In this document: piece by piece, positions 1 to 64,000 of the stretch
Layout: every line of letters begins with the position of its first letter
How positions within the stretch are numbered: the first letter of the stretch is position 1
Assembly: GCA_963920575.1 (NCBI GenBank)
Contig: OY986971.1
Location: 18,466,492 to 18,530,491, forward strand
DNA from: Narthecium ossifragum
Lineage: Eukaryota > Streptophyta > Magnoliopsida > Dioscoreales > Nartheciaceae
Reading direction: 5' to 3'
Length of the DNA: 64,000 nt
The notes under the pieces: generated by a model
The model's database searches: none
What the model saw: only the letters and a program-made list of their open reading frames with translations
Told to the model about the DNA's origin: nothing
Program-made: the position numbers and the translations under genes

Positions 1-520
1 CGCCGGCGGTAAAGGGAAGAAACAGAGCACCGCGGGAAAGAGAGAAGGAAGGAAGAAGAAGAGAAGGAGAAGGAGGAAGAGGAGGGGAAGAAAAGAGGGG
101 AAAGGGGGAGGGGAAAGCCGGGAAAGAGGGGGAAAAGCTGGGGGAGGGGGGGAGAAGTTTCTTCTCTCTGACAGGGGAGAGCGACGGCCGACGGCCGTCC
201 TCGTGAAAGAGAAAGAAAACACCGACTCGAGCATGATCGATCTCCAAGGCATGTGAGATCGATCTCCTTTGCAATCCAGATCGATCTCCCTAGCCATCCA
301 GATCGATCTCCTTTACTCAGAAAGGCAAACTTGGGCTAAAACATAAGCCCAAGCTCAGATCTTTCGATCTCGGGTTCACCTAGCCATTCTAAACAAACAT
401 GAACACAGACAAGGCCAGTGTGTGCACACGCGGGTGTGAAACAAACCAACAAGGCGTAATTTACCAAATTTCCCTTGCGGTCTACAACGAGCCACAGGGG
501 TAGAGGGACAGGTCCTCACA
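1..520 (-). mobile_element. L-family LTR, partial
   Basis: The segment ends at 520 with the family terminus GGTCCTCACA, the reverse complement of the L-family start TGTGAGGACC. Read on the minus strand it has the conserved block near the start (AATTTGGTAAATT, then a GTGTGCACAC palindrome at 418-427), a GATCGATC cluster at 228-315, and a purine-rich tract at 30-155. The same order is seen in the copy at 5381-7870. The other end lies outside the window. Confidence 0.75.
228..315. repeat. GATCGATC motif cluster in L-family LTR
   Basis: Four copies of the 8-base palindrome GATCGATC, most inside AGATCGATCTCC, occur in under 90 bases with non-repetitive spacers. The spacing is irregular, so this is a motif cluster and not a simple tandem array. 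Confidence 0.8.
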
Positions 521-535
521 AGAGGAGTGAAGATC

Positions 536-940
536 TGAGGACCCGTGCCTCCAACTCGGTCCGACAGCGTTAGGTCAAGGGTCTGGTTTTGTGATTTGGC
601 TTGGTTGGCCTTGTTCGCGATCGGGTTGATCGTTGCGACCCCAAGGGTAATTTGGTAAATTACACCTTGGTGATCGGTTTCACACCCGCGTAGTGCACAC
701 ACTGCATTGAATTGATGTATGTGATTGATGAGATCCTTATACGCGCTCTTGATCGAAAGGTTAGAGCTCGATCGGGAAAGATCAAAACAGACAGCTCAGA
801 TCAAACATAACTTTAGTATAAATACCCTTTTCTTCTACCCCGATCATGATCGTGCCAGCCTCTCCCTTCTCCGGAGCTTCTTCGCCACCACCGCCGGCCA
901 CGCCTCAGACCGGATGGGTTTTATGGGTCGGGGTGTGACA
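536..940 (+). mobile_element. 5' LTR of a short-LTR gypsy element (element C)
   Basis: It begins near TGAGGACCCG and ends in GGTCGGGGTGTGACA, followed three bases later by a tRNA-iMet primer binding site. A TATA box (TATAAATA, 817-824) lies inside. A related segment recurs at about 2570-2693, read as the start of the 3' LTR. The ends resemble those of Tekay/Del-type Ty3/gypsy LTRs, which is family knowledge and not proven here. Confidence 0.65.
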
Positions 941-943
941 ACT

Positions 944-955
944 TGGTATCAGAGC
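944..955 (+). other. Primer binding site, tRNA-iMet type
   Basis: TGGTATCAGAGC follows the LTR end TGTGACA, as in many plant LTR retrotransposons primed by initiator methionine tRNA. Confidence 0.85.
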
Positions 956-2569
956 AGGTTGTAGGTCTCAGCGATAGAATTAGACTTGCGGTTAAGATTT
1001 TGAGTGTGGGTTGGGATTGTTCTAGGATTATAACATCTTTGCTTGATTGTTTGAGCTCGTGTGTGATGTGTTTTTGCTTTATTGATTGTTATTTTGTTTT
1101 GTTGCTTTTTGGTTGTGGCATGACGTCTCGGGGGGAGATTTGCATGCACGCCGATGTCGTCCGTTCCCTCGCCTGATAGTGAGTCTCCCCCGTGCTGGAG
1201 ATGAGCGAGTAGGGAGCCTGACGTGTCGTATTTGTACTCTTGAAATCTCGAGAGGTGAACCGGTTGAGGTTCAGAGGTGGTGTTGGAAATCCTTTGACAG
1301 TAGAGGACTGGTTGAATGAGGTGTTTTGAATCCTTGATGCCTTGGACATCATCAAGGAGTGTCGCTCCCTTGGAAGTTGTTGGTTTTCTTGCTTCATTTG
1401 AGGTGATGCGTAGTGGCGCTTGTCGAGGCCACTAGGGACACTGTTGGTTGTGTTCTGAGAACAGTTTCGCGTACTGTTCTCTGACACCTACCCTTGGAGG
1501 ATAGTGTGGTTGGGAATACCCTCCTCTGATTCTGGTAGTATGCGGGTTGGTTGGATCACCTGTCTCGTCTCAGTGTGCTAGAGAGCAGTGGAGGACGCCT
1601 TTTTCTGTGCTCTGACTACTGAGAAGGGCGACTGTGAAGGTTGACACCGAACTATTGGTCGGTGGTCGTGGTGAGTTTAGGGGCAGTTGTTTTGGGTTCC
1701 GGGGAACAACTGGGTGGCCGTTGGTAGAGTTCAGTCAGATGTTTCAGGAGTAGCGTCATGCCGGTTCTTGTGAGAGGTAGCCTGGGCCACAAGATTAAGA
1801 GGGAACCCATAGAGTGCTTGAGTGCTAGCCTCCGGGAGCCGTTCCGCTGACGGTAATGGTTGCGAGGGGCGTTGGGCGCTTACTGCAGAGCAGTTGGAAG
1901 TGATGCACGATGTGGGCTTGAGCAGTGGGTTGATGCCTCAGTTGGGGCAGGTACCTGGGGCAAACGTGGGAATTCAGATTCCAGGTAGAGGCTTGCTGGA
2001 GACATTGCGGAGACCGGTCTGGCCAGCAGTTCATGCACTCCGGAGGAGAGGGTAGCTTCAACAGCAGCCGGTTTCAAAGCCACCAGCTTCGACTTTCAGC
2101 TTCAACCTTTAGCTTTTGGAGCTTCTCGCAGCTTGTGTTTTCCTTGTGGCTTTTAGAGTAGCCACCGATTGGGACAAGAGTTTGAGTTGGTAGCTGTTGT
2201 TAGTACGTTCGCTAGAGGTACGTGACCTCTAGGTCTCCGTCGCTCACGTGTGGTGCACGTTGGGGGTTCGACGGCTTTCTCGGTTTCGTCGGTTGGCCAC
2301 GCATCGAGTTGTGTTTCCTTGGCCGTGGGAGGGTGTCATGGGTACACTTGACCGGGTTGTTTCACACTCGTTGAAGGTCGCGGGTTGGCGCGCCTTCTGG
2401 TTGTTGAGAGCTGGGGCATGTTCAGCAGTTTATGGTGAACCCCTTCTCCTATTTTGTGTGGGTGTTGGTGTCGTTTGCTGCGTGGTTGCTCTGGTTGTGA
2501 AGTTGCTAACCCCTCTTTGTCTTGTGCAGGTGCGCTTGTTTTCGTTTTGTTGGTTTCTGCCATACTCTT
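956..2569 (+). mobile_element. Internal region of element C, no recognisable domains
   Basis: This 1.6-kb interior lies between the primer binding site and the 3' LTR remnant. No gag, protease, RT or integrase motif is visible in any frame; reading frames are short and broken. It is either a non-autonomous (LARD-like) interior or a very decayed gag region. Confidence 0.55.
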
Positions 2570-2693
2570 ATCAAAAAAACTCCTTGGTTCGATCACGTTA
2601 GGTCGATAGTTTGGTTTTGTGGTTGGCTTGATTGGCCTTGGTTCATGATCGGGTTTATCGCTGCGACCCCAAGGGCAATTTGGTAAATTGTGT
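2570..2693 (+). mobile_element. 3' LTR remnant of element C, interrupted by an insertion
   Basis: The stretch parallels about 557-660 of the 5' LTR (GTTAGGTC, GGTTTTGTG, GACCCCAAGGG). It stops at 2693, where another L-family LTR begins. The continuation is at 7972-8019 (TTGGTGGTCGGTTTCACGCC), matching 662-690 of the 5' LTR. Confidence 0.65.
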
Positions 2694-3695
2694 TGTGAGG
2701 ACCTGTCCCTCTACTCCTGGGTCGACCACTTGGGTCGGGTCCATGGCTCGTTGTGGACCGTAAGGGCAATTTGGTAAATTGTGCATTGTCGGTTTGTTTC
2801 ACACACATGTGGTGCACATACAGCCCCTTCTGTTTGATTTATGTGTTTGCTAGAATTGTAGGCGGGCTTGGGATCGAAAGATCCAAGATCGGAAGCGCAG
2901 AAACCTGTTTTTAGGACAGTTGACGGCCCCTGTGCAATCGATCGCTCCTTAGAGCGACCGATCTGACCTGTGGCGGTTGTCGGTGCGGTTGATGTGTCCG
3001 AATAAGGACGCGAACCGACTTAACCCAGCCCAGTCCGACCGATCAGTCTTGGGACCGATCGGTCAGACTCGAGGCTATAAGTAGCCCGAGACCTCCTTTG
3101 TTTTTCTGATTTTTTCTTCTTCCTTCTTCCCTTCCGTTCTCCCTCCTCCAGCCATCTTGCTGAGTGCTTGAGGGCTTGTTGGATTCGTGACAGCGTGAGG
3201 AAGATCTGTGGCTTGGTTTGAAGCCAGTTTGGTGCTCCAATAGCGGGGATTCAGCCGAGGTTTGCTTAGCTCTGTAGGTTTCTTCCTACTTGGGTTTAAT
3301 AGGGGTTTTCTATTAATCTAGTCGGTAGATCTAGGTGTTCTTGGTGTTGTTGTGTGCATCATGGTTAGCTTAATTCCTGTTTTGAGTTTCATATAATTTG
3401 ATTAAGATTTTAGTAGGATTTTAGCATGTTTAAACTCGGATTTTCCGGTTTCTCTGTTCTTGAAGAACAGCCGGTTTATGGCATGTTTTTGGGTCTGTAT
3501 GTGCATGATCTTGATTTAGGATGAACATGAGAGTTGGTAATTTTTGGATTTACTCTCAGTTGCAATCAGTTTCATAATTTTCTGATTTTCTTATGAATTA
3601 TTATGAGTTTCCTATGGATGGGCTGCGTTACAGCAATTAAAGGTAATTAATGAAGTTAATGATTTTGATTAGTGTTTTCCCGGTAATCGAGCCGT

Positions 3696-4261
3696 TAGGG
3701 ATGGCAAAATTGACCGCCCCGCTGGATAACCGACCCGATCCGCACCGATGGGGACGGGTATGGTATAGATTTTTTACCCGTGGATACGGGTATGGTTTAC
3801 AAATTTAAAATCCGCGCGGGTACGGGGCGGATTATGGTATTGGGTAATATCCGCCCTGCTATCCGCCCTGCTATCCGCCCCGCCCCGCCCCGCCACTAAA
3901 TGTTGGTTTGGTGGATTTTAAAGAGTCTATTTTTGTAATAATACTCTAATAAAGACTAATTGTTGATGAGTGTTTGTGGATCTAGATTTTAGAGACCGAA
4001 TGTTGATGATAGTTTGGTGGATTTAGATTTAGATTTTAGAGGCTTAATGCTAATTGAATGGTTTTTTTAGGTTTTGCGGATAACCGCGGATTGCGGATAA
4101 CCACGGATTGCTGGTAATATCCGCGTACCCGCGGGGATGGTTATGGTCCGCGATCCCCATTATCCGCGCGGGGAATGGGCGGTTATGGTATGGGCGGAGG
4201 AGTGCAGGGACGGGTATGGTATTTCCAATATCCGCCCTGATCCGCCCCGTTGCCATCACTA
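3696..4261. mobile_element. hAT-type MITE, 566 bp
   Basis: The terminal inverted repeats TAGGGATGGCAA and TTGCCATCACTA match at 11 of 12 positions. Exact 8-base target duplications CGAGCCGT flank it (3688-3695 and 4262-4269), the length expected for hAT transposition. The inside is rich in CCGCCCCGCCCCG, GGGTACGGG and GCGGATAACCGC blocks and has no ORF of note. The related LTR B lacks the insertion at its matching site (about 6700-6730). Confidence 0.9.
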
Positions 4262-5380
4262 CGAGCCGTCGGATGTTTCCCAGTTTTGGATATGTTGATT
4301 CCAGTATGTTTTCCAACGTTTATCTAAGTTGGATCTCGAATCCGATGTCGTTTGGACGTCGGATCGACGAGGTCGCTTAGCCTCTAATTAGAGGATCTTG
4401 ATGATTAAATAATATTATTTGTGTTCATCTGAGTTTTCGGGGTTGCTTCCCGTTGCAGGGGTTCGCGGTTGACGGTCATGGGACCGTCGTAATGCCAGGA
4501 TCCACTGCGGATTGGCTGGCAGCGCTCGGTGGTATCGTCGCAGCAATCCAGTTGGACTTGTTTATTATTTTATCATAATATTGCATGCTTACTTCTTACC
4601 TGCGCATGATCATAGCATGCATTTTTTATTGTGCATTAGATGCATAAGGATAGGGCGTGGACGATGGGTTGATCGCCGATCCGAGGCTTTCGGGTAGCTC
4701 GGATTTAGCTTTAGGACCGTGGCGGGTAGCATGGTCCAGGTTGGATGGTAGTATTCTGTCAATCTTGATGATATGCTTAGATGACTTGAAAACATGTTAA
4801 TCGATGATTTAGAGGCTGTGTCAGCCTCGAGCCAGGTGTTGAGGATGCAGCCAGTGTCATTGTTTCATTCTTGGGCAGAGGGTGTGTCTGCCCGGTAGAG
4901 ACTTGTCATGCCCAACAGTGTCTTCTTCCTACTGTACTAGGTGTTTCTAGGATGGGCTCAGTTCGTTAGGGTGACCATGGTTGGATACCTAGAGACACTG
5001 GTGGGGTTATTGGACCCCATAGCACACCTAGGCCTAGCTTGGGGGCGACACTGTTGTGTTCCCTCCTTTCTGTGTGTCGTAGTGTCGAACCCTACTGAGC
5101 TGAGTGCTCACTCCTAATCGGGCTGCGTTTTGTAGGTGCATGCGTTAGCTCTTCTTCAGTGGCCTCTACCGGGTAGGTGTTTGGTGGCGCAACAACGTCT
5201 GGCCATGCTTGAGGAGCGGTGATCGTCATCTACACCCCTTTTATTTAGATAGTCTCCTACGGGAGTGTGATGTATATGAATGTACCCTTTGAGGTTTTGA
5301 AATCTTTTATATTATATCTTTTGAGGTTGTTGATTATTGTTAATTACGGGTACTTGTGAATTGTTTAGGGAAACCATTAA

Positions 5381-7870
5381 TGTCGCGCCCCGACCCGCGA
5401 AAGCCCAACCGGGCCGGGCGACGCGAACCGGAACCTAATAAAACGCGGAAGAAAAGCTGGCGAGGGTTCCCTCTAACCTATTAGTCTCCCTAACAATTCA
5501 CCAAAAACACCCTCAATTAAAAGACATTAATTTAACAACATCGAACCACAGATTTCAAACCCAAGTGAATTTAATATACATATCCTCGGAGAGGGGAAGA
5601 TTCAAATACAACATTACTCCCGTAGGAGACTAACTAACAAAAAGTATAAAAGCAGTAAAGATCACCACCTCTCAAAGTCCACCAGGCGCCGCCGCACCGC
5701 CGACCAACTGCCCGGTAAGGGCCACAGAAGAAGAACTGACGCCTGCACCTGCAAAACGTAGCCCGGGTAGGTGTGAGCACTAAGCTAAGTAGGGATCTAC
5801 ACTACGCCACACAGAAGGAAGAGGGAAACACAAAAGTGTCGCCTTCAAGCTAGACTCGAGTGTGCTACAAGGGTCCCATAACCCCCCACCGGTGTCTCTA
5901 GGCATATCCAACCATGGTCACCCCAACGGACTGGGCCCATCCTGGATACACCTAGTGTCGCAGGGTGCCAGCTGCGGTCACCCAACACAGGCTGGGCCCA
6001 CACTGATCCCCTACTGGCAGGAACAGACACTGCCTGGGCCGGACTAACCCTCCCTGCCCCCCAAAGAACAAGACCCGCCACCGGTGGCACCCTCAACACC
6101 TTACTTGAGGCCGACACGACCTCTAATCATCATCAAGCAACAGGTGTGCCAGTCCTCTAGGCCTATCATCAAGTTTGACTTGACACTACAATTCAAACCG
6201 GGTCCAAACTACCCAACCCCGGTCCTAGGGCTAAGTCCGAGCTTCCAGTCTCGGGATGGCGACCCACAGATCACCCACGCCCTAACCAATGTAACTAATG
6301 CACAACAGGGAAATGCATGCTATGAACATACACAGATAAGAAGTAAAGCATGCAACAATATGACAAACTTCATATAAGTCAACCGGATCGCTGCAGTGGT
6401 ACTATCAACCGCTGCCAACCGATACGCAGCGGGTCCCGGCATTACGACGGTACCACGACCGTCAACCGCGAACTCCTGCAACGGGAAGCAATCCCGAAAA
6501 CCGCTGATGAACAGTAAACAATATAATATTATATTCTGAAATATAATATTATATTCAAAACACCCAAAACCTCTACTTAAGGGCTAATTGATCCCGTCGA
6601 TCCGATGTCCAAATCACGTCGGATTCAAGATCCAACTTAGCTATCAGTAGGTGTATATACCATGATCAACATATCCAAAATTCATAATCATCCAATGGTT
6701 GGATTAACGGGAAACCACCAATCAAAACCGCTATTCAAACTAACTTACCAATTAATTGGTGCAACGCAGCCCTCCAATAAACAATTCATAACAAATCATA
6801 GCAAAATCGAAAAATTATGAAATCAGTTGGGTTAGAGAGTAGATTCAAAGATCTACAACTCTTATGCTCATCACAACCCAAGATCATGTACGTACCGGCC
6901 GGAAAACTCGCAGCAAGCCGGCTGTTCTTCAAGAACAGCAGAAACCGGAAAATCCGAGCTTAATCATGCATAAATCCTACTAAAAACTCAACCAAAGATC
7001 ATGAAACTCATATCAGAAATTCTACTAGGCATGAGGAAACCAACAAGACAAAGATCAACAAGATCCAATGGCTAGATCTAAAGAAACCCATTAAAGAACA
7101 CAGTAGGTAGAAGAACCTACCGAAGAACGCTTTCCTCGGCTGATTCCCCGCGAGTTGATCACCAACAAGGTTCCAAACCACTTCAGGGATCTTCCTCTCA
7201 TTACCACGAATCCAACGAGCCTTAGAACACCCAAAATGATGGCCGGAGGAGGGAGAAAGGAGGAGAGGAAGAGGGCTGCCGGAAAAACAGGGGAAAAGAA
7301 CCGTCGGGAGAGAAGAAAGAAGAAAGAAGAAGAAGAAGGAAGGAGGGGAAGGAGAAAAGGAGGAAAAGGGGGAGGGGACAGCCGGGAAAGAGGGGAAAAA
7401 GGCGAAGGAGGGGAGGGAAAGTCCTCCCCTTCTGACAGGAGAGAGCGACGGCTAACGGCGGCCGTTGTCGCGAAGCAGAAAAGCCACCGACGCGAGTCCG
7501 ATCGATCGCTCCAAGGAGCGATCGATCGCTCGCGCCCCGGATCGATCCAAACACCAAGTCGGATCGATCCCACACCAAGTCGGATCGATCCGAGCGGGTC
7601 AAAACCCACCGACTAGCTCACGAGTCCGATTGATCGCTCCAAGGAGAGATCGATCGCTCAAGGGTCGTCAACTGCCCCAAAGGCAAGCTTTCGCACGCCC
7701 GAGCTGGGATCTTCCGATTTCGGGTCCACCTAGCCATTCTAAACAAGCACTAACACAAACAAGGCCAGTGTGTGCACACACGGGTGTGAAACAAACCAAC
7801 AAGGCGCAATTTACCAAATTGCTCTTGTGGTCTACAACGAGCCACAGGGGTAGAGGGACAGGTCCTCACA
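5381..7870 (-). mobile_element. L-family solo LTR B, nested in LTR A
   Basis: The element runs from TGTCGCGCCCC to GGTCCTCACA and is flanked by exact 5-base duplications ATTAA (5376-5380 and 7871-7875). LTR A resumes directly after the duplication (7876-7971). B lies in the opposite orientation to A and is homologous along most of its length, including the reverse complement of the AAAACCGGAAAATCCGAG region. It has no primer binding site or internal coding region. A purine-rich tract occupies 7240-7440. Confidence 0.88.
7497..7660. repeat. GATCGATC motif cluster in LTR B
   Basis: Repeated GATCGATC, often in the form GGATCGATCC or GATCGATCGCTCC, with spacers of 10-30 bases. It is homologous in position to the clusters in the other L-family LTRs. 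Confidence 0.85.
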
Positions 7871-8019
7871 ATTAAGCTAGATAGAAGCCTCGCCAAATTT
7901 ATTTCGCATTTAGTTAGCTTCTGGTTCGCATCGCCCGGCCCAGTTGGGCCTTCACGGGTTGGGGCGTGACTTGCGCCTTGGTGGTCGGTTTCACGCCCGC
8001 CTTGGCAATTTGGTAAATT

Positions 8020-9118
8020 TGAGCAAAAACATTTCTCTTGGCAGCTTCGAAAGAGGATGATTCCTCCATTAAACGAATGCCTTCCTCCCAACCTCGACGA
8101 GCCCGGAATGCATCATCTGTGTAGAATACCTTCTCCCACACCGCTCGAGACAGTCAGCAATCAAAGAACAAGTGTTGTATCGATTCCGGGGCCTTCCTAC
8201 ACCTTGGGTAGTTAGCATATGTCCCTACGCCGCACCGCTGCAACACCTCTAGCGTAGGGATGTTACCATGTCCAACCTTCCAAAGAAAAGAGCGAACCCG
8301 TGGTCCATAAGGCCCTCCCCAAAGGCTCCACCATCTTATTTGTTGTGAAGCTTGTTCTCTACTGTCCCCATAGAGGTTTAGATATGATGATTTAGATGAA
8401 ATACATCCTCTAGTTTCAAACAGCAATATGCAGGTATCCCCGATAGAGTCCTCAGCGATTGGTACCTCTATAATTTTATCCACAATTACTGATGGGAACA
8501 GAAACCCCAACTTCTTCTGTCGCCAACCTCCAGGCATGGAGATAAGAGAACCGACCCTCATCTGGGACCCCACAATCTCCATGTTGATCATAGTAGGCTT
8601 CCATGCAATAGGGATGTCAAAGGCCCAAGCATCATTCAACACGTTCACTTTAGTAGATATACATGGAGACCATCTGATGCCCCTACGTAGCTCATCCAAG
8701 GACCTACAAACACTGCATTAGGCAGCCGAAGTCCCTGCCCGCACTGACCTCGACGGACGAACGCCCCGCTGATGATACTTCCCCATAACTACTCTCTTCA
8801 ATAAAGAGTCCCAGGGAGGGCATAGTCTTGTCGTCCTCTGCATCCGGAGCGCCGTCTGCCATACTGTCAGGTTTCGAAGACCCAACCGCCATCTTCCTTC
8901 TATCGACATGCTACATCCCATCTCACTACCGGCGTACCTAATCATTTGCCATCCCAAAGGAAAGCACGACCCATACGTTCAATTTTGGCTAGGACTCCTT
9001 TCGGAACATGTGTTGCCATCATCGTGTACACGGGTATGGCATGCAACACATGATGAAGAAGAACAATCTTTCCTGAGAATGAGAGCCTAGCACCACTCCA
9101 CCCTGCGATGTTGGGATA
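8020..9118 (-). pseudogene. LINE reverse transcriptase C-terminal fragment
   Basis: Read on the minus strand from about 9118, the sequence gives the end of a plant LINE polyprotein. First comes a thumb-region motif (GWSGARLSFSGKIVLLHHVL), then a segment with AIPVYTMMATHVPKGVL and FLWDG, then the C-terminal zinc-binding domain seen after RT in plant LINEs (zf-RVT type; W-x-WGGPYGP-x-VRSFLWKV and HLFFDC near 8160-8360). The frame shifts near 8700-8960 and there is a TGA after HLFFDC. No upstream RT catalytic domain or downstream tail is present. It is cut at 8020 against LTR sequence of element C. Confidence 0.8.
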
Positions 9119-9203
9119 CCTGAGTTGGGTGCTTCATTTGGAGTATGATATTTAGCTTGTGAGTTCCTAGCAGTAGCCTAAGCTTGATTTTTCAATTATA
9201 AAA

Positions 9204-9581
9204 GGGTTACTTACAAATGTATTCCTAAGAACCTCCGTATATCGACTAAAATTATCCCCCGCTACCCTAAACAATTTACAAACTTGTCCTTCCGTCACCT
9301 ACCATCGGTTTAAACATGAAAATAACATAAATATCCTTAAAGTATTTTATTCACGTATAACACTCCTGCAAGCAACAAGGGTATAATAGTCTTTTTACCC
9401 ATCGACGTTAGTTCTAAACGACACCATAGAGATTATTCCCAGAATATCGGATGGAAGTTGACTTTGTGGATTTTTTTTAGATTGTTTAGAGTAGTGCAGG
9501 ATAAATTTGCAAATAGTTGGATTTGAAGGTGATTTATGTAAATCCGAAGGTTTTCATGTGAGATATATTTGTTATTAACCC
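9204..9581. mobile_element. Small MITE with long imperfect inverted repeats
   Basis: The ends GGGTTACTTACAAATG and the complement of GGGTTAATAACAAATA pair, and the pairing continues inward with mismatches (CTACCCTAAACAATTTACAAA on the left against CTACTCTAAACAATCTAAAAA on the right). Flanks are A-rich, so the target duplication is unclear. A relative sharing CGGAAGTTGACTT lies at about 20899-21021. Confidence 0.6.
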
Positions 9582-9692
9582 AAAAAAACATTCCATGGCA
9601 AAAACTTAATCATAAGTTGTGAGAGGATATCATGTTGGAAGATTTTGCGAATACATATATACTTGTTAGAGCTTTGAGTAGTTTAGTAATTT

Positions 9693-9695
<3 letters not shown>

Positions 9696-9771
<76 letters not shown>
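9696..9771. repeat. (TA)n microsatellite
   Basis: About 37 uninterrupted TA units. Nothing else is recognised between 9582 and 9988. Confidence 0.97.
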
Positions 9772-9773
<2 letters not shown>

Positions 9774-9988
9774 ACACATATACAAATCGTATCTTCGCTA
9801 TTTTTAAGAATTGTCTGTGTGATTAATGTTATACCGAATTGAACCGAATTTTCTAAGCACAATGGCTGAATTTCTGTTTTCTTTTTCCTAAATAGGACTT
9901 GATAGTTGTTAATTCACCGCCAAAAGGTAGAAAACTCTCTTAAGTAAAAATTTTCACTGCTCATGGAATTTTTTGAGCTTTCGGATCA

Positions 9989-10158
9989 TTTTTTTTTAAT
10001 GAGTTAAATCCGAAGGTTATATAGCCCCCTAGGCTATTACAATGTCAAGAACATGGGCCAAGGACACCAGTCGGATCTCCCTGATCCTAGAAGAGATCCG
10101 ATTGATTCCTTTTAACATGTCTTTGCAACTTGATCAGCCAAGCAATTGGCTGTCCTGG
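9989..10158 (-). pseudogene. LINE 3'-end remnant with poly(A)
   Basis: On the minus strand, just inside 10158, the sequence encodes NTRTANCLADQVAK, typical of the RNase H-like end of plant LINE ORF2. Stop codons follow, then a 3' stretch ending in a run of about nine A (T-run at 9989-9997). The fragment is cut at 10159 by an LTR. It is a different copy from the LINE at 8020-9118, which lies downstream of it on the same strand. Confidence 0.55.
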
Positions 10159-10698
10159 TGTTAGCCATAAAAATAACCATTTGGACGATTGGCAAGATGA
10201 TTGGTAATTTCATAAATAAGACGAAATTGACATCAAATCGTCCATATCTTTGGCTTTGACATAGTTAGAGTATTTTGACCATAACTTTTACATCAAGTAT
10301 CGAAATTGGTCGATTCTTGAACAATTGGACAAAGGAACCAGTCCTTCATTTCTAGGAGTAGTGCTACACTAATTTCTTCCATAGGAGTAGAATTATCATA
10401 ATTTTCTAGGAGTAGTGCTACCATAATTCCATTCATAGGAGTAGATCTACCTAAAATAGAAGTAATTATAACATAGCCTATCATCCATTCTCAATCTTCC
10501 ATTATTTTATCTGTCACTCACCATTTTCCATGTCACTGCTCATAAACCATTTCTATCAACTCCTTTGTTCACTTCAACACCTCTGATTCGATCATTCGAA
10601 GGAGTTGAATTAAACTACAATCTCTTGATTTTTCAATGTGGAAATAGATTTTGACTTTGACTACAGTCCCGATCAACGGTCGAATTTCTGTTCTAACA
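10159..10698 (+). mobile_element. 5' LTR of a Tat-like element (truncated copy)
   Basis: The segment begins TGTTAGCC and ends TTCTAACA, followed by TTTTTTGGCACGCCCGGTGGGAC. This is the same LTR end and post-LTR sequence as the Tat element at 26920-28131 (TTTTTTGACACACCCGGTGGGACC). Inside, at 10340-10450, the block TAGGAGTAG recurs four times. It is 540 bp against 1212 bp for the other copy. Confidence 0.7.
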
Positions 10699-11014
10699 TT
10701 TTTTGGCACGCCCGGTGGGACAGTGTGTTGAAGCTATACAAAGAAGAAGGGACAAAATGAGAGACATCACTCTCAGAATGGCTATTTTCAGTGACTATAC
10801 AGATGATCTAATTGATCAGAAAAGGCCAAAGCTTTACGTAGTGATGGACGATTCGAACAAACTAAAACGTCCTAGTATATTTAGAAGGCTCATTTATAAC
10901 AGAGGAAAGAGCCTGGACAAAATTTTGGTTTGTAAGTATGTTGGTCGATCAACATGCAAAAAATTTGGCCGACCAAATTTGGAAAAATGGGCGATGGAAA
11001 CACCCATGCCGTCG
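10699..11014 (+). mobile_element. Interior of the truncated Tat-like element
   Basis: The PBS-like GGCACGCCCGGTGGGAC is followed by about 300 bases with an open frame of roughly 100 residues that I do not recognise. It runs into the assembly gap, so its 3' side cannot be read. Confidence 0.5.
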
Positions 11015-11214
11015 NNNNNNNNNNNNNNNNNNNNNNNNNNNNNNNNNNNNNNNNNNNNNNNNNNNNNNNNNNNNNNNNNNNNNNNNNNNNNNNNNNNNNN
11101 NNNNNNNNNNNNNNNNNNNNNNNNNNNNNNNNNNNNNNNNNNNNNNNNNNNNNNNNNNNNNNNNNNNNNNNNNNNNNNNNNNNNNNNNNNNNNNNNNNNN
11201 NNNNNNNNNNNNNN
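11015..11214. other. Assembly gap (200 N)
   Basis: Exactly 200 N bases, a conventional placeholder length. The true size is unknown. The gap hides the junction between the Tat-like fragment and the hAT transposase 3' end. Confidence 0.99.
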
Positions 11215-13463
11215 TTCCGCAATCTATTTTTCACAACATGCATAGCGGAAAATGCTCGCTCAACAGTTACAGTTGCAATTGGTAAAATTAGCAACAACTT
11301 CAAGAGTAAGAAAATCAACGGATATACTGTATCTCTTCCTGTCTCAACCATTTTTTTGCAAGCTCAGTTATGTCATTCAATTCTATAAACTCCTTACTAG
11401 AGTGCATATCTATAATATAAGTCTAGAGTTGATTGTCGAGAGCCATAAGATCCACCTCTGAAAACTCAACGGGATAAAATCTTGCAAGACGGACCAATTT
11501 GGATTTGTCAAAAGATGAAAATGAATCTTTTGGATTTAGAGAAGACATGCATAGCAACAATTGTGTATTCACTTCATTAAATCGATTATTCAACTCTTGA
11601 AGCTGCATATCAATTACTGTGTAGAATAAATCAATACGATAATGACGATCATATGTGATATCTTCACCCTTTCGACGCGATTGACCATGAGGTACATACT
11701 TATCATTCATACAAGGAACATCAATATCATAATCTTTACAAAATGAACATACTTCATCGATTTGAGAATCCCAACCTTCATTTCTCATATTCTGTAATCT
11801 CTCATTTGATATTCTGACAAGATTCATAGCATTTACAATATCTTGTTCTTTTCTCTGTAGTGCTTTTGAGAGTTCATTTGTTACTGCCAATATATTTTTC
11901 ATCAAATGCAAATCAAATATGAACTCAAAAGAATATAACAAATCCAATAAAACACCTGCATCAACTCGTTGTTCAAGAGTTGTTCCATCACCTTTCACAA
12001 TCTGAAGAACTTCAATCACAGAAGAATATGAAGCAATCAAGCTTAGCAATGTACCATAATGTGAACCCCAACGAGTATCACTTGGCCTTTTCAGACTAGT
12101 CTCTTGATTAAGACCTCGTCCAGTCACAAGTTCACCACGAGCAAATGCCTCAAGAACTTTGGATTTTTCTTTATCTCGTAAAAGATCTTTTCTTTTACAT
12201 AATGCTCCAACAATATTAACTACTCTTGAAATTGAAACAAAAAGAGTAGCGATTTGAAAATGATTTGCAGCGGTATCCACAAGAGCTAATTGTAGCTGAT
12301 GTGCGAAGCAATGAATTGAATATGCATATTCATTTTCTTTCAAAATAAGAGCTTTTAGACCATTGAATTCACCTTGCATGTTACTAGTACCATCATAGCC
12401 TTGACCTCGTAGTCTTTTAATGCTTAATCCATATTTGGAAAATAGTGCTTCAATTGCTTTCTTAAGTGAAAGAGTTGTTGTATCACTAACATGCACAGCT
12501 CCAATAAAACGCTCTATTACAGAACCATTCTTATTTACATATCTCAAAGCGACAACCATTTGCTCTTTGATAGAAACATCTCGAGATTCATCAATTATAA
12601 TAGAAAATAATGAATCTTCAATGTCAGTGATAATAGCATTTAATGTTTCAATTGTACAAGCACAAACAATATCTTTTTGTATATCAGATGTCGTCAACTT
12701 CAAATTTTCTGGAGCATTTTTTAGAACAATTTCAATCTCTTTATTATTTTCAACCAAAAATTGCAAAAGCTCTAAAAAATTCCCTATGTTGCTTGATTCA
12801 TTTGATTCATTATGGCCACGAAAGGATAACCCTTGTCGAAGAAGTAACCGAATGCATTTGATGGATGCAGTCAAACGGATTCTATAATCCACCTTTGTTT
12901 GCTCTGATTGTTTATGGAGAAAAATCTCAATATGTTGATCTTGATTCAACAATGTTTGACACATTATGTATGCTTGATTATGAGCACTATTAGGCCCTCC
13001 TACGTGTATACGAAACTTTTCTTCTTTTTTTTCAATTTGTAAAACCTTAAGTAATAAAGACGTCACCGCCACCTTGCTCTCCAAAATCCGATTTAAAGAG
13101 ATAACAATGCAAACAAAATACAACATCTTTTGATACACTATATTCCAACCAACTTCCAAACTCATTGAACCAACAATGATTGAACCTTCGATATGCATTT
13201 CCTACTTTTTTCTGAGGAAAAATATGTTGACGAGGTTGACAAGGCCCTTTTTGTAGATATGCCTTACGAATAGAATCACGATCCTTAAGCGGATAGTCTG
13301 TAATCTTAGGTCGCAAACCAGGATCCGCTGGAAGATCTACTAAGCTACTATTTGATGTAAGATTATGAGTTCTCTTGGCACTAGGTTCTGCTTCATTATG
13401 CCCAACATCTTCTACTGTAGAAGGTGACGGATTTGGCTTTCTTTTAATTACAAATCTATCCAT
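11215..13463 (-). pseudogene. hAT transposase (TTF-type zinc finger / DUF4371 / hAT dimerisation), broken
   Basis: The start is MDRFVIKRK at 13463. An N-terminal TTF-type zinc-finger region follows (WLEYSVSKDVVFCLHCYLF, about residues 110-130), then the transposase core with DESRDVS and the CFAHQLQLALV motif. The C-terminal hAT dimerisation motif (TVERAFSAMHVVKNRL) is next to the gap. Breaks are visible: TAA and TGA near 13034-13049, a frame change in the A-run just after, and TAG at 11423-11425. Homologous protein continues in the expected register after each. These are domesticated-looking ZMYM-like hAT proteins in many plants, but this copy is dead. Part of the C-terminus is in the gap. 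Confidence 0.88.
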
Positions 13464-13976
13464 AATGGACTGTTTAAAGTAGAAGAAAATGTTAAGTGAG
13501 ATAGATATCACAAAGACATCTTAATTAATAGAAAATCAGATGATAAAAACCAAATAAATGATACAAACGAATCCACCAAAGCTACTAATCCAAAAGATTT
13601 AATGCTTGAAGTATCCCTTACAAGAAACTATGGAGGTGGAGACGTTGAAATCTACAACTCAATTGATAATTGATGAGGGCTTGAATAGTTGAAAATTCGA
13701 ATAGTTGCAGGCTTGCGGTTGCAATTGGCAGCTGCCCCCTTGCCCCAATAGCTTCGCCCCCTATGGCCGTATGCACCTTAGAAACTAATAAAAAACCCTA
13801 ACAGGTCGGATCTAGGTTTGGATCCGACCCGGATTCAAAAGCTAAAGTAAACTAAAGTAAACAGTAAACCTACTCTCACCTACTCTCCCATACCATACGG
13901 CTATTCTTCATAAATTTTTTTCAAAAATTCAAGTGGAGCAGCTGGGGCCCCCTTGCCCCTTAATAGCTTCGTCCTG
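13464..13976 (-). mobile_element. 5' noncoding end of the hAT element
   Basis: Read on the minus strand, the end at 13976 is CAGGACGAAGCTATTAAGGGGC followed by AAGGGGGCCCC. This resembles the CAGGG-CGGAGC-type termini of this hAT group. A similar CCCCCTTGCCCCAATAGCTTCG block lies at about 13735-13758. The opposite terminus is not visible because of the gap. Confidence 0.55.
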
Positions 13977-14803
13977 ATACTTAAAGTGATACGTGAGAAA
14001 TTTTACGGATATCAAATGCGTAATTTAATTTTTTTAGATTTAAAAAATATGAGAGAGATAAGGAGAGTGGGGGGATGACATAGCAACCAATTAGAGTTCC
14101 TTTGCCGCTCCCATTCCCATTGTTATTCTATCGCAGCCAAACATGGCCCTCATTAAGGTTGTTTGCATGAGGACCACTTGAGCCTCTCCATGTGTCTCCC
14201 TACGTACCTCCTAATTCTCACGATTTCAGAAGGCTATACAAAACTGCCACCTAGGAATCAACCTAAAAAACCATGAAGCCCTAAGGTTCAACTATAATCC
14301 AAAAACAAAATGTCCTCCTAACTCTCTCTCATAAGGTCCAAATCTTTCACAGAATCCATCACTGGGATCTGGCTTCTCTACTGTTTACCAGAAACCAGGT
14401 CTCAATCCAAACAAATTTGCTTAATTCGACAAGATGGTGGCTCTCCATGACAATTACTCCTTTGTGTTCATTGGATCGAAGAGATCACAGAATCCAACAA
14501 GCTCTGAAAACACCATTGAAAGATGTGAGACTACTGGCTGCCTCGAGAAAACAAGAGGAGATGATCATTCTTACGGTGAGACAGATTATGGTTCTCGACG
14601 TATTAATCAGAATCCACAAAGAAAATATCAGCTGCTATTTACATAAGAAGTATTTAAGAGCACCTAGAGTAAATTAATGCATCAAGGATAGCACCAGACA
14701 TAAACCTCTTATGTTCCACGGAATGGAGAAGTCCAATATCTGGCAAGGTCAACCTTCTCAGTTGGGATGTAGTGGTTGGAGTCGGACAATATACACTGGA
14801 GAG
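13977..14803. other. Intergenic region 3' of the kinase gene
   Basis: No supported gene is seen. The part next to 14803 should include the 3' UTR of the minus-strand kinase gene. Short frames at 14417-14677 have no recognisable content. Confidence 0.6.
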
Positions 14804-17800
14804 TCAAAATGCTGTACAGAGGTTAGCCTTCATGTTAGAAGAGCACTCCGGTTGGATAGGGCTGGCAGGACCACAGAGCCTACTCCGCTTCGGCTCCGAT
14901 ATCCTCACACGTGAAATGGCTTGTGCAATAGCATCTACAAATCCGCAGTCATCCTGCTCGTCTGACCTATCACTCCCGAACGATGTGGATACATCGATTT
15001 CCCTGGTTCTCCATGACTCATCTTTGGGTACTACTGCATTGTTTCTGACTCTCAAGTTAATAGATAAAATCTTAGACGGGCACTCCGTGTAGAACAAAAT
15101 CCACGGGTGTCCTGCAATTAAACACATTCAAATCAATATTAAAACCATCAATTATTTAGCTATAAACCCAAAACAAAGATATGAGAAATGTAAACATACC
15201 AAGAACGTCATCAGCAGTCATTCTTGTGGAAACATCACGAGTTAGCATCCTGCTGATCAGATTGCGTGCCAGTTCTGATATTGACTCCCAAATCCCATTG
15301 CGAAAGTCAAGCTCTACAGTTTTTATTGCTTCAAAAACAGCTTCCAAGGATTCTCCTTGAAATGGAAGAACGCCAACTAATAGAGCATGGAGAAGGACAC
15401 CTGCACCCCAGATATCTACTTTCTCAGAATACTGCCCTGATAGAACTTCTGGGGCAACGTAGGCTGGGCTTCCAGCAATGCCTGAGAGTTTTTGACCTAT
15501 ATCAAAAATGCTTTTTGTGAGACAATAACTAAGCTAAGTCAGAAATCCAGAAATTAAGATACCATTTGCAGGTTCAAGCATAACACAAAAACATGCAGCA
15601 TCTCTGTGACATGGCCAACAGACTGTAGCAGTGTAGCAATTCTATAGCTCTGTGACATGCAGAGTTGATGCTACTGTATAAGGCTCAAACATAATTGTAA
15701 TCTGAAATATAGATGAAAAAACTATTAGTATGCAGTCTTAGAATTTGACATTGAAACCTAAAATTTACATAGGCATGTCCGGATTTATCCACATTTTAGA
15801 ATGCAATGCTTCCTGCTAGAGTGTTTCTGATTTCAGAGTCTAAAAATGTTTTCACTCACAGCATAAACTGAGCCAAATTGGACCTGAAGTTAAGATGCTA
15901 AAGGGAAGCAGTATGATAACTGATACAAAAGGAAAACATTTTTCTAGTTCTATATGCTTCACTAGTGTGACAAACTGCGATAGTGTGATGAGCTGTGATA
16001 GTGTGACATACGACAACTTTGTCAATCAATTGTAGTGTCACACTTGGACTTGAAGTTAAGATGCATAAGGAAAACAGCATGATAACTAATACAAAAGGAT
16101 AACATTTCTCTGTTTGTATCTGCTTAACTAGTATGACGAATTGTGATAGTGACATAAGACAACTTTGTCAAGAAATTGTAGTGCGCACGCGCGCGCGCCA
16201 CACACAGAGGCATACGTGCGTGTGTGCGTGTCTCATGAGCCTACTTTGAAGCAGAAGCATTACTTCTGGAAGAGCCTGTGAGGCTCCATACAACCAAGAC
16301 ATAATTCTCAATCATACTTCCATAGATGATTATATAATTCGGTATCACCTATTCCTGCTGGGAACAAATGTTCATATATTCAAATTGATGACTATAAATA
16401 ACTATCAAAATACAACTAAACAAGAACAAAAACAGAAAGACAAATTTCAAAACGTTTTGGCTCAAGAAGCTGGGCACTGGAAAGATAAGAAGAGTCGTAG
16501 TTCTGGTTAGTTCTGCATCTAAGGAATAAAGAAATGTAACATAGTCAGTTGCAGAACAGGTGCTCACTTCAGAATGATTCAAGTTCAGATCTAATCACAT
16601 GCATACGCTCGCTTTATTATGGTTCAACCTCAGATCTATTCCATGCATACGCAAACACAAATGCACTCATTGTCAAAAGAATGGCAAAAAATTAAGGGGT
16701 CTCCTGCCTTTAGCTAGTAGGGTCAGTATTGGTTGAGCTTGAACAAGATTATGCGTCTCCCACCCATAAGGCTACAACACCTTGCCACATAATGAAAAGA
16801 TAGGTGCATTCATCAGGGATCAGGATTGATTCCTCAATACACATACCTTGACAAACTCGTCATGCAGATCCTTGTTTTCCGATGGGCAGGTAAACTAATC
16901 ATTCCAAGGTCTTCACTTCATTCACCAAAAGGAAGTCTAATGATCGGATATACTAATTCCAACGAGGTCTACATGAAGCGAGATTTGTTGGGACCGTTTG
17001 AGTGACAATCTTCTCAGCCGCTTGAAAAATATTTGCAATTGCAGCAGGAAGGGTGGAAAGAAACTGGAGTCCATTAAAGACAAGGGGACAAAAGCTGACA
17101 TTAAGAAGAGATGGTCTTTACAAACATACACATGCTAAAGTGATGTCTATAATAAGACGGACATTAAATCACCACAGGGTTAAGTTAAGTTATGATATTT
17201 CAAACATGTCTGTCGTTTTGTGCTTTTCTCCCATAATGACTCATCGACAGTCCTACATCTTTTTTGAGTTTTGACTAAAACAACAGCAATCTAATCTACT
17301 TGTTGGCAACTAGTTTTCATTGACTTATTTATTTGGCTAGATAAATCACTCCAAGATGTTATCTATACACTAGGCATAGACATACATTGATATTCAAAAG
17401 GAATTATTTGGTGAAATAGATCCTAAAGAAAGAGTCTAGAAATCATGAACATAGAAAAACCAGTATTAGTTTGATGGACTGTTTCTTTCCATGGCTGATC
17501 CTTTACAATTGACATTTGGTGAAATGTAAAGAAGAGATACATAGCAAAAAATTACTTCCACCTATTGCTACAAACACATTCAAAACCAGATATATTACCT
17601 ATATTTTAGCCACCAGAGGAACCACGAATTCAAGAAAAAGGATGCATCACCAAATTACTAGAGGGCCATTCTTTAGCTCATGGATTGGGTGTTTCTATCC
17701 AGAGTGATATAACCATCAAACCATTGTGAAAACTACCTAAGGTTGCATTTATCAAATCCCTGTATGCATTGTCTACCTAACGTGTTGGAAAGAGTTCTTT

Positions 17801-19332
17801 TTACTATTAGTAAATGGGCGAAGAAGAGAATGTTGAATTCATATCTCCTGCTAGACCTTAAAGTTAACATAATAGAGCTGATGGAAAAGCACGTTTCCTT
17901 AAGCACATTCCTTCATGATGGATAGGAGTATGAATCTAAATAGAAGGGTTAAGACAATTTTGAGCCCCTTTCTTTATGGGACTTTTTCGAGTTTGCCAAG
18001 CATGCTTCATATCTACCATAACATTATTTTAATGGTTGCCTCAAATCTTTTCTCATTGCATTTGACAATAGTTTTCCAGTTTTCTCCTCACTAAAATTCC
18101 ACCTCAAGTTTTGTATCTTTATCATGCACACATCACATGTCCTAGGACCCAATTTTAGTTCATGACATAGTTACTTGATTTCTCGGTGGATAATATTCTA
18201 CCACTGGGTTAGCGCCTCCAAGAACTCATAAATACTTTTTTCAGCTACTACACCAAACATCCTATTACCTGAGGTTCATAAATTATCTAATGTATAACCC
18301 AATGGTTAAACGACCTAGAAATTTTCTAAAACCTGGCGACATGATGCAAAGTACTAACTTCTGGATAATCCTAACACGCTCTATCACCCAGTGAGGGCAT
18401 TTTGCAGTAAACTTATAAGGACCCTTAATTTTATCCACAATAATAGAGGGTTGGGAAAACTAACCAAATTGAAACTCTCAATTCTTATAATATAGGCTTT
18501 TAAATCAAACACCCTACTAAATTTGAAAATAAAGCACCATATGCATTGCAGAATTCTCTGGGTAGAAAACATCAAGAATCATGTAATTACCACTAGTGAC
18601 ACGAACAGCCAACCCAAAGTCGGCGAGCTTCATTTTTCCAGATGCCGTAAGAAGTACATTCTCTGGCTTGATGTCCCGATGTACAACCCCCATCTCATGG
18701 CAATACTTAATCACTGAAACCAACTCCTTTATTATGGTCGCTGCTCGCCGCTCCGAGTACCTACCTTCCTTCACCATCTGATCTAGCAACCTTCCACCAC
18801 TACACAACTCCATCACCAAGTGGAAGCAATCTTTATCCTCATACACTGCCTTCAAGTTCACAACTCCGGGGTGCCCCGACAGGTGCTGCATGATCTCCAC
18901 CTCCCGGTGGACTGTCTCTTCCCCATTCTTCGGCAAGGACTTGCAGGCGAACTCCTCGCTGCAACTCTGGCTCCGGCACAGCCGGACAGATCCAAACCGG
19001 CCCTTCCCGATCTCGCGCCCTAATGCGTACTCATGCTCCAGTTTCTTCTTGCGCCCGATCCGCGTCGCCGAGTCTATGCAACCAAGCTTTCTCTTCAACC
19101 CCCGTCCCGGAGTACCTGAAGAGGCTCGTCCGGAGGGCGGCGCAGTCATTATGACACCAGCGGCACCCTCACCGCCGCAAGATCCATTCTTTCCAGGGTT
19201 TTGAGAAGCCTTCGACCCGCGGCACGTCTTCTTGCTTCTCCGGTCGCGATCGAACCCATCGGAGAGATGAGATCCAAGCAGAGAAGAGCTCTTGATCCCC
19301 TTCCTCTTCCTCCTTATCGATTCCATCACCAT
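14804..19332 (-). CDS. PEPKR2: PEPKR2-like Ser/Thr protein kinase (PEP carboxylase kinase-related 2), three exons
   Basis: Coding exons on the minus strand are 18591-19332, 15200-15496 and 14804-15111 (1347 bases, 448 residues). Both introns are GT-AG and rejoin in frame, giving TSG-QKLSG and DVLG-HPWI. Visible kinase motifs: glycine loop GREIGKGRFGSV, lysine in EFACKSL, catalytic HRDIKPEN, DFGLA, and the activation-segment end GSPAYVAPEVL. The N-terminus is basic and low-complexity, with RGLKRKLGCIDSATR just before the domain. The C-terminal tail carries SRVRISEPKRSR and ends NLCTAF. This matches the plant PEPKR2 family, CDPK/PEPC-kinase relatives without EF hands; Arabidopsis PEPKR2 is of similar length. 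Substrate is unknown. A second ATG is two codons in (19326). All motifs are intact, so the gene is probably functional. Confidence 0.93.
15881..16183. repeat. Diverged tandem duplication in the kinase intron
   Basis: A unit starting ACCTGAAGTTAAGATGC (15882) is repeated from about 16048 as ACTTGAAGTTAAGATGC. The order of sub-blocks is the same: GATAACTGATACAAAAGG, ACTAGTGTGAC, GACAACTTTGTCAA, ATTGTAGTG. The two copies are about 165 and 137 bases and clearly diverged. Confidence 0.85.
16190..16232. repeat. Mixed GC/CA/GT dinucleotide microsatellite
   Basis: GCGCACGCGCGCGCGCCACACACA followed by GTGCGTGTGTGCGTGT, alternating purine-pyrimidine over about 40 bases in the intron. Confidence 0.85.
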
Positions 19333-20053
19333 CTACAGATCGAGATCTCAACCACCTGTACAGGGAAAACAGGGGCGCTAGGGTTAACGGAGTGCATCAT
19401 CGGAAAGCGGGTGCCGTTTGTTCTTCTTCTTGCGGCCCATCGGCCCCACGGTGGAAATCTCTAGATGGCAGTGGTGATCAGAGAAACCCTAGAGAACATG
19501 AGATCCAACTAAGAGGAACCCTCGAGACGAGAGAGAGAGAGAGGGGGCATCGCGGGGGCGGGAGGGTGCGGAAACCGACCTCCGTGAGGTTACCGCCTCG
19601 TCGGTAGTGCGGCGAGAGAGAGATACCAGAGGAGAGACGACAACGTTATCAGGAGTCCAGCCCTGGAAAGGTTTTAGCGTGGGACCCACGTGAACAGTGG
19701 CTTCGGGCTTTCCGTGCGGTGGACCCAGTTTAAGTAACGCAGACTGGTGGGTCTGGCAGATTGTAATAGGGGAATACGGTTTTTAGGTTTGAGGTTTGTT
19801 GGTTTCCTTTCTGACACGTGTGGGATGTAGGTTAATAGGGATGGACAGAGGTGCAGAATAAGGGGGTTTGCGAAGGGGAGTCAGGGGACTGGCCCCGGCT
19901 TGCTTTTTATTAGATTGACCTGTGACGAAGGATTCCGGTTCGGGTCGGTTGGTTTTGGATCTGAAATGACTTATGTTTATCCCAGGGAAAGGAGCGGAGG
20001 GGTGGGTCCTATATGGGGGAGTTAGAGGGAGAAAAAAAAGGACAATGTTATTA
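19333..20053 (-). promoter_or_regulatory. 5' UTR and upstream region of the kinase gene
   Basis: The region upstream of the start codon has a GAGAGAGAGAGAGAGG tract at about 19529-19544 (CT on the sense strand), a common feature of plant 5' leaders. No TATA box could be placed with confidence. Upstream it runs into a Harbinger MITE at 20054, which therefore sits within about 0.8 kb of the start codon. Confidence 0.5.
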
Positions 20054-20816
20054 GGGTGCGTTTGGCAAACATGAATATGATGAATTAGCTAAATGAGGAA
20101 TCTGGTGATTCCGTGAATTTTGGTTCTGTTGTTTGGTTGGTCTGTATGGGATGAGCTAAATCTGTTGATTCTGGCGTTTGGCTTGTCTATTATAGATGAG
20201 CTGAATCTGCTATTTTTGTTCAAATTAATAATAAAATTTTAAATTTTCTTCAAATTAAGACATGTTTTTTATTATAATAATAACAATACCCACGAGATAT
20301 GATTGATCGAAATTATTGAAAATTTAGGTCAAATTAATTCTTTGAATGCATCTAATCATGTAAAATGATTGATCGAAATTATTGAAAATTCAGGTATAAT
20401 TTAAGTTATAATATATTAAATGATTTTATAAATTAAATTACATCAAATATTTGCTTTAAAAAGTACTCAATATTGGTCTCATAACGAAGATATCGATGAT
20501 ATCTTTCCAATGAGACTAATTTCATAAAGTTTCAACATGTATATTTAAAGTTATGATAAATATAGCCATTTTAAATATTAAAGGGATACAATGGTCATTT
20601 TAAATTTCTCACATTCGGAATTCCGGATTCCGAATGTATGGCGTCCGCTCGATTTGAGCGGACGCCGGCATTCCAAAATTGTGGAATCCGACCCGCGTCG
20701 GATTCCGCTGATTCCAATCGGCAATATCAGCCAAACGCTCGAATGAGCGTCCTTGAAATCCGCTAATTCACTGGATTCATCGGATTCGGCCCATTCCAGC
20801 CCAGCCAAACGCCCCC
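20054..20816. mobile_element. PIF/Harbinger-type MITE, 763 bp
   Basis: The terminal inverted repeats GGGTGCGTTTGGC and GCCAAACGCCCCC match at 12 of 13 positions. TTA target duplications flank it (20051-20053 and 20817-20819), the signature of PIF/Harbinger. Subterminal blocks also pair (GGATTC and GAATCC rich). No transposase is encoded. Confidence 0.88.
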
Positions 20817-20898
20817 TTAGTTGAGACATATGGGGTTGGGGTCTTGTCTCCTCTCATCGGCTATTGTCATAAAAAATATTCCTCTGTTGTTACTTTTT

Positions 20899-21021
20899 AG
20901 GGTAATTATAAACCTATCATTGAAAACCTATGTATTTACTATTTACATAATTATTCTCTGAATATTTGACGGAAGTTGACTTCAAGGATATTTTTGTTAA
21001 TTATTTAGGGAGAATTTTTTA
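20899..21021. mobile_element. MITE fragment, left part, split by the MULE
   Basis: It shares AATATTTGACGGAAGTTGACTT and a following TTTAGGGAG region with the MITE at 9204-9581 (AATATCGGATGGAAGTTGACTT). It stops at the MULE boundary. The likely rest (ATTAACCAGATATTAGGG) starts at 26574. Confidence 0.45.
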
Positions 21022-21189
21022 TTGGGGGATTTGTCCATAACCCCATTATTAAGACCCTCTTCGTTCAAAACCCAAACAAGTTTAGGCAAAATCTCACACA
21101 ACTTTTTCTTGGGATAATAACCCGAAATCTTTCAAAAAAGACCATACTGCCCTCACCTCCTCCGTTGAGCTCGCCCGCGCCCTTTTTCC

Positions 21190-21720
21190 TCTCTGACCAA
21201 TGTCTCTATCGAGCTCGCTTCCGGCGTCTCCCTCCTTCTCCGGTATAGCCGCAGCCACCCGCGCCCACCGACGGCACCTTCCCTCTCCTCAAGCTCGACG
21301 ATGACAGTCGCCTCCAGCCTCCCACGTCCTCGACCACTCCATCAAGCTCCAGAACTCCCCCTTCATCTCCCACCCCTCGACCTCGCACTGCTCTCCTCCC
21401 CCACCATGCTCCGCCCCGGTCGCGACCGCTCTGTCCAGGGCGAAGCTGCCCTCAAGATCCACGCCACTAGGATCAACCAAGTATGAAACGGGGGGTTGTA
21501 CGTGCAGGGCTACTCCCCGACCATCCACCCCCTCACCGCCGGCGACCTCGGGTCGCGTGTCACCATCGACGTGGTGTCCACCGCCGCCACCATGTCGACG
21601 TTGTACTCCCTAGCAGTGATCCATTTCAATGCGCGGCAGCGGCGGATCCAAGAGCGACAAGGACCTTCGGGGCGGGGTGGCGTTGTGCGCGTGAGCGGCG
21701 TTCCTCGGCCACGTTAACGC
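21190..21720 (+). pseudogene. Captured coding-like fragment, unrecognised
   Basis: A GC-rich stretch with proline/serine-rich frames gives peptide runs such as SPTIHPLTAGDLGSR and TAATMSTLYSLAVIHFNA. The frame changes between 21480 and 21720. The base composition and ordered peptide look like captured exon DNA rather than spacer, but I cannot name the source gene. Confidence 0.4.
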
Positions 21721-22199
21721 GCTGCGGGATCTCGGCCACTGTCTTCAGGAAGGATGCGGTGTCCGCGCTGACGCCGCCGAGCCTCGGCGGTTTCTTCTTC
21801 AACCGGTGGCGAACCATCAAACCCACACCCACTCCTACTGCAGCCAAGAAATTAATGTTGATTAGACTATGACCCATCAAAACCCACACCACCAATCCAA
21901 AGCCTTCCCAGCAATTAATGCTGATTAGACTGAGGCCGATCAAAACCCACACCCACTGCAACCCCCTGGCCCCGTCCCCTCCACTCTCCTAGAAGCATGT
22001 GCCAACTTAACATGCCCTATGACTCTACTACGACCTATTATCATAGTTTACAAAAGAAAAATAATTTGAAAATTTAAAAATTACATATTTATCTCCGAAA
22101 ACTTTCATATACCATATGGATCTTTCAAATATTTAGTTTCTTGTAAAAATATCATTCTATTAACTTAAGTCACTAATCTAGTGTTATCTAGATCAATTT

Positions 22200-23130
22200 T
22201 CATCGTTTTGATTCCATTTTATCTTTTTGAATCCATTTTCATCTTTGTAATTGATTTTCATCTTTTTGACTCTATTTTCATCTTTATGGATCCATTTTCA
22301 TCTTCGTAAATCTATTTTCATCGTTTTGGGTGCATTTTCATCTTTCTTGATCCATTTTCATCTTTCTACGTGCATTTTCATCTTTCTCGGTTGTTTTCAT
22401 ATTACATATTTATCTCCGAAAACATTCATATACCACATGGATCTTTCAAAAATTTAGTTTCTTGCAGAAATATCATTCTATTAACTTAAGTCACTAATCT
22501 AGTGTTATCTGGATCCATTTTCATCTTTCTGAATCCATTTTCATCTCTCTGGTCTATTTTCATCTCTCTGGTCTACTTTCATCTCTCTAGTCTATTTCCA
22601 TCTCTACTTTCATCTTTCTGGTCTATTTTCATCTCTCTAGTCCACTTTCATCTCTCTGGTCTATTTCCATATCTACTTTCACCTCTCTGGTCTATTTTCA
22701 TCTCTCTAGTCTATTTTCATCTCTACTTTCATCTCTCTAGTCTATTTTCATCTCTACTTTCATCTCTCTGGTCTATTTTCATCTCTCTAGTCTATTTTCA
22801 TCTCTACTTTCATCTCTCTAGTCTATTTTCATCTCTACTTTCATCTCTCTGGTCTATTTTTATCTCTCTGGTCTACTTTCATCTCTCTGGTCTACTTTTA
22901 TCTCTCTGATCTATTTCCATCTCTATTTTCATCTCTCTGGTCTAGTCTTATCTTTCATATCATTTTCATCGTTCTAATCTATTTTCATCTTTCTCATTCA
23001 TTTTCATCTCTATGGTCTACTTTTCATCTCTCTGGTCTATTTTCATCTCTCTAGTCTACTTTCATCTCTCTGGTCTATTTTCATCTCTCTTGTCTATTTT
23101 CATCTCTCTGATCTATGTTCATCTTTCTAA
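22200..23130 (+). repeat. Pyrimidine-rich minisatellite (about 19-base unit)
   Basis: From 22540 the array is built of CATCTCTCTGGTCTATTTT-like units, with variants CATCTCTCTAGTCTACTTT and shorter CATCTCTACTTT. From 22200 to 22410 a related looser unit is seen (TCCATTTTCATCTTT). A roughly 120-base segment with AAACTTTCATATACCA (22098-22190) recurs at 22405-22510. Long open frames here are repeat artefacts. Confidence 0.9.
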
Positions 23131-23148
23131 ACCCTTATGGTCTATTTT

Positions 23149-23470
23149 CCCACTCCCCCACCTCCACGAGAGAAGCCCAGCACACCCACCTCCTCGTCCT
23201 TTAGATCCAGGCCTCCACAAGAGATCAATCATGGTCATTGTCAACTCCTCATTTAAAGCTTCCACTTTTCCCACTCCCCCATCTCCACGAGAGAAGCCCA
23301 GCACACCCACCTCCTCATCCTTTACATCCAGGCCTCCACAAGAGATCAATCATGGTCCTTGTTAACTCCTCATTTAAAGCTTCCACTTTTCCCACTCCCC
23401 CACCTCCACGAGAGAAGCCCAACACACCCACCTCCTCGTCCTTTAGATCCATGCCTCGACAAGAGATCAC
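23149..23470 (+). repeat. 121-base tandem repeat, two full copies and a partial third
   Basis: Units start at 23149, 23270 and 23391 with CCCACTCCCCC and include CCACGAGAGAAGCCCA and AGATCCAGGCCTCCAC. The third unit runs into the DVR fragment. Each unit encodes SSSFRSRPPQEI or its variant, the segment just upstream of the Rossmann fold, so the array is a local amplification of the captured gene edge. The unit is not a multiple of three, so copies lie in different frames. Confidence 0.9.
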
Positions 23471-23693
23471 GGTCCTTGTCACCGGCTCTACCGACTACAT
23501 TGGCAAGTTCATCGTCCGGGAACTTTGCAAGCGACGATTCACTATCATAGCCATCGCCCGCGAGCGCAGCGGCATTCGTGGCCACAGCAGCAGAGAAGAG
23601 ACCCTCCGAGACCTTGCTGGTGCCACCGTTGTCTTCTCCGATGTCACCTACCTTGATACCCTAGTCTCGTCCCTCGACTCACATGGACTGTGA
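23451..23693 (+). pseudogene. Fragment of divinyl chlorophyllide a 8-vinyl reductase (DVR)
   Basis: The frame from ATG at 23451 encodes about 80 residues: MPRQEITVLVTGSTDYIGKF with the NAD(P)-binding VTGxTxYIG motif, then VRELCKRRF, IAIARERSGIRG, REETLRDLAG and VVFSDVTYLD. This matches the start of the SDR-like domain of plant DVR, the plastid enzyme that reduces the 8-vinyl group in chlorophyll synthesis. The rest of the enzyme is missing; a TGA follows DSHGL. A Tyr in place of the usual motif Gly (TDYIG for TGYIG, that is G to D) is a further sign of decay. It sits inside MULE F and is read as a transduplicated fragment, not a working gene. Confidence 0.82.
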
Positions 23694-23811
23694 CGGGCGG
23701 TCGCGGCATCTCTCTCGCCGTGAGAGAACGGCCACCGAGCCACGCGATCGAGTGGGCTCGATCGCCTTAGGCGCTCGGCGTCGGTGTTTGCTCGGCGACG
23801 GCGATGACCGG

Positions 23812-26245
23812 TGAGGACCTGCCCCTCTTTTTCCTTTGGCTTGTTGTTGACCCAAGGGCAATTTGGGAAATTGCGTCTTGGCGGTCGTTTCACACTGGGT
23901 GTGCACACATAGACCTTGTTTGGTGCTTGTGTTTGTTAGAAAGGTTAGGTGGACCCGAGATAGGAAGTTCTGGGCTTGGGCCTGAGTCTCAGCCCAGGGT
24001 TGCCGTTCTAGGCAAGGGAGATCGATCTACATGGCAATGGAGATCGATCTCTCTGTGCCTGGAGGTTGCCGTTCTGGGCAAAGGAGATCGATCTTCATGG
24101 CATGGAGATCGATCTCTCTGTGCCTGGAAGTCGTTGGCGGTGGCGTTCGAAGGACGGCCACGGCGATGGCCGTCGCTTCCCCTGTCAGGGGAGGGGAGAC
24201 TTTTGCTCTCCTCCTTCGCCTTTCCCCCGCCTTCACCGGCTTTTCCCCGGCCTTACCCCTTCCCCTCCTCCTTCCTTTCCTTGGCTTCTTCCTTCTTCCT
24301 CCTCGCGAGAGCTCGGCTTCCCCTGTTCCGGCTGAGAGCTTCCTCTTCGCCGTTCTCCCTCCTCCGGCCACCGTTCTAGGAGCTTGAAGGCTCGTTGGAA
24401 CCGTGACGGCGTGAGGAAGATCTTAGGCTTGGCCTCGCGGATTGAAGCTGCTCTGAGGAGGTAGGATTCTCACTCAAAGCTCCGGCTGTCTTTGAGGGTT
24501 TGAAATCCGGTTTTGATTTCGATAGATCTCCTTGTGGAGTTGGTGTTTTCCGGTTTTGAAGCCATGAGTAGCTTCGTGGCACTGGGAGCTACCAGCCCAC
24601 CTAGTTTGGTGGGGGTATGGTGGTGGTTTCCGGCGGCATCCCTCGCCGTCCGGCCGCCGGAGAACCCAATCAAGAGCGATCTCCCTGGGAGGGAGATCGA
24701 TCTTGTTTGGGGTGGTACGCCCCGCCCGAGCGAGAGTGATCTCCCTGAGAGGGAGATCGATCTCGTGGTGGGTGGCGTCGGTACGTCAAGGGTCACATAC
24801 AAGATCGATCTTCATATGGGTGGAGATCGATCTCGTTGGGGTGACCAGGACGGGTGCTTCTAGCCTCGAGGAAGATTGATCTCGCTGCTATAGGAGATCG
24901 ATCTCCTTCGGTGCAGAGAGGGTTTTTACTTGCTTTAAGTGCTGTTTTGCCCGCGGAGCTTTGCCTGCAAGTGGTTTTGACGGTTTTGCCCTCAGGGCTT
25001 AACATGTTGTCTATCATGCTTATTGTTTACTGCTTTGTGGTTAACCGAGGGAGTAATGAACCCTCGGGAATGCTTAGTATAAATGGGCCATGGGTTATGC
25101 CCTATATCGCTTTGTGGTGAACCGAAGGAGTCATGATCCTCGGGAGTGTTAGTGTAAATGGGCCGAAGGTGTGCCCTTGTTATGCTGTTTGTTACTGCTT
25201 TCCCTATTCATATCCTGCCCTGCTTCCTGTGCATTAGACATGCTAGGTTAGACTGGGTGGGGTTGACCCGTGGACTTCGGTGATCAAAGGCTAAGTGGTG
25301 GATGCCGTTACCCGACTTGTGTCCCCATGCTGGTGCCCAGCACGGGCAAGGGTGTCCTACAGGTATCGTCTGGCCCACCCTGTGTCAAGGACCGTCGGAG
25401 GTAGCCCAGTCCTCGAACAGTGGCTATCAGAGGGACGTACGTTGGACAGGAACCCTGGGGGGGGGGAACATCGATGGGATCGATGGACTCCCTGGCTAGG
25501 CTTAGTCTTTGGTCAGGAGTTAGGGGTCATGTTGGCTCTGTGGCTTGGAGTACTGAGAGGTGGTAGTCTTAACCTCGGTCGTTCCGCCAAGTGTGGAGAT
25601 CCCACTTGGAGAAGGATGTCCTACCAGTAGCGTCATGTCCACCCTATGTCAGGGATTGTCGGAGTTGTCCACCCCTGAGCAGTGGTTGTCGGAGGGGCGT
25701 AGTTGGGACAGGAGTCCTTCAGGTTATTGACGGGATTTATGGGATCCTTGGCAAGCCTCAGTACTTGGCTTCAGGGTTGGTTCGTTTGGGTTTGCCTTCT
25801 TAGCGAGAGTGGTAGAGTAGGACCCTGCTGAGCTGTTGCTCATTCCTACCTGGACTGTGTTGTTTGCAGGTGCGGGTCCCAGCTCCTCTCCGGTGCTCCC
25901 CCGTCGGCTGTCTCGTGGTGGCGCGCTGGCTCCTAACCATGTCTGAGGGTCAGGATGGTTTCGTTTGTGCGTTTGCGGAGACCCCGGTGGGTGCTGTAGC
26001 TTCTTGGGGACTGTTGATCCCTTGTATACTTTGTTGTACTAGAACTCCTGTTTAACTCTATTATTACTGTTCTGTAATAGATGTTAATAGATGTTGTTTA
26101 GTTTGCTTCCGCCTTGTGCCTGTTGTTAGCTGTTTCCGCCAGCTGTGTGTTAGTCTCAACTGTTTCCGCCAGTTGAGGCTAGTAGATGTAGGTTTTACCC
26201 CTCGTGTCCCAGCCCGGCCTGGGGTCTGCGGGTCGGGGCGCGACA
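23812..26245 (+). mobile_element. L-family solo LTR H, nested in MULE F
   Basis: It starts TGAGGACCTGCCCC (two bases short of the usual TGTGAGG) and ends GGTCGGGGCGCGACA. CCGG flanks both sides (23808-23811 and 26246-26249), with ACCGG on the left as the probable 5-base duplication. It has GATCGATC clusters at 24020-24112 and 24670-24905. A duplicated block, GGTTAACCGAGGGAGTAATGAA and GGTGAACCGAAGGAGTCATGAT, spans about 25040-25185. It belongs to the same subfamily as G (31680-34011) and I (63227 on). No coding interior. Confidence 0.82.
24020..24905. repeat. Two GATCGATC clusters in LTR H
   Basis: The first cluster (24020-24112) has four GAGATCGATCT motifs. The second (24670-24905) has about eight GATCGATC or GATCTC motifs in the forms GGGAGATCGATCTTG and AAGATCGATCTTC. 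The pyrimidine-rich leader-like stretch 24200-24380 lies between them. Confidence 0.85.
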
Positions 26246-26573
26246 CCGGGTGCCCCGGCAGCGTCTCCAGTATGCCTCATGCAGCGCTAGAATGGATGAG
26301 GTTGGAGGAGGATAGGAAATGGATGATGTTGTGGAGGCTATAAGCCCTTGCTGGGAATGGAGGTAATGGCCGGAGAAGAGGACTTCGGCGGATGAGTGGT
26401 GATAGCTAGAGTGATTGGTGGCTGAGAGAGAGGGGGGGGCATTACGGTCTTTTTTTAATTAAACCAGCTAAATAAACCTATCAAATGGGGTTTTCACCTT
26501 AAAAATCAAGCTAATGGGGGTTTTTATGATACTTTTTGTTAAACTAGTGTTATCACCAATTATCTGTTTTTTA

Positions 26574-26919
26574 ATTAACCAGATATTAGGGATAATTATG
26601 TAAGAAAGGCGACTACAACTCGAGTAAGGGTCTTGACCGGTCCTCTAATCCCAACATTGATGCCTTCCATGTCTACATGAAAATGGCCCTCAAGTTGAAA
26701 GAGTACCAAGAGCCAGCTGGGTGACAAGATCATGCGCCTTAATTAAGGAGATGAACAAGACAAACGTCTTCTAGGCTAAGGGCATCGCTGGGCAGAAAAT
26801 ATATAAGCTATGTAAGAAGATCTTGGGACCGAAGAAGAGGAACGCAAGTGGTGCTGATGGCGAGATTGGCTAGGATACAAATGAGGTTGAGCCAGAGGAT
26901 GAGGAAGATCATGGGGCTC
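26574..26919. other. Flank between MULE F and the Tat LTR
   Basis: It begins with the probable rest of the split MITE. From about 26690 there are broken plus-strand frames with peptide such as AGQKIYKLCKKILGPKKR and NEVEPEDEEDHGAL, interrupted by TAG codons. This looks like decayed coding sequence, but I do not recognise the family. Confidence 0.35.
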
Positions 26920-28131
26920 TGTTAGTCAATATAATGGTTAACCAATCAATGATTAACATGTCAGCATAATAAATTTGATCGATAGACTTTCCAACTCAAT
27001 TTGGCGATATTGCTCAAAAGTAAAATTGTCGACCAAAGAATGAAATCATCGATTAAGATCATCGCCCAAAAGAGAAAAATCATCGATCAAGAATGATGAT
27101 TGTTTCCACATAGAGAAACCATCAGTCAAGGGCGATAATAATCTAACAACGATGATATTGCTATTTAAGAACGATGATCTTCCTTACACAAGAAGGTTAT
27201 CGGTCAAAAGCAACAATGACTCATCGACCAAAACTTAGTTCATCCAAAGACAACAAGTTAATAACTTTGGACGATGAAAAGACAGAATAGGAAAAGACAA
27301 CAATCAAGAAGGACGACGTTACAATACACAAGCTCACCGACCCGACGCAACCGTCATCGGCCAGAAGCCCATCGCCCAGACGCAACCGTCATCGGCCAGA
27401 GCAAAGAATGCAGAAATGAGGAAATATCGGAGAACATGGGACACGCGGTTCATCCAGAGTGAAAGATGGAAGACGACGGAGAACGTGCTGGACGAAGCAA
27501 TTCAACTGCTCTAGTATAAATACATTTCTCGTTCACTGTGTAATCTCTCTCGCAAAAAAAACACAGAGCCTGCACGCCTGGATTTTCTTACTGTTATTTA
27601 AGATGCTTTCTGTAAGTTAATTTCCTTAATGTAATGGCTTTGTTCCTTCATTTCTTAGTTAATCTTTTCTGTTTAAAGTAGTTTAGATTACTGTTTTAGA
27701 TGGCTAATCTAGGTTTTGATAGTTACGTTTTCTTCCTCGTTTCTTAGATAGTTCTTTACTGTATTTCTTTAGATTAATTTAATATTAGAAGCTTTTATCT
27801 TCTACGATTAGATTAAGTTAATCAATAGATTTAAATATGCTTTCTCTGGATTTAGTAACTTAGGATGATCTTTAAGGTTTTCTTTAATTAATTTCATAAT
27901 ATTAGATGATTTATGCTTTCCTTAGGTTTATTTAGACTATTTTAAGTTAATCTAAATAATTAGCTTTTAATTAGATTATCAAATTAGGTCTAATCTAGAT
28001 TTCCATTTAACTTGACACCTCTGTTCGTTTAGAAGGAGTAGAACTTAACTACAATCATCTGATACTTAAGTGTTGAGTAGATTTTGACTTTGACTATTTG
28101 ACCGGTCAACGGTTAGATTTCTGTTCTAACA
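26920..28131 (+). mobile_element. 5' LTR of the Tat element
   Basis: The LTR begins TGTTAG and ends CTAACA, an inverted 6-base terminus. A TATA box TATAAATA lies at 27515-27522. Upstream of it (26985-27200) the motifs ATCATCGA and CGATGAT recur. The region after TATA is AT-rich. Its end matches the LTR at 10159-10698. Confidence 0.85.
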
Positions 28132-28132
28132 T

Positions 28133-28154
28133 TTTTTGACACACCCGGTGGGAC
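28133..28154 (+). other. Primer binding site region of the Tat element
   Basis: TTTTGACACACCCGGTGGGACC directly follows the LTR. It resembles the TGGCGCCCACCGTGGGGC-type sites of Tat elements, with changes. The second copy at 10700-10721 reads TTTTGGCACGCCCGGTGGGAC. Confidence 0.6.
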
Positions 28155-28170
28155 CTTGTGTCAAGTCTTT

Positions 28171-30391
28171 ATGGAAATCAGTCAAATTGGACCAGACGGT
28201 ATGGTCATCACTAGGACTGGGTTGGATACTAATAGTAGTGGTGGCAACGCCGATCACGGCGATGGTCAACCAATTCCAAATGTTAGTGAAAATGAACTTG
28301 TTATTCCTCCACCCTTCGACCAACCACACATACCTCCGCCCTTCAACCCACCACACATAAAATATCGTAATAGGGTGGTCTATCGCTCTATGGAGCGAGG
28401 AAACACATCGGCCAGAGGCGGCCTTGATCCAGGAAATATAACGTCAAGTACTGCACAAACTATGGTCGATGAAGCTTTGCATGCTAATAATCAGCAGATG
28501 ACCAGCCACATCGCCGTAGCTTTAAGGCCCTTTATCGATACCATGCAAACCTTTATCAACGCGGCTTTACCAAACACAAGTTCTGGGCAAAATATCCTTA
28601 GACCGACCATTCCAATGATTCCTATCGGCCAAAACACAACTCAGAACAATCATCCTTTTCCGCCCAACACTATTGTCGGGCCTGGTGGTCATAATGGTTT
28701 TGTTCTTTTGCAAAATCCGTTGCACAGTCAAAACCTTATCGGTCAAAATATTCAGGTTGGACAAACTAGTTCAACTCATCATCAGCCATCGATGAATAAT
28801 GACAATAGCCAAAGACCGAATTTCATCAGCCAAACACCTGGATTGTTTGTATCCCCAACTCAAGTACCTCCCAATGGTGAGGTGTTTACCCCAGGAGGAA
28901 TACCAAACAATGGTGTCCCTCCCACTCAAGGAATGCAAAGTGGAGTTGTTCCTCTGGCAACTGGAATGCCGAATAATGGCGTTCCTCTTAATTAGGGGAT
29001 ATCGATGAATGGAGTGCCTCTAAGCGTAGGTGACCATATTCCTTCTAACGGCCAGAACCTTGTTTACCCAAACAATGGCCAAAATATCGGCCAAAACAAT
29101 AACTTGAGTGGCCAAGGCCAATGGTTTCCACAGTATAAGTTTGGCCAACTAGGTGGCCAGGGTAATCAGCCAGTAGGGAATAATTTTTATAATCAGAGAA
29201 TGGGCGATATTCCTTATCATAATAACTATCGACCATATGAAGCACCACCATATTATGCTCGACAACCAAATAGCGGAAATTCTATAAGAACAAATAGGTT
29301 TAGGACGACCAGCCACTCGTCCAACTTATAGAAAACCTTATCTTGATTGGGTTGACCAGATGTATCCATTTCCTAGGAACTATAGAGTTCCAAGGTTTAC
29401 CATGTTCTCTGGTGTGGATGAAACATCGACCATTGAACACATAGGGAAATTCTCTATGCAATGTGGAGAAGTAAACGACTTTGTCAAACTAAGGTTGTTC
29501 CCTAACTCATTGTCCGGAGTAGCTTACTCGTGGTTCATAAAATTATCGCCCAACTTTATTCAAAGTTGGCAGCAAATGGAACATGCGTTCCATTCCCAAT
29601 ATTACAAGACAAAACCAGAAGTAAAAATGGCTGATTTAGCTCAACTAAGGCAGTGGCCATATGAGAATGCTGAGTCATTCTTACAAGGATTTAAAAGAGC
29701 GAGAAGTAGGTGCTTTATTCCCTTGCCTGAAAGAGAATTCGTCAAAATCGCTCAAAGTGGATTAGCCTTTGAATTTAAAAAGAAATTCCAAGATAAGGAT
29801 TTCATCGATCTTTTCCAACTACAGACTAGCGCTATACGCTATGAACAGTTGTTAAGAGAAGAAGATTAGATGAAATCATCATCCAAAGGAACTTATTATA
29901 GAGACACTAACTATGAAATCAATCAAGTTTGTGACGTCGATGAAGAATGTTATTATATGGACGATGTTTGTTTGGCCGAGCTGCTGAAAGGAAAACTTTA
30001 TATATGTTAGGCACTTGCCAAACTTGAGCAAGAACTTAAGGGTAAAGAAGTAGTCAAAGACGGTAAATGTCGAGTAAGAAAGTTTTCTTTTGATATTTCA
30101 AAGGCCGATCAAATCTTTGATCAATTATTGAAAGATAAACAAGTCAAACTGAAAGATGGACATGCTATGCCAAGCCTTGATGAAATCAAAGACAAAAGAT
30201 ATTGCAAATGGCATAATGCTTGGTCACATCACACTAATCAGTGTTTGGCTTTCCGTAATGTTTTGCAGGATGCAATTGACTCTGGTAGGATTGGTTTTCC
30301 AACCAAACACATGGAAGTTGATGATAACCCATTCCCCAAAGCTGCTCCAGTGGGGATGGTGCTGACTGATATGGCAACTTCAATTTGCTAA
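28171..30391 (+). pseudogene. Tat gag
   Basis: ATG at 28171. The N-terminal part (to 29330) is low-complexity, with repeated NNGVP and GQN/GQNI units. After a frame change near 29310-29340 comes the capsid-like Retrotrans_gag domain: MYPFPRNYRVPRFTMFSG, ENIEHIG-like TSTIEHIGKF, and VAYSWFIKLSP. The C-terminal part has YCKWHNAWSHHTNQCLAF, the C/H-rich motif typical of Tat gag. Stops at 28993-28995 (TAG), 29867-29869 (TAG), 30008-30010 (TAG) and 30389-30391 (TAA) break it. Each TAG would be a CAG codon before one C-to-T change. Confidence 0.82.
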
Positions 30392-30525
30392 AGTTCAAGA
30401 TCGTTATCGACGAAACTTAGGACGATAGTCGTCCAGATGTGTTTGCCAGACTCAGCTAAGACAAGGGGAAGGAGCCAGCACTTCCACATGTCTGCCCAAG
30501 ATGTCACTGGGACCTTAGTCATCCA

Positions 30526-31679
30526 ATGACACCGTTCACCGGGACCAAGTTCCATCACCCACAACCCTGGCAGTGGAATCGCGGTCAGCCTCACGCTTAC
30601 CCAAGGAACTTCGTGCCTCAACCATACAAGCCGGAAAGGTGGTACAACTACAACTGCTACACTCATCGATCAGTTCCAGTGGAGGAAATGACAAGGACCC
30701 AGTATCGACGACACCAGAAGAAGTATGGCCAGATGATGAGGGCCAAACAATCTCAAGAAACTGATCCAAGTCAAACTGAGGAAGCCGAGGAAATTGAAGA
30801 TGATGTTGTTGTCTCTAAGGCAACAGAGTCCTCTAAGAGCAAATTTCATCGTCCAAGTAAGGACGATGACGATGAGACTGGAGGGAACCAAGTCATTCGA
30901 TTCGGAACGCTCCCGTCTATTATCGTCAACAACTATATCCTCCCAAGTCGCCTTGGACAACAGTGTCCGGTAGAGAGTGACTCGGATATTTCCGATATGG
31001 CCGATGATGGAGAAGCGCCAGGCACCTTGGTTGATGAGGTCGAGGCGTCAGCTACCTTGGTCGATGAAGCCGAGGAGTCAGCCCCAATAAACTTAATACT
31101 CGACGATGAAGATGAGTACGTCGAGGTTGAGGGAAAAATAAACATTGCAGAAGAGGCTCAGAGAAGGAATATGTCTACTGAGCAACTCATGCGACAGCTA
31201 TATGAAGAAGGTAATCCAGCAGTTGGACCAGGTGGCCAACCAAGTGGCCGATATGATTACTTATGGGTTTATGGAGACGTGAAGGTGAAACGTCTCGTCA
31301 AGAAGACAGAAGTCGTCACCCAGATCATTCCGTCTGCATCAACGGCAATTGTCCCAACTGGATGGGGCGATGAAGAAGAAGAACCCATGGTTGAGGATGT
31401 CGAGTGGGTAGAAGTGGAAGTTTCTATCAAGGTCCACGAAGAAGCGGTGAGAAGGAATATCTCTTAGAAGAAGCTGCTGATGGAGCTTTACAAGGTGGGA
31501 AATCCAGCTATAAGTACTCAGGGTCAACCAAGTGGTAAGTTCGACTATCTAGTTTGTTACGGAGATCCTATTGTAAAGAAATGGGTTCCCAAGGGCGACG
31601 TAGCCAAGTACGTTCAGCAAGTCGACGAAGCACCAATCATTCCAACTGGCTGGGATGTGGAAGCAACAGAGGCACAACG
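30526..31679 (+). pseudogene. Acidic gag-pro spacer with a duplicated domain
   Basis: This segment of the polyprotein starts with W/Y-rich sequence (HPQPWQWNRGQPHAYPRN, RWYNYNCYTH), then a Lys/Glu/Asp-rich stretch with TLVDEVEASATLVDEAEES. Two copies of a roughly 80-residue unit follow. Copy 1 contains INIAEEAQRRNMS, GNPAVGPGGQPSGRYDYL, YGDVKVKRLV and IVPTGWGDEEEE (about 31138-31385). Copy 2 contains VSIKVHEEAVRRNIS, GNPAISTQGQPSGKFDYL, YGDPIVKKWV and IIPTGWDVEATE (about 31423-31670). A TAG at 31465-31467 breaks copy 2. The LTR G insertion ends it at 31679. I do not recognise the unit as a named domain. Confidence 0.7.
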
Positions 31680-34011
31680 TGTCGCGCCCCGGCCCAGGAA
31701 ACCCATCCCGGACCGGGACACGAGGGGGAACCTACATCTACTGACAACCAACATGCGGAGACAGATACAATAAACAAAAGGCGGAAGTAAAGTTTACATC
31801 TACTAGAACAAAACGTTATATACATCAGAGTTATACACAAATTTACAACATTTACAATTATCAAAAAGAAAATATACATCGTCAGGGGTCTCCGCAAAAG
31901 CACAGTAAAAGCCGTCCTTGCCCTCATACATGGTCGGCTGGCGAAGTGCTGCCGCAGGACGAACACCGGGGGCCCACAGGAGAAGCGCTGGTACCTGCAC
32001 CTGCAAACAACACGGTCTAGGTAGGAATGAGCCAAAGCTCAGCAGGGTTCTACTCTACGACACTCACAAGGAAGGGCGACACCAACCGTACTAACTCTGT
32101 GCCAAGTGCTGAGGCCTGCCAAGGATCCCATAAATCCCGTCAATAACCCGAAGGGCACCTGTCCAAAGTACGTCCTCCGATGGCCACTGTTCAGGGGTGG
32201 TCCACCTCCGACAGTCCCTGACACAGGGTGGACATGACGCTAGCCGTAGGACACCCCTCTCCAAGCGGAACCTCCACACTTGGCGGAACGACCGTGGTTA
32301 CGACAACCATCTCCCAGTACTCAAAGCACAGAGTCAATACAACCCCTAAACTCCAAATCAAAGGCTAAGTCCAAACCAGGAACTCACCCGTCCCATCGTT
32401 ACCCCCTTAGGGTTCCTACCCATGCAGACCTCTCCCATCTCAACAGGGAAAACCTCAGCCCATGTAGGACACCCGTCCCCATGCTGGACACCAAGCAGGA
32501 CAACCCATAACGGGGCAACGCTAACCGCAACTTAGCATTTGATCCTGGAGTACTAGGGACAAACTCCAACCCACGATTAGCCTATCATGCCTATAATGCG
32601 CAAGGAAACATACAAATAATAAAGAAAGCAGTATAAGCAAGCATCAAGCAGGGGCACACCTTCGGCCCATTTACTCTAAACACTTCCGAGGGTCATGACT
32701 CCCTCGGTTCACCACAAAGCAGTAAAGAGGCATACATGCAAAGGGCATACAGATAAAGGCATACATGGTATCGCATTTATACTACACAATCCCGGGAGTC
32801 ACCACTCTCCCGGTTCAACCACAAAGCTGTAAATACACAACAGTTTGTATTATACTACTAGACATGTCAGAAAGCCGTACACAAAACCAACATAGCAAGC
32901 CTCGAGGGCAAAACCGCTAAAATCGCATGTATACGAAGCCCCGCGGGCAAACCAGCCTCAAACAGGCGTTCAGGTGAAAGTTGGATTGATCCAACACCTT
33001 TGGATCGATCTGACTTGCCCTCGGATCGATCCAACTTGTTCTTGGATCGATTCGACTCACCCTGGGATCGATCCAACTCACCCTTGGATCGATCTGATTA
33101 GGAAAAACCAAGAAAAACGAACGAGGACGATCGATCCAACTCGGCCTTCGGATCGATCCGACTGACCTCGGGATCGATCCAACAACCCCTTTGGATCGAT
33201 CCGGCTAAGAAAACCAAGGAAACCCGCGCAGTGCCACCCCCAGGCACCGTTCCTAGGACAACTGGGATCGATCCAACTATCACCTTGGATCGATCCGACT
33301 CCCAGGCTCGGATCGATCCAACACTTTTGGATTGATCCCACCCGGCCCTCCGGCCAGCTTCCGACGGCGCTCCCGGCCGGAAAACTGAGCCAAACATCAC
33401 CAAACTTGGTGAGTTGGCAGAGCCGATGCCCACGAAGCTACTCATGCTTCAAAACCGGAAAACACCACCTACACAAGAAGATCTACACAAAACACCTCAA
33501 AAACCGGGGAGAACGATGATGAACAGGAGACAAATCCAACGAATGCCGTAGGTAGGAACCCTACCTCACAAGAGCTGCTTCAATCCACGAAGCAGAGCCT
33601 TGATCTTCCTATCCCCTTCCAAGAAATCGCCGGGAACGAGCTCGGACGCGGCGAGATCGGGAAAAAGAGAAGAGAAGAAGCCCGGCGTCCGTTCTTATAC
33701 AGACGCCTCAGTGCGATTCGGATCGATCCGAACTCCACTGGCGGGAACTCTTCCCTAGTGCGAGTCGGATCGATCCAAAGTGGAGTTCAGATCGATCCAA
33801 CCTGCGCTGGGAAGAGAAATTGGGCCCGGTTCAAGCCCAATTTCGGATCTCTCGATCCCGGGGTCCACCTAACCATCCTATTCAAACACATACACCAAAA
33901 CAAGGCCTGTGTGTGCACACGCGGGTGTGAAACAAACCAACAATGCGTAATTTACCAAATTGCCCTTGCGGTCAACGACGAGCCACAGGAATAGAGGAAC
34001 GGGTCCTCACA
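31680..34011 (-). mobile_element. L-family solo LTR G, nested in the Tat element
   Basis: It runs from TGTCGCGCCCCGGCCC to GGGTCCTCACA and is flanked by exact CAACG duplications (31675-31679 and 34012-34016). Oriented minus, its U3 has a GATCGATC cluster (33718-33806) and then CTTATAC, whose complement GTATAAG (33694-33700) is a TATA-like box. A second, denser cluster lies at 32985-33345. The CCGAGGGTCATGACTCCCTCGG and CCGGGAGTCACCACTCTCCCGG blocks match the duplicated block of LTR H. No coding interior. Confidence 0.9.
32985..33345. repeat. Dense GATCGATC cluster in LTR G
   Basis: About fifteen GATCGATC or one-mismatch motifs, mainly TTGGATCGATCCAAC or TCGGATCGATCCGAC, occur in 360 bases with spacers of 8-20 bases. 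Frames through it give meaningless IDPT/DRSE repeats. Confidence 0.9.
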
Positions 34012-34255
34012 CAACGAGAGCACAAGCACACTGATCAGCAATAGCCATCATGGGATGGACAAGAAAGCCCATAAGTTGTCCATGTTGTAGCCAAAACCAA
34101 AGGCAAAGCAGTTCAAGGTCGACCTCCGTCATCGTCCAAATCTCACACGATAGATTTTCAAGGTCAGGACAGGGTTGTGTTTGATTGACCGTCAGAGGCA
34201 ATGACCCGTCACTTACGACCTTTACACATTTAAGGCCGAGATCAACGGTGTTCCT

Positions 34256-34708
34256 ATGAGCAGGGTTCTCATCGACACCGGGGCCACAGTCAACGTCATT
34301 CCTGCCAAAATGATGAAGAAGCTGGGTAAGACCGATAGCGATCTTATTCCCACGGACATCACACTCACAGGGTTCAGTGGGGTCCCAGCTCCGGCAAAGG
34401 GAATTCTTCCCTTAGATATTAAGGTCAAAAGTGTCATAAGGACGACAACGTTCTTTTTTATGGATTCAACAACCAGTTATAACGTCCTACATGGTCGAGA
34501 CTGGATTCATGGCAGTCAGTGCGTTCCATCTTCCCTTCATCAATGTTTGTTTTTATGGAACGCCAAGGGAAATGTCGAGTCCGTTATGGCCAACAATATG
34601 CCTTATAGTATGGACACTCATATCGTCGAAACATCCTTCTATGACTGCAACTATGGTCCATTACAGTTCGTCCAACCTTCATCAGCAAGCTTATCGACCA
34701 AGATGTAA
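34256..34708 (+). pseudogene. Tat protease
   Basis: The frame encodes an aspartic protease with the active-site motif VLIDTGATVNVIPAKMM, then TDITLTGFSG and YNVLHGRDWIHG, the LGRxW-like motif of retropepsins. The coding region upstream (34017-34255) resumes after LTR G but its frame is poor. The frame ends at TAA/TAG near 34706, and RT-domain sequence resumes in another frame (QDVRYELIIILRSYKDCFAW), so a frameshift lies at about 34700. Confidence 0.85.
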
Positions 34709-36786
34709 GGTACGAACTCATCATCATTTTACGTTCATATAAGGATTGTTTTGCATGGGATTATAAGGAAATGCCTGGTTTAAATAGAAATATCATCGAG
34801 CATGAACTTCCTACTCGACCAAACTTTCAACCATACAAGCAAGCGCAAAGGCGTTTTGCTCCTAATATAATCCAAGACATAAAAAAAGAAATTGAACGAT
34901 TGCTAAATGCCAATTTTATTAAAACAGCCAGATATGTAGAATGACTTTTTAATATAGTTTCAGTTAAGAAGAAAAATGGCAAACTTAGAGTCTGTATAGA
35001 CTTTAGAAACTTAAATTTGGCAACACCCAAAGATGAATATCCGATGCCATCAGTCGATAATTTGGTCGATTCAACCGCTGGACATGGAATATACTCGTTT
35101 ATGGATGGGTATTCAAGATATAACCAAATATATATCGCTGGAGATGATGTTCATAAAACGGCTTTTAGATGTCCAGGATCGCTTGGCAGCTATGAATGGG
35201 TTGTTATGCCCTTTGGCTTGAAAAATGCTGGTGCTACTTACCAGCGAGCGATGAACTTAATTTTTCATGATATGATCGGCCATTTTATTGAAGTCTATGT
35301 TGATGATATTGTGGTAAAATCGCCAGTTATGGCCGATCATTTTTCTCAGTTAATCAACGCTTTTGAGCGAATGAGAAAGTATAATTTAAAATTAAATCCC
35401 TTAAAACGTGCCTTTAGGGTGCAAGCAGGGAATTTTCTTGGTCTTCTCGTTCATCAGCGAGGAATAGAACTCGACAAAAATAAATCAAAGTCCATCATTG
35501 AGGCTAGTCCTCCAAAGACTAAAAAAGAACTGCAAAAGTTTCTTGATCAAGTGAATTTTTTAAGAAGATTCATTTCTAACTGTGCAGGAAAAACTCAAGA
35601 ATTCTCATCGCTCTTATGACTAAAGAGTGGAGACGACTTCATCTGGGAAGAGCGTCATCAAAAGGCATTTGAATGCTTGAAGAAGTACTTAGCAACACCA
35701 GCAGTTATGGCATCGCCAAGACTTAAAGATCCCATGAAGCTTTACATCGCCGCAGCAGACCGGTCGATAGGAGGTCTCTTGGCGCAAGATAGAAAAGATG
35801 GATTCGAGAGAGCAGTGTACTATTTAAGTAGGCAGTTACTCCATTATGAGCAAAAGTACTCGGCCATAGAAAAACAATGTTTGGCATTGTATTTCATGTG
35901 TACTAAGTTGACAGCTTATTTAAAGCCTGTAACTGTGTGCTTGATCTCTAAATATAATGTAATGAAATTCTTGTTTTCTCGACCAATTTTACATCAGCGT
36001 ATTGGTTATTGGGTATTAACTTTAGCTGAGTTTGACATCAAATTTGTCTCTCAAAAGGCTGTTAAAGGCCAAGTATTGGCCGATTTCTTAGCTGATTACC
36101 CTTGTGTAGACATACCAAAGGAATTAGAGCGAGAGATCAATATTATATCGCTTATTCCATGGACGATGTACTTTGATGGTTCTAAAACTGTCAATGGAGT
36201 AGGCCTTGGGATCACAATCCTATCATCCATTGGACGCAAATATAAATTTGCGTATACACTGTCGCAATTATGCACCAATAATCAGGCTGAGTATGAAGTG
36301 TTAATCATCGGCCTTGAAATTTTATTGGACTTAGGAGTGTCCAATGTGCAAATTAAAGGTGATTCACAATTGGTGATAAATCATCTACTAGGACATTATA
36401 AGTGTCAGAGCGATATACTAATTCCATTTCATCAAATCGCTCTAAAGTTACTAAATCGCTTTAACGATTTTGAATTACGTTTTTTCCCAAGACTGCAGAA
36501 CGATGAAGCTAACACCCTCGCTGAAATAGCATCTGGCTATAAAGTGTTAAAACACTTGGGGGGCATGACCGATTTTAGTTATGGCACGATACAGTCTGCT
36601 CTAGAACGATCTCATCGCTCATTTGAGATAGATCAAATCGATGGCCAACAAGATTGGCGTACCCCAATCGTCGCTTTTTTGCAAAATCCATCGCTTAAGG
36701 TCGATAGAAAAATCCGTCTTAAAGCGATACATTATTTTTTACAAAATGATGTTTTGTATATGAGTCGACCAGATGGAATTTTATAA
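34709..36786 (+). pseudogene. Tat reverse transcriptase, RNase H and second RNase H
   Basis: The RT starts with YKDCFAWDYKEMPGL and has LRVCIDFRNLN, MDGYSRYNQI, MPFGLKNAGATYQRAM and the catalytic YVDDIVVKS. RNase H follows (IAAADRSIGGLLAQ, YSAIEKQCLAL). A linker leads to a second, archaeal-type RNase H with MYFDGSK, NNQAEYEVLI and IKGDSQLVINHL. This double RNase H arrangement marks the Tat lineage. Premature stops: TGA at 34942-34944 (expected Trp), TGA at 35617-35619 (expected Arg) and TAA at 36784-36786. Confidence 0.92.
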
Positions 36787-37288
36787 CGATGCTTAAGTCC
36801 CGATGAAGCGAAACTAACAATGGTCGAGATACATAACGGTGTCTGTGGGGCACATCAATCTGGCATAAAAATGCGCTGGCTAATAATGCGCAGTGGCTTT
36901 TATTGGCCGCGCATGGGGGAGGAATGTGCCATATATGCAAAAGGATGTGAATCATGCCAAAGGCATGGACCATTACAGCGAGCACTAGCGAGTGAGTTAT
37001 CGATCATTATAAAACCATGGCCATTCAGATGTTGGGCGATAGATATTATAGGGAAACTATATCCTCCATCGTCCATGTTGCACAAGTTTGTAATTGTGGC
37101 GACAGGCTATTTTACTAAATGGGTAGAGGCTATTCCATTAAAAATAGTTTCTGATGATCAAGTGATAAACTTGATCCGGGAGAATATCATATGTAGATTT
37201 GGCATTCCACAAACGATTGTGTCCGATCAAGGGACAATGTTTGTAAGTTCCAAGGTAAAGAATTTTTTGGGTGAGTATAAAATTAATA
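36787..37288 (+). pseudogene. Tat integrase, N-terminal half
   Basis: The zinc-binding HHCC region is seen (HNGVCGAHQSG then CESCQRHG), followed by the catalytic core with WAIDIIGKLYP, TKWVEAIPLK and TIVSDQGTMFVS. It stops at GEYKI where MULE E enters. The reading continues at 61464 as MASSTPYYAQSNG. Confidence 0.9.
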
Positions 37289-37629
37289 GATAATTGGTGT
37301 TTACACCAAATTTGTGAAACTTGTTGATGGGTACACCCCTATCATTAGATTTAAGGTCTTTACACCATTTTACATAAGTTATGAATAGTTATGGTTGGTT
37401 ATATAATTTTGATGACCTTTTTACCCCTATGATGACCCAAATCCTAATCCCAACTATAACTCCATCATCCCCCTCCCTCTCCCCGTCCCTCTTCCCTTTC
37501 TCTTACTGTCATCTTCCTCCATCATCCCCCTCCCTCTCACCCTCCTCTCACCCAGCACCCTCTCCCCCGCCGCCCGGCTAGCCACCATCAAAAAGTCAGT
37601 ACACCCCGCCGTCGACGGCGATAGGCGGG

Positions 37630-39475
37630 CGATAACGTGTGAAAAGTGCACAAATTGCCCCTTTAACTAGGTCATGTTAGCCTCCGAGCAATGCTATTTT
37701 AATGGTCTATGGTGCATTTCAGGTATAAGAGCCTTCAAAAAAGGTTAGGTCAAGTTTGGTACTAAAACGAAGCTATTCTGGCAATTATGCGCAACTCAGA
37801 TCGATCTGACATTCAAAGGGGATCGATCTTATTATTCCAGTACGAAGCGGGCCAACTGAAGCAAAGAAGATCGATCTCAATACAAGAAGATCGATCTATT
37901 TTCCAGCCGCAGGCGTGACAGAGAGTTAAATAAAAGCACTTCTCAAAGGGGATCGATCTGAGACAAGTTGGATCGATCCGAACCTGGAGACTCTATTTAG
38001 CCGTGGAAAGAAGATCGATCCGTTTTTCCAAGGGGATCGATCTTGGTCGGGCAAAATCCAGATCCTGAGTTCACGGACGAAGAAGATCGATCCATTTTCC
38101 AAAGGGGATCGATCTCTATTTAGCCGTGGAAAGAAGATCGATCCGTTTTTCCAAGGGGATCGATCTTGGTCGGGCAAAATCCAGATCCTGAGTTCACGGA
38201 CGAAGAAGATCGATCCGTTTTCCAAAGGGGATCGATCTCTTTTGGCGCTGCGGGAATAATAAAGGGATGAGATCTAATCCGAGTTAGGGTTTTACAAAAG
38301 CCTATAAATAGACCTTGTTTGAGGATTTTTGGAAGCGATCCATAGACGAATTTTCCTCTCCTCCTTGTTGTTTTCTTGGCTTCTCTTCCTCAATAAAAAT
38401 TAGGGTTAGATCTTGAAGATAGATCCATGGCGGGAGCGCGGTATCAACCTTCTTCGATGGATCGTCTCTTCAAGATAAGTAACTAAATTCTTAGTCTAGG
38501 AAATTCTATAATGTAATAGAGAGTTTATCTAGGTTTTTCCTATGGATCAGAGCATGTACTTTATGATGGTTTAATGGATAGATTTCATATTTTATATATC
38601 TATTGGTAATATTTATTATGGTGAATGAATTGTATGTTCTTTGTGCCCTAGATTCGGCCTGTCTTTTCTCGGTTTTTCTGTGGTGATACAGCCGGAATAT
38701 TTGAAAACGCAAAACACAAAAGTCGTAGATCTCTTCCTTAGCTCTCCACCGAATCTTAAATCATGTTGTTTCGAGTTCGGATGTGAAAGTTACGCTGAGA
38801 TTACGATCGCTAGTTTTGAGCATTGCATGTTAGAGGCTAGGATTAGGACTTGTCCAAGATGCTTTCATGCTAGAACTATGTTAGATTTTAGGATTGGATT
38901 CTAAATCCTAGATTATGATTGTAGGAGTGCTAGAACCACTACCTTAGTGCTAGAACCATTAAGACCTATGATTGTAACCTACAATTCGTTCTTTATCTTT
39001 ATTGATCAGGCGATCTCAAAGTGCTAGAACCACTTTGATTATTCTCATACCAATTATCCGCTGATTTGACCTTCATTCCGACTTAGACTTCTAATGAATC
39101 TATGTTGAATGATAGTGGACCTAGCCGATCTTCTATCAACCTCAGAAAACCATCTAGAACTTATGGAATTGCTCTTATCCTAGGAATGCCTAAATAGTTC
39201 TCAATTACGGATTAGAAATTCCTAGCTTTTTCTCCTATTATTATTTCCCCTATTTAGTTTAATTCGAGTTAAAAGTAGTTCGAAGACCAACTATCATTCC
39301 TCTTTCTCAACTTTTGATTTAGAACTATGCACGATAATTAGACTTAATCCTGTTTCCCTGAGAACCGACTCGGACTTGCTACTATCTACCCATAAAGTAG
39401 CTAGCTAGTAGTTTGATTATAAATTTATAATTTTGGCGTTCTTGGTAAGGTAACGACACTTTTCAAGGCGTGTCA
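37630..39475 (+). mobile_element. 5' LTR of the Athila element
   Basis: It begins CGATAACGTG (first base changed from T, compare 52531) and ends AAGGCGTGTCA. GATCGATC motifs fill 37797-38240, just upstream of the TATA box TATAAATA (38303-38310). Units 37991-38113 and 38114-38236 are a 123-base tandem duplication absent from the 3' LTR. The part after the TATA box closely matches the 3' LTR. Confidence 0.93.
37797..38240. repeat. GATCGATC cluster in the Athila 5' LTR U3
   Basis: About thirteen motifs of the form AGATCGATCTG, GGATCGATCCG or GGGGATCGATCTT lie between the LTR start and the TATA box. The equivalent in the 3' LTR is 52698-52992. Confidence 0.92.
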
Positions 39476-39481
39476 AAATTT

Positions 39482-39499
39482 TGGCGCCATTGTCGGGGA
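39482..39499 (+). other. Primer binding site of the Athila element, tRNA-Asp type
   Basis: TGGCGCCATTGTCGGGGA differs at few positions from the TGGCGCCGTTGCCGGGGA site typical of Athila. Confidence 0.85.
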
Positions 39500-39743
39500 A
39501 GATTTTAGGATAAGTTTAATTGCTTAGTATAGTTTTATTTCAATTAATTATCTTTATTTCTGTCGTTTATTATATAAAAGACCAAAAATAGTTCTAGTTC
39601 TAATATTTCCTATCTTTTTGATCGTGCGTTAGGGACTTTGATGAAGCACCTTCCAAGTGGAGAAGGAACATCGGTCAAAACTTCACCGAGATAGCACTGT
39701 TTGTATCTCTAAACCTTGTTTGTTCTGGTGATGTGGTATATGA

Positions 39744-41600
39744 ATGAATGTTAGTGAAGATTCAGATTTAAATATTACATTGCAAGAATTCTTGAATTCT
39801 CGTTTTGCATTGCTTAGACCTTTGAATATTTCATCTGATTCATCCATGGAGAACCATAACCTAGATGACCATCATGATCATGAGGAAAACCTGCCGCATG
39901 AATATGAAAGATTTTTATATTCCTACTTCATTTACTTCAAATTCGTGCATCCAACCCCCAGTAATAGGAGCTGCCCATTATGAAATTAAGCCTCAATTTC
40001 TTCAATCGCTTCCAGCTTTTCATGGTCTGTCTCAGGAAGATCCTTACAATCATATAGAAGAATTTATCTTGATTAGTTTGACCGTGAAAGTCAATAATTT
40101 TACTGACGATGCTTGGAAATTGAAACTCTTTCCTTTTACTCTCAAGGGCAAAGCTAAATATTGGCTTACATCTTTAGAGCCCAGATCTATCACGACTTGG
40201 CCTCAACTTCAAACCCAATTTCTTACTAAATTCTTTCCAATTACCAAGACCAGTGATTTTAGGAAAGAAATTTCATCTTTCAAGCAAGCCGATGATGAAC
40301 TTTTTCATGAAGCATGGGATAGATATAGGGAACTCCTTAGGAAGTGTCCTCATCATCAATTTCCTCAATGGGCTATCATAGAGAACTTTTATAATGGTCT
40401 TAAAGAGAGACATCAAATGACTATTGATGCCGCTTGTGGAGGAGTTTTTATTACAAATCCTCTTGATGATTCGTGAAGGCTTTTTGAGAGATTAGCTGAA
40501 AATTCTCAACATCATGCTTCATCTTCTAGGAATACCCGAGATTCGTCCAATCAAGTTAGACCTAGAGGTACCCTGGAATTAAATGAATCTACTCGTTTAG
40601 CTCAACAAGTAGATATTCTAAGTAAAAAGCTTGACCAAGTTCTGACGCAGACTACAAACCAAGTTGTATCTTCAAATCCTCTATTGCCACCGCATTCAGG
40701 AGATACTTGTTTCTTATGTTGAAATTCTGGTCATGATGTCACGGACTGTCATTTAGCTCTTCAATATCCAGAATTAGTGTAGGAACATGTGAATGCAATT
40801 TATAATCAGTCCAAACCAGCTTATGATCCATATTCTAATACATATAATCCTGGTTTACGGAATCACCCGAATTTCTCTTGGAGAACACCTGGTCAACAGT
40901 CTGAGTCGTTCAATCCTAGACCACCGATGAATAATCAAAATCCAAATTACCCTCCGAAATTTCAGCCATCATCTCGGCCGCCTAAAAATTATACCTCCCA
41001 AGTGCCTTATCAATCTCAACCTTCTCAGTCTTGGGGGTATCAACCGTATGGATCTCCACAACCTCAAGCGATTCAAAATCAACCATCTCTTCCTCTACCA
41101 CAACCAAATCAAAGCCCAAATATGGATGAGTTAACCAAACTAATCCATTCTCATTCTCAAACTTTAGCTAAGATTGAAGCTCAAATGGGTCAATTGGCTA
41201 ATTCTATGCATAGGAGAGAAGAAGGTACCTTACCAAGTCAACCCATTCCTAACCCTAGAGGTCAACATTCCGTTGAGTCTTCTCATGAACAAGTCCAAGC
41301 TGTCACTACTCTGCGAAGTGGAAAGACCTTTAACAATGTCGAGAAATAGGATGAGGAATGTCTAGATCATGATCTTACATCTCAACCTCTCAATGCAACT
41401 CCATCTACTTCTCAAGTTCCATTAGATAGAGACTTGCATGCATCTAATGATGAGGTGTTACCCAAAACATCAATTCCTGCTCCTCATGATTCTACTTCAT
41501 CACTGGAACCGAATCCTAGGACCTATGTACCGAAAATTCCTTTTCCTGAGGCCCTGGTAGATCCGACTTCAACTCCTTCCAAAAGTTCCCAACTTGATTA
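39744..41600 (+). pseudogene. Athila gag
   Basis: Coding starts near 39744 (MNVSEDSDLNITLQEF). A frameshift near 39910 leads to the capsid-like Retrotrans_gag region: FLQSLPAFHGLSQEDPYNH, GKAKYWLTSLEP and FHEAWDRYRELLRKCPHHQ. A zinc-knuckle remnant (DTCFLC, stop, NSGHDVTDCHLA) and a Pro/Gln-rich segment follow (SQSWGYQPYGSPQPQ). Stops at 40474-40476 TGA, 40720-40722 TGA, 40780-40782 TAG, 41347-41349 TAG and 41599-41601 TAA. Several restore to Trp or Gln by one C-to-T reversal. Confidence 0.85.
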
Positions 41601-41788
41601 AATTATGGAAGTGTTTAAGAAAGTTCATATTAACCTTCCTCTTTTGGATGCGATTAAACAAGTTCCTGCGTATGCGAAATTCTTAAAAGATTTATGTACT
41701 CAGAAGCGTCGATCTCGATCGCATGTTTCGAAAAAGATTTTCCTAACCGAATAAGTAAGTTCTTTTTATTCGTAGTGATATTCCTCCT

Positions 41789-42895
41789 ATGCTTAAAGAT
41801 CCGGGTACTCCTACGATATCCTGCATCATAGGAAGTCATTTGATAGAAGGAGCGTTACTTGATTTGGGAGCTAGTGTGAATCTCATGCCATATTCATTAT
41901 ACTCCAAATTCGGTATAGGAGAATTAAAACCCACCGCTATGACTCTACAGTTAGCCGATCGGTCAATCAAAACCCTACGAGGTATGCTTGAGGATGTCTT
42001 AGTTAGGGTTGATCAATGTGTATTTCCTGTAGATTTCGTAGTGTTGGATATGGAACCAAGCGTGCAAACTAAGAAAACCATTCCGATAATTCTTGGTCGA
42101 CCTTTCTTAGCAACAGCTAATGCTTGCATTAATTGTAGGGATGGTATTATGACAGTTACTTTTGGAAATATGGAATTGAAATTGAATATTTTTCATACGT
42201 CAAAACGCCATGCATATGATGATGATTGTTTTGTTATAAATGCTTTAATGAATAATGATGATATTGATATGTGTGTGGATGATGAGATGTATAAGATAGT
42301 GCATGATGACGATGTATCGAGTGAAAGTTATGCAAGTGCATGTGATGCTTCATTTTTCGATGATGATGATGTGGTAACTAGAGATGATTTGCCAGATCTG
42401 AATATTGATTTTCCAGAACTACATGGTGAGATTTTGGATGGGAATGATGGAATACTGATTGGTGATGTTAATGATCTTGTTATTCTCGAGGATGTGAAAG
42501 GTTATGACTTGTATGAGGATGTGTGTAATATTTCTTGGAAAAGGATTTCAATTGAACCTCTACCGCTTACTTCTTCAACTCTAGCCTTACCATCTTTGAT
42601 TATGCCGTCTCAGCTTGATTTGAAAACACTACCTTTTAATCTTAAATATGTCTTCCTTGGAGCTGATTCTACGCTTCCTGTGATTATCTCCTCATCGTTA
42701 ACCAAAACTCAGGAATCTCAATTGATTGAAGTTCTTAGGTTACATAGGAGAGCCATTGGATGGTCCATAGGAGATCTTAGAGGTATTGACCCTTCTATTT
42801 GCATGCATCGTATACATTTAGAGGATGAAATTAAAAGTGTTAGAGAGATGCAGCGTCATCTTAATCCTTTAATGAAGGACGTGGTCATGAAATAG
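41789..42895 (+). pseudogene. Athila protease and start of RT
   Basis: The aspartic protease motif ALLDLGASVNLMPYSLY is followed by TMTLQLADRSIKTLRG-like sequence, VDFVVLDME and IPIILGRPFLATA. A long Asp-rich linker follows (DDDDVVTRDDLPDLNIDF). At the C-terminal end it enters the RT N-terminal region (GWSIGDLRGIDPSICMHRI). A TAG at 42893-42895 separates it from the next part of the same frame set. Confidence 0.88.
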
Positions 42896-45473
42896 GTAGT
42901 GAAACTCCTAGATGCCGGTATTATATACCCGATTTCTGATTCTAAATGGATTAGCCCAACTCAGGTAGTTCCTAAGAAATCTGGGATTACTGTAGTTAAA
43001 AATGAAATAGGAAAAGAAATCGCAACCCGTCAGACTACAGGTTGGAGAGTATGTATTGACTATAGGAGACTGAATACCTTAACTAGAAAGGATCATTTTC
43101 CTCTACCTTTTATTGACCAGATTTTAGAAAGATTAGCAGGTCAAGCATACTACTGTTTCCTTGATGGTTACTCAGGTTATAACCAGGTAGCTATAGATCC
43201 AGTCGATCAAGAGAAGATGACCTTCACTTGTCCCTTCGGAACATTTGCATATAGAAGAATGCCTTTTGGTTTGTGCAATGCTCCAGCTACGTTTCAACGT
43301 TGTATGCTTTCGATTTTTGGACACATGATTGAGCAGTTCCTAGAAATATTTATGGATGATTTTTCTGTCTTTGGCAAAACCTTTGAATTTTGTTTATCAA
43401 ATCTTTCTAGAGTTCTTGCTAGATGTGTCGAAACAAACCTTGTGCTTAGTTGAGAGAAGAGTCATTTCATGGTTAATGAAGGAATTGTGCTTGGTCATGT
43501 GATTTCAAGTCGAGGAATAGAAGTCGACAAAGCAAAACTGGAATTAATTTCTAAATTGCCGCCTCCTACCTCAGTTTGTCAAATCAGATCCTTCTTGGGG
43601 CATGAAGGATTTTACCGCAGATTTATCAAGGATTTTAGTAAAATATCTCATCCTCTCTGTGCTTTGCTTGCGAAAGATGTTCCTTTCGTATTTGATGAAT
43701 CATGCCTTAAAGCTTTTAATATCCTTCGTGATTCTCTTTCTTCAGCACCTATTTGTCATCCTCCTGTGTACGATCACCCTTTTGAGATTATGTGTGATGC
43801 GTCGGATCATGCCGTTGGTGCTGTTCTTGGGCAAACGATTGATAAATTGCCCAGAGTTATCTATTATGCTAGCAAGACTTTGAATGAAGCTCAGCTTAAT
43901 TATACCATGACTGAGAAGGAATTGCTAGCTGTAATCTTTGCCTTGGAAAAATTCCGTTCATATCTTCTTGAATCCAAGGTTATTATATTCACCGATCATT
44001 CGGCTTTAAGATATCTTGTAGGGAAGAAAGAACTTAAGCCGAGGTTAGTCCGTTGGATTATGCTTCTGCAAGAGTTTGATCTTGAATTAAGAGATAAAAA
44101 GGGAGCTTTGAATGTAGTAGCTGATCATTTATCTAGACTGCCCTTAGATGTGATAAACGATTCAACTCCGATTAATGACACATTCCCTGATGAACACCTT
44201 TTCGTTGTTGATCATCCTCCTACACCTTGGTATGCACATATCGTGAACTATCTTGTTACAGGATTCATTCCTTCTCATTGGACCAAGCAATACAAAGATA
44301 AATTTTTCTCTCGAACTAGATCCTATGTCTGGAATGATCCGATTCTTTTTAAACATTGTCCTGATCAAATTATGCGATGTTGCGTACCTGAATCTGAAAT
44401 TATTTCTGTCTTAACCACTTGTCATTCTCATGCTTGTGGGGGGTATTTTTCTGGCCGGAGAACTGCGGCCAAAATTTTCCAATCCGTTTTCTACTGGCCG
44501 ACTATATTTCGTGATGCTCATAGTTTTTCTCAAGCCTGCATTAGATGTCAACAGCTTGGTAATATTTCCAGCAGAAATGAAATGCCACAAACTCCTATCA
44601 TTGTTTGTGAAGTTTTTGATGTTTGGGGTATCGATTTTATGGGTCCTTTTCCTCCTTCAAACGCCTTCACGTATATCCTATTAGCAGTTGATTATGTATC
44701 TAAGTGGATAGAAGCTGTAGCTACTAGGACAAACGATCATCGAGTTGTTATCAAATTTCTTCATTCGAACATCTTTTCTCGATTTGGTCACCCTAGAGCA
44801 ATCATTAGTGATGGAGGATCCCACTTTATGAATAGATACTTCCGCCAAACCCTTAATAAATACAACATCTCTCATAAAGTTGCCACACCATATCATCCTC
44901 AAACTAGTGGCCAAGTAGAGGTGTCAAACCGGGAAATTAAGCGAATTCTAGAAAAGGTTGTACGGACAGCTAGAAAAGATTGGTCTATGCGACTGGATGA
45001 TGCTTTGTGGGCATATCGTACAGCTTATAAGACTCCAATTGGTATGTCCCCATTTAGAATGGTGTATGGCAAACTTATCATAAAGTGAACTGGAACCCAT
45101 GGACTGGATGTAGTACCCGCTTGCTTCAGTTGAATGAACTAGAAGAAATCCGTAATGAAGCCTATGATAACTCTCTAATTTATAAAGCCCGAACTAAGGC
45201 GTATCATGATAAGTTTATTCATCGAAGAGTTTCAACGTTGGTGATAAAGTTTGGCTTTTTAATGCCAAGCTTAGACTCTTCCCGGGAAAACTTCGGTCTA
45301 GGTGGAATGGTCCATTCATAATAAAACAAGTTTTTCCTCATGGAGCATTTGAAATTTGGAATCCGAAATCTAGTTCTATCTTCACAGTGAATGGTCATAG
45401 ACTGAAACCGTACATCGAAAATCCTCCACAGCTAGACCCTACGATGACGCTGGATGAGCCGCGTTATCGGTGA
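42896..45473 (+). pseudogene. Athila RT, RNase H and integrase
   Basis: RT: WRVCIDYRRLN, FLDGYSGYNQVAIDP, MPFGLCNAPATFQRCM and the catalytic FMDDFSVFG. A TGA at 43451-43453 (expected Trp) interrupts it. RNase [45 protein letters not shown]. Integrase: HHCC with HACGGYFSG and CIRCQQLG, core with [20 protein letters not shown] and [14 protein letters not shown]. The integrase C-terminal region needs frame changes near 45070 and 45230 and ends at TGA 45471-45473. The linear order is normal for Athila. Confidence 0.93.
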
Positions 45474-45800
45474 TTGATCTTTAACTTCGTCGGGCTAGTG
45501 ACGTTAAACCCAACGCTTGATGGGAGGCAACCCATTAGTTTCTAGTAGTTTACTTTCTTTTAGTTTTCTCGTACTTGATTTATTTGCTTTTCGTAAGTTG
45601 TTCGTTTATTTTTATCACTGTTTGCATGGTATCCTCTATGATCATGGCATGCTTGTAATGCTTATTGTGTTACGGATCCAAATTAAGCTTTCCTGCACAT
45701 GGTTGCATTCACGTGTGGAAATAGGGTAGTAAATTGCTACATTTTTATGCCTCGGGGGTAGTGTTAGTAGATACATTTTGTGGACAGATTCTAGTGTAAT
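45474..45800 (+). other. Post-pol spacer of the Athila element
   Basis: It contains TTGATGGGAGGCAACCCATT, a sequence commonly seen just after pol in Athila elements, and a CCTCGGGGGTAGTG tract near 45750. No ORF is supported. Confidence 0.5.
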
Positions 45801-47403
45801 TGATGAATAAATTTTATATCTCGCAAGTATACGAATCGGTGCAATCAGTATAGTAGCAAGACGAGTATCGTACCCACAGAGATTTGTAGAGATCATTAGA
45901 GTAAAACGCTAAAGAACAGAAAAGAAAGAAAATAAGGAAGGGAAAATAAGAAATATGAAGTCTCGAAGATAGATGATCTAATAACGAAATAAGAAAACGA
46001 TGAAAATATTATGGATGAATACTAAGGTTCCGATTTCACCATAACATCCTCATTCTATGCATTGAATCAATAAAGATCTCAGTTTAATTCCAAGGGCTCG
46101 TTCTTCCGGTATGATGATCCGTTCGGCCGCGGTCTTCACCAAGTACCCTCAATTAACCCTAACTAATGAACCCATAACTAAGTGTTAATTAAGAATCCAT
46201 TAAGCTCTGAAGAACAATTATGAACCAAGAATGCTCTTAGCTTGAACCCGGCCTCGACATAAACTCATTCATTCATAGATCCTGCAAGATTAGGGAATGA
46301 ACCCTCGCCCAATCTCACATAAAACAATCTATAATACTTTTATTGGCCAGATAAAGGTATTTAAGATCTCAGTTATAATAATGAATGAAACAAGGAAAAT
46401 AAACTGATAAAATAATCATGATCCAATAACATAGAATGATTCAGTTAGGGCTACATCGGTACCTTAGAAAAGAAACTAGCCACTCATGTTCACCATGAGG
46501 GCAACAAAACTAATGAAGAAATAAAGAAGAAATAAGAAAAAAAAACCAAGCCTGGAACCCTTCTCCTCGCCTCCAAACGCTGCCAAAAAGTCCTTCCTCA
46601 AACCCTAGAAAGAGTCCTATTTATAGCCCCAAAGCCTCTCCATCCACGGATTAGATCTAAACCGTTGATTTTCTTCACTGGGAAAGTCGGATCGATCGGA
46701 CTTTAGGTGTTGGATCGATCCGTCTCATTAAAAACATCAATTCCTGGCTTCGCCCGAGTCCGATCGATGGACGGATCGATCAAACTCTGCTCCTCTAAAA
46801 AGCATACGTTCTGTCAACCTTTAATTCCCAAGTCCGATCGATCGGACTATGAGTGTTGGATCGATCGGTTGAGTAAAAATCCGCTGTTTTTGGCTTTTCC
46901 CGAGCCCGATCGATCGGTCCATTGGTGTCGGATCGATCGGACCCCTTAGGAGGGATGGAGAGATCGATCGGACTTCGTTCAGCCAAAAAAAAATAGGTTC
47001 TGTCACGTTTCTGCGTAGTCCGATCGATCGGCGGATCGCTCGGACTTCCAGCTTATTTACTGTGCTGCCATTCAGACTGCGCCATCGGTACTAAAATTGC
47101 CGTAACTTCCTCTAGAAAACTCGGAATCACGAACCGTAAAATTGTCCAGAATCTAGACTTCAAGAGCTTTCCAACCATATATGGCACATAATCTGATTCT
47201 TCTTGACCAGGTACAGATTAATCTTTAAAGTTGATCCATGCACTCTTTTCAGCTTCTTTTCTCCTTTTTCCTGCATTTTCCAAACAACCATGTGAAGCAA
47301 CATATAGATATAAAAATAGGAATAAAGATGTTGATTAAAAATAATAATCTAGCAATTGAGATGGTTATAAGGCTATTTAGAGTGCACTTTCATGCATTCA
47401 TCA
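45801..47403 (-). mobile_element. Solo LTR nested in the Athila element
   Basis: It starts TGATGAATAAA and ends ATGCATTCATCA, with inverted 8-base ends, and exact GTAAT duplications flank it (45796-45800 and 47404-47408). The low-coordinate end carries GTATCGTACCCACAGAGAT, a sequence common near the 3' end of plant gypsy LTRs, so the LTR points to the minus strand. A TATA box on that strand (CTATAAATAG, 46617-46626) lies just downstream of a GATCGATC cluster (46688-47045). No interior is present. Confidence 0.88.
46688..47045. repeat. GATCGATC cluster in the nested solo LTR
   Basis: About ten motifs of the form TCGGATCGATCGGAC, TCCGATCGATCGGAC or GGATCGATCGG. The flanking bases differ from those in the Athila LTR, so the cluster is not a recent copy of it. 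Confidence 0.9.
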
Positions 47404-47408
47404 GTAAT

Positions 47409-48412
47409 CACCCTGTTTTTGCAGTTCTGGAGAATTAAGATCGATCTCCATTACCTGGCAGATCGATCTTCTTTGACAATGCAAGTTTACCTAGGTGATA
47501 GGGCAAGCCAGATCGATCTCTTTCACCTTGGGATCAATCTGGATCGGCCTCTAACGTCATAAAAATATATTTTTTTTTTTGCTGGCTCGCGGTCGACCGG
47601 CGCATCGTCCGTCATATCGATCGTGAGCCTCTGTGATGAAATTGGTGTCTCAGGGTCGATGTGGTGATCGACCGTCGCATCTGGAGGGAAGAAGATCGAT
47701 CCCATGTTGCCTTGAGATCGATCTTTATCGGGTTCCCTGAAAAAAAAACAGAGTACTCGATTGGACTCAAACTCGGACCACCGCTTTCCACACCATTGGC
47801 TTTCCTTATTTCCTTACCTTCTTCTCTCCTTAATTCCTTTTTCTACTAGTTTCCTTAAGTCCATCTAGTACTCTTAGAAGCGGCGAGACCCCCTATTTAT
47901 ACAGCCATTAGCCCTTTGTTTCGTCACTTCTAACCATAGCCACCCAGGTGTGTCCTTCGATCATCTTCTCTGCCTCCGGCGTGGAGCTCAGCGTCTTCGG
48001 CGTTTCCGGCGTGGATCTCAATAGCAAGTTCATCCGAGGATTATTCGGTAGGAATCCCAGTCTTTTACTTCCTTCCTTCTCTCTTTTCTCTCTCAGTTCC
48101 TGTTGACTCTACCAGTGGAACCCATGGTTTTCGCCATGGATTCCGACCACTGACGCCGGTGTCCTCCGTATTCCCTTTTCCTTCTTTGTCTTCGACCTTC
48201 CCTTCTTCTTTGATCTTTCTTTCTTTCCTTCTCCCCATTTGTTCAACCATCCCCTGTTTCACTCTCTTCCGTGCTCAGTTCTTTTTATTTTTATTTTTCT
48301 AGTCTGGGGATGTGAGATCGATCCCCTTAACCCTTAGGATCGATCTCATCCTTCCACTTATGGTTTCTCTCATCTTACAGCCATTGAACTAACCTACAAA
48401 TTAATTACAGCC
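47409..48412 (+). other. Athila 3' internal region, noncoding
   Basis: The Athila interior resumes after the solo LTR. AGATCGATCT-type motifs occur at 47437-47530 and 47690-47722, and again at 48317-48345. A TATTTATA box at about 47894 lies after them and before pyrimidine-rich sequence (48060-48260). This resembles an internal promoter with a leader ahead of the ORF at 48413, but it is only an inference. Confidence 0.4.
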
Positions 48413-48970
48413 ATGTTGTACTCTGGATCCAACGACCACTCCTATAATTCCCAGGACGCCATCATGGATCCGGGATCCCCAGTCTCACAAGATTCTGCTT
48501 CGTCACATGATGCCATCGAGTCCTTCTCATCTGAGGCAGTCGGCAGTAAACTTGACTTCATCACTTTCCCGCCTGGCACAACTTCTTGGCAAAATCGCAC
48601 TCCGGGTGGGACGATTAATTATCCTCAGGGTATTGAGTTCCATGGTATGGACCTCACGTTTTATTCTATGCAAAACTTGGCAGCCAACTTACGACAGCAT
48701 CCGGACCTGGCTGACCCATGGATTGCATTCAAGCACCCGGATGGTTCAACATCCGTGGTGCTTCCTAGGGCCGCTTATGAATCGCCACCTGCCTCAGAAC
48801 CTGCGTCACCGTATGCGAGTGACGATCCGGATCGTCCACCTACACCAAGGAGGGCCGATTCCGATTTCGATGAGGAGAGAGAGAACTATATCGCAGATAT
48901 GTCCGAAGAGGATTATGAAGATGAGGACGAAGAGGAAGAGGATGATGAAGATGCGGACAGTGATAATTAG
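48413..48970 (+). CDS. Athila 3' ORF, acidic C-terminus, function unknown
   Basis: An uninterrupted 185-residue frame starts MLYSGSNDHSYNSQDAIMD, preceded by a pyrimidine-rich stretch. It has an Asn/Gly/Tyr-rich middle (GTINYPQGIEFHGMDLTFYS) and ends in a strongly acidic tail (DMSEEDYEDEDEEEEDDED). It is intact, unlike gag and pol upstream. I do not recognise a family. Its place between pol and the 3' LTR fits the variable extra ORFs of Athila elements. Confidence 0.5.
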   Translation: MLYSGSNDHSYNSQDAIMDPGSPVSQDSASSHDAIESFSSEAVGSKLDFITFPPGTTSWQNRTPGGTINYPQGIEFHGMDLTFYSMQNLAANLRQHPDLADPWIAFKHPDGSTSVVLPRAAYESPPASEPASPYASDDPDRPPTPRRADSDFDEERENYIADMSEEDYEDEDEEEEDDEDADSDN

Positions 48971-49177
48971 GCATTAGGATGCCTTGGACTTTTATTTTCG
49001 TGGTGGAAGTTGGCTTTGCTTTCTAAATTGCTTTCTAAATTGCTTTCATTTGCTTTCAATGCTTGTAGCTTTGATTTCCTGCTCTTTAGAATTATGCCCT
49101 TTAAATTTCCTACGTAGTGCTTATTTACTTAATAAAATTTTAGTTTTCGGAAATTATTTTTGGGCGTTTTCCTATCG

Positions 49178-49213
49178 GGATCGATCTGCTTGCCAAGCAA
49201 GATCGATCTGGAT
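49178..49213. repeat. GATCGATCT pair in the Athila 3' region
   Basis: GGATCGATCTGC and AGATCGATCTGG lie 20 bases apart, upstream of the next ORF, which begins at 49519. The stretch 48971-49518 has no supported gene otherwise. Confidence 0.75.
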
Positions 49214-49518
49214 CGGGTGTCTGGGCCCCTATATTGCCAGTGTCAGCAATCTGGAGCGATCTCATTTTTTCCTTCTTCCCTGGCCATCGCTCCGCTCCAT
49301 AGCCCTTTCATCTTCTCCGACGATGCCCGGTCTTCTCGCCTGCGACCTCCGTCCGACCTAAGTCCGGCCAACCTCCGACATCCACACTCATCCACTGCCG
49401 TTCCTTCCCACTATATCTTCCTCATCTCCATAAACCCATACCCCCTCAAACCCCAAACCCTCTTTCCGACTATACCTTCCCCCTTCACCGCCGGCCGCCA
49501 GTCTTCCCGTTTCGAGCC

Positions 49519-50950
49519 ATGCCGCCCAAGAAAGCCAAAAAGCTTGCTATCAAAGCAAGGGCTTCTACTTCTGGTAAAACGCGGGTTCCCACACCATCTC
49601 CGTCGTCTTCCTCCTCTGATCCGACGTATGTACCCTCACCATCACCACCTTCATCTCCTCTGATCTCCTCCGTTCCTCCGGTGGTGCCATCGGCAGCTCA
49701 GCAATCATCTTCCCCACCCCACACTCCCCATGGCTGGACATCAACCGCCGAGGCTCCTGCCAGTCCATCTCGAGATCCAGGCGGGTCGTCGATAGGCAAG
49801 CGGAAAGCTTCCGATGGCGCAACACCCACTCCCGGGCGCTCCTGCACGGCCGACAAAAAAACGAAAACTCACTCGCCCACCTACTGCTCCTACCTTCACA
49901 GCCGGCCTCGTTCCGAGATGGCAGCGAGAAGTGAACCTCGAGTTCACGTTCGACATCGAGCGTCTTCGGACGGTGGATATCGCCAGTGAGGGTGTTGTGA
50001 CCATGGAGGCTCGCGAGCTGCTGCCGATCTGCTACCCTTCCACTGACGTCTACCGGCGACTAGTCTGCATGTTCTACCAGAACATGGCACCGATACCCTA
50101 CAGTGACGATCGCGACCAGCCGGTGAGCATGACCAAAGCCCCTGCACTTGGCTCCCGGACTACCATTGAAGACCACGACATAATTTTTGACGCCCAGATT
50201 ATCCGCGAGATTCTGGGCATTCCAGACCATGCTCCTGGTTTACATCCTCTGACCGCCGATGAGGGGATACCGCCAGATGCCAATATTGGAGCGTTCCTTC
50301 ATCCGGAGAGGGCTGGTGGAGTACAGTTTTCACGAGCTGAGCTGCATCCGTCCCTCTGGTTTGTGGATGATGTGCTGCGCCGGAACGTCTTCCAGTGCAG
50401 CCATGATCAGTATAGGACTGGACTTTGGCTATCAGCTCTGTGGCTGATCGCCAAAGGGTGGTCCTTGGACGTGTCCTAGTTGATTCTTGAGGACATGGCG
50501 CTGTATTACCGGGGCGCCGTGCGCGATTGCCTGCACAGCTACAAGACTAAAGCTGCCCCACATCCGTCCCTGATCTCTGCGTTTCTGTCATCCCGTGGGT
50601 TTGTACCGGAGGATGACCCGATTGTCACTACTGACGCTTTAGCTTATGCCCGATTTGGTCGTGCCACTTGGGCTAAAGTCGTCGGGCATATGCACAAAGC
50701 CGGTGCACCACAGAGACGGCGGCGCCGCCAGCAGCCTGTTCCACCCAAGACTGAGCCAGACCCCACACCAGCCTCCACTTTTGGACCTGAGCAGCTCACG
50801 CTGAGTGACATCTACAACGAGCTGCTTGTCGTCCGTAGACGACAGGATGCCCTTCAGCGGGATGTCGCTCGGATTTGCGAGCACTTGGGTATTTCTCCTA
50901 CCGCCCCAGCCGACTGCCAGTCTCCTGGACCGTCCGATCCCCACCCTTGA
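49519..50950 (+). pseudogene. Athila 3' ORF (putative plant transposon protein type)
   Basis: A frame starting MPPKKAKKLAIKARAS has a Ser/Pro-rich N-terminal third. After a frame change near 49830 a globular region follows: RWQREVNLEFTFDIERLRT, YRRLVCMFYQNMAPIPYS, IIFDAQIIREILGIPD and DYRTGLWL-like QYRTGLWLSALWLIAKGW. A TAG at 50477-50479 (expected Gln) splits it from the C-terminal part (LILEDMALYYRGAVRDCL), which ends in a coiled-coil-like LLVVRRRQDALQRDVARICEHLG. The pattern resembles the putative plant transposon protein domain found in Athila 3' ORFs. Confidence 0.65.
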
Positions 50951-50963
50951 GTTTAGTGTTTAC

Positions 50964-51182
50964 ATGTTCCTAGGCCTTGCAGTCCTTGCATATCTGTTAG
51001 CTCCCTTATACCTAGGTTCATGTCTTTTGTGGATGAGCACTTTGTGTATGGTTGTTTGGACGATATTTTTGTACTTCGCTCATTTCTGTATCTGGCTTGA
51101 CATTTTGACGTATATACTTGCTATCTTTGGATTCTGGGGTGGGTACTGTGGGTGTGTCTTCATGATTCTATGTGGTGTGTAA
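50964..51182 (+). other. Strongly hydrophobic frame after the Athila 3' ORF
   Basis: Starting just after the preceding stop, and in a different frame, about 70 residues are almost wholly hydrophobic (MFLGLAVLAYLLAPLYLGS, TIFLYFAHFCIWLDILTYIL, FGFWGGYCGCVF), enough for two or three membrane spans. It could be the decayed membrane segment of an envelope-like ORF, or a chance T-rich frame. Confidence 0.3.
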
Positions 51183-52530
51183 ACTTCTGATGGTCCATGT
51201 GATTAAATCTTGTTTCATGCAGGTTGAAGCATAGGGTAGTTTATTTTTCCTGTCAATTATTTTCGCATCTAGTAGGGATGTACGTCCCGAAAATACGTGG
51301 TCTGCACAATTCACTCTGATTGGCACATATGGTTTTACCTCTCCCCAGGGTTATTAATTTATTCGAGGCTTCATCAGGTTATCTCTATCCCTTACCCTAT
51401 TTACGCGCTTGAGGAAAAACCCGTTTAAATTGGGGGGTGCATTTATAAATTTCATGCTTAATATTTTGAGATAACCACAGATTGTACATCCCTTGAATTG
51501 TGCCAAAGGAATGCAATTATGAGAGTTATTGACAAATATGCTTGTTTTAGAAATTTATTTTATGAATTATTCTGATGCTTGTATGGTATATAAGGGATAG
51601 TAAATTTTTACAATGCCTGATATTATTTCTATACTTTAACACTTTTACCATGACTTAAGGATAGCTTGACATATCCTACTGCACATGTTCACTTCCACAT
51701 GTCGAAGAGTTGAAATTATATTCTAAGCATGAAACTGGGATAGATTTATAGTTCTTTGTCATGTCATAGAAGATACATGAATACATGTAATTTTCTGTTC
51801 GCAAAAAGTATATGCGTCTGAAAGTGTAGGGTGTTCAACTTAGTAACCGGCCAGTGTGCCTAACCAGCGTGTTGTTCGCGTAAAATAGTTGAATTACTTG
51901 AAAAGAAAAGAAAAAAAAACAAAAAAAGGACTTCATACTTAGTAACCGGGCAGTGTGCCTAACCAGCATGGTGTTCGCGTAAAACAGTTGAAGTTCCTTG
52001 TAGAAAAAAAAGGGGAAAGAACAGAAATTGTTATGTGATAAGTGGAAAATATATGCAGACTCAGGATAGTGATCTTGAATAGTTGAATGTTTGGATATAA
52101 TCGATACTCGGAAGTATGTGGAACTTTATTCACACACTGGAGTGTTAAAGTTTTTTCAATCATGCGTAAATATGTTAAAGTATTGGGAGTATGTTACGGC
52201 ATGTTTTGCTTTACTATATCTTTATGTGACTATGAGTTGAAGGGTATGTTCATGGGTAAAATTTCTGATTCATGCTTTAGAGTTAGTGAGTCTTATGATG
52301 GATTTCTAATGGCATAGTCAAAGGGGATGTATCGATGTTTGTGGGTATCATCACCGGAAACTCTCAGGAGACTATAACTCCTCCACTAGGGCCACCCAGG
52401 GGTTTAAAGGCTTGTTACACATGCTAAGTGTAATCGTGAGACCTACGAAAGTGGCTAGTTAGATTTACTATTTTATATTTATTTTTATCTTGCTTTGCTC
52501 GAGGACTAGCAAAGATCAAGTTGGGTGGTG
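51183..52530 (+). other. Athila 3' untranslated region
   Basis: AT-rich with no supported ORF. A near-exact repeat of AGTAACCGGCCAGTGTGCCTAACCAGC is at about 51841 and again at 51940. A TTAAATTGGGGGGTGCA tract lies at 51428-51444. The purine-rich run before the 3' LTR is GATCAAGTTGGGTGGTG (52514-52530), the likely polypurine tract. Confidence 0.55.
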
Positions 52531-54230
52531 TGATAACGCGTGGAAAGTGCACAAATCGCCGCTTTAACTAGGTCCTGGTAGCCTCCGAGCAATGCTATTT
52601 TGATGGTCTATGGTGCATTTCAGGTATAAGAGCCTTAAACAAAGGTTAGGCCAAGTTTGGTGCTAAAACGAAGTTATTCTGGCAATTCTGCGCAACTCAG
52701 ATCGATCTGACATTCAAAGGGGATCGATCTTATTATTCCAGCACGAAGCGGGCCAACTGAAGCAAAGAAGATCGATCTCAATACAAGAAGATCGATCTAT
52801 TTTCCAGCCGCAGGCGTGACAGAGAGTTAAATAAAAGCACTTTATTTTTCCCGCAGGCGAGACAAGTCGGATCGATCCGAACTTGGAGACTCTATTTAGC
52901 TGTGGAAAGAAGATCGATCCGTTTTTCCAAGGGGATCGATCTTGGTTGGGCAAAATCCAGATCCTGAGTTCACGGACGAAAAAAATCGATCTCTTTTGGC
53001 GCTGCGGGAAAAATAAAGGGTTGAGATCTAATCCAAGTTAGGGTTTTACAAAAGCCTATAAATAGACCTTGTTTGAGGATTTTTGGAAGCGATCCATAGA
53101 CGAATTTTCCTCTCCTCCTTGTTGTTTTCTTGGCTTCTCTTCATCAATAAAAATTTGGGTTAGATCTTGAAGATAGATCCATGGCGGGAGCGCGTTATCA
53201 ACCTTCTTCGATGGATCGTCTCTTCAAGATGAGTAACTAAATTCTTAGTCTAGGAAATTCTATGATGTAATAGAGAGTTTATCTAGGTTTTTCCTATGGA
53301 TCAGAGCATGTACTTTATGATGGTTTAATGGATAGATTTCAGATTTTATATATCTGTTGGTAATATTTATTATGGTGAATGAATTGTATGTTCTTTGTGC
53401 CGTAGATTCGGCCTGTCTTTTCTCATTTTTTCCATGGTGATACAGCCGGAATCTTTGAAAACTCATAACACAAAAGTTGTAAATCTCTTCCTTAGCTTTC
53501 CACCGAATCTTGAATCATCCTGTTTCGAGTTCGGATGTGAACGTTACGCTGAGATTACGATCGCTGGTTTTGAGCAATGCATGTTAGAGGCTAGGATTAT
53601 GACTTGTCCAAGATGCTTTCATGCTAGAACCATGTTAGATCTTAGGATTGGATTCTAAACCCTAGATTATGATTGTAGGAGTGCTAGAACCACTACCTTA
53701 GTGCTAGAACCCTTAAGACATTTGATTGTAACCTACAATTCGTTTTTTATCTTTATTGATTAGGCGATCTCAAAGTGCTAGAACCACTTTGATTATTCTC
53801 ATACCAATTATCCGCTGATTTGACCTTCGTTCTGACTTAGACTTCTAATGAATCTATGTTGAGTGATAGTGGACCTATCCGATCTTCTATCAAACTCAGA
53901 AAACCATCTAGAACTTATGGAATTGCTCTTATCCTAGGAAGGCCTAGATAGCCATAGATTACGGATTAGAAATTCCTAGCTTTTTCTCCTATTGTTATTT
54001 CCTTGATTTAGTTTAATTCGAGTTAAAAGTAGTTCGAAGACCAACTATCATTCCTCTTTCTCAACTTTTGATTTAGAACTATGCCCGGTAATTAGACTTA
54101 ATCCTGTTTTCCTTGAGGACCGACTCGGACTTGCTACTATCTACCCATAAAGTAGCTAGTTAGTAGTTTGATTATAAATTTATAATTTTGGCGTTCTTGT
54201 TAAGGTAATGACACTTTTCAAGGCGTGTCA
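52531..54230 (+). mobile_element. 3' LTR of the Athila element
   Basis: It begins TGATAACGCG and ends AAGGCGTGTCA, matching 37630-39475. The U3 GATCGATC cluster (52698-52992) is shorter because the 123-base duplication is missing and the motif string has an internal deletion. TATA box TATAAATA at 53057-53064. GCGGG duplication follows at 54231-54235. Confidence 0.93.
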
Positions 54231-54242
54231 GCGGGTCAACAC

Positions 54243-55310
54243 TGAAGCTCTAAGAGGGGGGGCTTATCTTAGGCTTTAAACAATAAAATCAATTAAGGAA
54301 AACTGAGTAGGAGGAGTCTAATCAAGTAATATGCTTGCAATGATAAGAGTAGATACTTAAGCATATAAATAGAAGGATAGAGGAGAGTTAGAGAGATTGC
54401 ACCAGAATATTTATAGTGGTTCGGCCAACCATGCCTACGTCCACTTCTCCCAAGGGCCTCCTTGGGGTTCTACTACTTGCAAGACCTCTTACAAGCTTCC
54501 ACCAAGCTTACGGGTGCTTGGCAACCTATCCACCAAGCTTACGAGTGCTTGGTAACCTTACAATCTCTCCAATCTCACTATTGGATCTCTCTCTCAAAGT
54601 CTATTTCACACTTGAAGTAGTTTTACAAAGGTTTAGCTCACTAATAAGAGATAGAAACTTGCTAGAATATTATTACAATAATCCCTTAGCTCCCTCTAAG
54701 TGCCTGGCAAGTTAGCTGGACTTTCTCTTATATAGCTGAGCCTCCAACCCCTCCAAATAGCCTCCTAACGGCTATTTCTTTCTCCTGCAACGGCTCTTTA
54801 ACGGCTAGTTTCTGGGCTCACGGTCGACCGTCGCATCGTTCGTGACATCGTGCGCCAGCCTTTCTTGAGCCACGGTCGATCCACCAATCGACCGTCGCAC
54901 CGCACAGTCGATCCGCCTATCGACCGTCCCATCGACCGTGACATCGTCCGTCAGGCTCTGTTGCGAAAACCTCTTCCCAGGGTCGATGCACCGATCGACC
55001 GTCGCTCCTTCGAGCCAAGTCACATAGGCCACGGTCGATCGGTCCATCGACCGTCACACCTCACGGTCGACCGTCCCATCGACCGTGACATCGACCGTCG
55101 CCTATATTCCCATTGTCAGCTTTCGCGGTCGATCCTTCCATCAACCGCCATATCCCACGTTGATCCATGCATCGTCCGTCGCATCGACCGTCAGTACAAA
55201 ACTCAATAAATATGATTTAAATGCTTTCCAAATTAAGGGATAATAATATTAAATCATTGTTTTATCATCAAATATATATTGACATCATCAAAACAATATC
55301 TGGGCTAACA
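54243..55310 (-). mobile_element. 3' LTR of the Copia element
   Basis: In minus orientation U3 starts at 55310. A cluster of GGTCGATC and ATCGACCGTC motifs lies at 54826-55195. A TATA box (TATATAAG, complement at 54727-54734) follows. Confidence 0.9.
54826..55195. repeat. CGGTCGAT / ATCGACCG motif cluster in the Copia LTR
   Basis: About twenty occurrences of ACGGTCGAT, its complement ATCGACCGT, or close variants (CGGTCGACCGT, CATCGTCCGT). The core TCGATC or TCGAC is shared with the GATCGATC clusters but flanks differ. The equivalent in the other LTR is 57626-58018, with an extra motif pair near 57735-57755. Confidence 0.9.
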
Positions 55311-55931
55311 ATCTCCCTCTTTTTGATGATGGCAACCCTTTAAATTGTGATGATAAAACCTTGAAAGCTCCCTCTTAATTTGTGCATCCATTTACCTCAT
55401 AAAATATGTTCTAAAGTTAATTTCACTGAGGCATGCAAGTCATATGTCACTAAAAGGATATATCATGCTTGATTATAGGTCAAAAGATGTGAAAGTGCAA
55501 AATATGACATATGTACCTCTTTGTATAGAACCATGATATTTGAACATTGATTAAATCATCAGTAAATCCTTAAAAGATTTCAGATATTCGAATATAAGGT
55601 TTTAAGAGCTTTCAAAAACTGATATCACAATATTTCTCCCTCTTTGACATTATCAAAAAGATTTGGTAGAGGGGGAGAGAAGAATCAAACAAAGGCTTTT
55701 CTTAATAGAAACAAATAGAAAGTTTTAAAATCATCTCAAAACAATATACCAAATGAAGATAATAAAAAACGGTCATTTGTAAAAAGTAATCAAATCTTCA
55801 CATAAAGGACTTTCTTAAACCATTTTTAAACATGAAATTTCTTTTTAAAAAAAAATGGAATAAGAAGATGTAATGGAGGAGACATATATCGAAAATTAAG
55901 ACATACCTCCATTACCTTTTAAACCAAAATG

Positions 55932-56984
55932 TTATCCTCCTTTAAATACCTTGTACCTCCACTTGTCAATTTTGTTTTCTTTTATTTCGAAGGCAATTAG
56001 ACAAAGATTTGCAGTTTCTTTTTCTTCTTCTTCTTCGGAGGTAGAGGTCGAGTCACTTTCTTCCTGGGCCTTCTTCTTCTTCTTTGAAGATTTGAGCTTT
56101 GGACAATCCGGCATGTAATGTCCGGGCTTCCCAGACTCATAACAAGTAACTTTATTTAAGTAAGAAGAGGGCTTTCCTTTTTCACCTTTGGAATTTTTCT
56201 TTCCTTGATTCTTGATGATTCGTTGGATTCTCCTTGTGATCTTTTGCATCTCCTCATCATCATCTTCATCGCTTGAGTCGGATGAATCCTTGTATGTTGA
56301 CTTGAAAGCAATGGTTTTCTTTTTCTTCTTTTCTCCATCATTACTCCTCTCCATGTTCATCTCATATGTCATGAGAGAACCCATTAGCTCATCAAGGGAC
56401 AGCTTGGTTAAATCTTTAGCCTCTTCGATTGCTGTCACCTTGGGATCCCATGACTTAGGTAAACACCTAAGAACCTTTCTCACTTTCTCATCATTAGTAT
56501 AGCTCTTACCAAGAGAATCAAGAACATTTATAATATTGGTAAAGCGAGTAAACATTTCATTTATATTTTCATCATCCTTCATAGAGAATAACTCATAGTC
56601 ATTAACAAGCATGCTAATCTTAGACTCCTTTACTCGGCTAGTTCCTTCATGAATTATCTCAAGCTTCTCCCATATTTCCTTAGCCGATTTACAAGCTGAA
56701 ATTCTATTAAATTCATCAGGGCTAAGGGCACAAAATAAGAAATTTTTGGATTTGGCATTGACTTGGAGATTTTTTAAATCAGTACGGGTGAGCTCACTTC
56801 TAGCCTTAGGCACTTCCTTTCCTTCATGAATTTTGGTAGGAATAGTTGGGCCATCCTCAATAGTCATCCATGCTTCATAATCCATGGATTTTACAAATAT
56901 TTCCATTCTATTCTTCCAATATGTATAATTTGAACCATTGAAGTATGGTGGACTATTTGTGAATTGTCCCTCTATGTTTTCCAT
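55932..56984 (-). CDS. Copia gag polyprotein
   Basis: The start at 56984 gives MENIEGQFTNSPPYFNGSNY and 350 residues without a stop. The front has the DUF4219/UBN2-type capsid pattern: YTYWKNRMEIFVKSMDYEAW, AKEIWEKLEIIHEGTSRVKESK and LRCLPKSWDPKVTAIEEAKDL. The C-terminal third is Lys- and Asp/Glu-rich around a zinc knuckle, CYESGKPGHYMPDC. Its second Cys is Ser, so zinc binding is probably weakened. An upstream in-frame TTG lies in the primer binding site and is not a credible start. The frame is open and complete, in contrast to the decayed elements around it. Confidence 0.9.
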   Translation of the reverse strand: MENIEGQFTNSPPYFNGSNYTYWKNRMEIFVKSMDYEAWMTIEDGPTIPTKIHEGKEVPKARSELTRTDLKNLQVNAKSKNFLFCALSPDEFNRISACKSAKEIWEKLEIIHEGTSRVKESKISMLVNDYELFSMKDDENINEMFTRFTNIINVLDSLGKSYTNDEKVRKVLRCLPKSWDPKVTAIEEAKDLTKLSLDELMGSLMTYEMNMERSNDGEKKKKKTIAFKSTYKDSSDSSDEDDDEEMQKITRRIQRIIKNQGKKNSKGEKGKPSSYLNKVTCYESGKPGHYMPDCPKLKSSKKKKKAQEESDSTSTSEEEEEKETANLCLIAFEIKENKIDKWRYKVFKGG

Positions 56985-57048
56985 ATTGATTTTGGATCCT
57001 CTATGGGTTGTTACACCACAAAAATAGAGACCTAGCTCTGATACCAAT

Positions 57049-58137
57049 TGAAGCTCTAAGAGTGGGGACTTATCTTAGGCTTTAAACAATAAAATCAATT
57101 AAGGAAAACTGAGTAGGAGGAGTCTAATCAAGTAATATGCTTGCAATGATAAGAGTAGATACTTAAGCATATAAATAGAAGGATAGAGGAGAGTTAGAGA
57201 GATTGCACCAGAATATTTATAGTGGTTCGGCCAACCATGCCTACGTCCACTTCTCCCAAGGGCCTCCTTGGGGTTCCACTACTTGCAAGACCTCTTACAA
57301 GCTTCCACCAAGCTTACGGGTGCTTGGTAACCTATCCATCAAGCTTACGGGTGCTTGGTAACCTTACAATCTCTCCAATCTCACTATTGGATCTCTCTCT
57401 CAAAGTCTACTTCACATTTGAAGTAGTTTTACAAAGGTTTAGCTCACTAATAAGAGATAGAAACTTGCTAGAATATTATTACAATAATCCCTTAGCTCCC
57501 TCTAAGTGCCTGGCAAGTTAGCTGGACTTTCTCTTATATAGCTGAGCCTCCAACCCCTTCAAATAGCCTCCTAACGGCTATTTCTTTCTCCTGCAACGGC
57601 TCTTTAACGGCTAGTTTCTGGGCTCACGGTCGACCGTCGCATCGTCCGTGACATCGTCCGCCAGCCTTTCTTGAGCCACGGTCGATCCACCAATCGACCG
57701 TCGCACCGCACAGTCGATCCGCCTATCGACCGTCACTCCTCACGGTCGACCGTCCCATCGACCGTGACATCGTCCGTCAGGCTCTGTTGCGAAAACCTCT
57801 TCCCAGGGTCGATGCACCGATCGACCGTCACTCCTACGAGCCAAGTCACATAGGCCACGGTCGATCGGTCCATCGACCGTCACTCCTCACGGTCGACCGT
57901 CCCATCGACCGTGACATCGACCGTCGCCTATATTCCCATTGTCAGCTTCCGCGGTCGATCCTTTCATCAACCGCCATATCCCACGGTCGATCCATGCATC
58001 GTCCGTCGCATCGACCGTCAGTACAAAACTCAATAAATATGATTTAAATGCTTTCCAAATTAAGGGATAATAATATTAAATCATTGTTTTATCATCAAAT
58101 ATATATTGACATCATCAAAACAATATCTGGGCTAACA
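57049..58137 (-). mobile_element. 5' LTR of the Copia element
   Basis: It matches 54243-55310 with few substitutions. The TATA box complement is at 57533-57540 (CTTATATA). It is followed on the minus strand by the PBS. Confidence 0.9.
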
Positions 58138-58142
58138 AACAC

Positions 58143-58580
58143 GATGTCCGACCAAATCGAGATGGGCATGGGCGGTGTCGCCCTTCGTCTCCACCGCCGC
58201 GATCAAGAAGTGCGCCGCCTCCGATCCATCATCACAGCGCGACAACGCCTCCGATCCGTCGTCGTCGGAGGTCTTCGTGATGGACGACGCTTCCTATGTC
58301 TACTCTGACCCCGGCCACTCCTTTCAGATATTCGGCTTCGCAGACACATCCACATACCCCGTCCCCATGAACGGCTTCCTCCAGCAAATTTGGGCATGGA
58401 TATGAGAGGCCTGTGAAGGGATGGATATGAGCTTGAGAAAGAACATGGACTGTGAAGAATATGGACTGTGAAGCTAAGGCCATTTTCTCTGATCAAGAGA
58501 GGACACACCAATCATTTCTCATGAGAGGTCTGTGAAGGGATTTATGGTCTATGTGATTGAAGCTAGGTGGTGGATGTGTT
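58143..58580 (+). pseudogene. Coding-like segment in MULE E, unrecognised
   Basis: The GC-rich sequence continues from 37560-37629 once the Athila and Copia insertions are removed. One frame gives SEVFVMDDASYVYSDPGHSF and FGFADTSTYPVPMNGFLQQI before a stop at 58405. It looks like a captured exon fragment. I cannot name the source. Confidence 0.4.
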
Positions 58581-58604
58581 GACAGGGTGAAACAATGCAA
58601 AGGC

Positions 58605-60875
58605 TTAAAGCCTTCTCTCTACTCTCTTCTCTTTGCTCTTTTCTTAGTTCTCTTTTGAAAATTCTCTTTTCTCTCTACTTTCTTCTCTCTTCTTTTTTCT
58701 TAGTTCTCTTTTCTCTTTTCCCTTTTCTCTCTTCTATGTTCTCTTTCCAAAATTCTCTTTTTTCTTTTCTCTTTTCTCTCTACTCTCTTCTCTTTTCTTA
58801 GTTCTCTTTTCAAAATTCTCTTTTCTCTCTACTCTCTTCTCTCTGCTCTTTTCTTAGTTCTCTTTTCTCTCTACACTCTTCTCTCTTCTCTTTTTCTTAG
58901 TTCTCTTTTTTCCTTTCTCTCTTCTATGTTCTCTTTTCAAAATTCTCTTTTCTCTTTTCTCTTTTCTCTCTACTCTCTTCTCTCTGCTCTTTTCTTAGTT
59001 CTCTTTTTCAAAATTCTCTTTTCAAAATTCTCTTTTCTCTCTACTTTCTACTCTCTTCTCTTTTCTTAGTTCTCTTTTCTCTTTTCCCTTTTCTCTCTTC
59101 TATGTCCTCTTTTCAAAATTCTCTTTTATCTTTTATCTTTTCTCTCTTCTCTTTTCTTAGTTCTCTTTTTGAAAATTCTCTTTTCAAAATTCTCTTTTCT
59201 CTCTACTCTCTACTCTCTTCTCTTTTCTTAGTTCTCTTTTCTCTTTTCTCTTTTCTCTCTTTTATGTTGTCTTTTCAAAACTCTCTTTTCTCTTGACAGG
59301 GGAGAAGGGGCAGCAAGAATAGAGGTCTGTGAAGGGATTTATCGTTGTGGATTTTTTGCATTACACTTGTGATTGTGGCAAGAGTGGACCTGTATTGCTC
59401 AGTTTTCTGCGAAGAAGTGTATTGCTCAGTTTTCTCTTCTATGTTCTCTTTTCAAAATTCTCTTTTATCTTTTATCTTTTCTCTCTACTCTCTTCTCTCT
59501 TCTCTTTTCTTAGTTCTCTTTTCAAAATTCTTTTTTCTCTCTACTCTCTACTCTCTTCTCTTTTCTTAGTTCTCTTTTCTCTTTTCTATGTTCTCTTTTC
59601 AAAATTCTCTTTTCTCTTGACAGGGGAGAAGGGGCAGCAAGAACAGAGGTCTGTGAAGGGATTTATCGTCGTGGATTTTTTGCATTACACTTGTGATTGT
59701 GGCAAGAGTGGACCTGTATTGCTCAGTTTTCTTCGAAGAAGTGATTAATGAACTTTAATGAAGAAGATAAAAGAGAATTGTCATGACCATAAATGAACAT
59801 TAATCGAAATTGGGAAAGACAATAATGCAATACAACAGTGAAAGAGAGAAAGAAAATAATGCAATCCAATCATGTACAATATTGAAGTAGATCACCAAAA
59901 AAGAGAAGAGAGAAAAGAGGAGAGAGTAAGAGAACATAGAAAAGTGAAAAGTGAAAACAGAAAATTCTCTCTTCTCTTTTCTCTCTACTCTTTTCTCTCT
60001 ACTCACTTCTCTATTCTCTTTACAAAATTCTCTTTTCTCTTTTCTCTCTACTCTCTTCTCTCTGCTCTTTTCTTAGTTCTCTTTTCAAAATTCTCTTTTC
60101 TCTCTACTGTCTTCTCTCTTCTCTTTTCTTAGTTCTCTTTTCTCTTTTCCCTTTTCTCTCTTCTATGTTCTCTTTTCAAAATTATCTTTTCTCTCTACTC
60201 TCTTCTCTCTTCTCTTTTCAAAATTCACTTTTCAAAATTCTCTTTTCTCTTTTCTCTCTTCTATGTTCTCCTTTCAAAATTCTCTTTTCTCTCATCTATG
60301 TTCTCCTTTCAAAATTCTCTTTTCTCTTTTCTCTCTACTCTCTTCTCTCTGCTCTTTTCTTAATTCTCTTTTCAAAATTCTCTTTCCTCTCTACTCTCTA
60401 CTCTCTTCTCTTTTCTTAGTTCTCTTTTCTCTTTTCTCTTTTCTCTCTTCTATGTTCTCTTTTCAAAATTCTCTTTTCTCTTTTCTCTCTGCTCTTTTCT
60501 TAGTTCTCTTTTCTATTTTCTCTTTTCAAAATTTTCTTTTCTCTTTACTTTCTTCTCTCTTTTCTTTTCTTAGTTCTCTTTTCTCATTTCTCTCTACTCT
60601 CTATGTTCTCTTTTCTCTCTTCTATGTTCTCTTTTCAAAATTCTCTTTTCTCTTTTCTCTCTACTCTCTACTCTCTTCTCTTTTCTTAGTTCTCTTTTCA
60701 AAATTTTGTTTTCTCTGTACTCTCTTCTCTCTGCTCTTTTCTTAGTTCTCTTTTCTATGTTCTCTTTTTGAAATTCTCTTTTCTCTCTACACTTTTCTCT
60801 CTTCTCTTTTTCTTAGTTCCCTTTTCTCTTTTCTCTCTTCTATGTTCTCTTTTCAAAATTCTCTTTTCTCTTGAC
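58605..60875 (+). repeat. 2.3-kb pyrimidine-rich array in MULE E
   Basis: The array consists of variable units such as TTCTCTTTTCTTAGTTCTC, TTTTCAAAATTCTC and TTTCTCTCTACTCTC, almost free of G on the plus strand. Non-array modules interrupt it at 59297-59445 and 59621-59950. All long plus-strand frames here are low-complexity Phe/Leu/Ser repeats and are not genes. Confidence 0.93.
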
Positions 60876-60990
60876 AGGGGAGAAGGGGCAGCAAGAACAG
60901 AGGGAACTCGTTGACAGGGGAGAAGGGGCAACAGGAACAGAGAGACCTCGTTGACAGGAGAAAAGGGGCAGCAAGAATAGAGGTGGGGCA
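59297..60990 (+). repeat. GACAGGGGAGAAGGGGCAGCA module, dispersed copies in the array
   Basis: A module of about 125 bases from GACAGGGGAGAAGGGGCAGC to TATTGCTCAGTTTTCT is present at 59297-59425 and 59621-59733. Shorter copies of its first 30 bases are at 60876-60903, 60914-60942 and 60953-60982. Confidence 0.85.
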
Positions 60991-61440
60991 GAGCCCGAAG
61001 TTGTCGTTGTTGATCCGGGCAACGCCGGGGGCGTGGTGGGAGAACTCCACGACGATCTCGTCGACGGTCACATCTTCTTGACTGTCATGCCCTTCTACTC
61101 GCCGCAGTCATCGCAACCGTTCTTCTTGGGATGATGCGGATCCATCGACATGGCCTAGCGTTTGGAGCTTCTAAGGCGCGTTCATGGCGTTTGAAGGAGA
61201 GGTTGATGAGCAAAAGGAGGGCGTTCATGGGGGTTTGAAGGAGACGGGAGGTGGAGGAGCTAGAGGAGGCGGATGGGTGACAGTGAGGAGGCGAGAAGAG
61301 AGGAAGAGGAGAGCGTATGTTTTTTGAGGCTGTTGTAGGAGGGGGGCATAGGTGTCTTTTGAAGTGGTAGATGGTGTTAAGGCCCCAAATCTTATGCTTA
61401 GTGTTTTTTTAACGGGATAAGTCTAGTTTATGGTGCTGAC
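60983..61440 (+). pseudogene. Coding-like segment at the right end of MULE E, unrecognised
   Basis: The plus-strand frame at about 61000-61130 encodes VVVDPGNAGGVVGELHDDL and GHIFLTVMPFYSPQSSQPFF, ending in TGA. Codon usage and GC content suggest a captured exon. From 61150 on, no coding sequence is seen up to the terminal region. Confidence 0.4.
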
Positions 61441-61463
61441 GGCCCTTCCCCCTAAAATTAATA

Positions 61464-62052
61464 TGGCCAGTTCTACACCTTATTATGCCCAGTCTAATGG
61501 ATAGGCTGAAGCGTCCAATAAAACCATCAAGTCAATTATAAGAAAGATGATGGATGATAACCCAAGACAATGACATGAAGGATTACTAAGAGCGTTAAGT
61601 CTAGTACTAAGGTTACGCTTTATCAATTGGTATATGGTCAAGAGGCGGTTCTACCGGCTGAGATAAATGTTCTATCGTCCAGAGTTTTAGAACAAGATCG
61701 CTCAACTAATGAAGAATATGAAGAAGCATTGATGTACAATCTTTTTGAGCTCGATGAACAATGAGCTATTGCCTTAGAAAATATTGAAGCGCAGAAGTTG
61801 AAAGTGGCCGATATCTACAATAAGCAAGTAGTATCGAAAGACTTTCAAGAGGGAGACTTAGTGTGAGAAACGATCTTACTTATAGATCGGAATGACCCTA
61901 AGTACGGAAAATGGTCGCCCAATTGGGAGGGACCATATTTGGTCGATCAGGTATTGCCAAATGGGTCATACCAACTAAGAACTATTGATGGTGGGTTACA
62001 TCGATCAATGATAAATGGTCGATATCTTAAAAGGTATTACCCATCAATGTAA
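61464..62052 (+). pseudogene. Tat integrase, C-terminal half
   Basis: It continues the integrase core after MULE E with MASSTPYYAQSNG, the usual AEASNKTIKSIIRK motif, LYQLVYGQEAVLPAEIN, and the C-terminal NWEGPYLVDQVLPNGSYQL. Stops: TAG 61502-61504 (expected Gln), TGA 61571-61573 (Trp), TGA 61762-61764 (Arg) and TGA 61864-61866 (Trp). A small deletion or frame change lies near 61590. The polyprotein ends at TAA 62050-62052. Confidence 0.88.
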
Positions 62053-62155
62053 AATAAAAACGTAGAAGAAAAGACGTCCTTAAACACGGACGATAGCAAT
62101 TAGCAAAATATTTGTTCATTACAAAATGATCGGCCATCAATTCAACATCTACAAA

Positions 62156-63226
62156 TTATCTCCTTAGAGAGAGCTGTTGAGAGATGCGAGCGATTTTTTC
62201 TCTGAACACTTTAAGCCGATGTTTGCTCTTGACCAACTCAGCGTTGATTTCAATTTGGCGATATTTGGAAGAGTCAGCTTCAAGGGCATCATATTCTTCT
62301 ATATCTTTACTGCTTTCTTCGTTGATTTGTCTACTCTCTTTGACGAGATAGTTCCTTTGCGTCTTAAGCTGAAGAATTTGTGCTTCTAGCTCCTTGATTT
62401 GAGCATAAACTTTAGAAATGGCCAATTCTCTCTCGCCAATGGCATCCAGGTTCGTCGATAGCTTATTAATGCTATTGCTGATCTTATTTTTCAAGAGTGC
62501 TCGTCGCTCTCGACATTCTCCAACAAGGACGAGCTCGTTGACTAAGTTCTTCCTTTCCGCATCAAAGCTTTCAATTGTCGGTTTTATGCTTTGGATGCCA
62601 TCTATTTCTTGGGACGAAAACCCTAATGTTTCAGGATCAATCATCAAGAATACAGCAATCGATCTCTCAAGAATGTTGTAGTTTGATGCTGCAAAGTCTT
62701 CATCTGGTTGCTTGTCCAAAATGATCATGCAATCATACAATGCTTGTCTGAGATCATGATGTCGACCTTGTTGGATAGATGCAGGACCAGAAGATGTCTG
62801 TTTTTCAGAAAGGTGAGCTCGCCATGTCTCATTCAGAGAATGGATGGAATTGACCAAGTCAGCCATATCGTCCTAAAGTTAGGGATAATTAAAGGTCATG
62901 ATCGATAGCGATCATAAAAATAAATTTGACTAAATAAGACTGAACTCATACCTCATCCGAAGCAAAAGTGGATGAACTTGGTTGAGGAGTGCTGAACGAC
63001 GTCGATGGCGTGATGACGGGTACAATTGCCAAAGTAACATTGACCATCGTCGTTTGTGGCATAGTGGGGGTTGGAGCAGGCGTAGTGACATAAATGTTTA
63101 TTGTTGAAATGCTGGGGGGCACATCAACATTGTGTTGAACGTCACTGGTCGATAGCTCCGGAATAGATGATGTCTCGATCAAAGGTTGTAAGGTCGATAC
63201 ACCAGTAGAAACTGTTGCAGATGATA
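62156..63226 (-). CDS. Spliced antisense ORF of the Tat element, coiled-coil protein
   Basis: On the strand opposite to gag-pol, 62156-62872 encodes a mostly helical protein after MADLVNSIHSLNETWRAHL. It has heptad-like stretches (QIKELEAQILQLKTQRNYLV, KSKHRLKVFREKIARISQQL) and no stop. Upstream, 62952-63226 is open and Thr/Ser/Pro-rich (TTPAPTPTMPQTTMVNVT). Between them lies a 79-base GT-AG intron (62873-62951) whose removal joins SDE to DDMADL in phase 0. Coding continues upstream until LTR I interrupts it at 63227, so the start is not seen. Tat elements often carry an extra ORF in this place, sometimes antisense. The function is unknown. Confidence 0.7.
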
Positions 63227-64000
63227 TGTCGCGCCCCAGCCCAGGAAACCCATCCCGGACCGGGACACGAGGGGAAACCTACATCTACTGACAACCAACA
63301 GCGGAGACAGAATACAATAAACGAAAGGCGAAAGTAAAGTTAACATTAAATACAATAAAACATTAAATACATCAGGGTTACAAATATTACAACATTTACA
63401 ATTTAACAAAAAGAAATAACATCGCCTGAGGTATCCGCAAACACACAGCAAAAGCCCTCCTGGCCCTCAAACAAGGTCGGCTGGCGACGCGCTGCCGCAG
63501 GACGAACACCGGGGCCCACAGGAGAGGCGCTGGTACCTGTACCTACAAACAATACGGTCCAGGTAGGAATGAGCAAAAAGCTCAGTAGGGTCCTACTCTA
63601 CGACTCTCATAAGGGAAGGCGACTCCAACCGTACTAACTCTGTGCCAAGTGCTGAGGCCTGCCAAGGACCCCATAAATCCCGTCAGTAACCCGAAGGGTG
63701 CCTGTCCGAAGTACGTCATCCGACGGCCACTGCTCAAGGGTGGTCCAACTCCGACAGTCCCTGACGCAGGGTGGACAATGACGCTACCAGTAGGACACCC
63801 CTCTCCAAGCGGGATCTCCACGCCTGGCGGAACAACCGGGATTACGACAACCATCTCCCAGCACTCAAAGCATAGAGCCAATACAATCCCTAAACTCCAA
63901 ATCAAGAGCTAAGTCCTACCATGGGTCCCACACACCCCATCAATAACCCCAGGGTTCCTGTCCATAGTACGTCCTCCGACGGCCTCAGTTCAGGGGTGGG
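63227..64000 (-). mobile_element. L-family LTR I, partial, nested in the Tat antisense ORF
   Basis: It begins TGTCGCGCCCCAGCCCAGGAAACCC and runs out of the window. It closely follows LTR G over 31680-32330, including the TGTTGTTTGCAGGTGC complement and CCTGCCAAGGA blocks. It interrupts the antisense Tat ORF. The far end and target duplication are outside the window. Confidence 0.85.

Follow-up and report, generated by a model that had tools for sequence, protein, structure and literature searches.

The window, by which we mean the whole 64-kb stretch of Narthecium ossifragum DNA analysed here, holds LTRs of a family that we call L, an Athila element, a solo LTR (S) and a Copia element (Table 1). 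Self-alignment places the Athila 5' LTR, which holds a 123-bp tandem duplication (37991-38240), at 37631-39475 and the 3' LTR at 52532-54230. Between them lies a gag-pol of the Ty3 type, with the domains in the order given in Table 1, and a TGGCGCC-type primer site, which we take to be a mark of Athila. Ten matches were returned by a homologue search with its gag, the best 48% identical. Two extra frames after pol (48405-48977 and 49796-50950) are not identifiable as env, and a domain scan of them found no DNA-binding domain; the best hit, to Transposase_32, scored 24.6 bits where the cut-off is 45. The bounds of S are the best of three candidates and include an 8-bp terminal inverted repeat. 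S had been proposed as an independent LTR, a status now in doubt: it looks Athila-like, its first bases resemble those of the Athila LTR, and in one survey sample (L009) S-like and Athila-LTR-like pieces adjoin. An end scan (4 bp, TG..CA) found no target duplications for Athila or for the Copia element.

Table 1. Features of the window, with their coordinates and strand
Feature	Coordinates	Strand	Remarks
L1 LTR boxes	235..308	-	four GATCGATC at exact 22-bp spacing; LTR runs beyond the left end of the window
L2 LTR U3 cluster	2893..3070	+	variants GATCGGTC, GACCGATC, AATCGATC, 20-bp spacing; TATA-like at 3076
L3 solo LTR cluster	7500..7655	-	six boxes, 20-22 bp spacing and one further off
L4 LTR upstream cluster	24020..24114	+	four boxes
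L4 LTR second cluster, deeper in LTR	24695..24903	+	five boxes
L5 second cluster, downstream of TATA-like site	33003..33318	-	eleven boxes
L5 upstream cluster	33721..33797	-	three boxes; TATA-like at 33694
Athila 5' LTR U3 boxes	37799..38237	+	fourteen, doublets of 20-22 bp; TATA at 38303
Athila-type primer binding site TGGCGCCATTGTCGGGGA	39482..39499	+	TGGCGCC type
Athila gag-pol frames	39865..45088	+	gag, protease, RT, RNase H, integrase
Solo LTR S	45801..47403	-	1603 bp, TSD GTAAT, inserted in Athila linker; TATA at 46617
Solo LTR S cluster	46690..47029	-	nine boxes, three 23-bp doublets
Athila linker boxes after pol	47439..49208	+	four 22-bp doublets and one single
Athila 3' LTR U3 boxes	52700..52941	+	seven; TATA at 53057
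Gag-only Copia element, Sirevirus features	54243..58138	-	LTRs 57049-58138 (5') and 54243-55311 (3')

The L LTRs are 2.3-2.5 kb long, within the 1.2-3.7 kb of Del/Tekay among the table rows listed. L3 (5381-7870, TSD ATTAA, nested within L2) and L5 (31680-34011, TSD CAACG) are solo LTRs; L4 spans 23809-26245, with no clean target duplication seen at its ends and no TATA seen within it. Del/Tekay elements are marked by a tRNA-iMet primer site and a chromodomain integrase. An iMet-type primer site follows the end of an L LTR in sample L023 and also an L-like end at 944, and a zinc-knuckle frame lies downstream. For L, pol was not found, and its gag had no match in a homologue search.

The Copia copy, of which gag is the only frame, has a primer site at 57046 (TTGGTATCAGAGC) that carries the TATCAGAGC expected of Sireviruses. 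Three copies of the polypurine tract AGAGGGAG lie at 10, 65 and 333 bp, counted from the 3' LTR; in place and number they agree with the published Sirevirus octamer AGGGGGAG, from which they are one base off. The 3' LTR junction reads AGAGGGAG-AT-TG, with the Sirevirus AT/TG attachment site. It is probably a gag-only Sirevirus with a related box, CGGTCGACCG, present in its LTRs, and another architecture: boxes of the form GGTCGATG / GGTCGACC are spaced 12 and 20 bp apart in two stretches, 54826-55195 and 57626-58018, with TATATAAG downstream of them. The Copia clusters had been counted as carriers of the shared element. This identification was rejected, as the two LTRs hold no exact GATCGATC and have CGGTCGAT / ATCGACCG at the different spacing of 12 and 20 bp instead.

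Exact GATCGATC, an 8-letter palindrome, is the commonest palindromic 8-mer of the window. It occurs 72 times, against a mean of 1.42 and a maximum of 6 in 200 dinucleotide shuffles, the kind of control that had been called for. All 72 copies are clustered within LTR retrotransposons and lie, within one base, inside the clusters which the original prediction had placed in the L and Athila LTRs, the solo LTR and the Athila interior. The two Athila LTRs hold 14 (5') and 7 (3') and the Athila linker a further 9; the incomplete L1 has 4, and L3, L4 and L5 have 6, 9 and 14. The L2 cluster had been assigned to the same set (2934-3065): an array at 20-bp spacing does exist there, but it is built of the variants GATCGGTC, GACCGATC and AATCGATC, with no exact copy. 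Beyond the window, the 22-bp pair GATCGATC-N14-GATCGATC is found 33,313 times in the 379-Mb genome against 3 for the reversed control, which sets genome-wide counts well apart from chance. Twenty regularly placed 10-kb samples, chosen without regard to the motif from contigs C1-C4 only, gave 103 sites against 1 for the control. Two single sites (L013, 2780; L014, 3633) stand within Copia-LTR-like stretches.

The sites come as phased doublets, in most cases at a distance of 22 bp, whose core is nearly invariant and whose spacers have diverged; this arrangement is new here. In the window 35 of 59 consecutive spacings (<=120 bp) fall at 20-23 bp; so do 43 of 77 in the samples, 35 of them at exactly 22. 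When sites of the nine window clusters, duplicates removed, were placed at random, 4.0 pairs at 20-23 bp were expected and at most 14 were reached in 20,000 placements, against 30 observed. The original prediction had made no mention of such regularity.

An alignment-free test was used for the conservation of the core. Of 175 exact cores, 78 are followed by another exact core 20-23 bp downstream, 7 by a one-mismatch core and 2 by a two-mismatch core; three control offset ranges gave 1, 0 and 0 exact, 0, 1 and 3 one-mismatch and 13, 1 and 3 two-mismatch cores. Two spacers of 22-bp doublets are only 54% identical if they come from one cluster (48 pairs) and 33% if they come from different ones. 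An earlier argument for strong conservation from 17 aligned pairs (core substitutions 1.4% non-CpG and 3.2% CpG, flank 23.6%) was withdrawn as biased: the repeated cores anchor such alignments. With cores masked (14 pairs), identity was 259/567 in core columns and 1776/2259 in flank columns, the core value being low because in most of the diverged pairs cores slid apart or outside the alignment; the three closest pairs together gave 137/144 for the core and 630/730 for the flanks, with no difference in one pair.

The arrays are shared by LTRs that otherwise cannot be aligned. In a core-masked same-strand search, Athila-L and Athila-S matches reached only 14-24 nt (E 0.045 or worse), and S against L gave no match up to E 1. 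That the clusters are common to unrelated LTRs is thus upheld for Athila and L, unalignable outside the core, and the motif is not confined to one family; the number of independent families that had been claimed shrinks, as exact arrays occur in two groups, L and Athila. Flanking bases, described as differing by family, form 'dialects' that are partly shared across families. Exchange, put forward earlier beside convergence, is suggested by the sequences: within L, the flanks place L1 next to L3 (91% upstream) but the clusters place L1 with L4 and L2 with L3, and a stretch of a Copia LTR in sample L014 has a match of 75-76% in the Athila linker over about 95 bases. Cis elements may have been exchanged between LTRs in this way.

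A cluster does lie upstream of each of the seven TATA-like sites, as had been noted, two of these sites being those of the Copia element; extra clusters occur elsewhere. In L5 one lies at 32985-33345, downstream of the TATA-like site; L4 has another at 24695-24905, and Athila has those of the linker. Such positions are not predicted by a simple upstream-activator model.

Comparisons with known systems, here and below, draw on the accessible parts of the papers cited. Bousios et al. (2010; PMC2829016) described 'repeated motif' (RM) boxes in Sireviruses (Ty1/copia) and called them Sirevirus-specific with respect to other Ty1/copia elements. RM boxes are palindromic, number at least 8 per RM-bearing element and form CpG islands. 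They cluster a short way ahead of the TATA box, within the upstream LTR half, and env-bearing elements have additional ones in the linker that follows pol. Their core, CGG-CCG except in Tnd-1, is common to elements of very low sequence homology, and Table 3 of that paper includes CGGTCGACCG (Vitis) and ACAATCGATTGT (Tnd-1, which contains ATCGAT). The likeness extends to a palindromic box in at least 8 copies per element, as in Athila, and to clustering ahead of TATA within the upstream LTR half, although L5 and L4 have further clusters. Athila has boxes in the linker after pol as well, but the frames that follow them are not identifiable as env. Sirevirus-type CGGTCGACCG / ATCGACCG boxes are themselves present in the Athila linker (47590-47675), CGGTCGACCG once. 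The differences are that the core here is GATCGATC, that the carriers are L and Athila, which with its Ty3-type gag-pol is not a Sirevirus, that the boxes form 22-bp doublets, a spacing not described in the accessible text of PMC2829016, and that within one genome a single core serves LTRs unalignable outside it. We read the window arrays as a variant of the RM boxes carried by Ty3/gypsy elements, which suggests that palindrome boxes called Sirevirus-specific are more widespread among plant LTRs.

Del (Tekay) LTRs, of which L is only a candidate member, have variable 5' CpG islands, and in monocot LTRs as a whole CpG-rich stretches directly precede TATA (PMC4029996). Common to both is a CpG-rich block that changes quickly and lies in the 5' part of a long LTR, but no repeated palindrome is described in the accessible part of that source. 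In the Tnt1 superfamily, too, U3 is the LTR region that is modular and evolves fast, with differences from one subfamily to another, but what is accessible of PMC1838419 reports no core common to unrelated families. For Retand elements, nothing on GATCGATC boxes was found in the available portion of PMC11963269.

On balance we are inclined to regard the arrays as promoter-proximal cis-regulatory elements, bound cooperatively by a host factor which the retrotransposons exploit. A dimeric, sequence-specific host protein would probably bind a site that has the GATCGATC palindrome as its core, and two sites 22 bp apart, about two helical turns, would make a cooperative unit. Several such units stacked upstream of the LTR TATA box may drive or time transcription, and Athila would carry further units between pol and the downstream reading frames. 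Selection would act at the level of element propagation: elements would keep the core because copies without it would go untranscribed and leave no descendants. Spacers and flanks would drift, so that unrelated LTR lineages, converging on one core or trading it, would come to share it under different 'dialects'. A literature search found no known plant factor with a GATCGATC site; the AGATC half-site of GATA-type zinc fingers, considered as a lead to the identity of the box, gave nothing usable in such a search.

The main rival, which we consider unlikely, is that the arrays serve silencing: a host factor on them would recruit the small-RNA or methylation machinery, or palindromic transcripts would fold and be diced, and the elements could not shed the boxes. 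Short repeated units do recruit chromatin machinery in Arabidopsis, where REM-GDE1 complexes bring Pol IV to short tandem motifs (PMC12270911), and an excess of small RNAs at maize Sirevirus palindrome clusters is cited in PMC10760457. The REM/CLSY3 motifs are of other sequence, 10-mers one nucleotide apart with 86 motif-1 sites in Arabidopsis, and were rejected as the identity of the box, since the published TTTTGCTTAT and AAGCGGAT units differ from GATCGATC at 20-23 bp. Decay of the CpG type in 5 of 19 one-mismatch words near exact cores (GATTGATC four times, GATCAATC once) agrees with silencing; yet purely harmful boxes should vanish, and the core is nearly intact. The arrays also fold strongly as RNA (z from -4.4 to -11.7 for four arrays, one of them from Copia, against -1.6 for one control), so structure could be what matters. 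A pure hairpin model, however, needs no single invariant 8-mer. Flanking arms of 176 distinct sites are symmetric at the first two positions in 58% and 55% of cases. Shuffling the arms over the whole set of sites lowers this to 35% and 32%, but a shuffle confined to each cluster (168 sites, 30 clusters) leaves it at the same level, 61% and 55%. The symmetry is therefore a cluster-level dialect explained by shared flanks, with no pair-by-pair covariation, and hairpin covariation was rejected.

We give little chance to a factor encoded by one retrotransposon and parasitised by other families. It would be analogous to VANC21, which binds YAGTATTAY arrays in the non-coding parts of its own family, where dense short motifs are needed for protein targeting (PMC5735166), and the extra Athila frames after pol could supply it. 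Those frames showed no DNA-binding domain in the scan, and the VANC-VANDAL motif is same-oriented, family-specific and rare outside its family, whereas GATCGATC spans otherwise unalignable LTRs. Equally improbable is common descent, by which the boxes stood in the LTR of an ancestor of both groups and the rest diverged beyond alignment. The core is indeed the only alignable part, and an ancestral array is possible in principle if L also belongs to Ty3/gypsy, but an 8-mer could outlast total divergence only under selection, the box of Sireviruses is a different one, and within a single family L2 has already drifted. Neutral tandem amplification with spread by LTR-LTR recombination, already disfavoured, is very improbable: the 123-bp unit, the conflict of cluster and flank inside L and the match of the Copia-LTR-like stretch to the Athila linker show that arrays duplicate and may move, but cores stay exact though spacers diverged, and 20-23 bp recurs across unrelated spacers.

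To our knowledge, the host factors on which plant retrotransposons depend are mostly not known. The arrays suggest that unrelated families use, or are marked by, one host DNA-binding protein. As their core is invariant, fixed in spacing, present in tens of thousands of copies and common to LTRs unalignable outside it, such dependence becomes directly testable, and the arrays are well suited to telling activation from silencing. More tentatively, and with considerable doubt, most LTR retrotransposons of this genome may rely on one host protein as their common promoter factor, their unrelated lineages having converged on a single phased doublet code; tens of thousands of copies would then form one network that could be switched, silenced or used in genome folding through one protein.

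Among the genes, a PEPKR2 kinase has its best named matches in monocots (Elaeis 74%, Dioscorea 76%, Dendrobium 73%, among the best 120 of 2387 matches).

According to our analysis, the palindromic 8-mer GATCGATC, the core of the boxes described here, occurs 72 times in the window, against 1.42 on average and never more than 6 in 200 dinucleotide-preserving shuffles, and tops all palindromic 8-mers by count; all 72 copies lie in LTR retrotransposon clusters. The cluster coordinates of the original prediction were borne out, except that the L2 LTR cluster (2934-3065) and the window's Copia LTRs hold related words only and no exact core. Across the assembly (379,400,290 bases, 150 contigs) the pattern GATCGATC-N14-GATCGATC was counted 33,313 times and its backward reading 3 times. 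Twenty regularly placed, motif-blind samples of 10 kb, all within the first 15 Mb of contigs C1-C4, gave 103 cores versus one reversed word, with at least six sites in nine samples, one in two and zero in nine.

Consecutive sites up to 120 bp apart are spaced by 20-23 bp in 35 of 59 cases in the window, with none below 20 bp or at 24-28 bp (30 of 49 when the Athila 3' LTR is left out together with the internal duplication), and in 43 of 77 in the samples, where exactly 22 bp accounts for 35 of the 77. When the number of sites per cluster was kept and positions were drawn within the nine clusters, 20,000 random placements yielded 4.0 such pairs on average and at most 14, versus 30 seen. This excess means that many of the sites come as doublets, set about two turns of the helix apart. 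In the window and samples together, doublets tend to follow one another at two distances, about 60-68 and 70-73 bp, which may point to a higher-order period; as related copies are non-independent, we draw nothing firm from this.

The sequence shows an invariant palindromic core, a fixed spacing, stacking near the TATA box and drift elsewhere; from these properties we infer that a dimeric host protein would bind the sites cooperatively, and that the elements would exploit it for their own transcription. A tug of war between such use and silencing, as proposed for maize Copia elements (PMC10760457), would fit as well. The main rival is that the arrays recruit silencing: REM-GDE1 sites in Arabidopsis provide a precedent for Pol IV recruitment by short repeated motifs (PMC12270911), and small RNAs collect at maize Sirevirus palindromes, according to PMC10760457. 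The kept core argues, against this rival, that the boxes benefit the element. As RNA, four clusters fold more strongly than shuffled sequence, with z of -5.5 for Athila, -4.4 for the solo LTR S, -11.7 for Copia and -7.9 for L5, and -1.6 for a single control segment from the Athila LTR.

The claim of constraint rests on an alignment-free test of 175 exact cores from the window and samples, because aligned pairs are biased. At 20-23 bp downstream there are 78 exact cores, 7 with one mismatch and 2 with two, the rest being background-like; three control offset ranges gave 1, 0 and 0 exact cores. Likeness of 22-bp spacers is 54% inside a cluster and 33% from cluster to cluster, and tandem duplication followed by drift, which should wear cores and spacers equally, is thus disfavoured by exact cores beside diverged spacers. 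Seventeen aligned pairs, in which repeated cores act as anchors and bias the result, show 1.4% substitutions in the non-CpG core versus 23.6% in the flank. With cores masked, columns agree in 259 of 567 core versus 1776 of 2259 flank positions over 14 pairs, the low core value arising because masked cores are weightless and, in most of the diverged pairs, shifted out of register or were lost from the alignment; the three closest give 137/144 versus 630/730, one pair being without difference.

As predicted, the core is common to L and Athila LTRs that are otherwise unalike: with cores masked, a same-strand search returned only matches of 14-24 nt (E 0.045 or worse). The solo LTR S, first described as independent, is counted with Athila, since it opens with sequence like that of the Athila LTR, and in one sample (L009) an S-like piece adjoins an Athila-LTR-like piece. 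Flanking bases were first described as differing by family; flank types do exist, but they cross family borders. In flank scoring, where z is inflated by related sites, L1 plus L4, the Athila LTR and the Athila linker after pol score mutually well (5.1 to 8.7 between groups; the two Athila parts 5.7 and 6.1), S goes with L3 and L5 (4.7 to 6.8), L3 scores L5 at 4.3 and L5 scores L3 at only 1.9, and the split is unclean, Athila scoring L5 at 3.8. The first two arm positions are no more symmetric than the cluster dialect, the type of flanking bases, would predict. Among the L LTRs, upstream flanks ally L1 with L3 (91%), whereas the cluster allies L1 with L4 and L2 with L3, a conflict that fits either a putative exchange of clusters among LTRs or their rapid turnover.

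Main features of the elements (window coordinates)
Feature	Position	Strand	Details
L3 solo LTR	5381-7870		inside L2; target duplication ATTAA
L5 solo LTR	31680-34011		target duplication CAACG
Athila LTRs	37631-39475 and 52532-54230		delimited by self-alignment
Athila primer site			TGGCGCCATTGTCGGGGA
Athila gag-pol	39865-45088		
Athila boxes	U3; post-pol linker 47439-49208		
Solo LTR S	45801-47403	-	GTAAT target duplication (best candidate of three)
Copia	54243-58138	-	gag sole frame; apparently non-autonomous; Sirevirus features
Copia primer site			TATCAGAGC
Copia polypurine tracts	10, 65 and 333 bp from 3' LTR		three AGAGGGAG

L-family LTRs are 2.3-2.5 kb long; within 2716-7975, L3 is inserted close to where the L2 LTR ends, and its target duplication is clean. 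An L LTR end is followed in one sample (L023) by the iMet-type primer site TTGGTATCAGAGC, found again at 934-955 beside an L-like end, and in that sample by a zinc-knuckle frame downstream. Since no L pol was seen and a gag search for homologues gave no match, Del/Tekay is only a guess for the family. Box number varies within the single Athila insertion: a two-doublet unit of 123 bp is tandemly duplicated in the 5' LTR (37991-38240; two copies, 99% alike) and single in the 3' LTR. No target duplication was found near the Athila ends. Its post-pol frames, 48405-48977 and 49796-50950 (+), matched no clear family; a weak Transposase_32 match lies within 49796-50479.

The Copia primer site, tracts and AT/TG junction appear near to the signature that PMC2829016 gives for Sireviruses, whose published tract is AGGGGGAG. 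Copia boxes consist of GGTCGATG repeated at 12 bp, many runs ending with GGTCGACC or GATCGACC; the Vitis Sirevirus consensus is printed as CGGTCGACCG (PMC2829016). Sirevirus-type boxes, CGGTCGACCG and ATCGACCG, also stand among GATCGATC doublets in the Athila linker (47590-47675), and a Copia LTR from another sample (L014) aligns with this stretch at 76% over 93 and with the window's Copia LTR at 75% over 96; judged by sequence likeness, the stretch may be a cassette common to two superfamilies. The nearest published system, the Sirevirus repeated motif (PMC2829016), is alike in position, palindromy, copy number and extra post-pol boxes, but differs in core, carrier lineages and the phased doublets found here. 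Its comparison set comprised Ty1/copia elements, so that the label 'Sirevirus-specific' apparently holds relative to these and not to Ty3/gypsy. Mainly openly accessible literature, covered largely at title level, yielded no description of boxes of this kind for Athila or Del elements.

Elsewhere in the window, 58613-60872 holds about 2 kb of degenerate pyrimidine-rich repeats of 7/14 bp (TTCTCTT), and 22192-23128 a minisatellite with 19-20 bp units containing TTTTCATC. A long open frame at 11423-13201 (-) carries a DUF4371 domain, and we take it to be hAT-type transposase-like.
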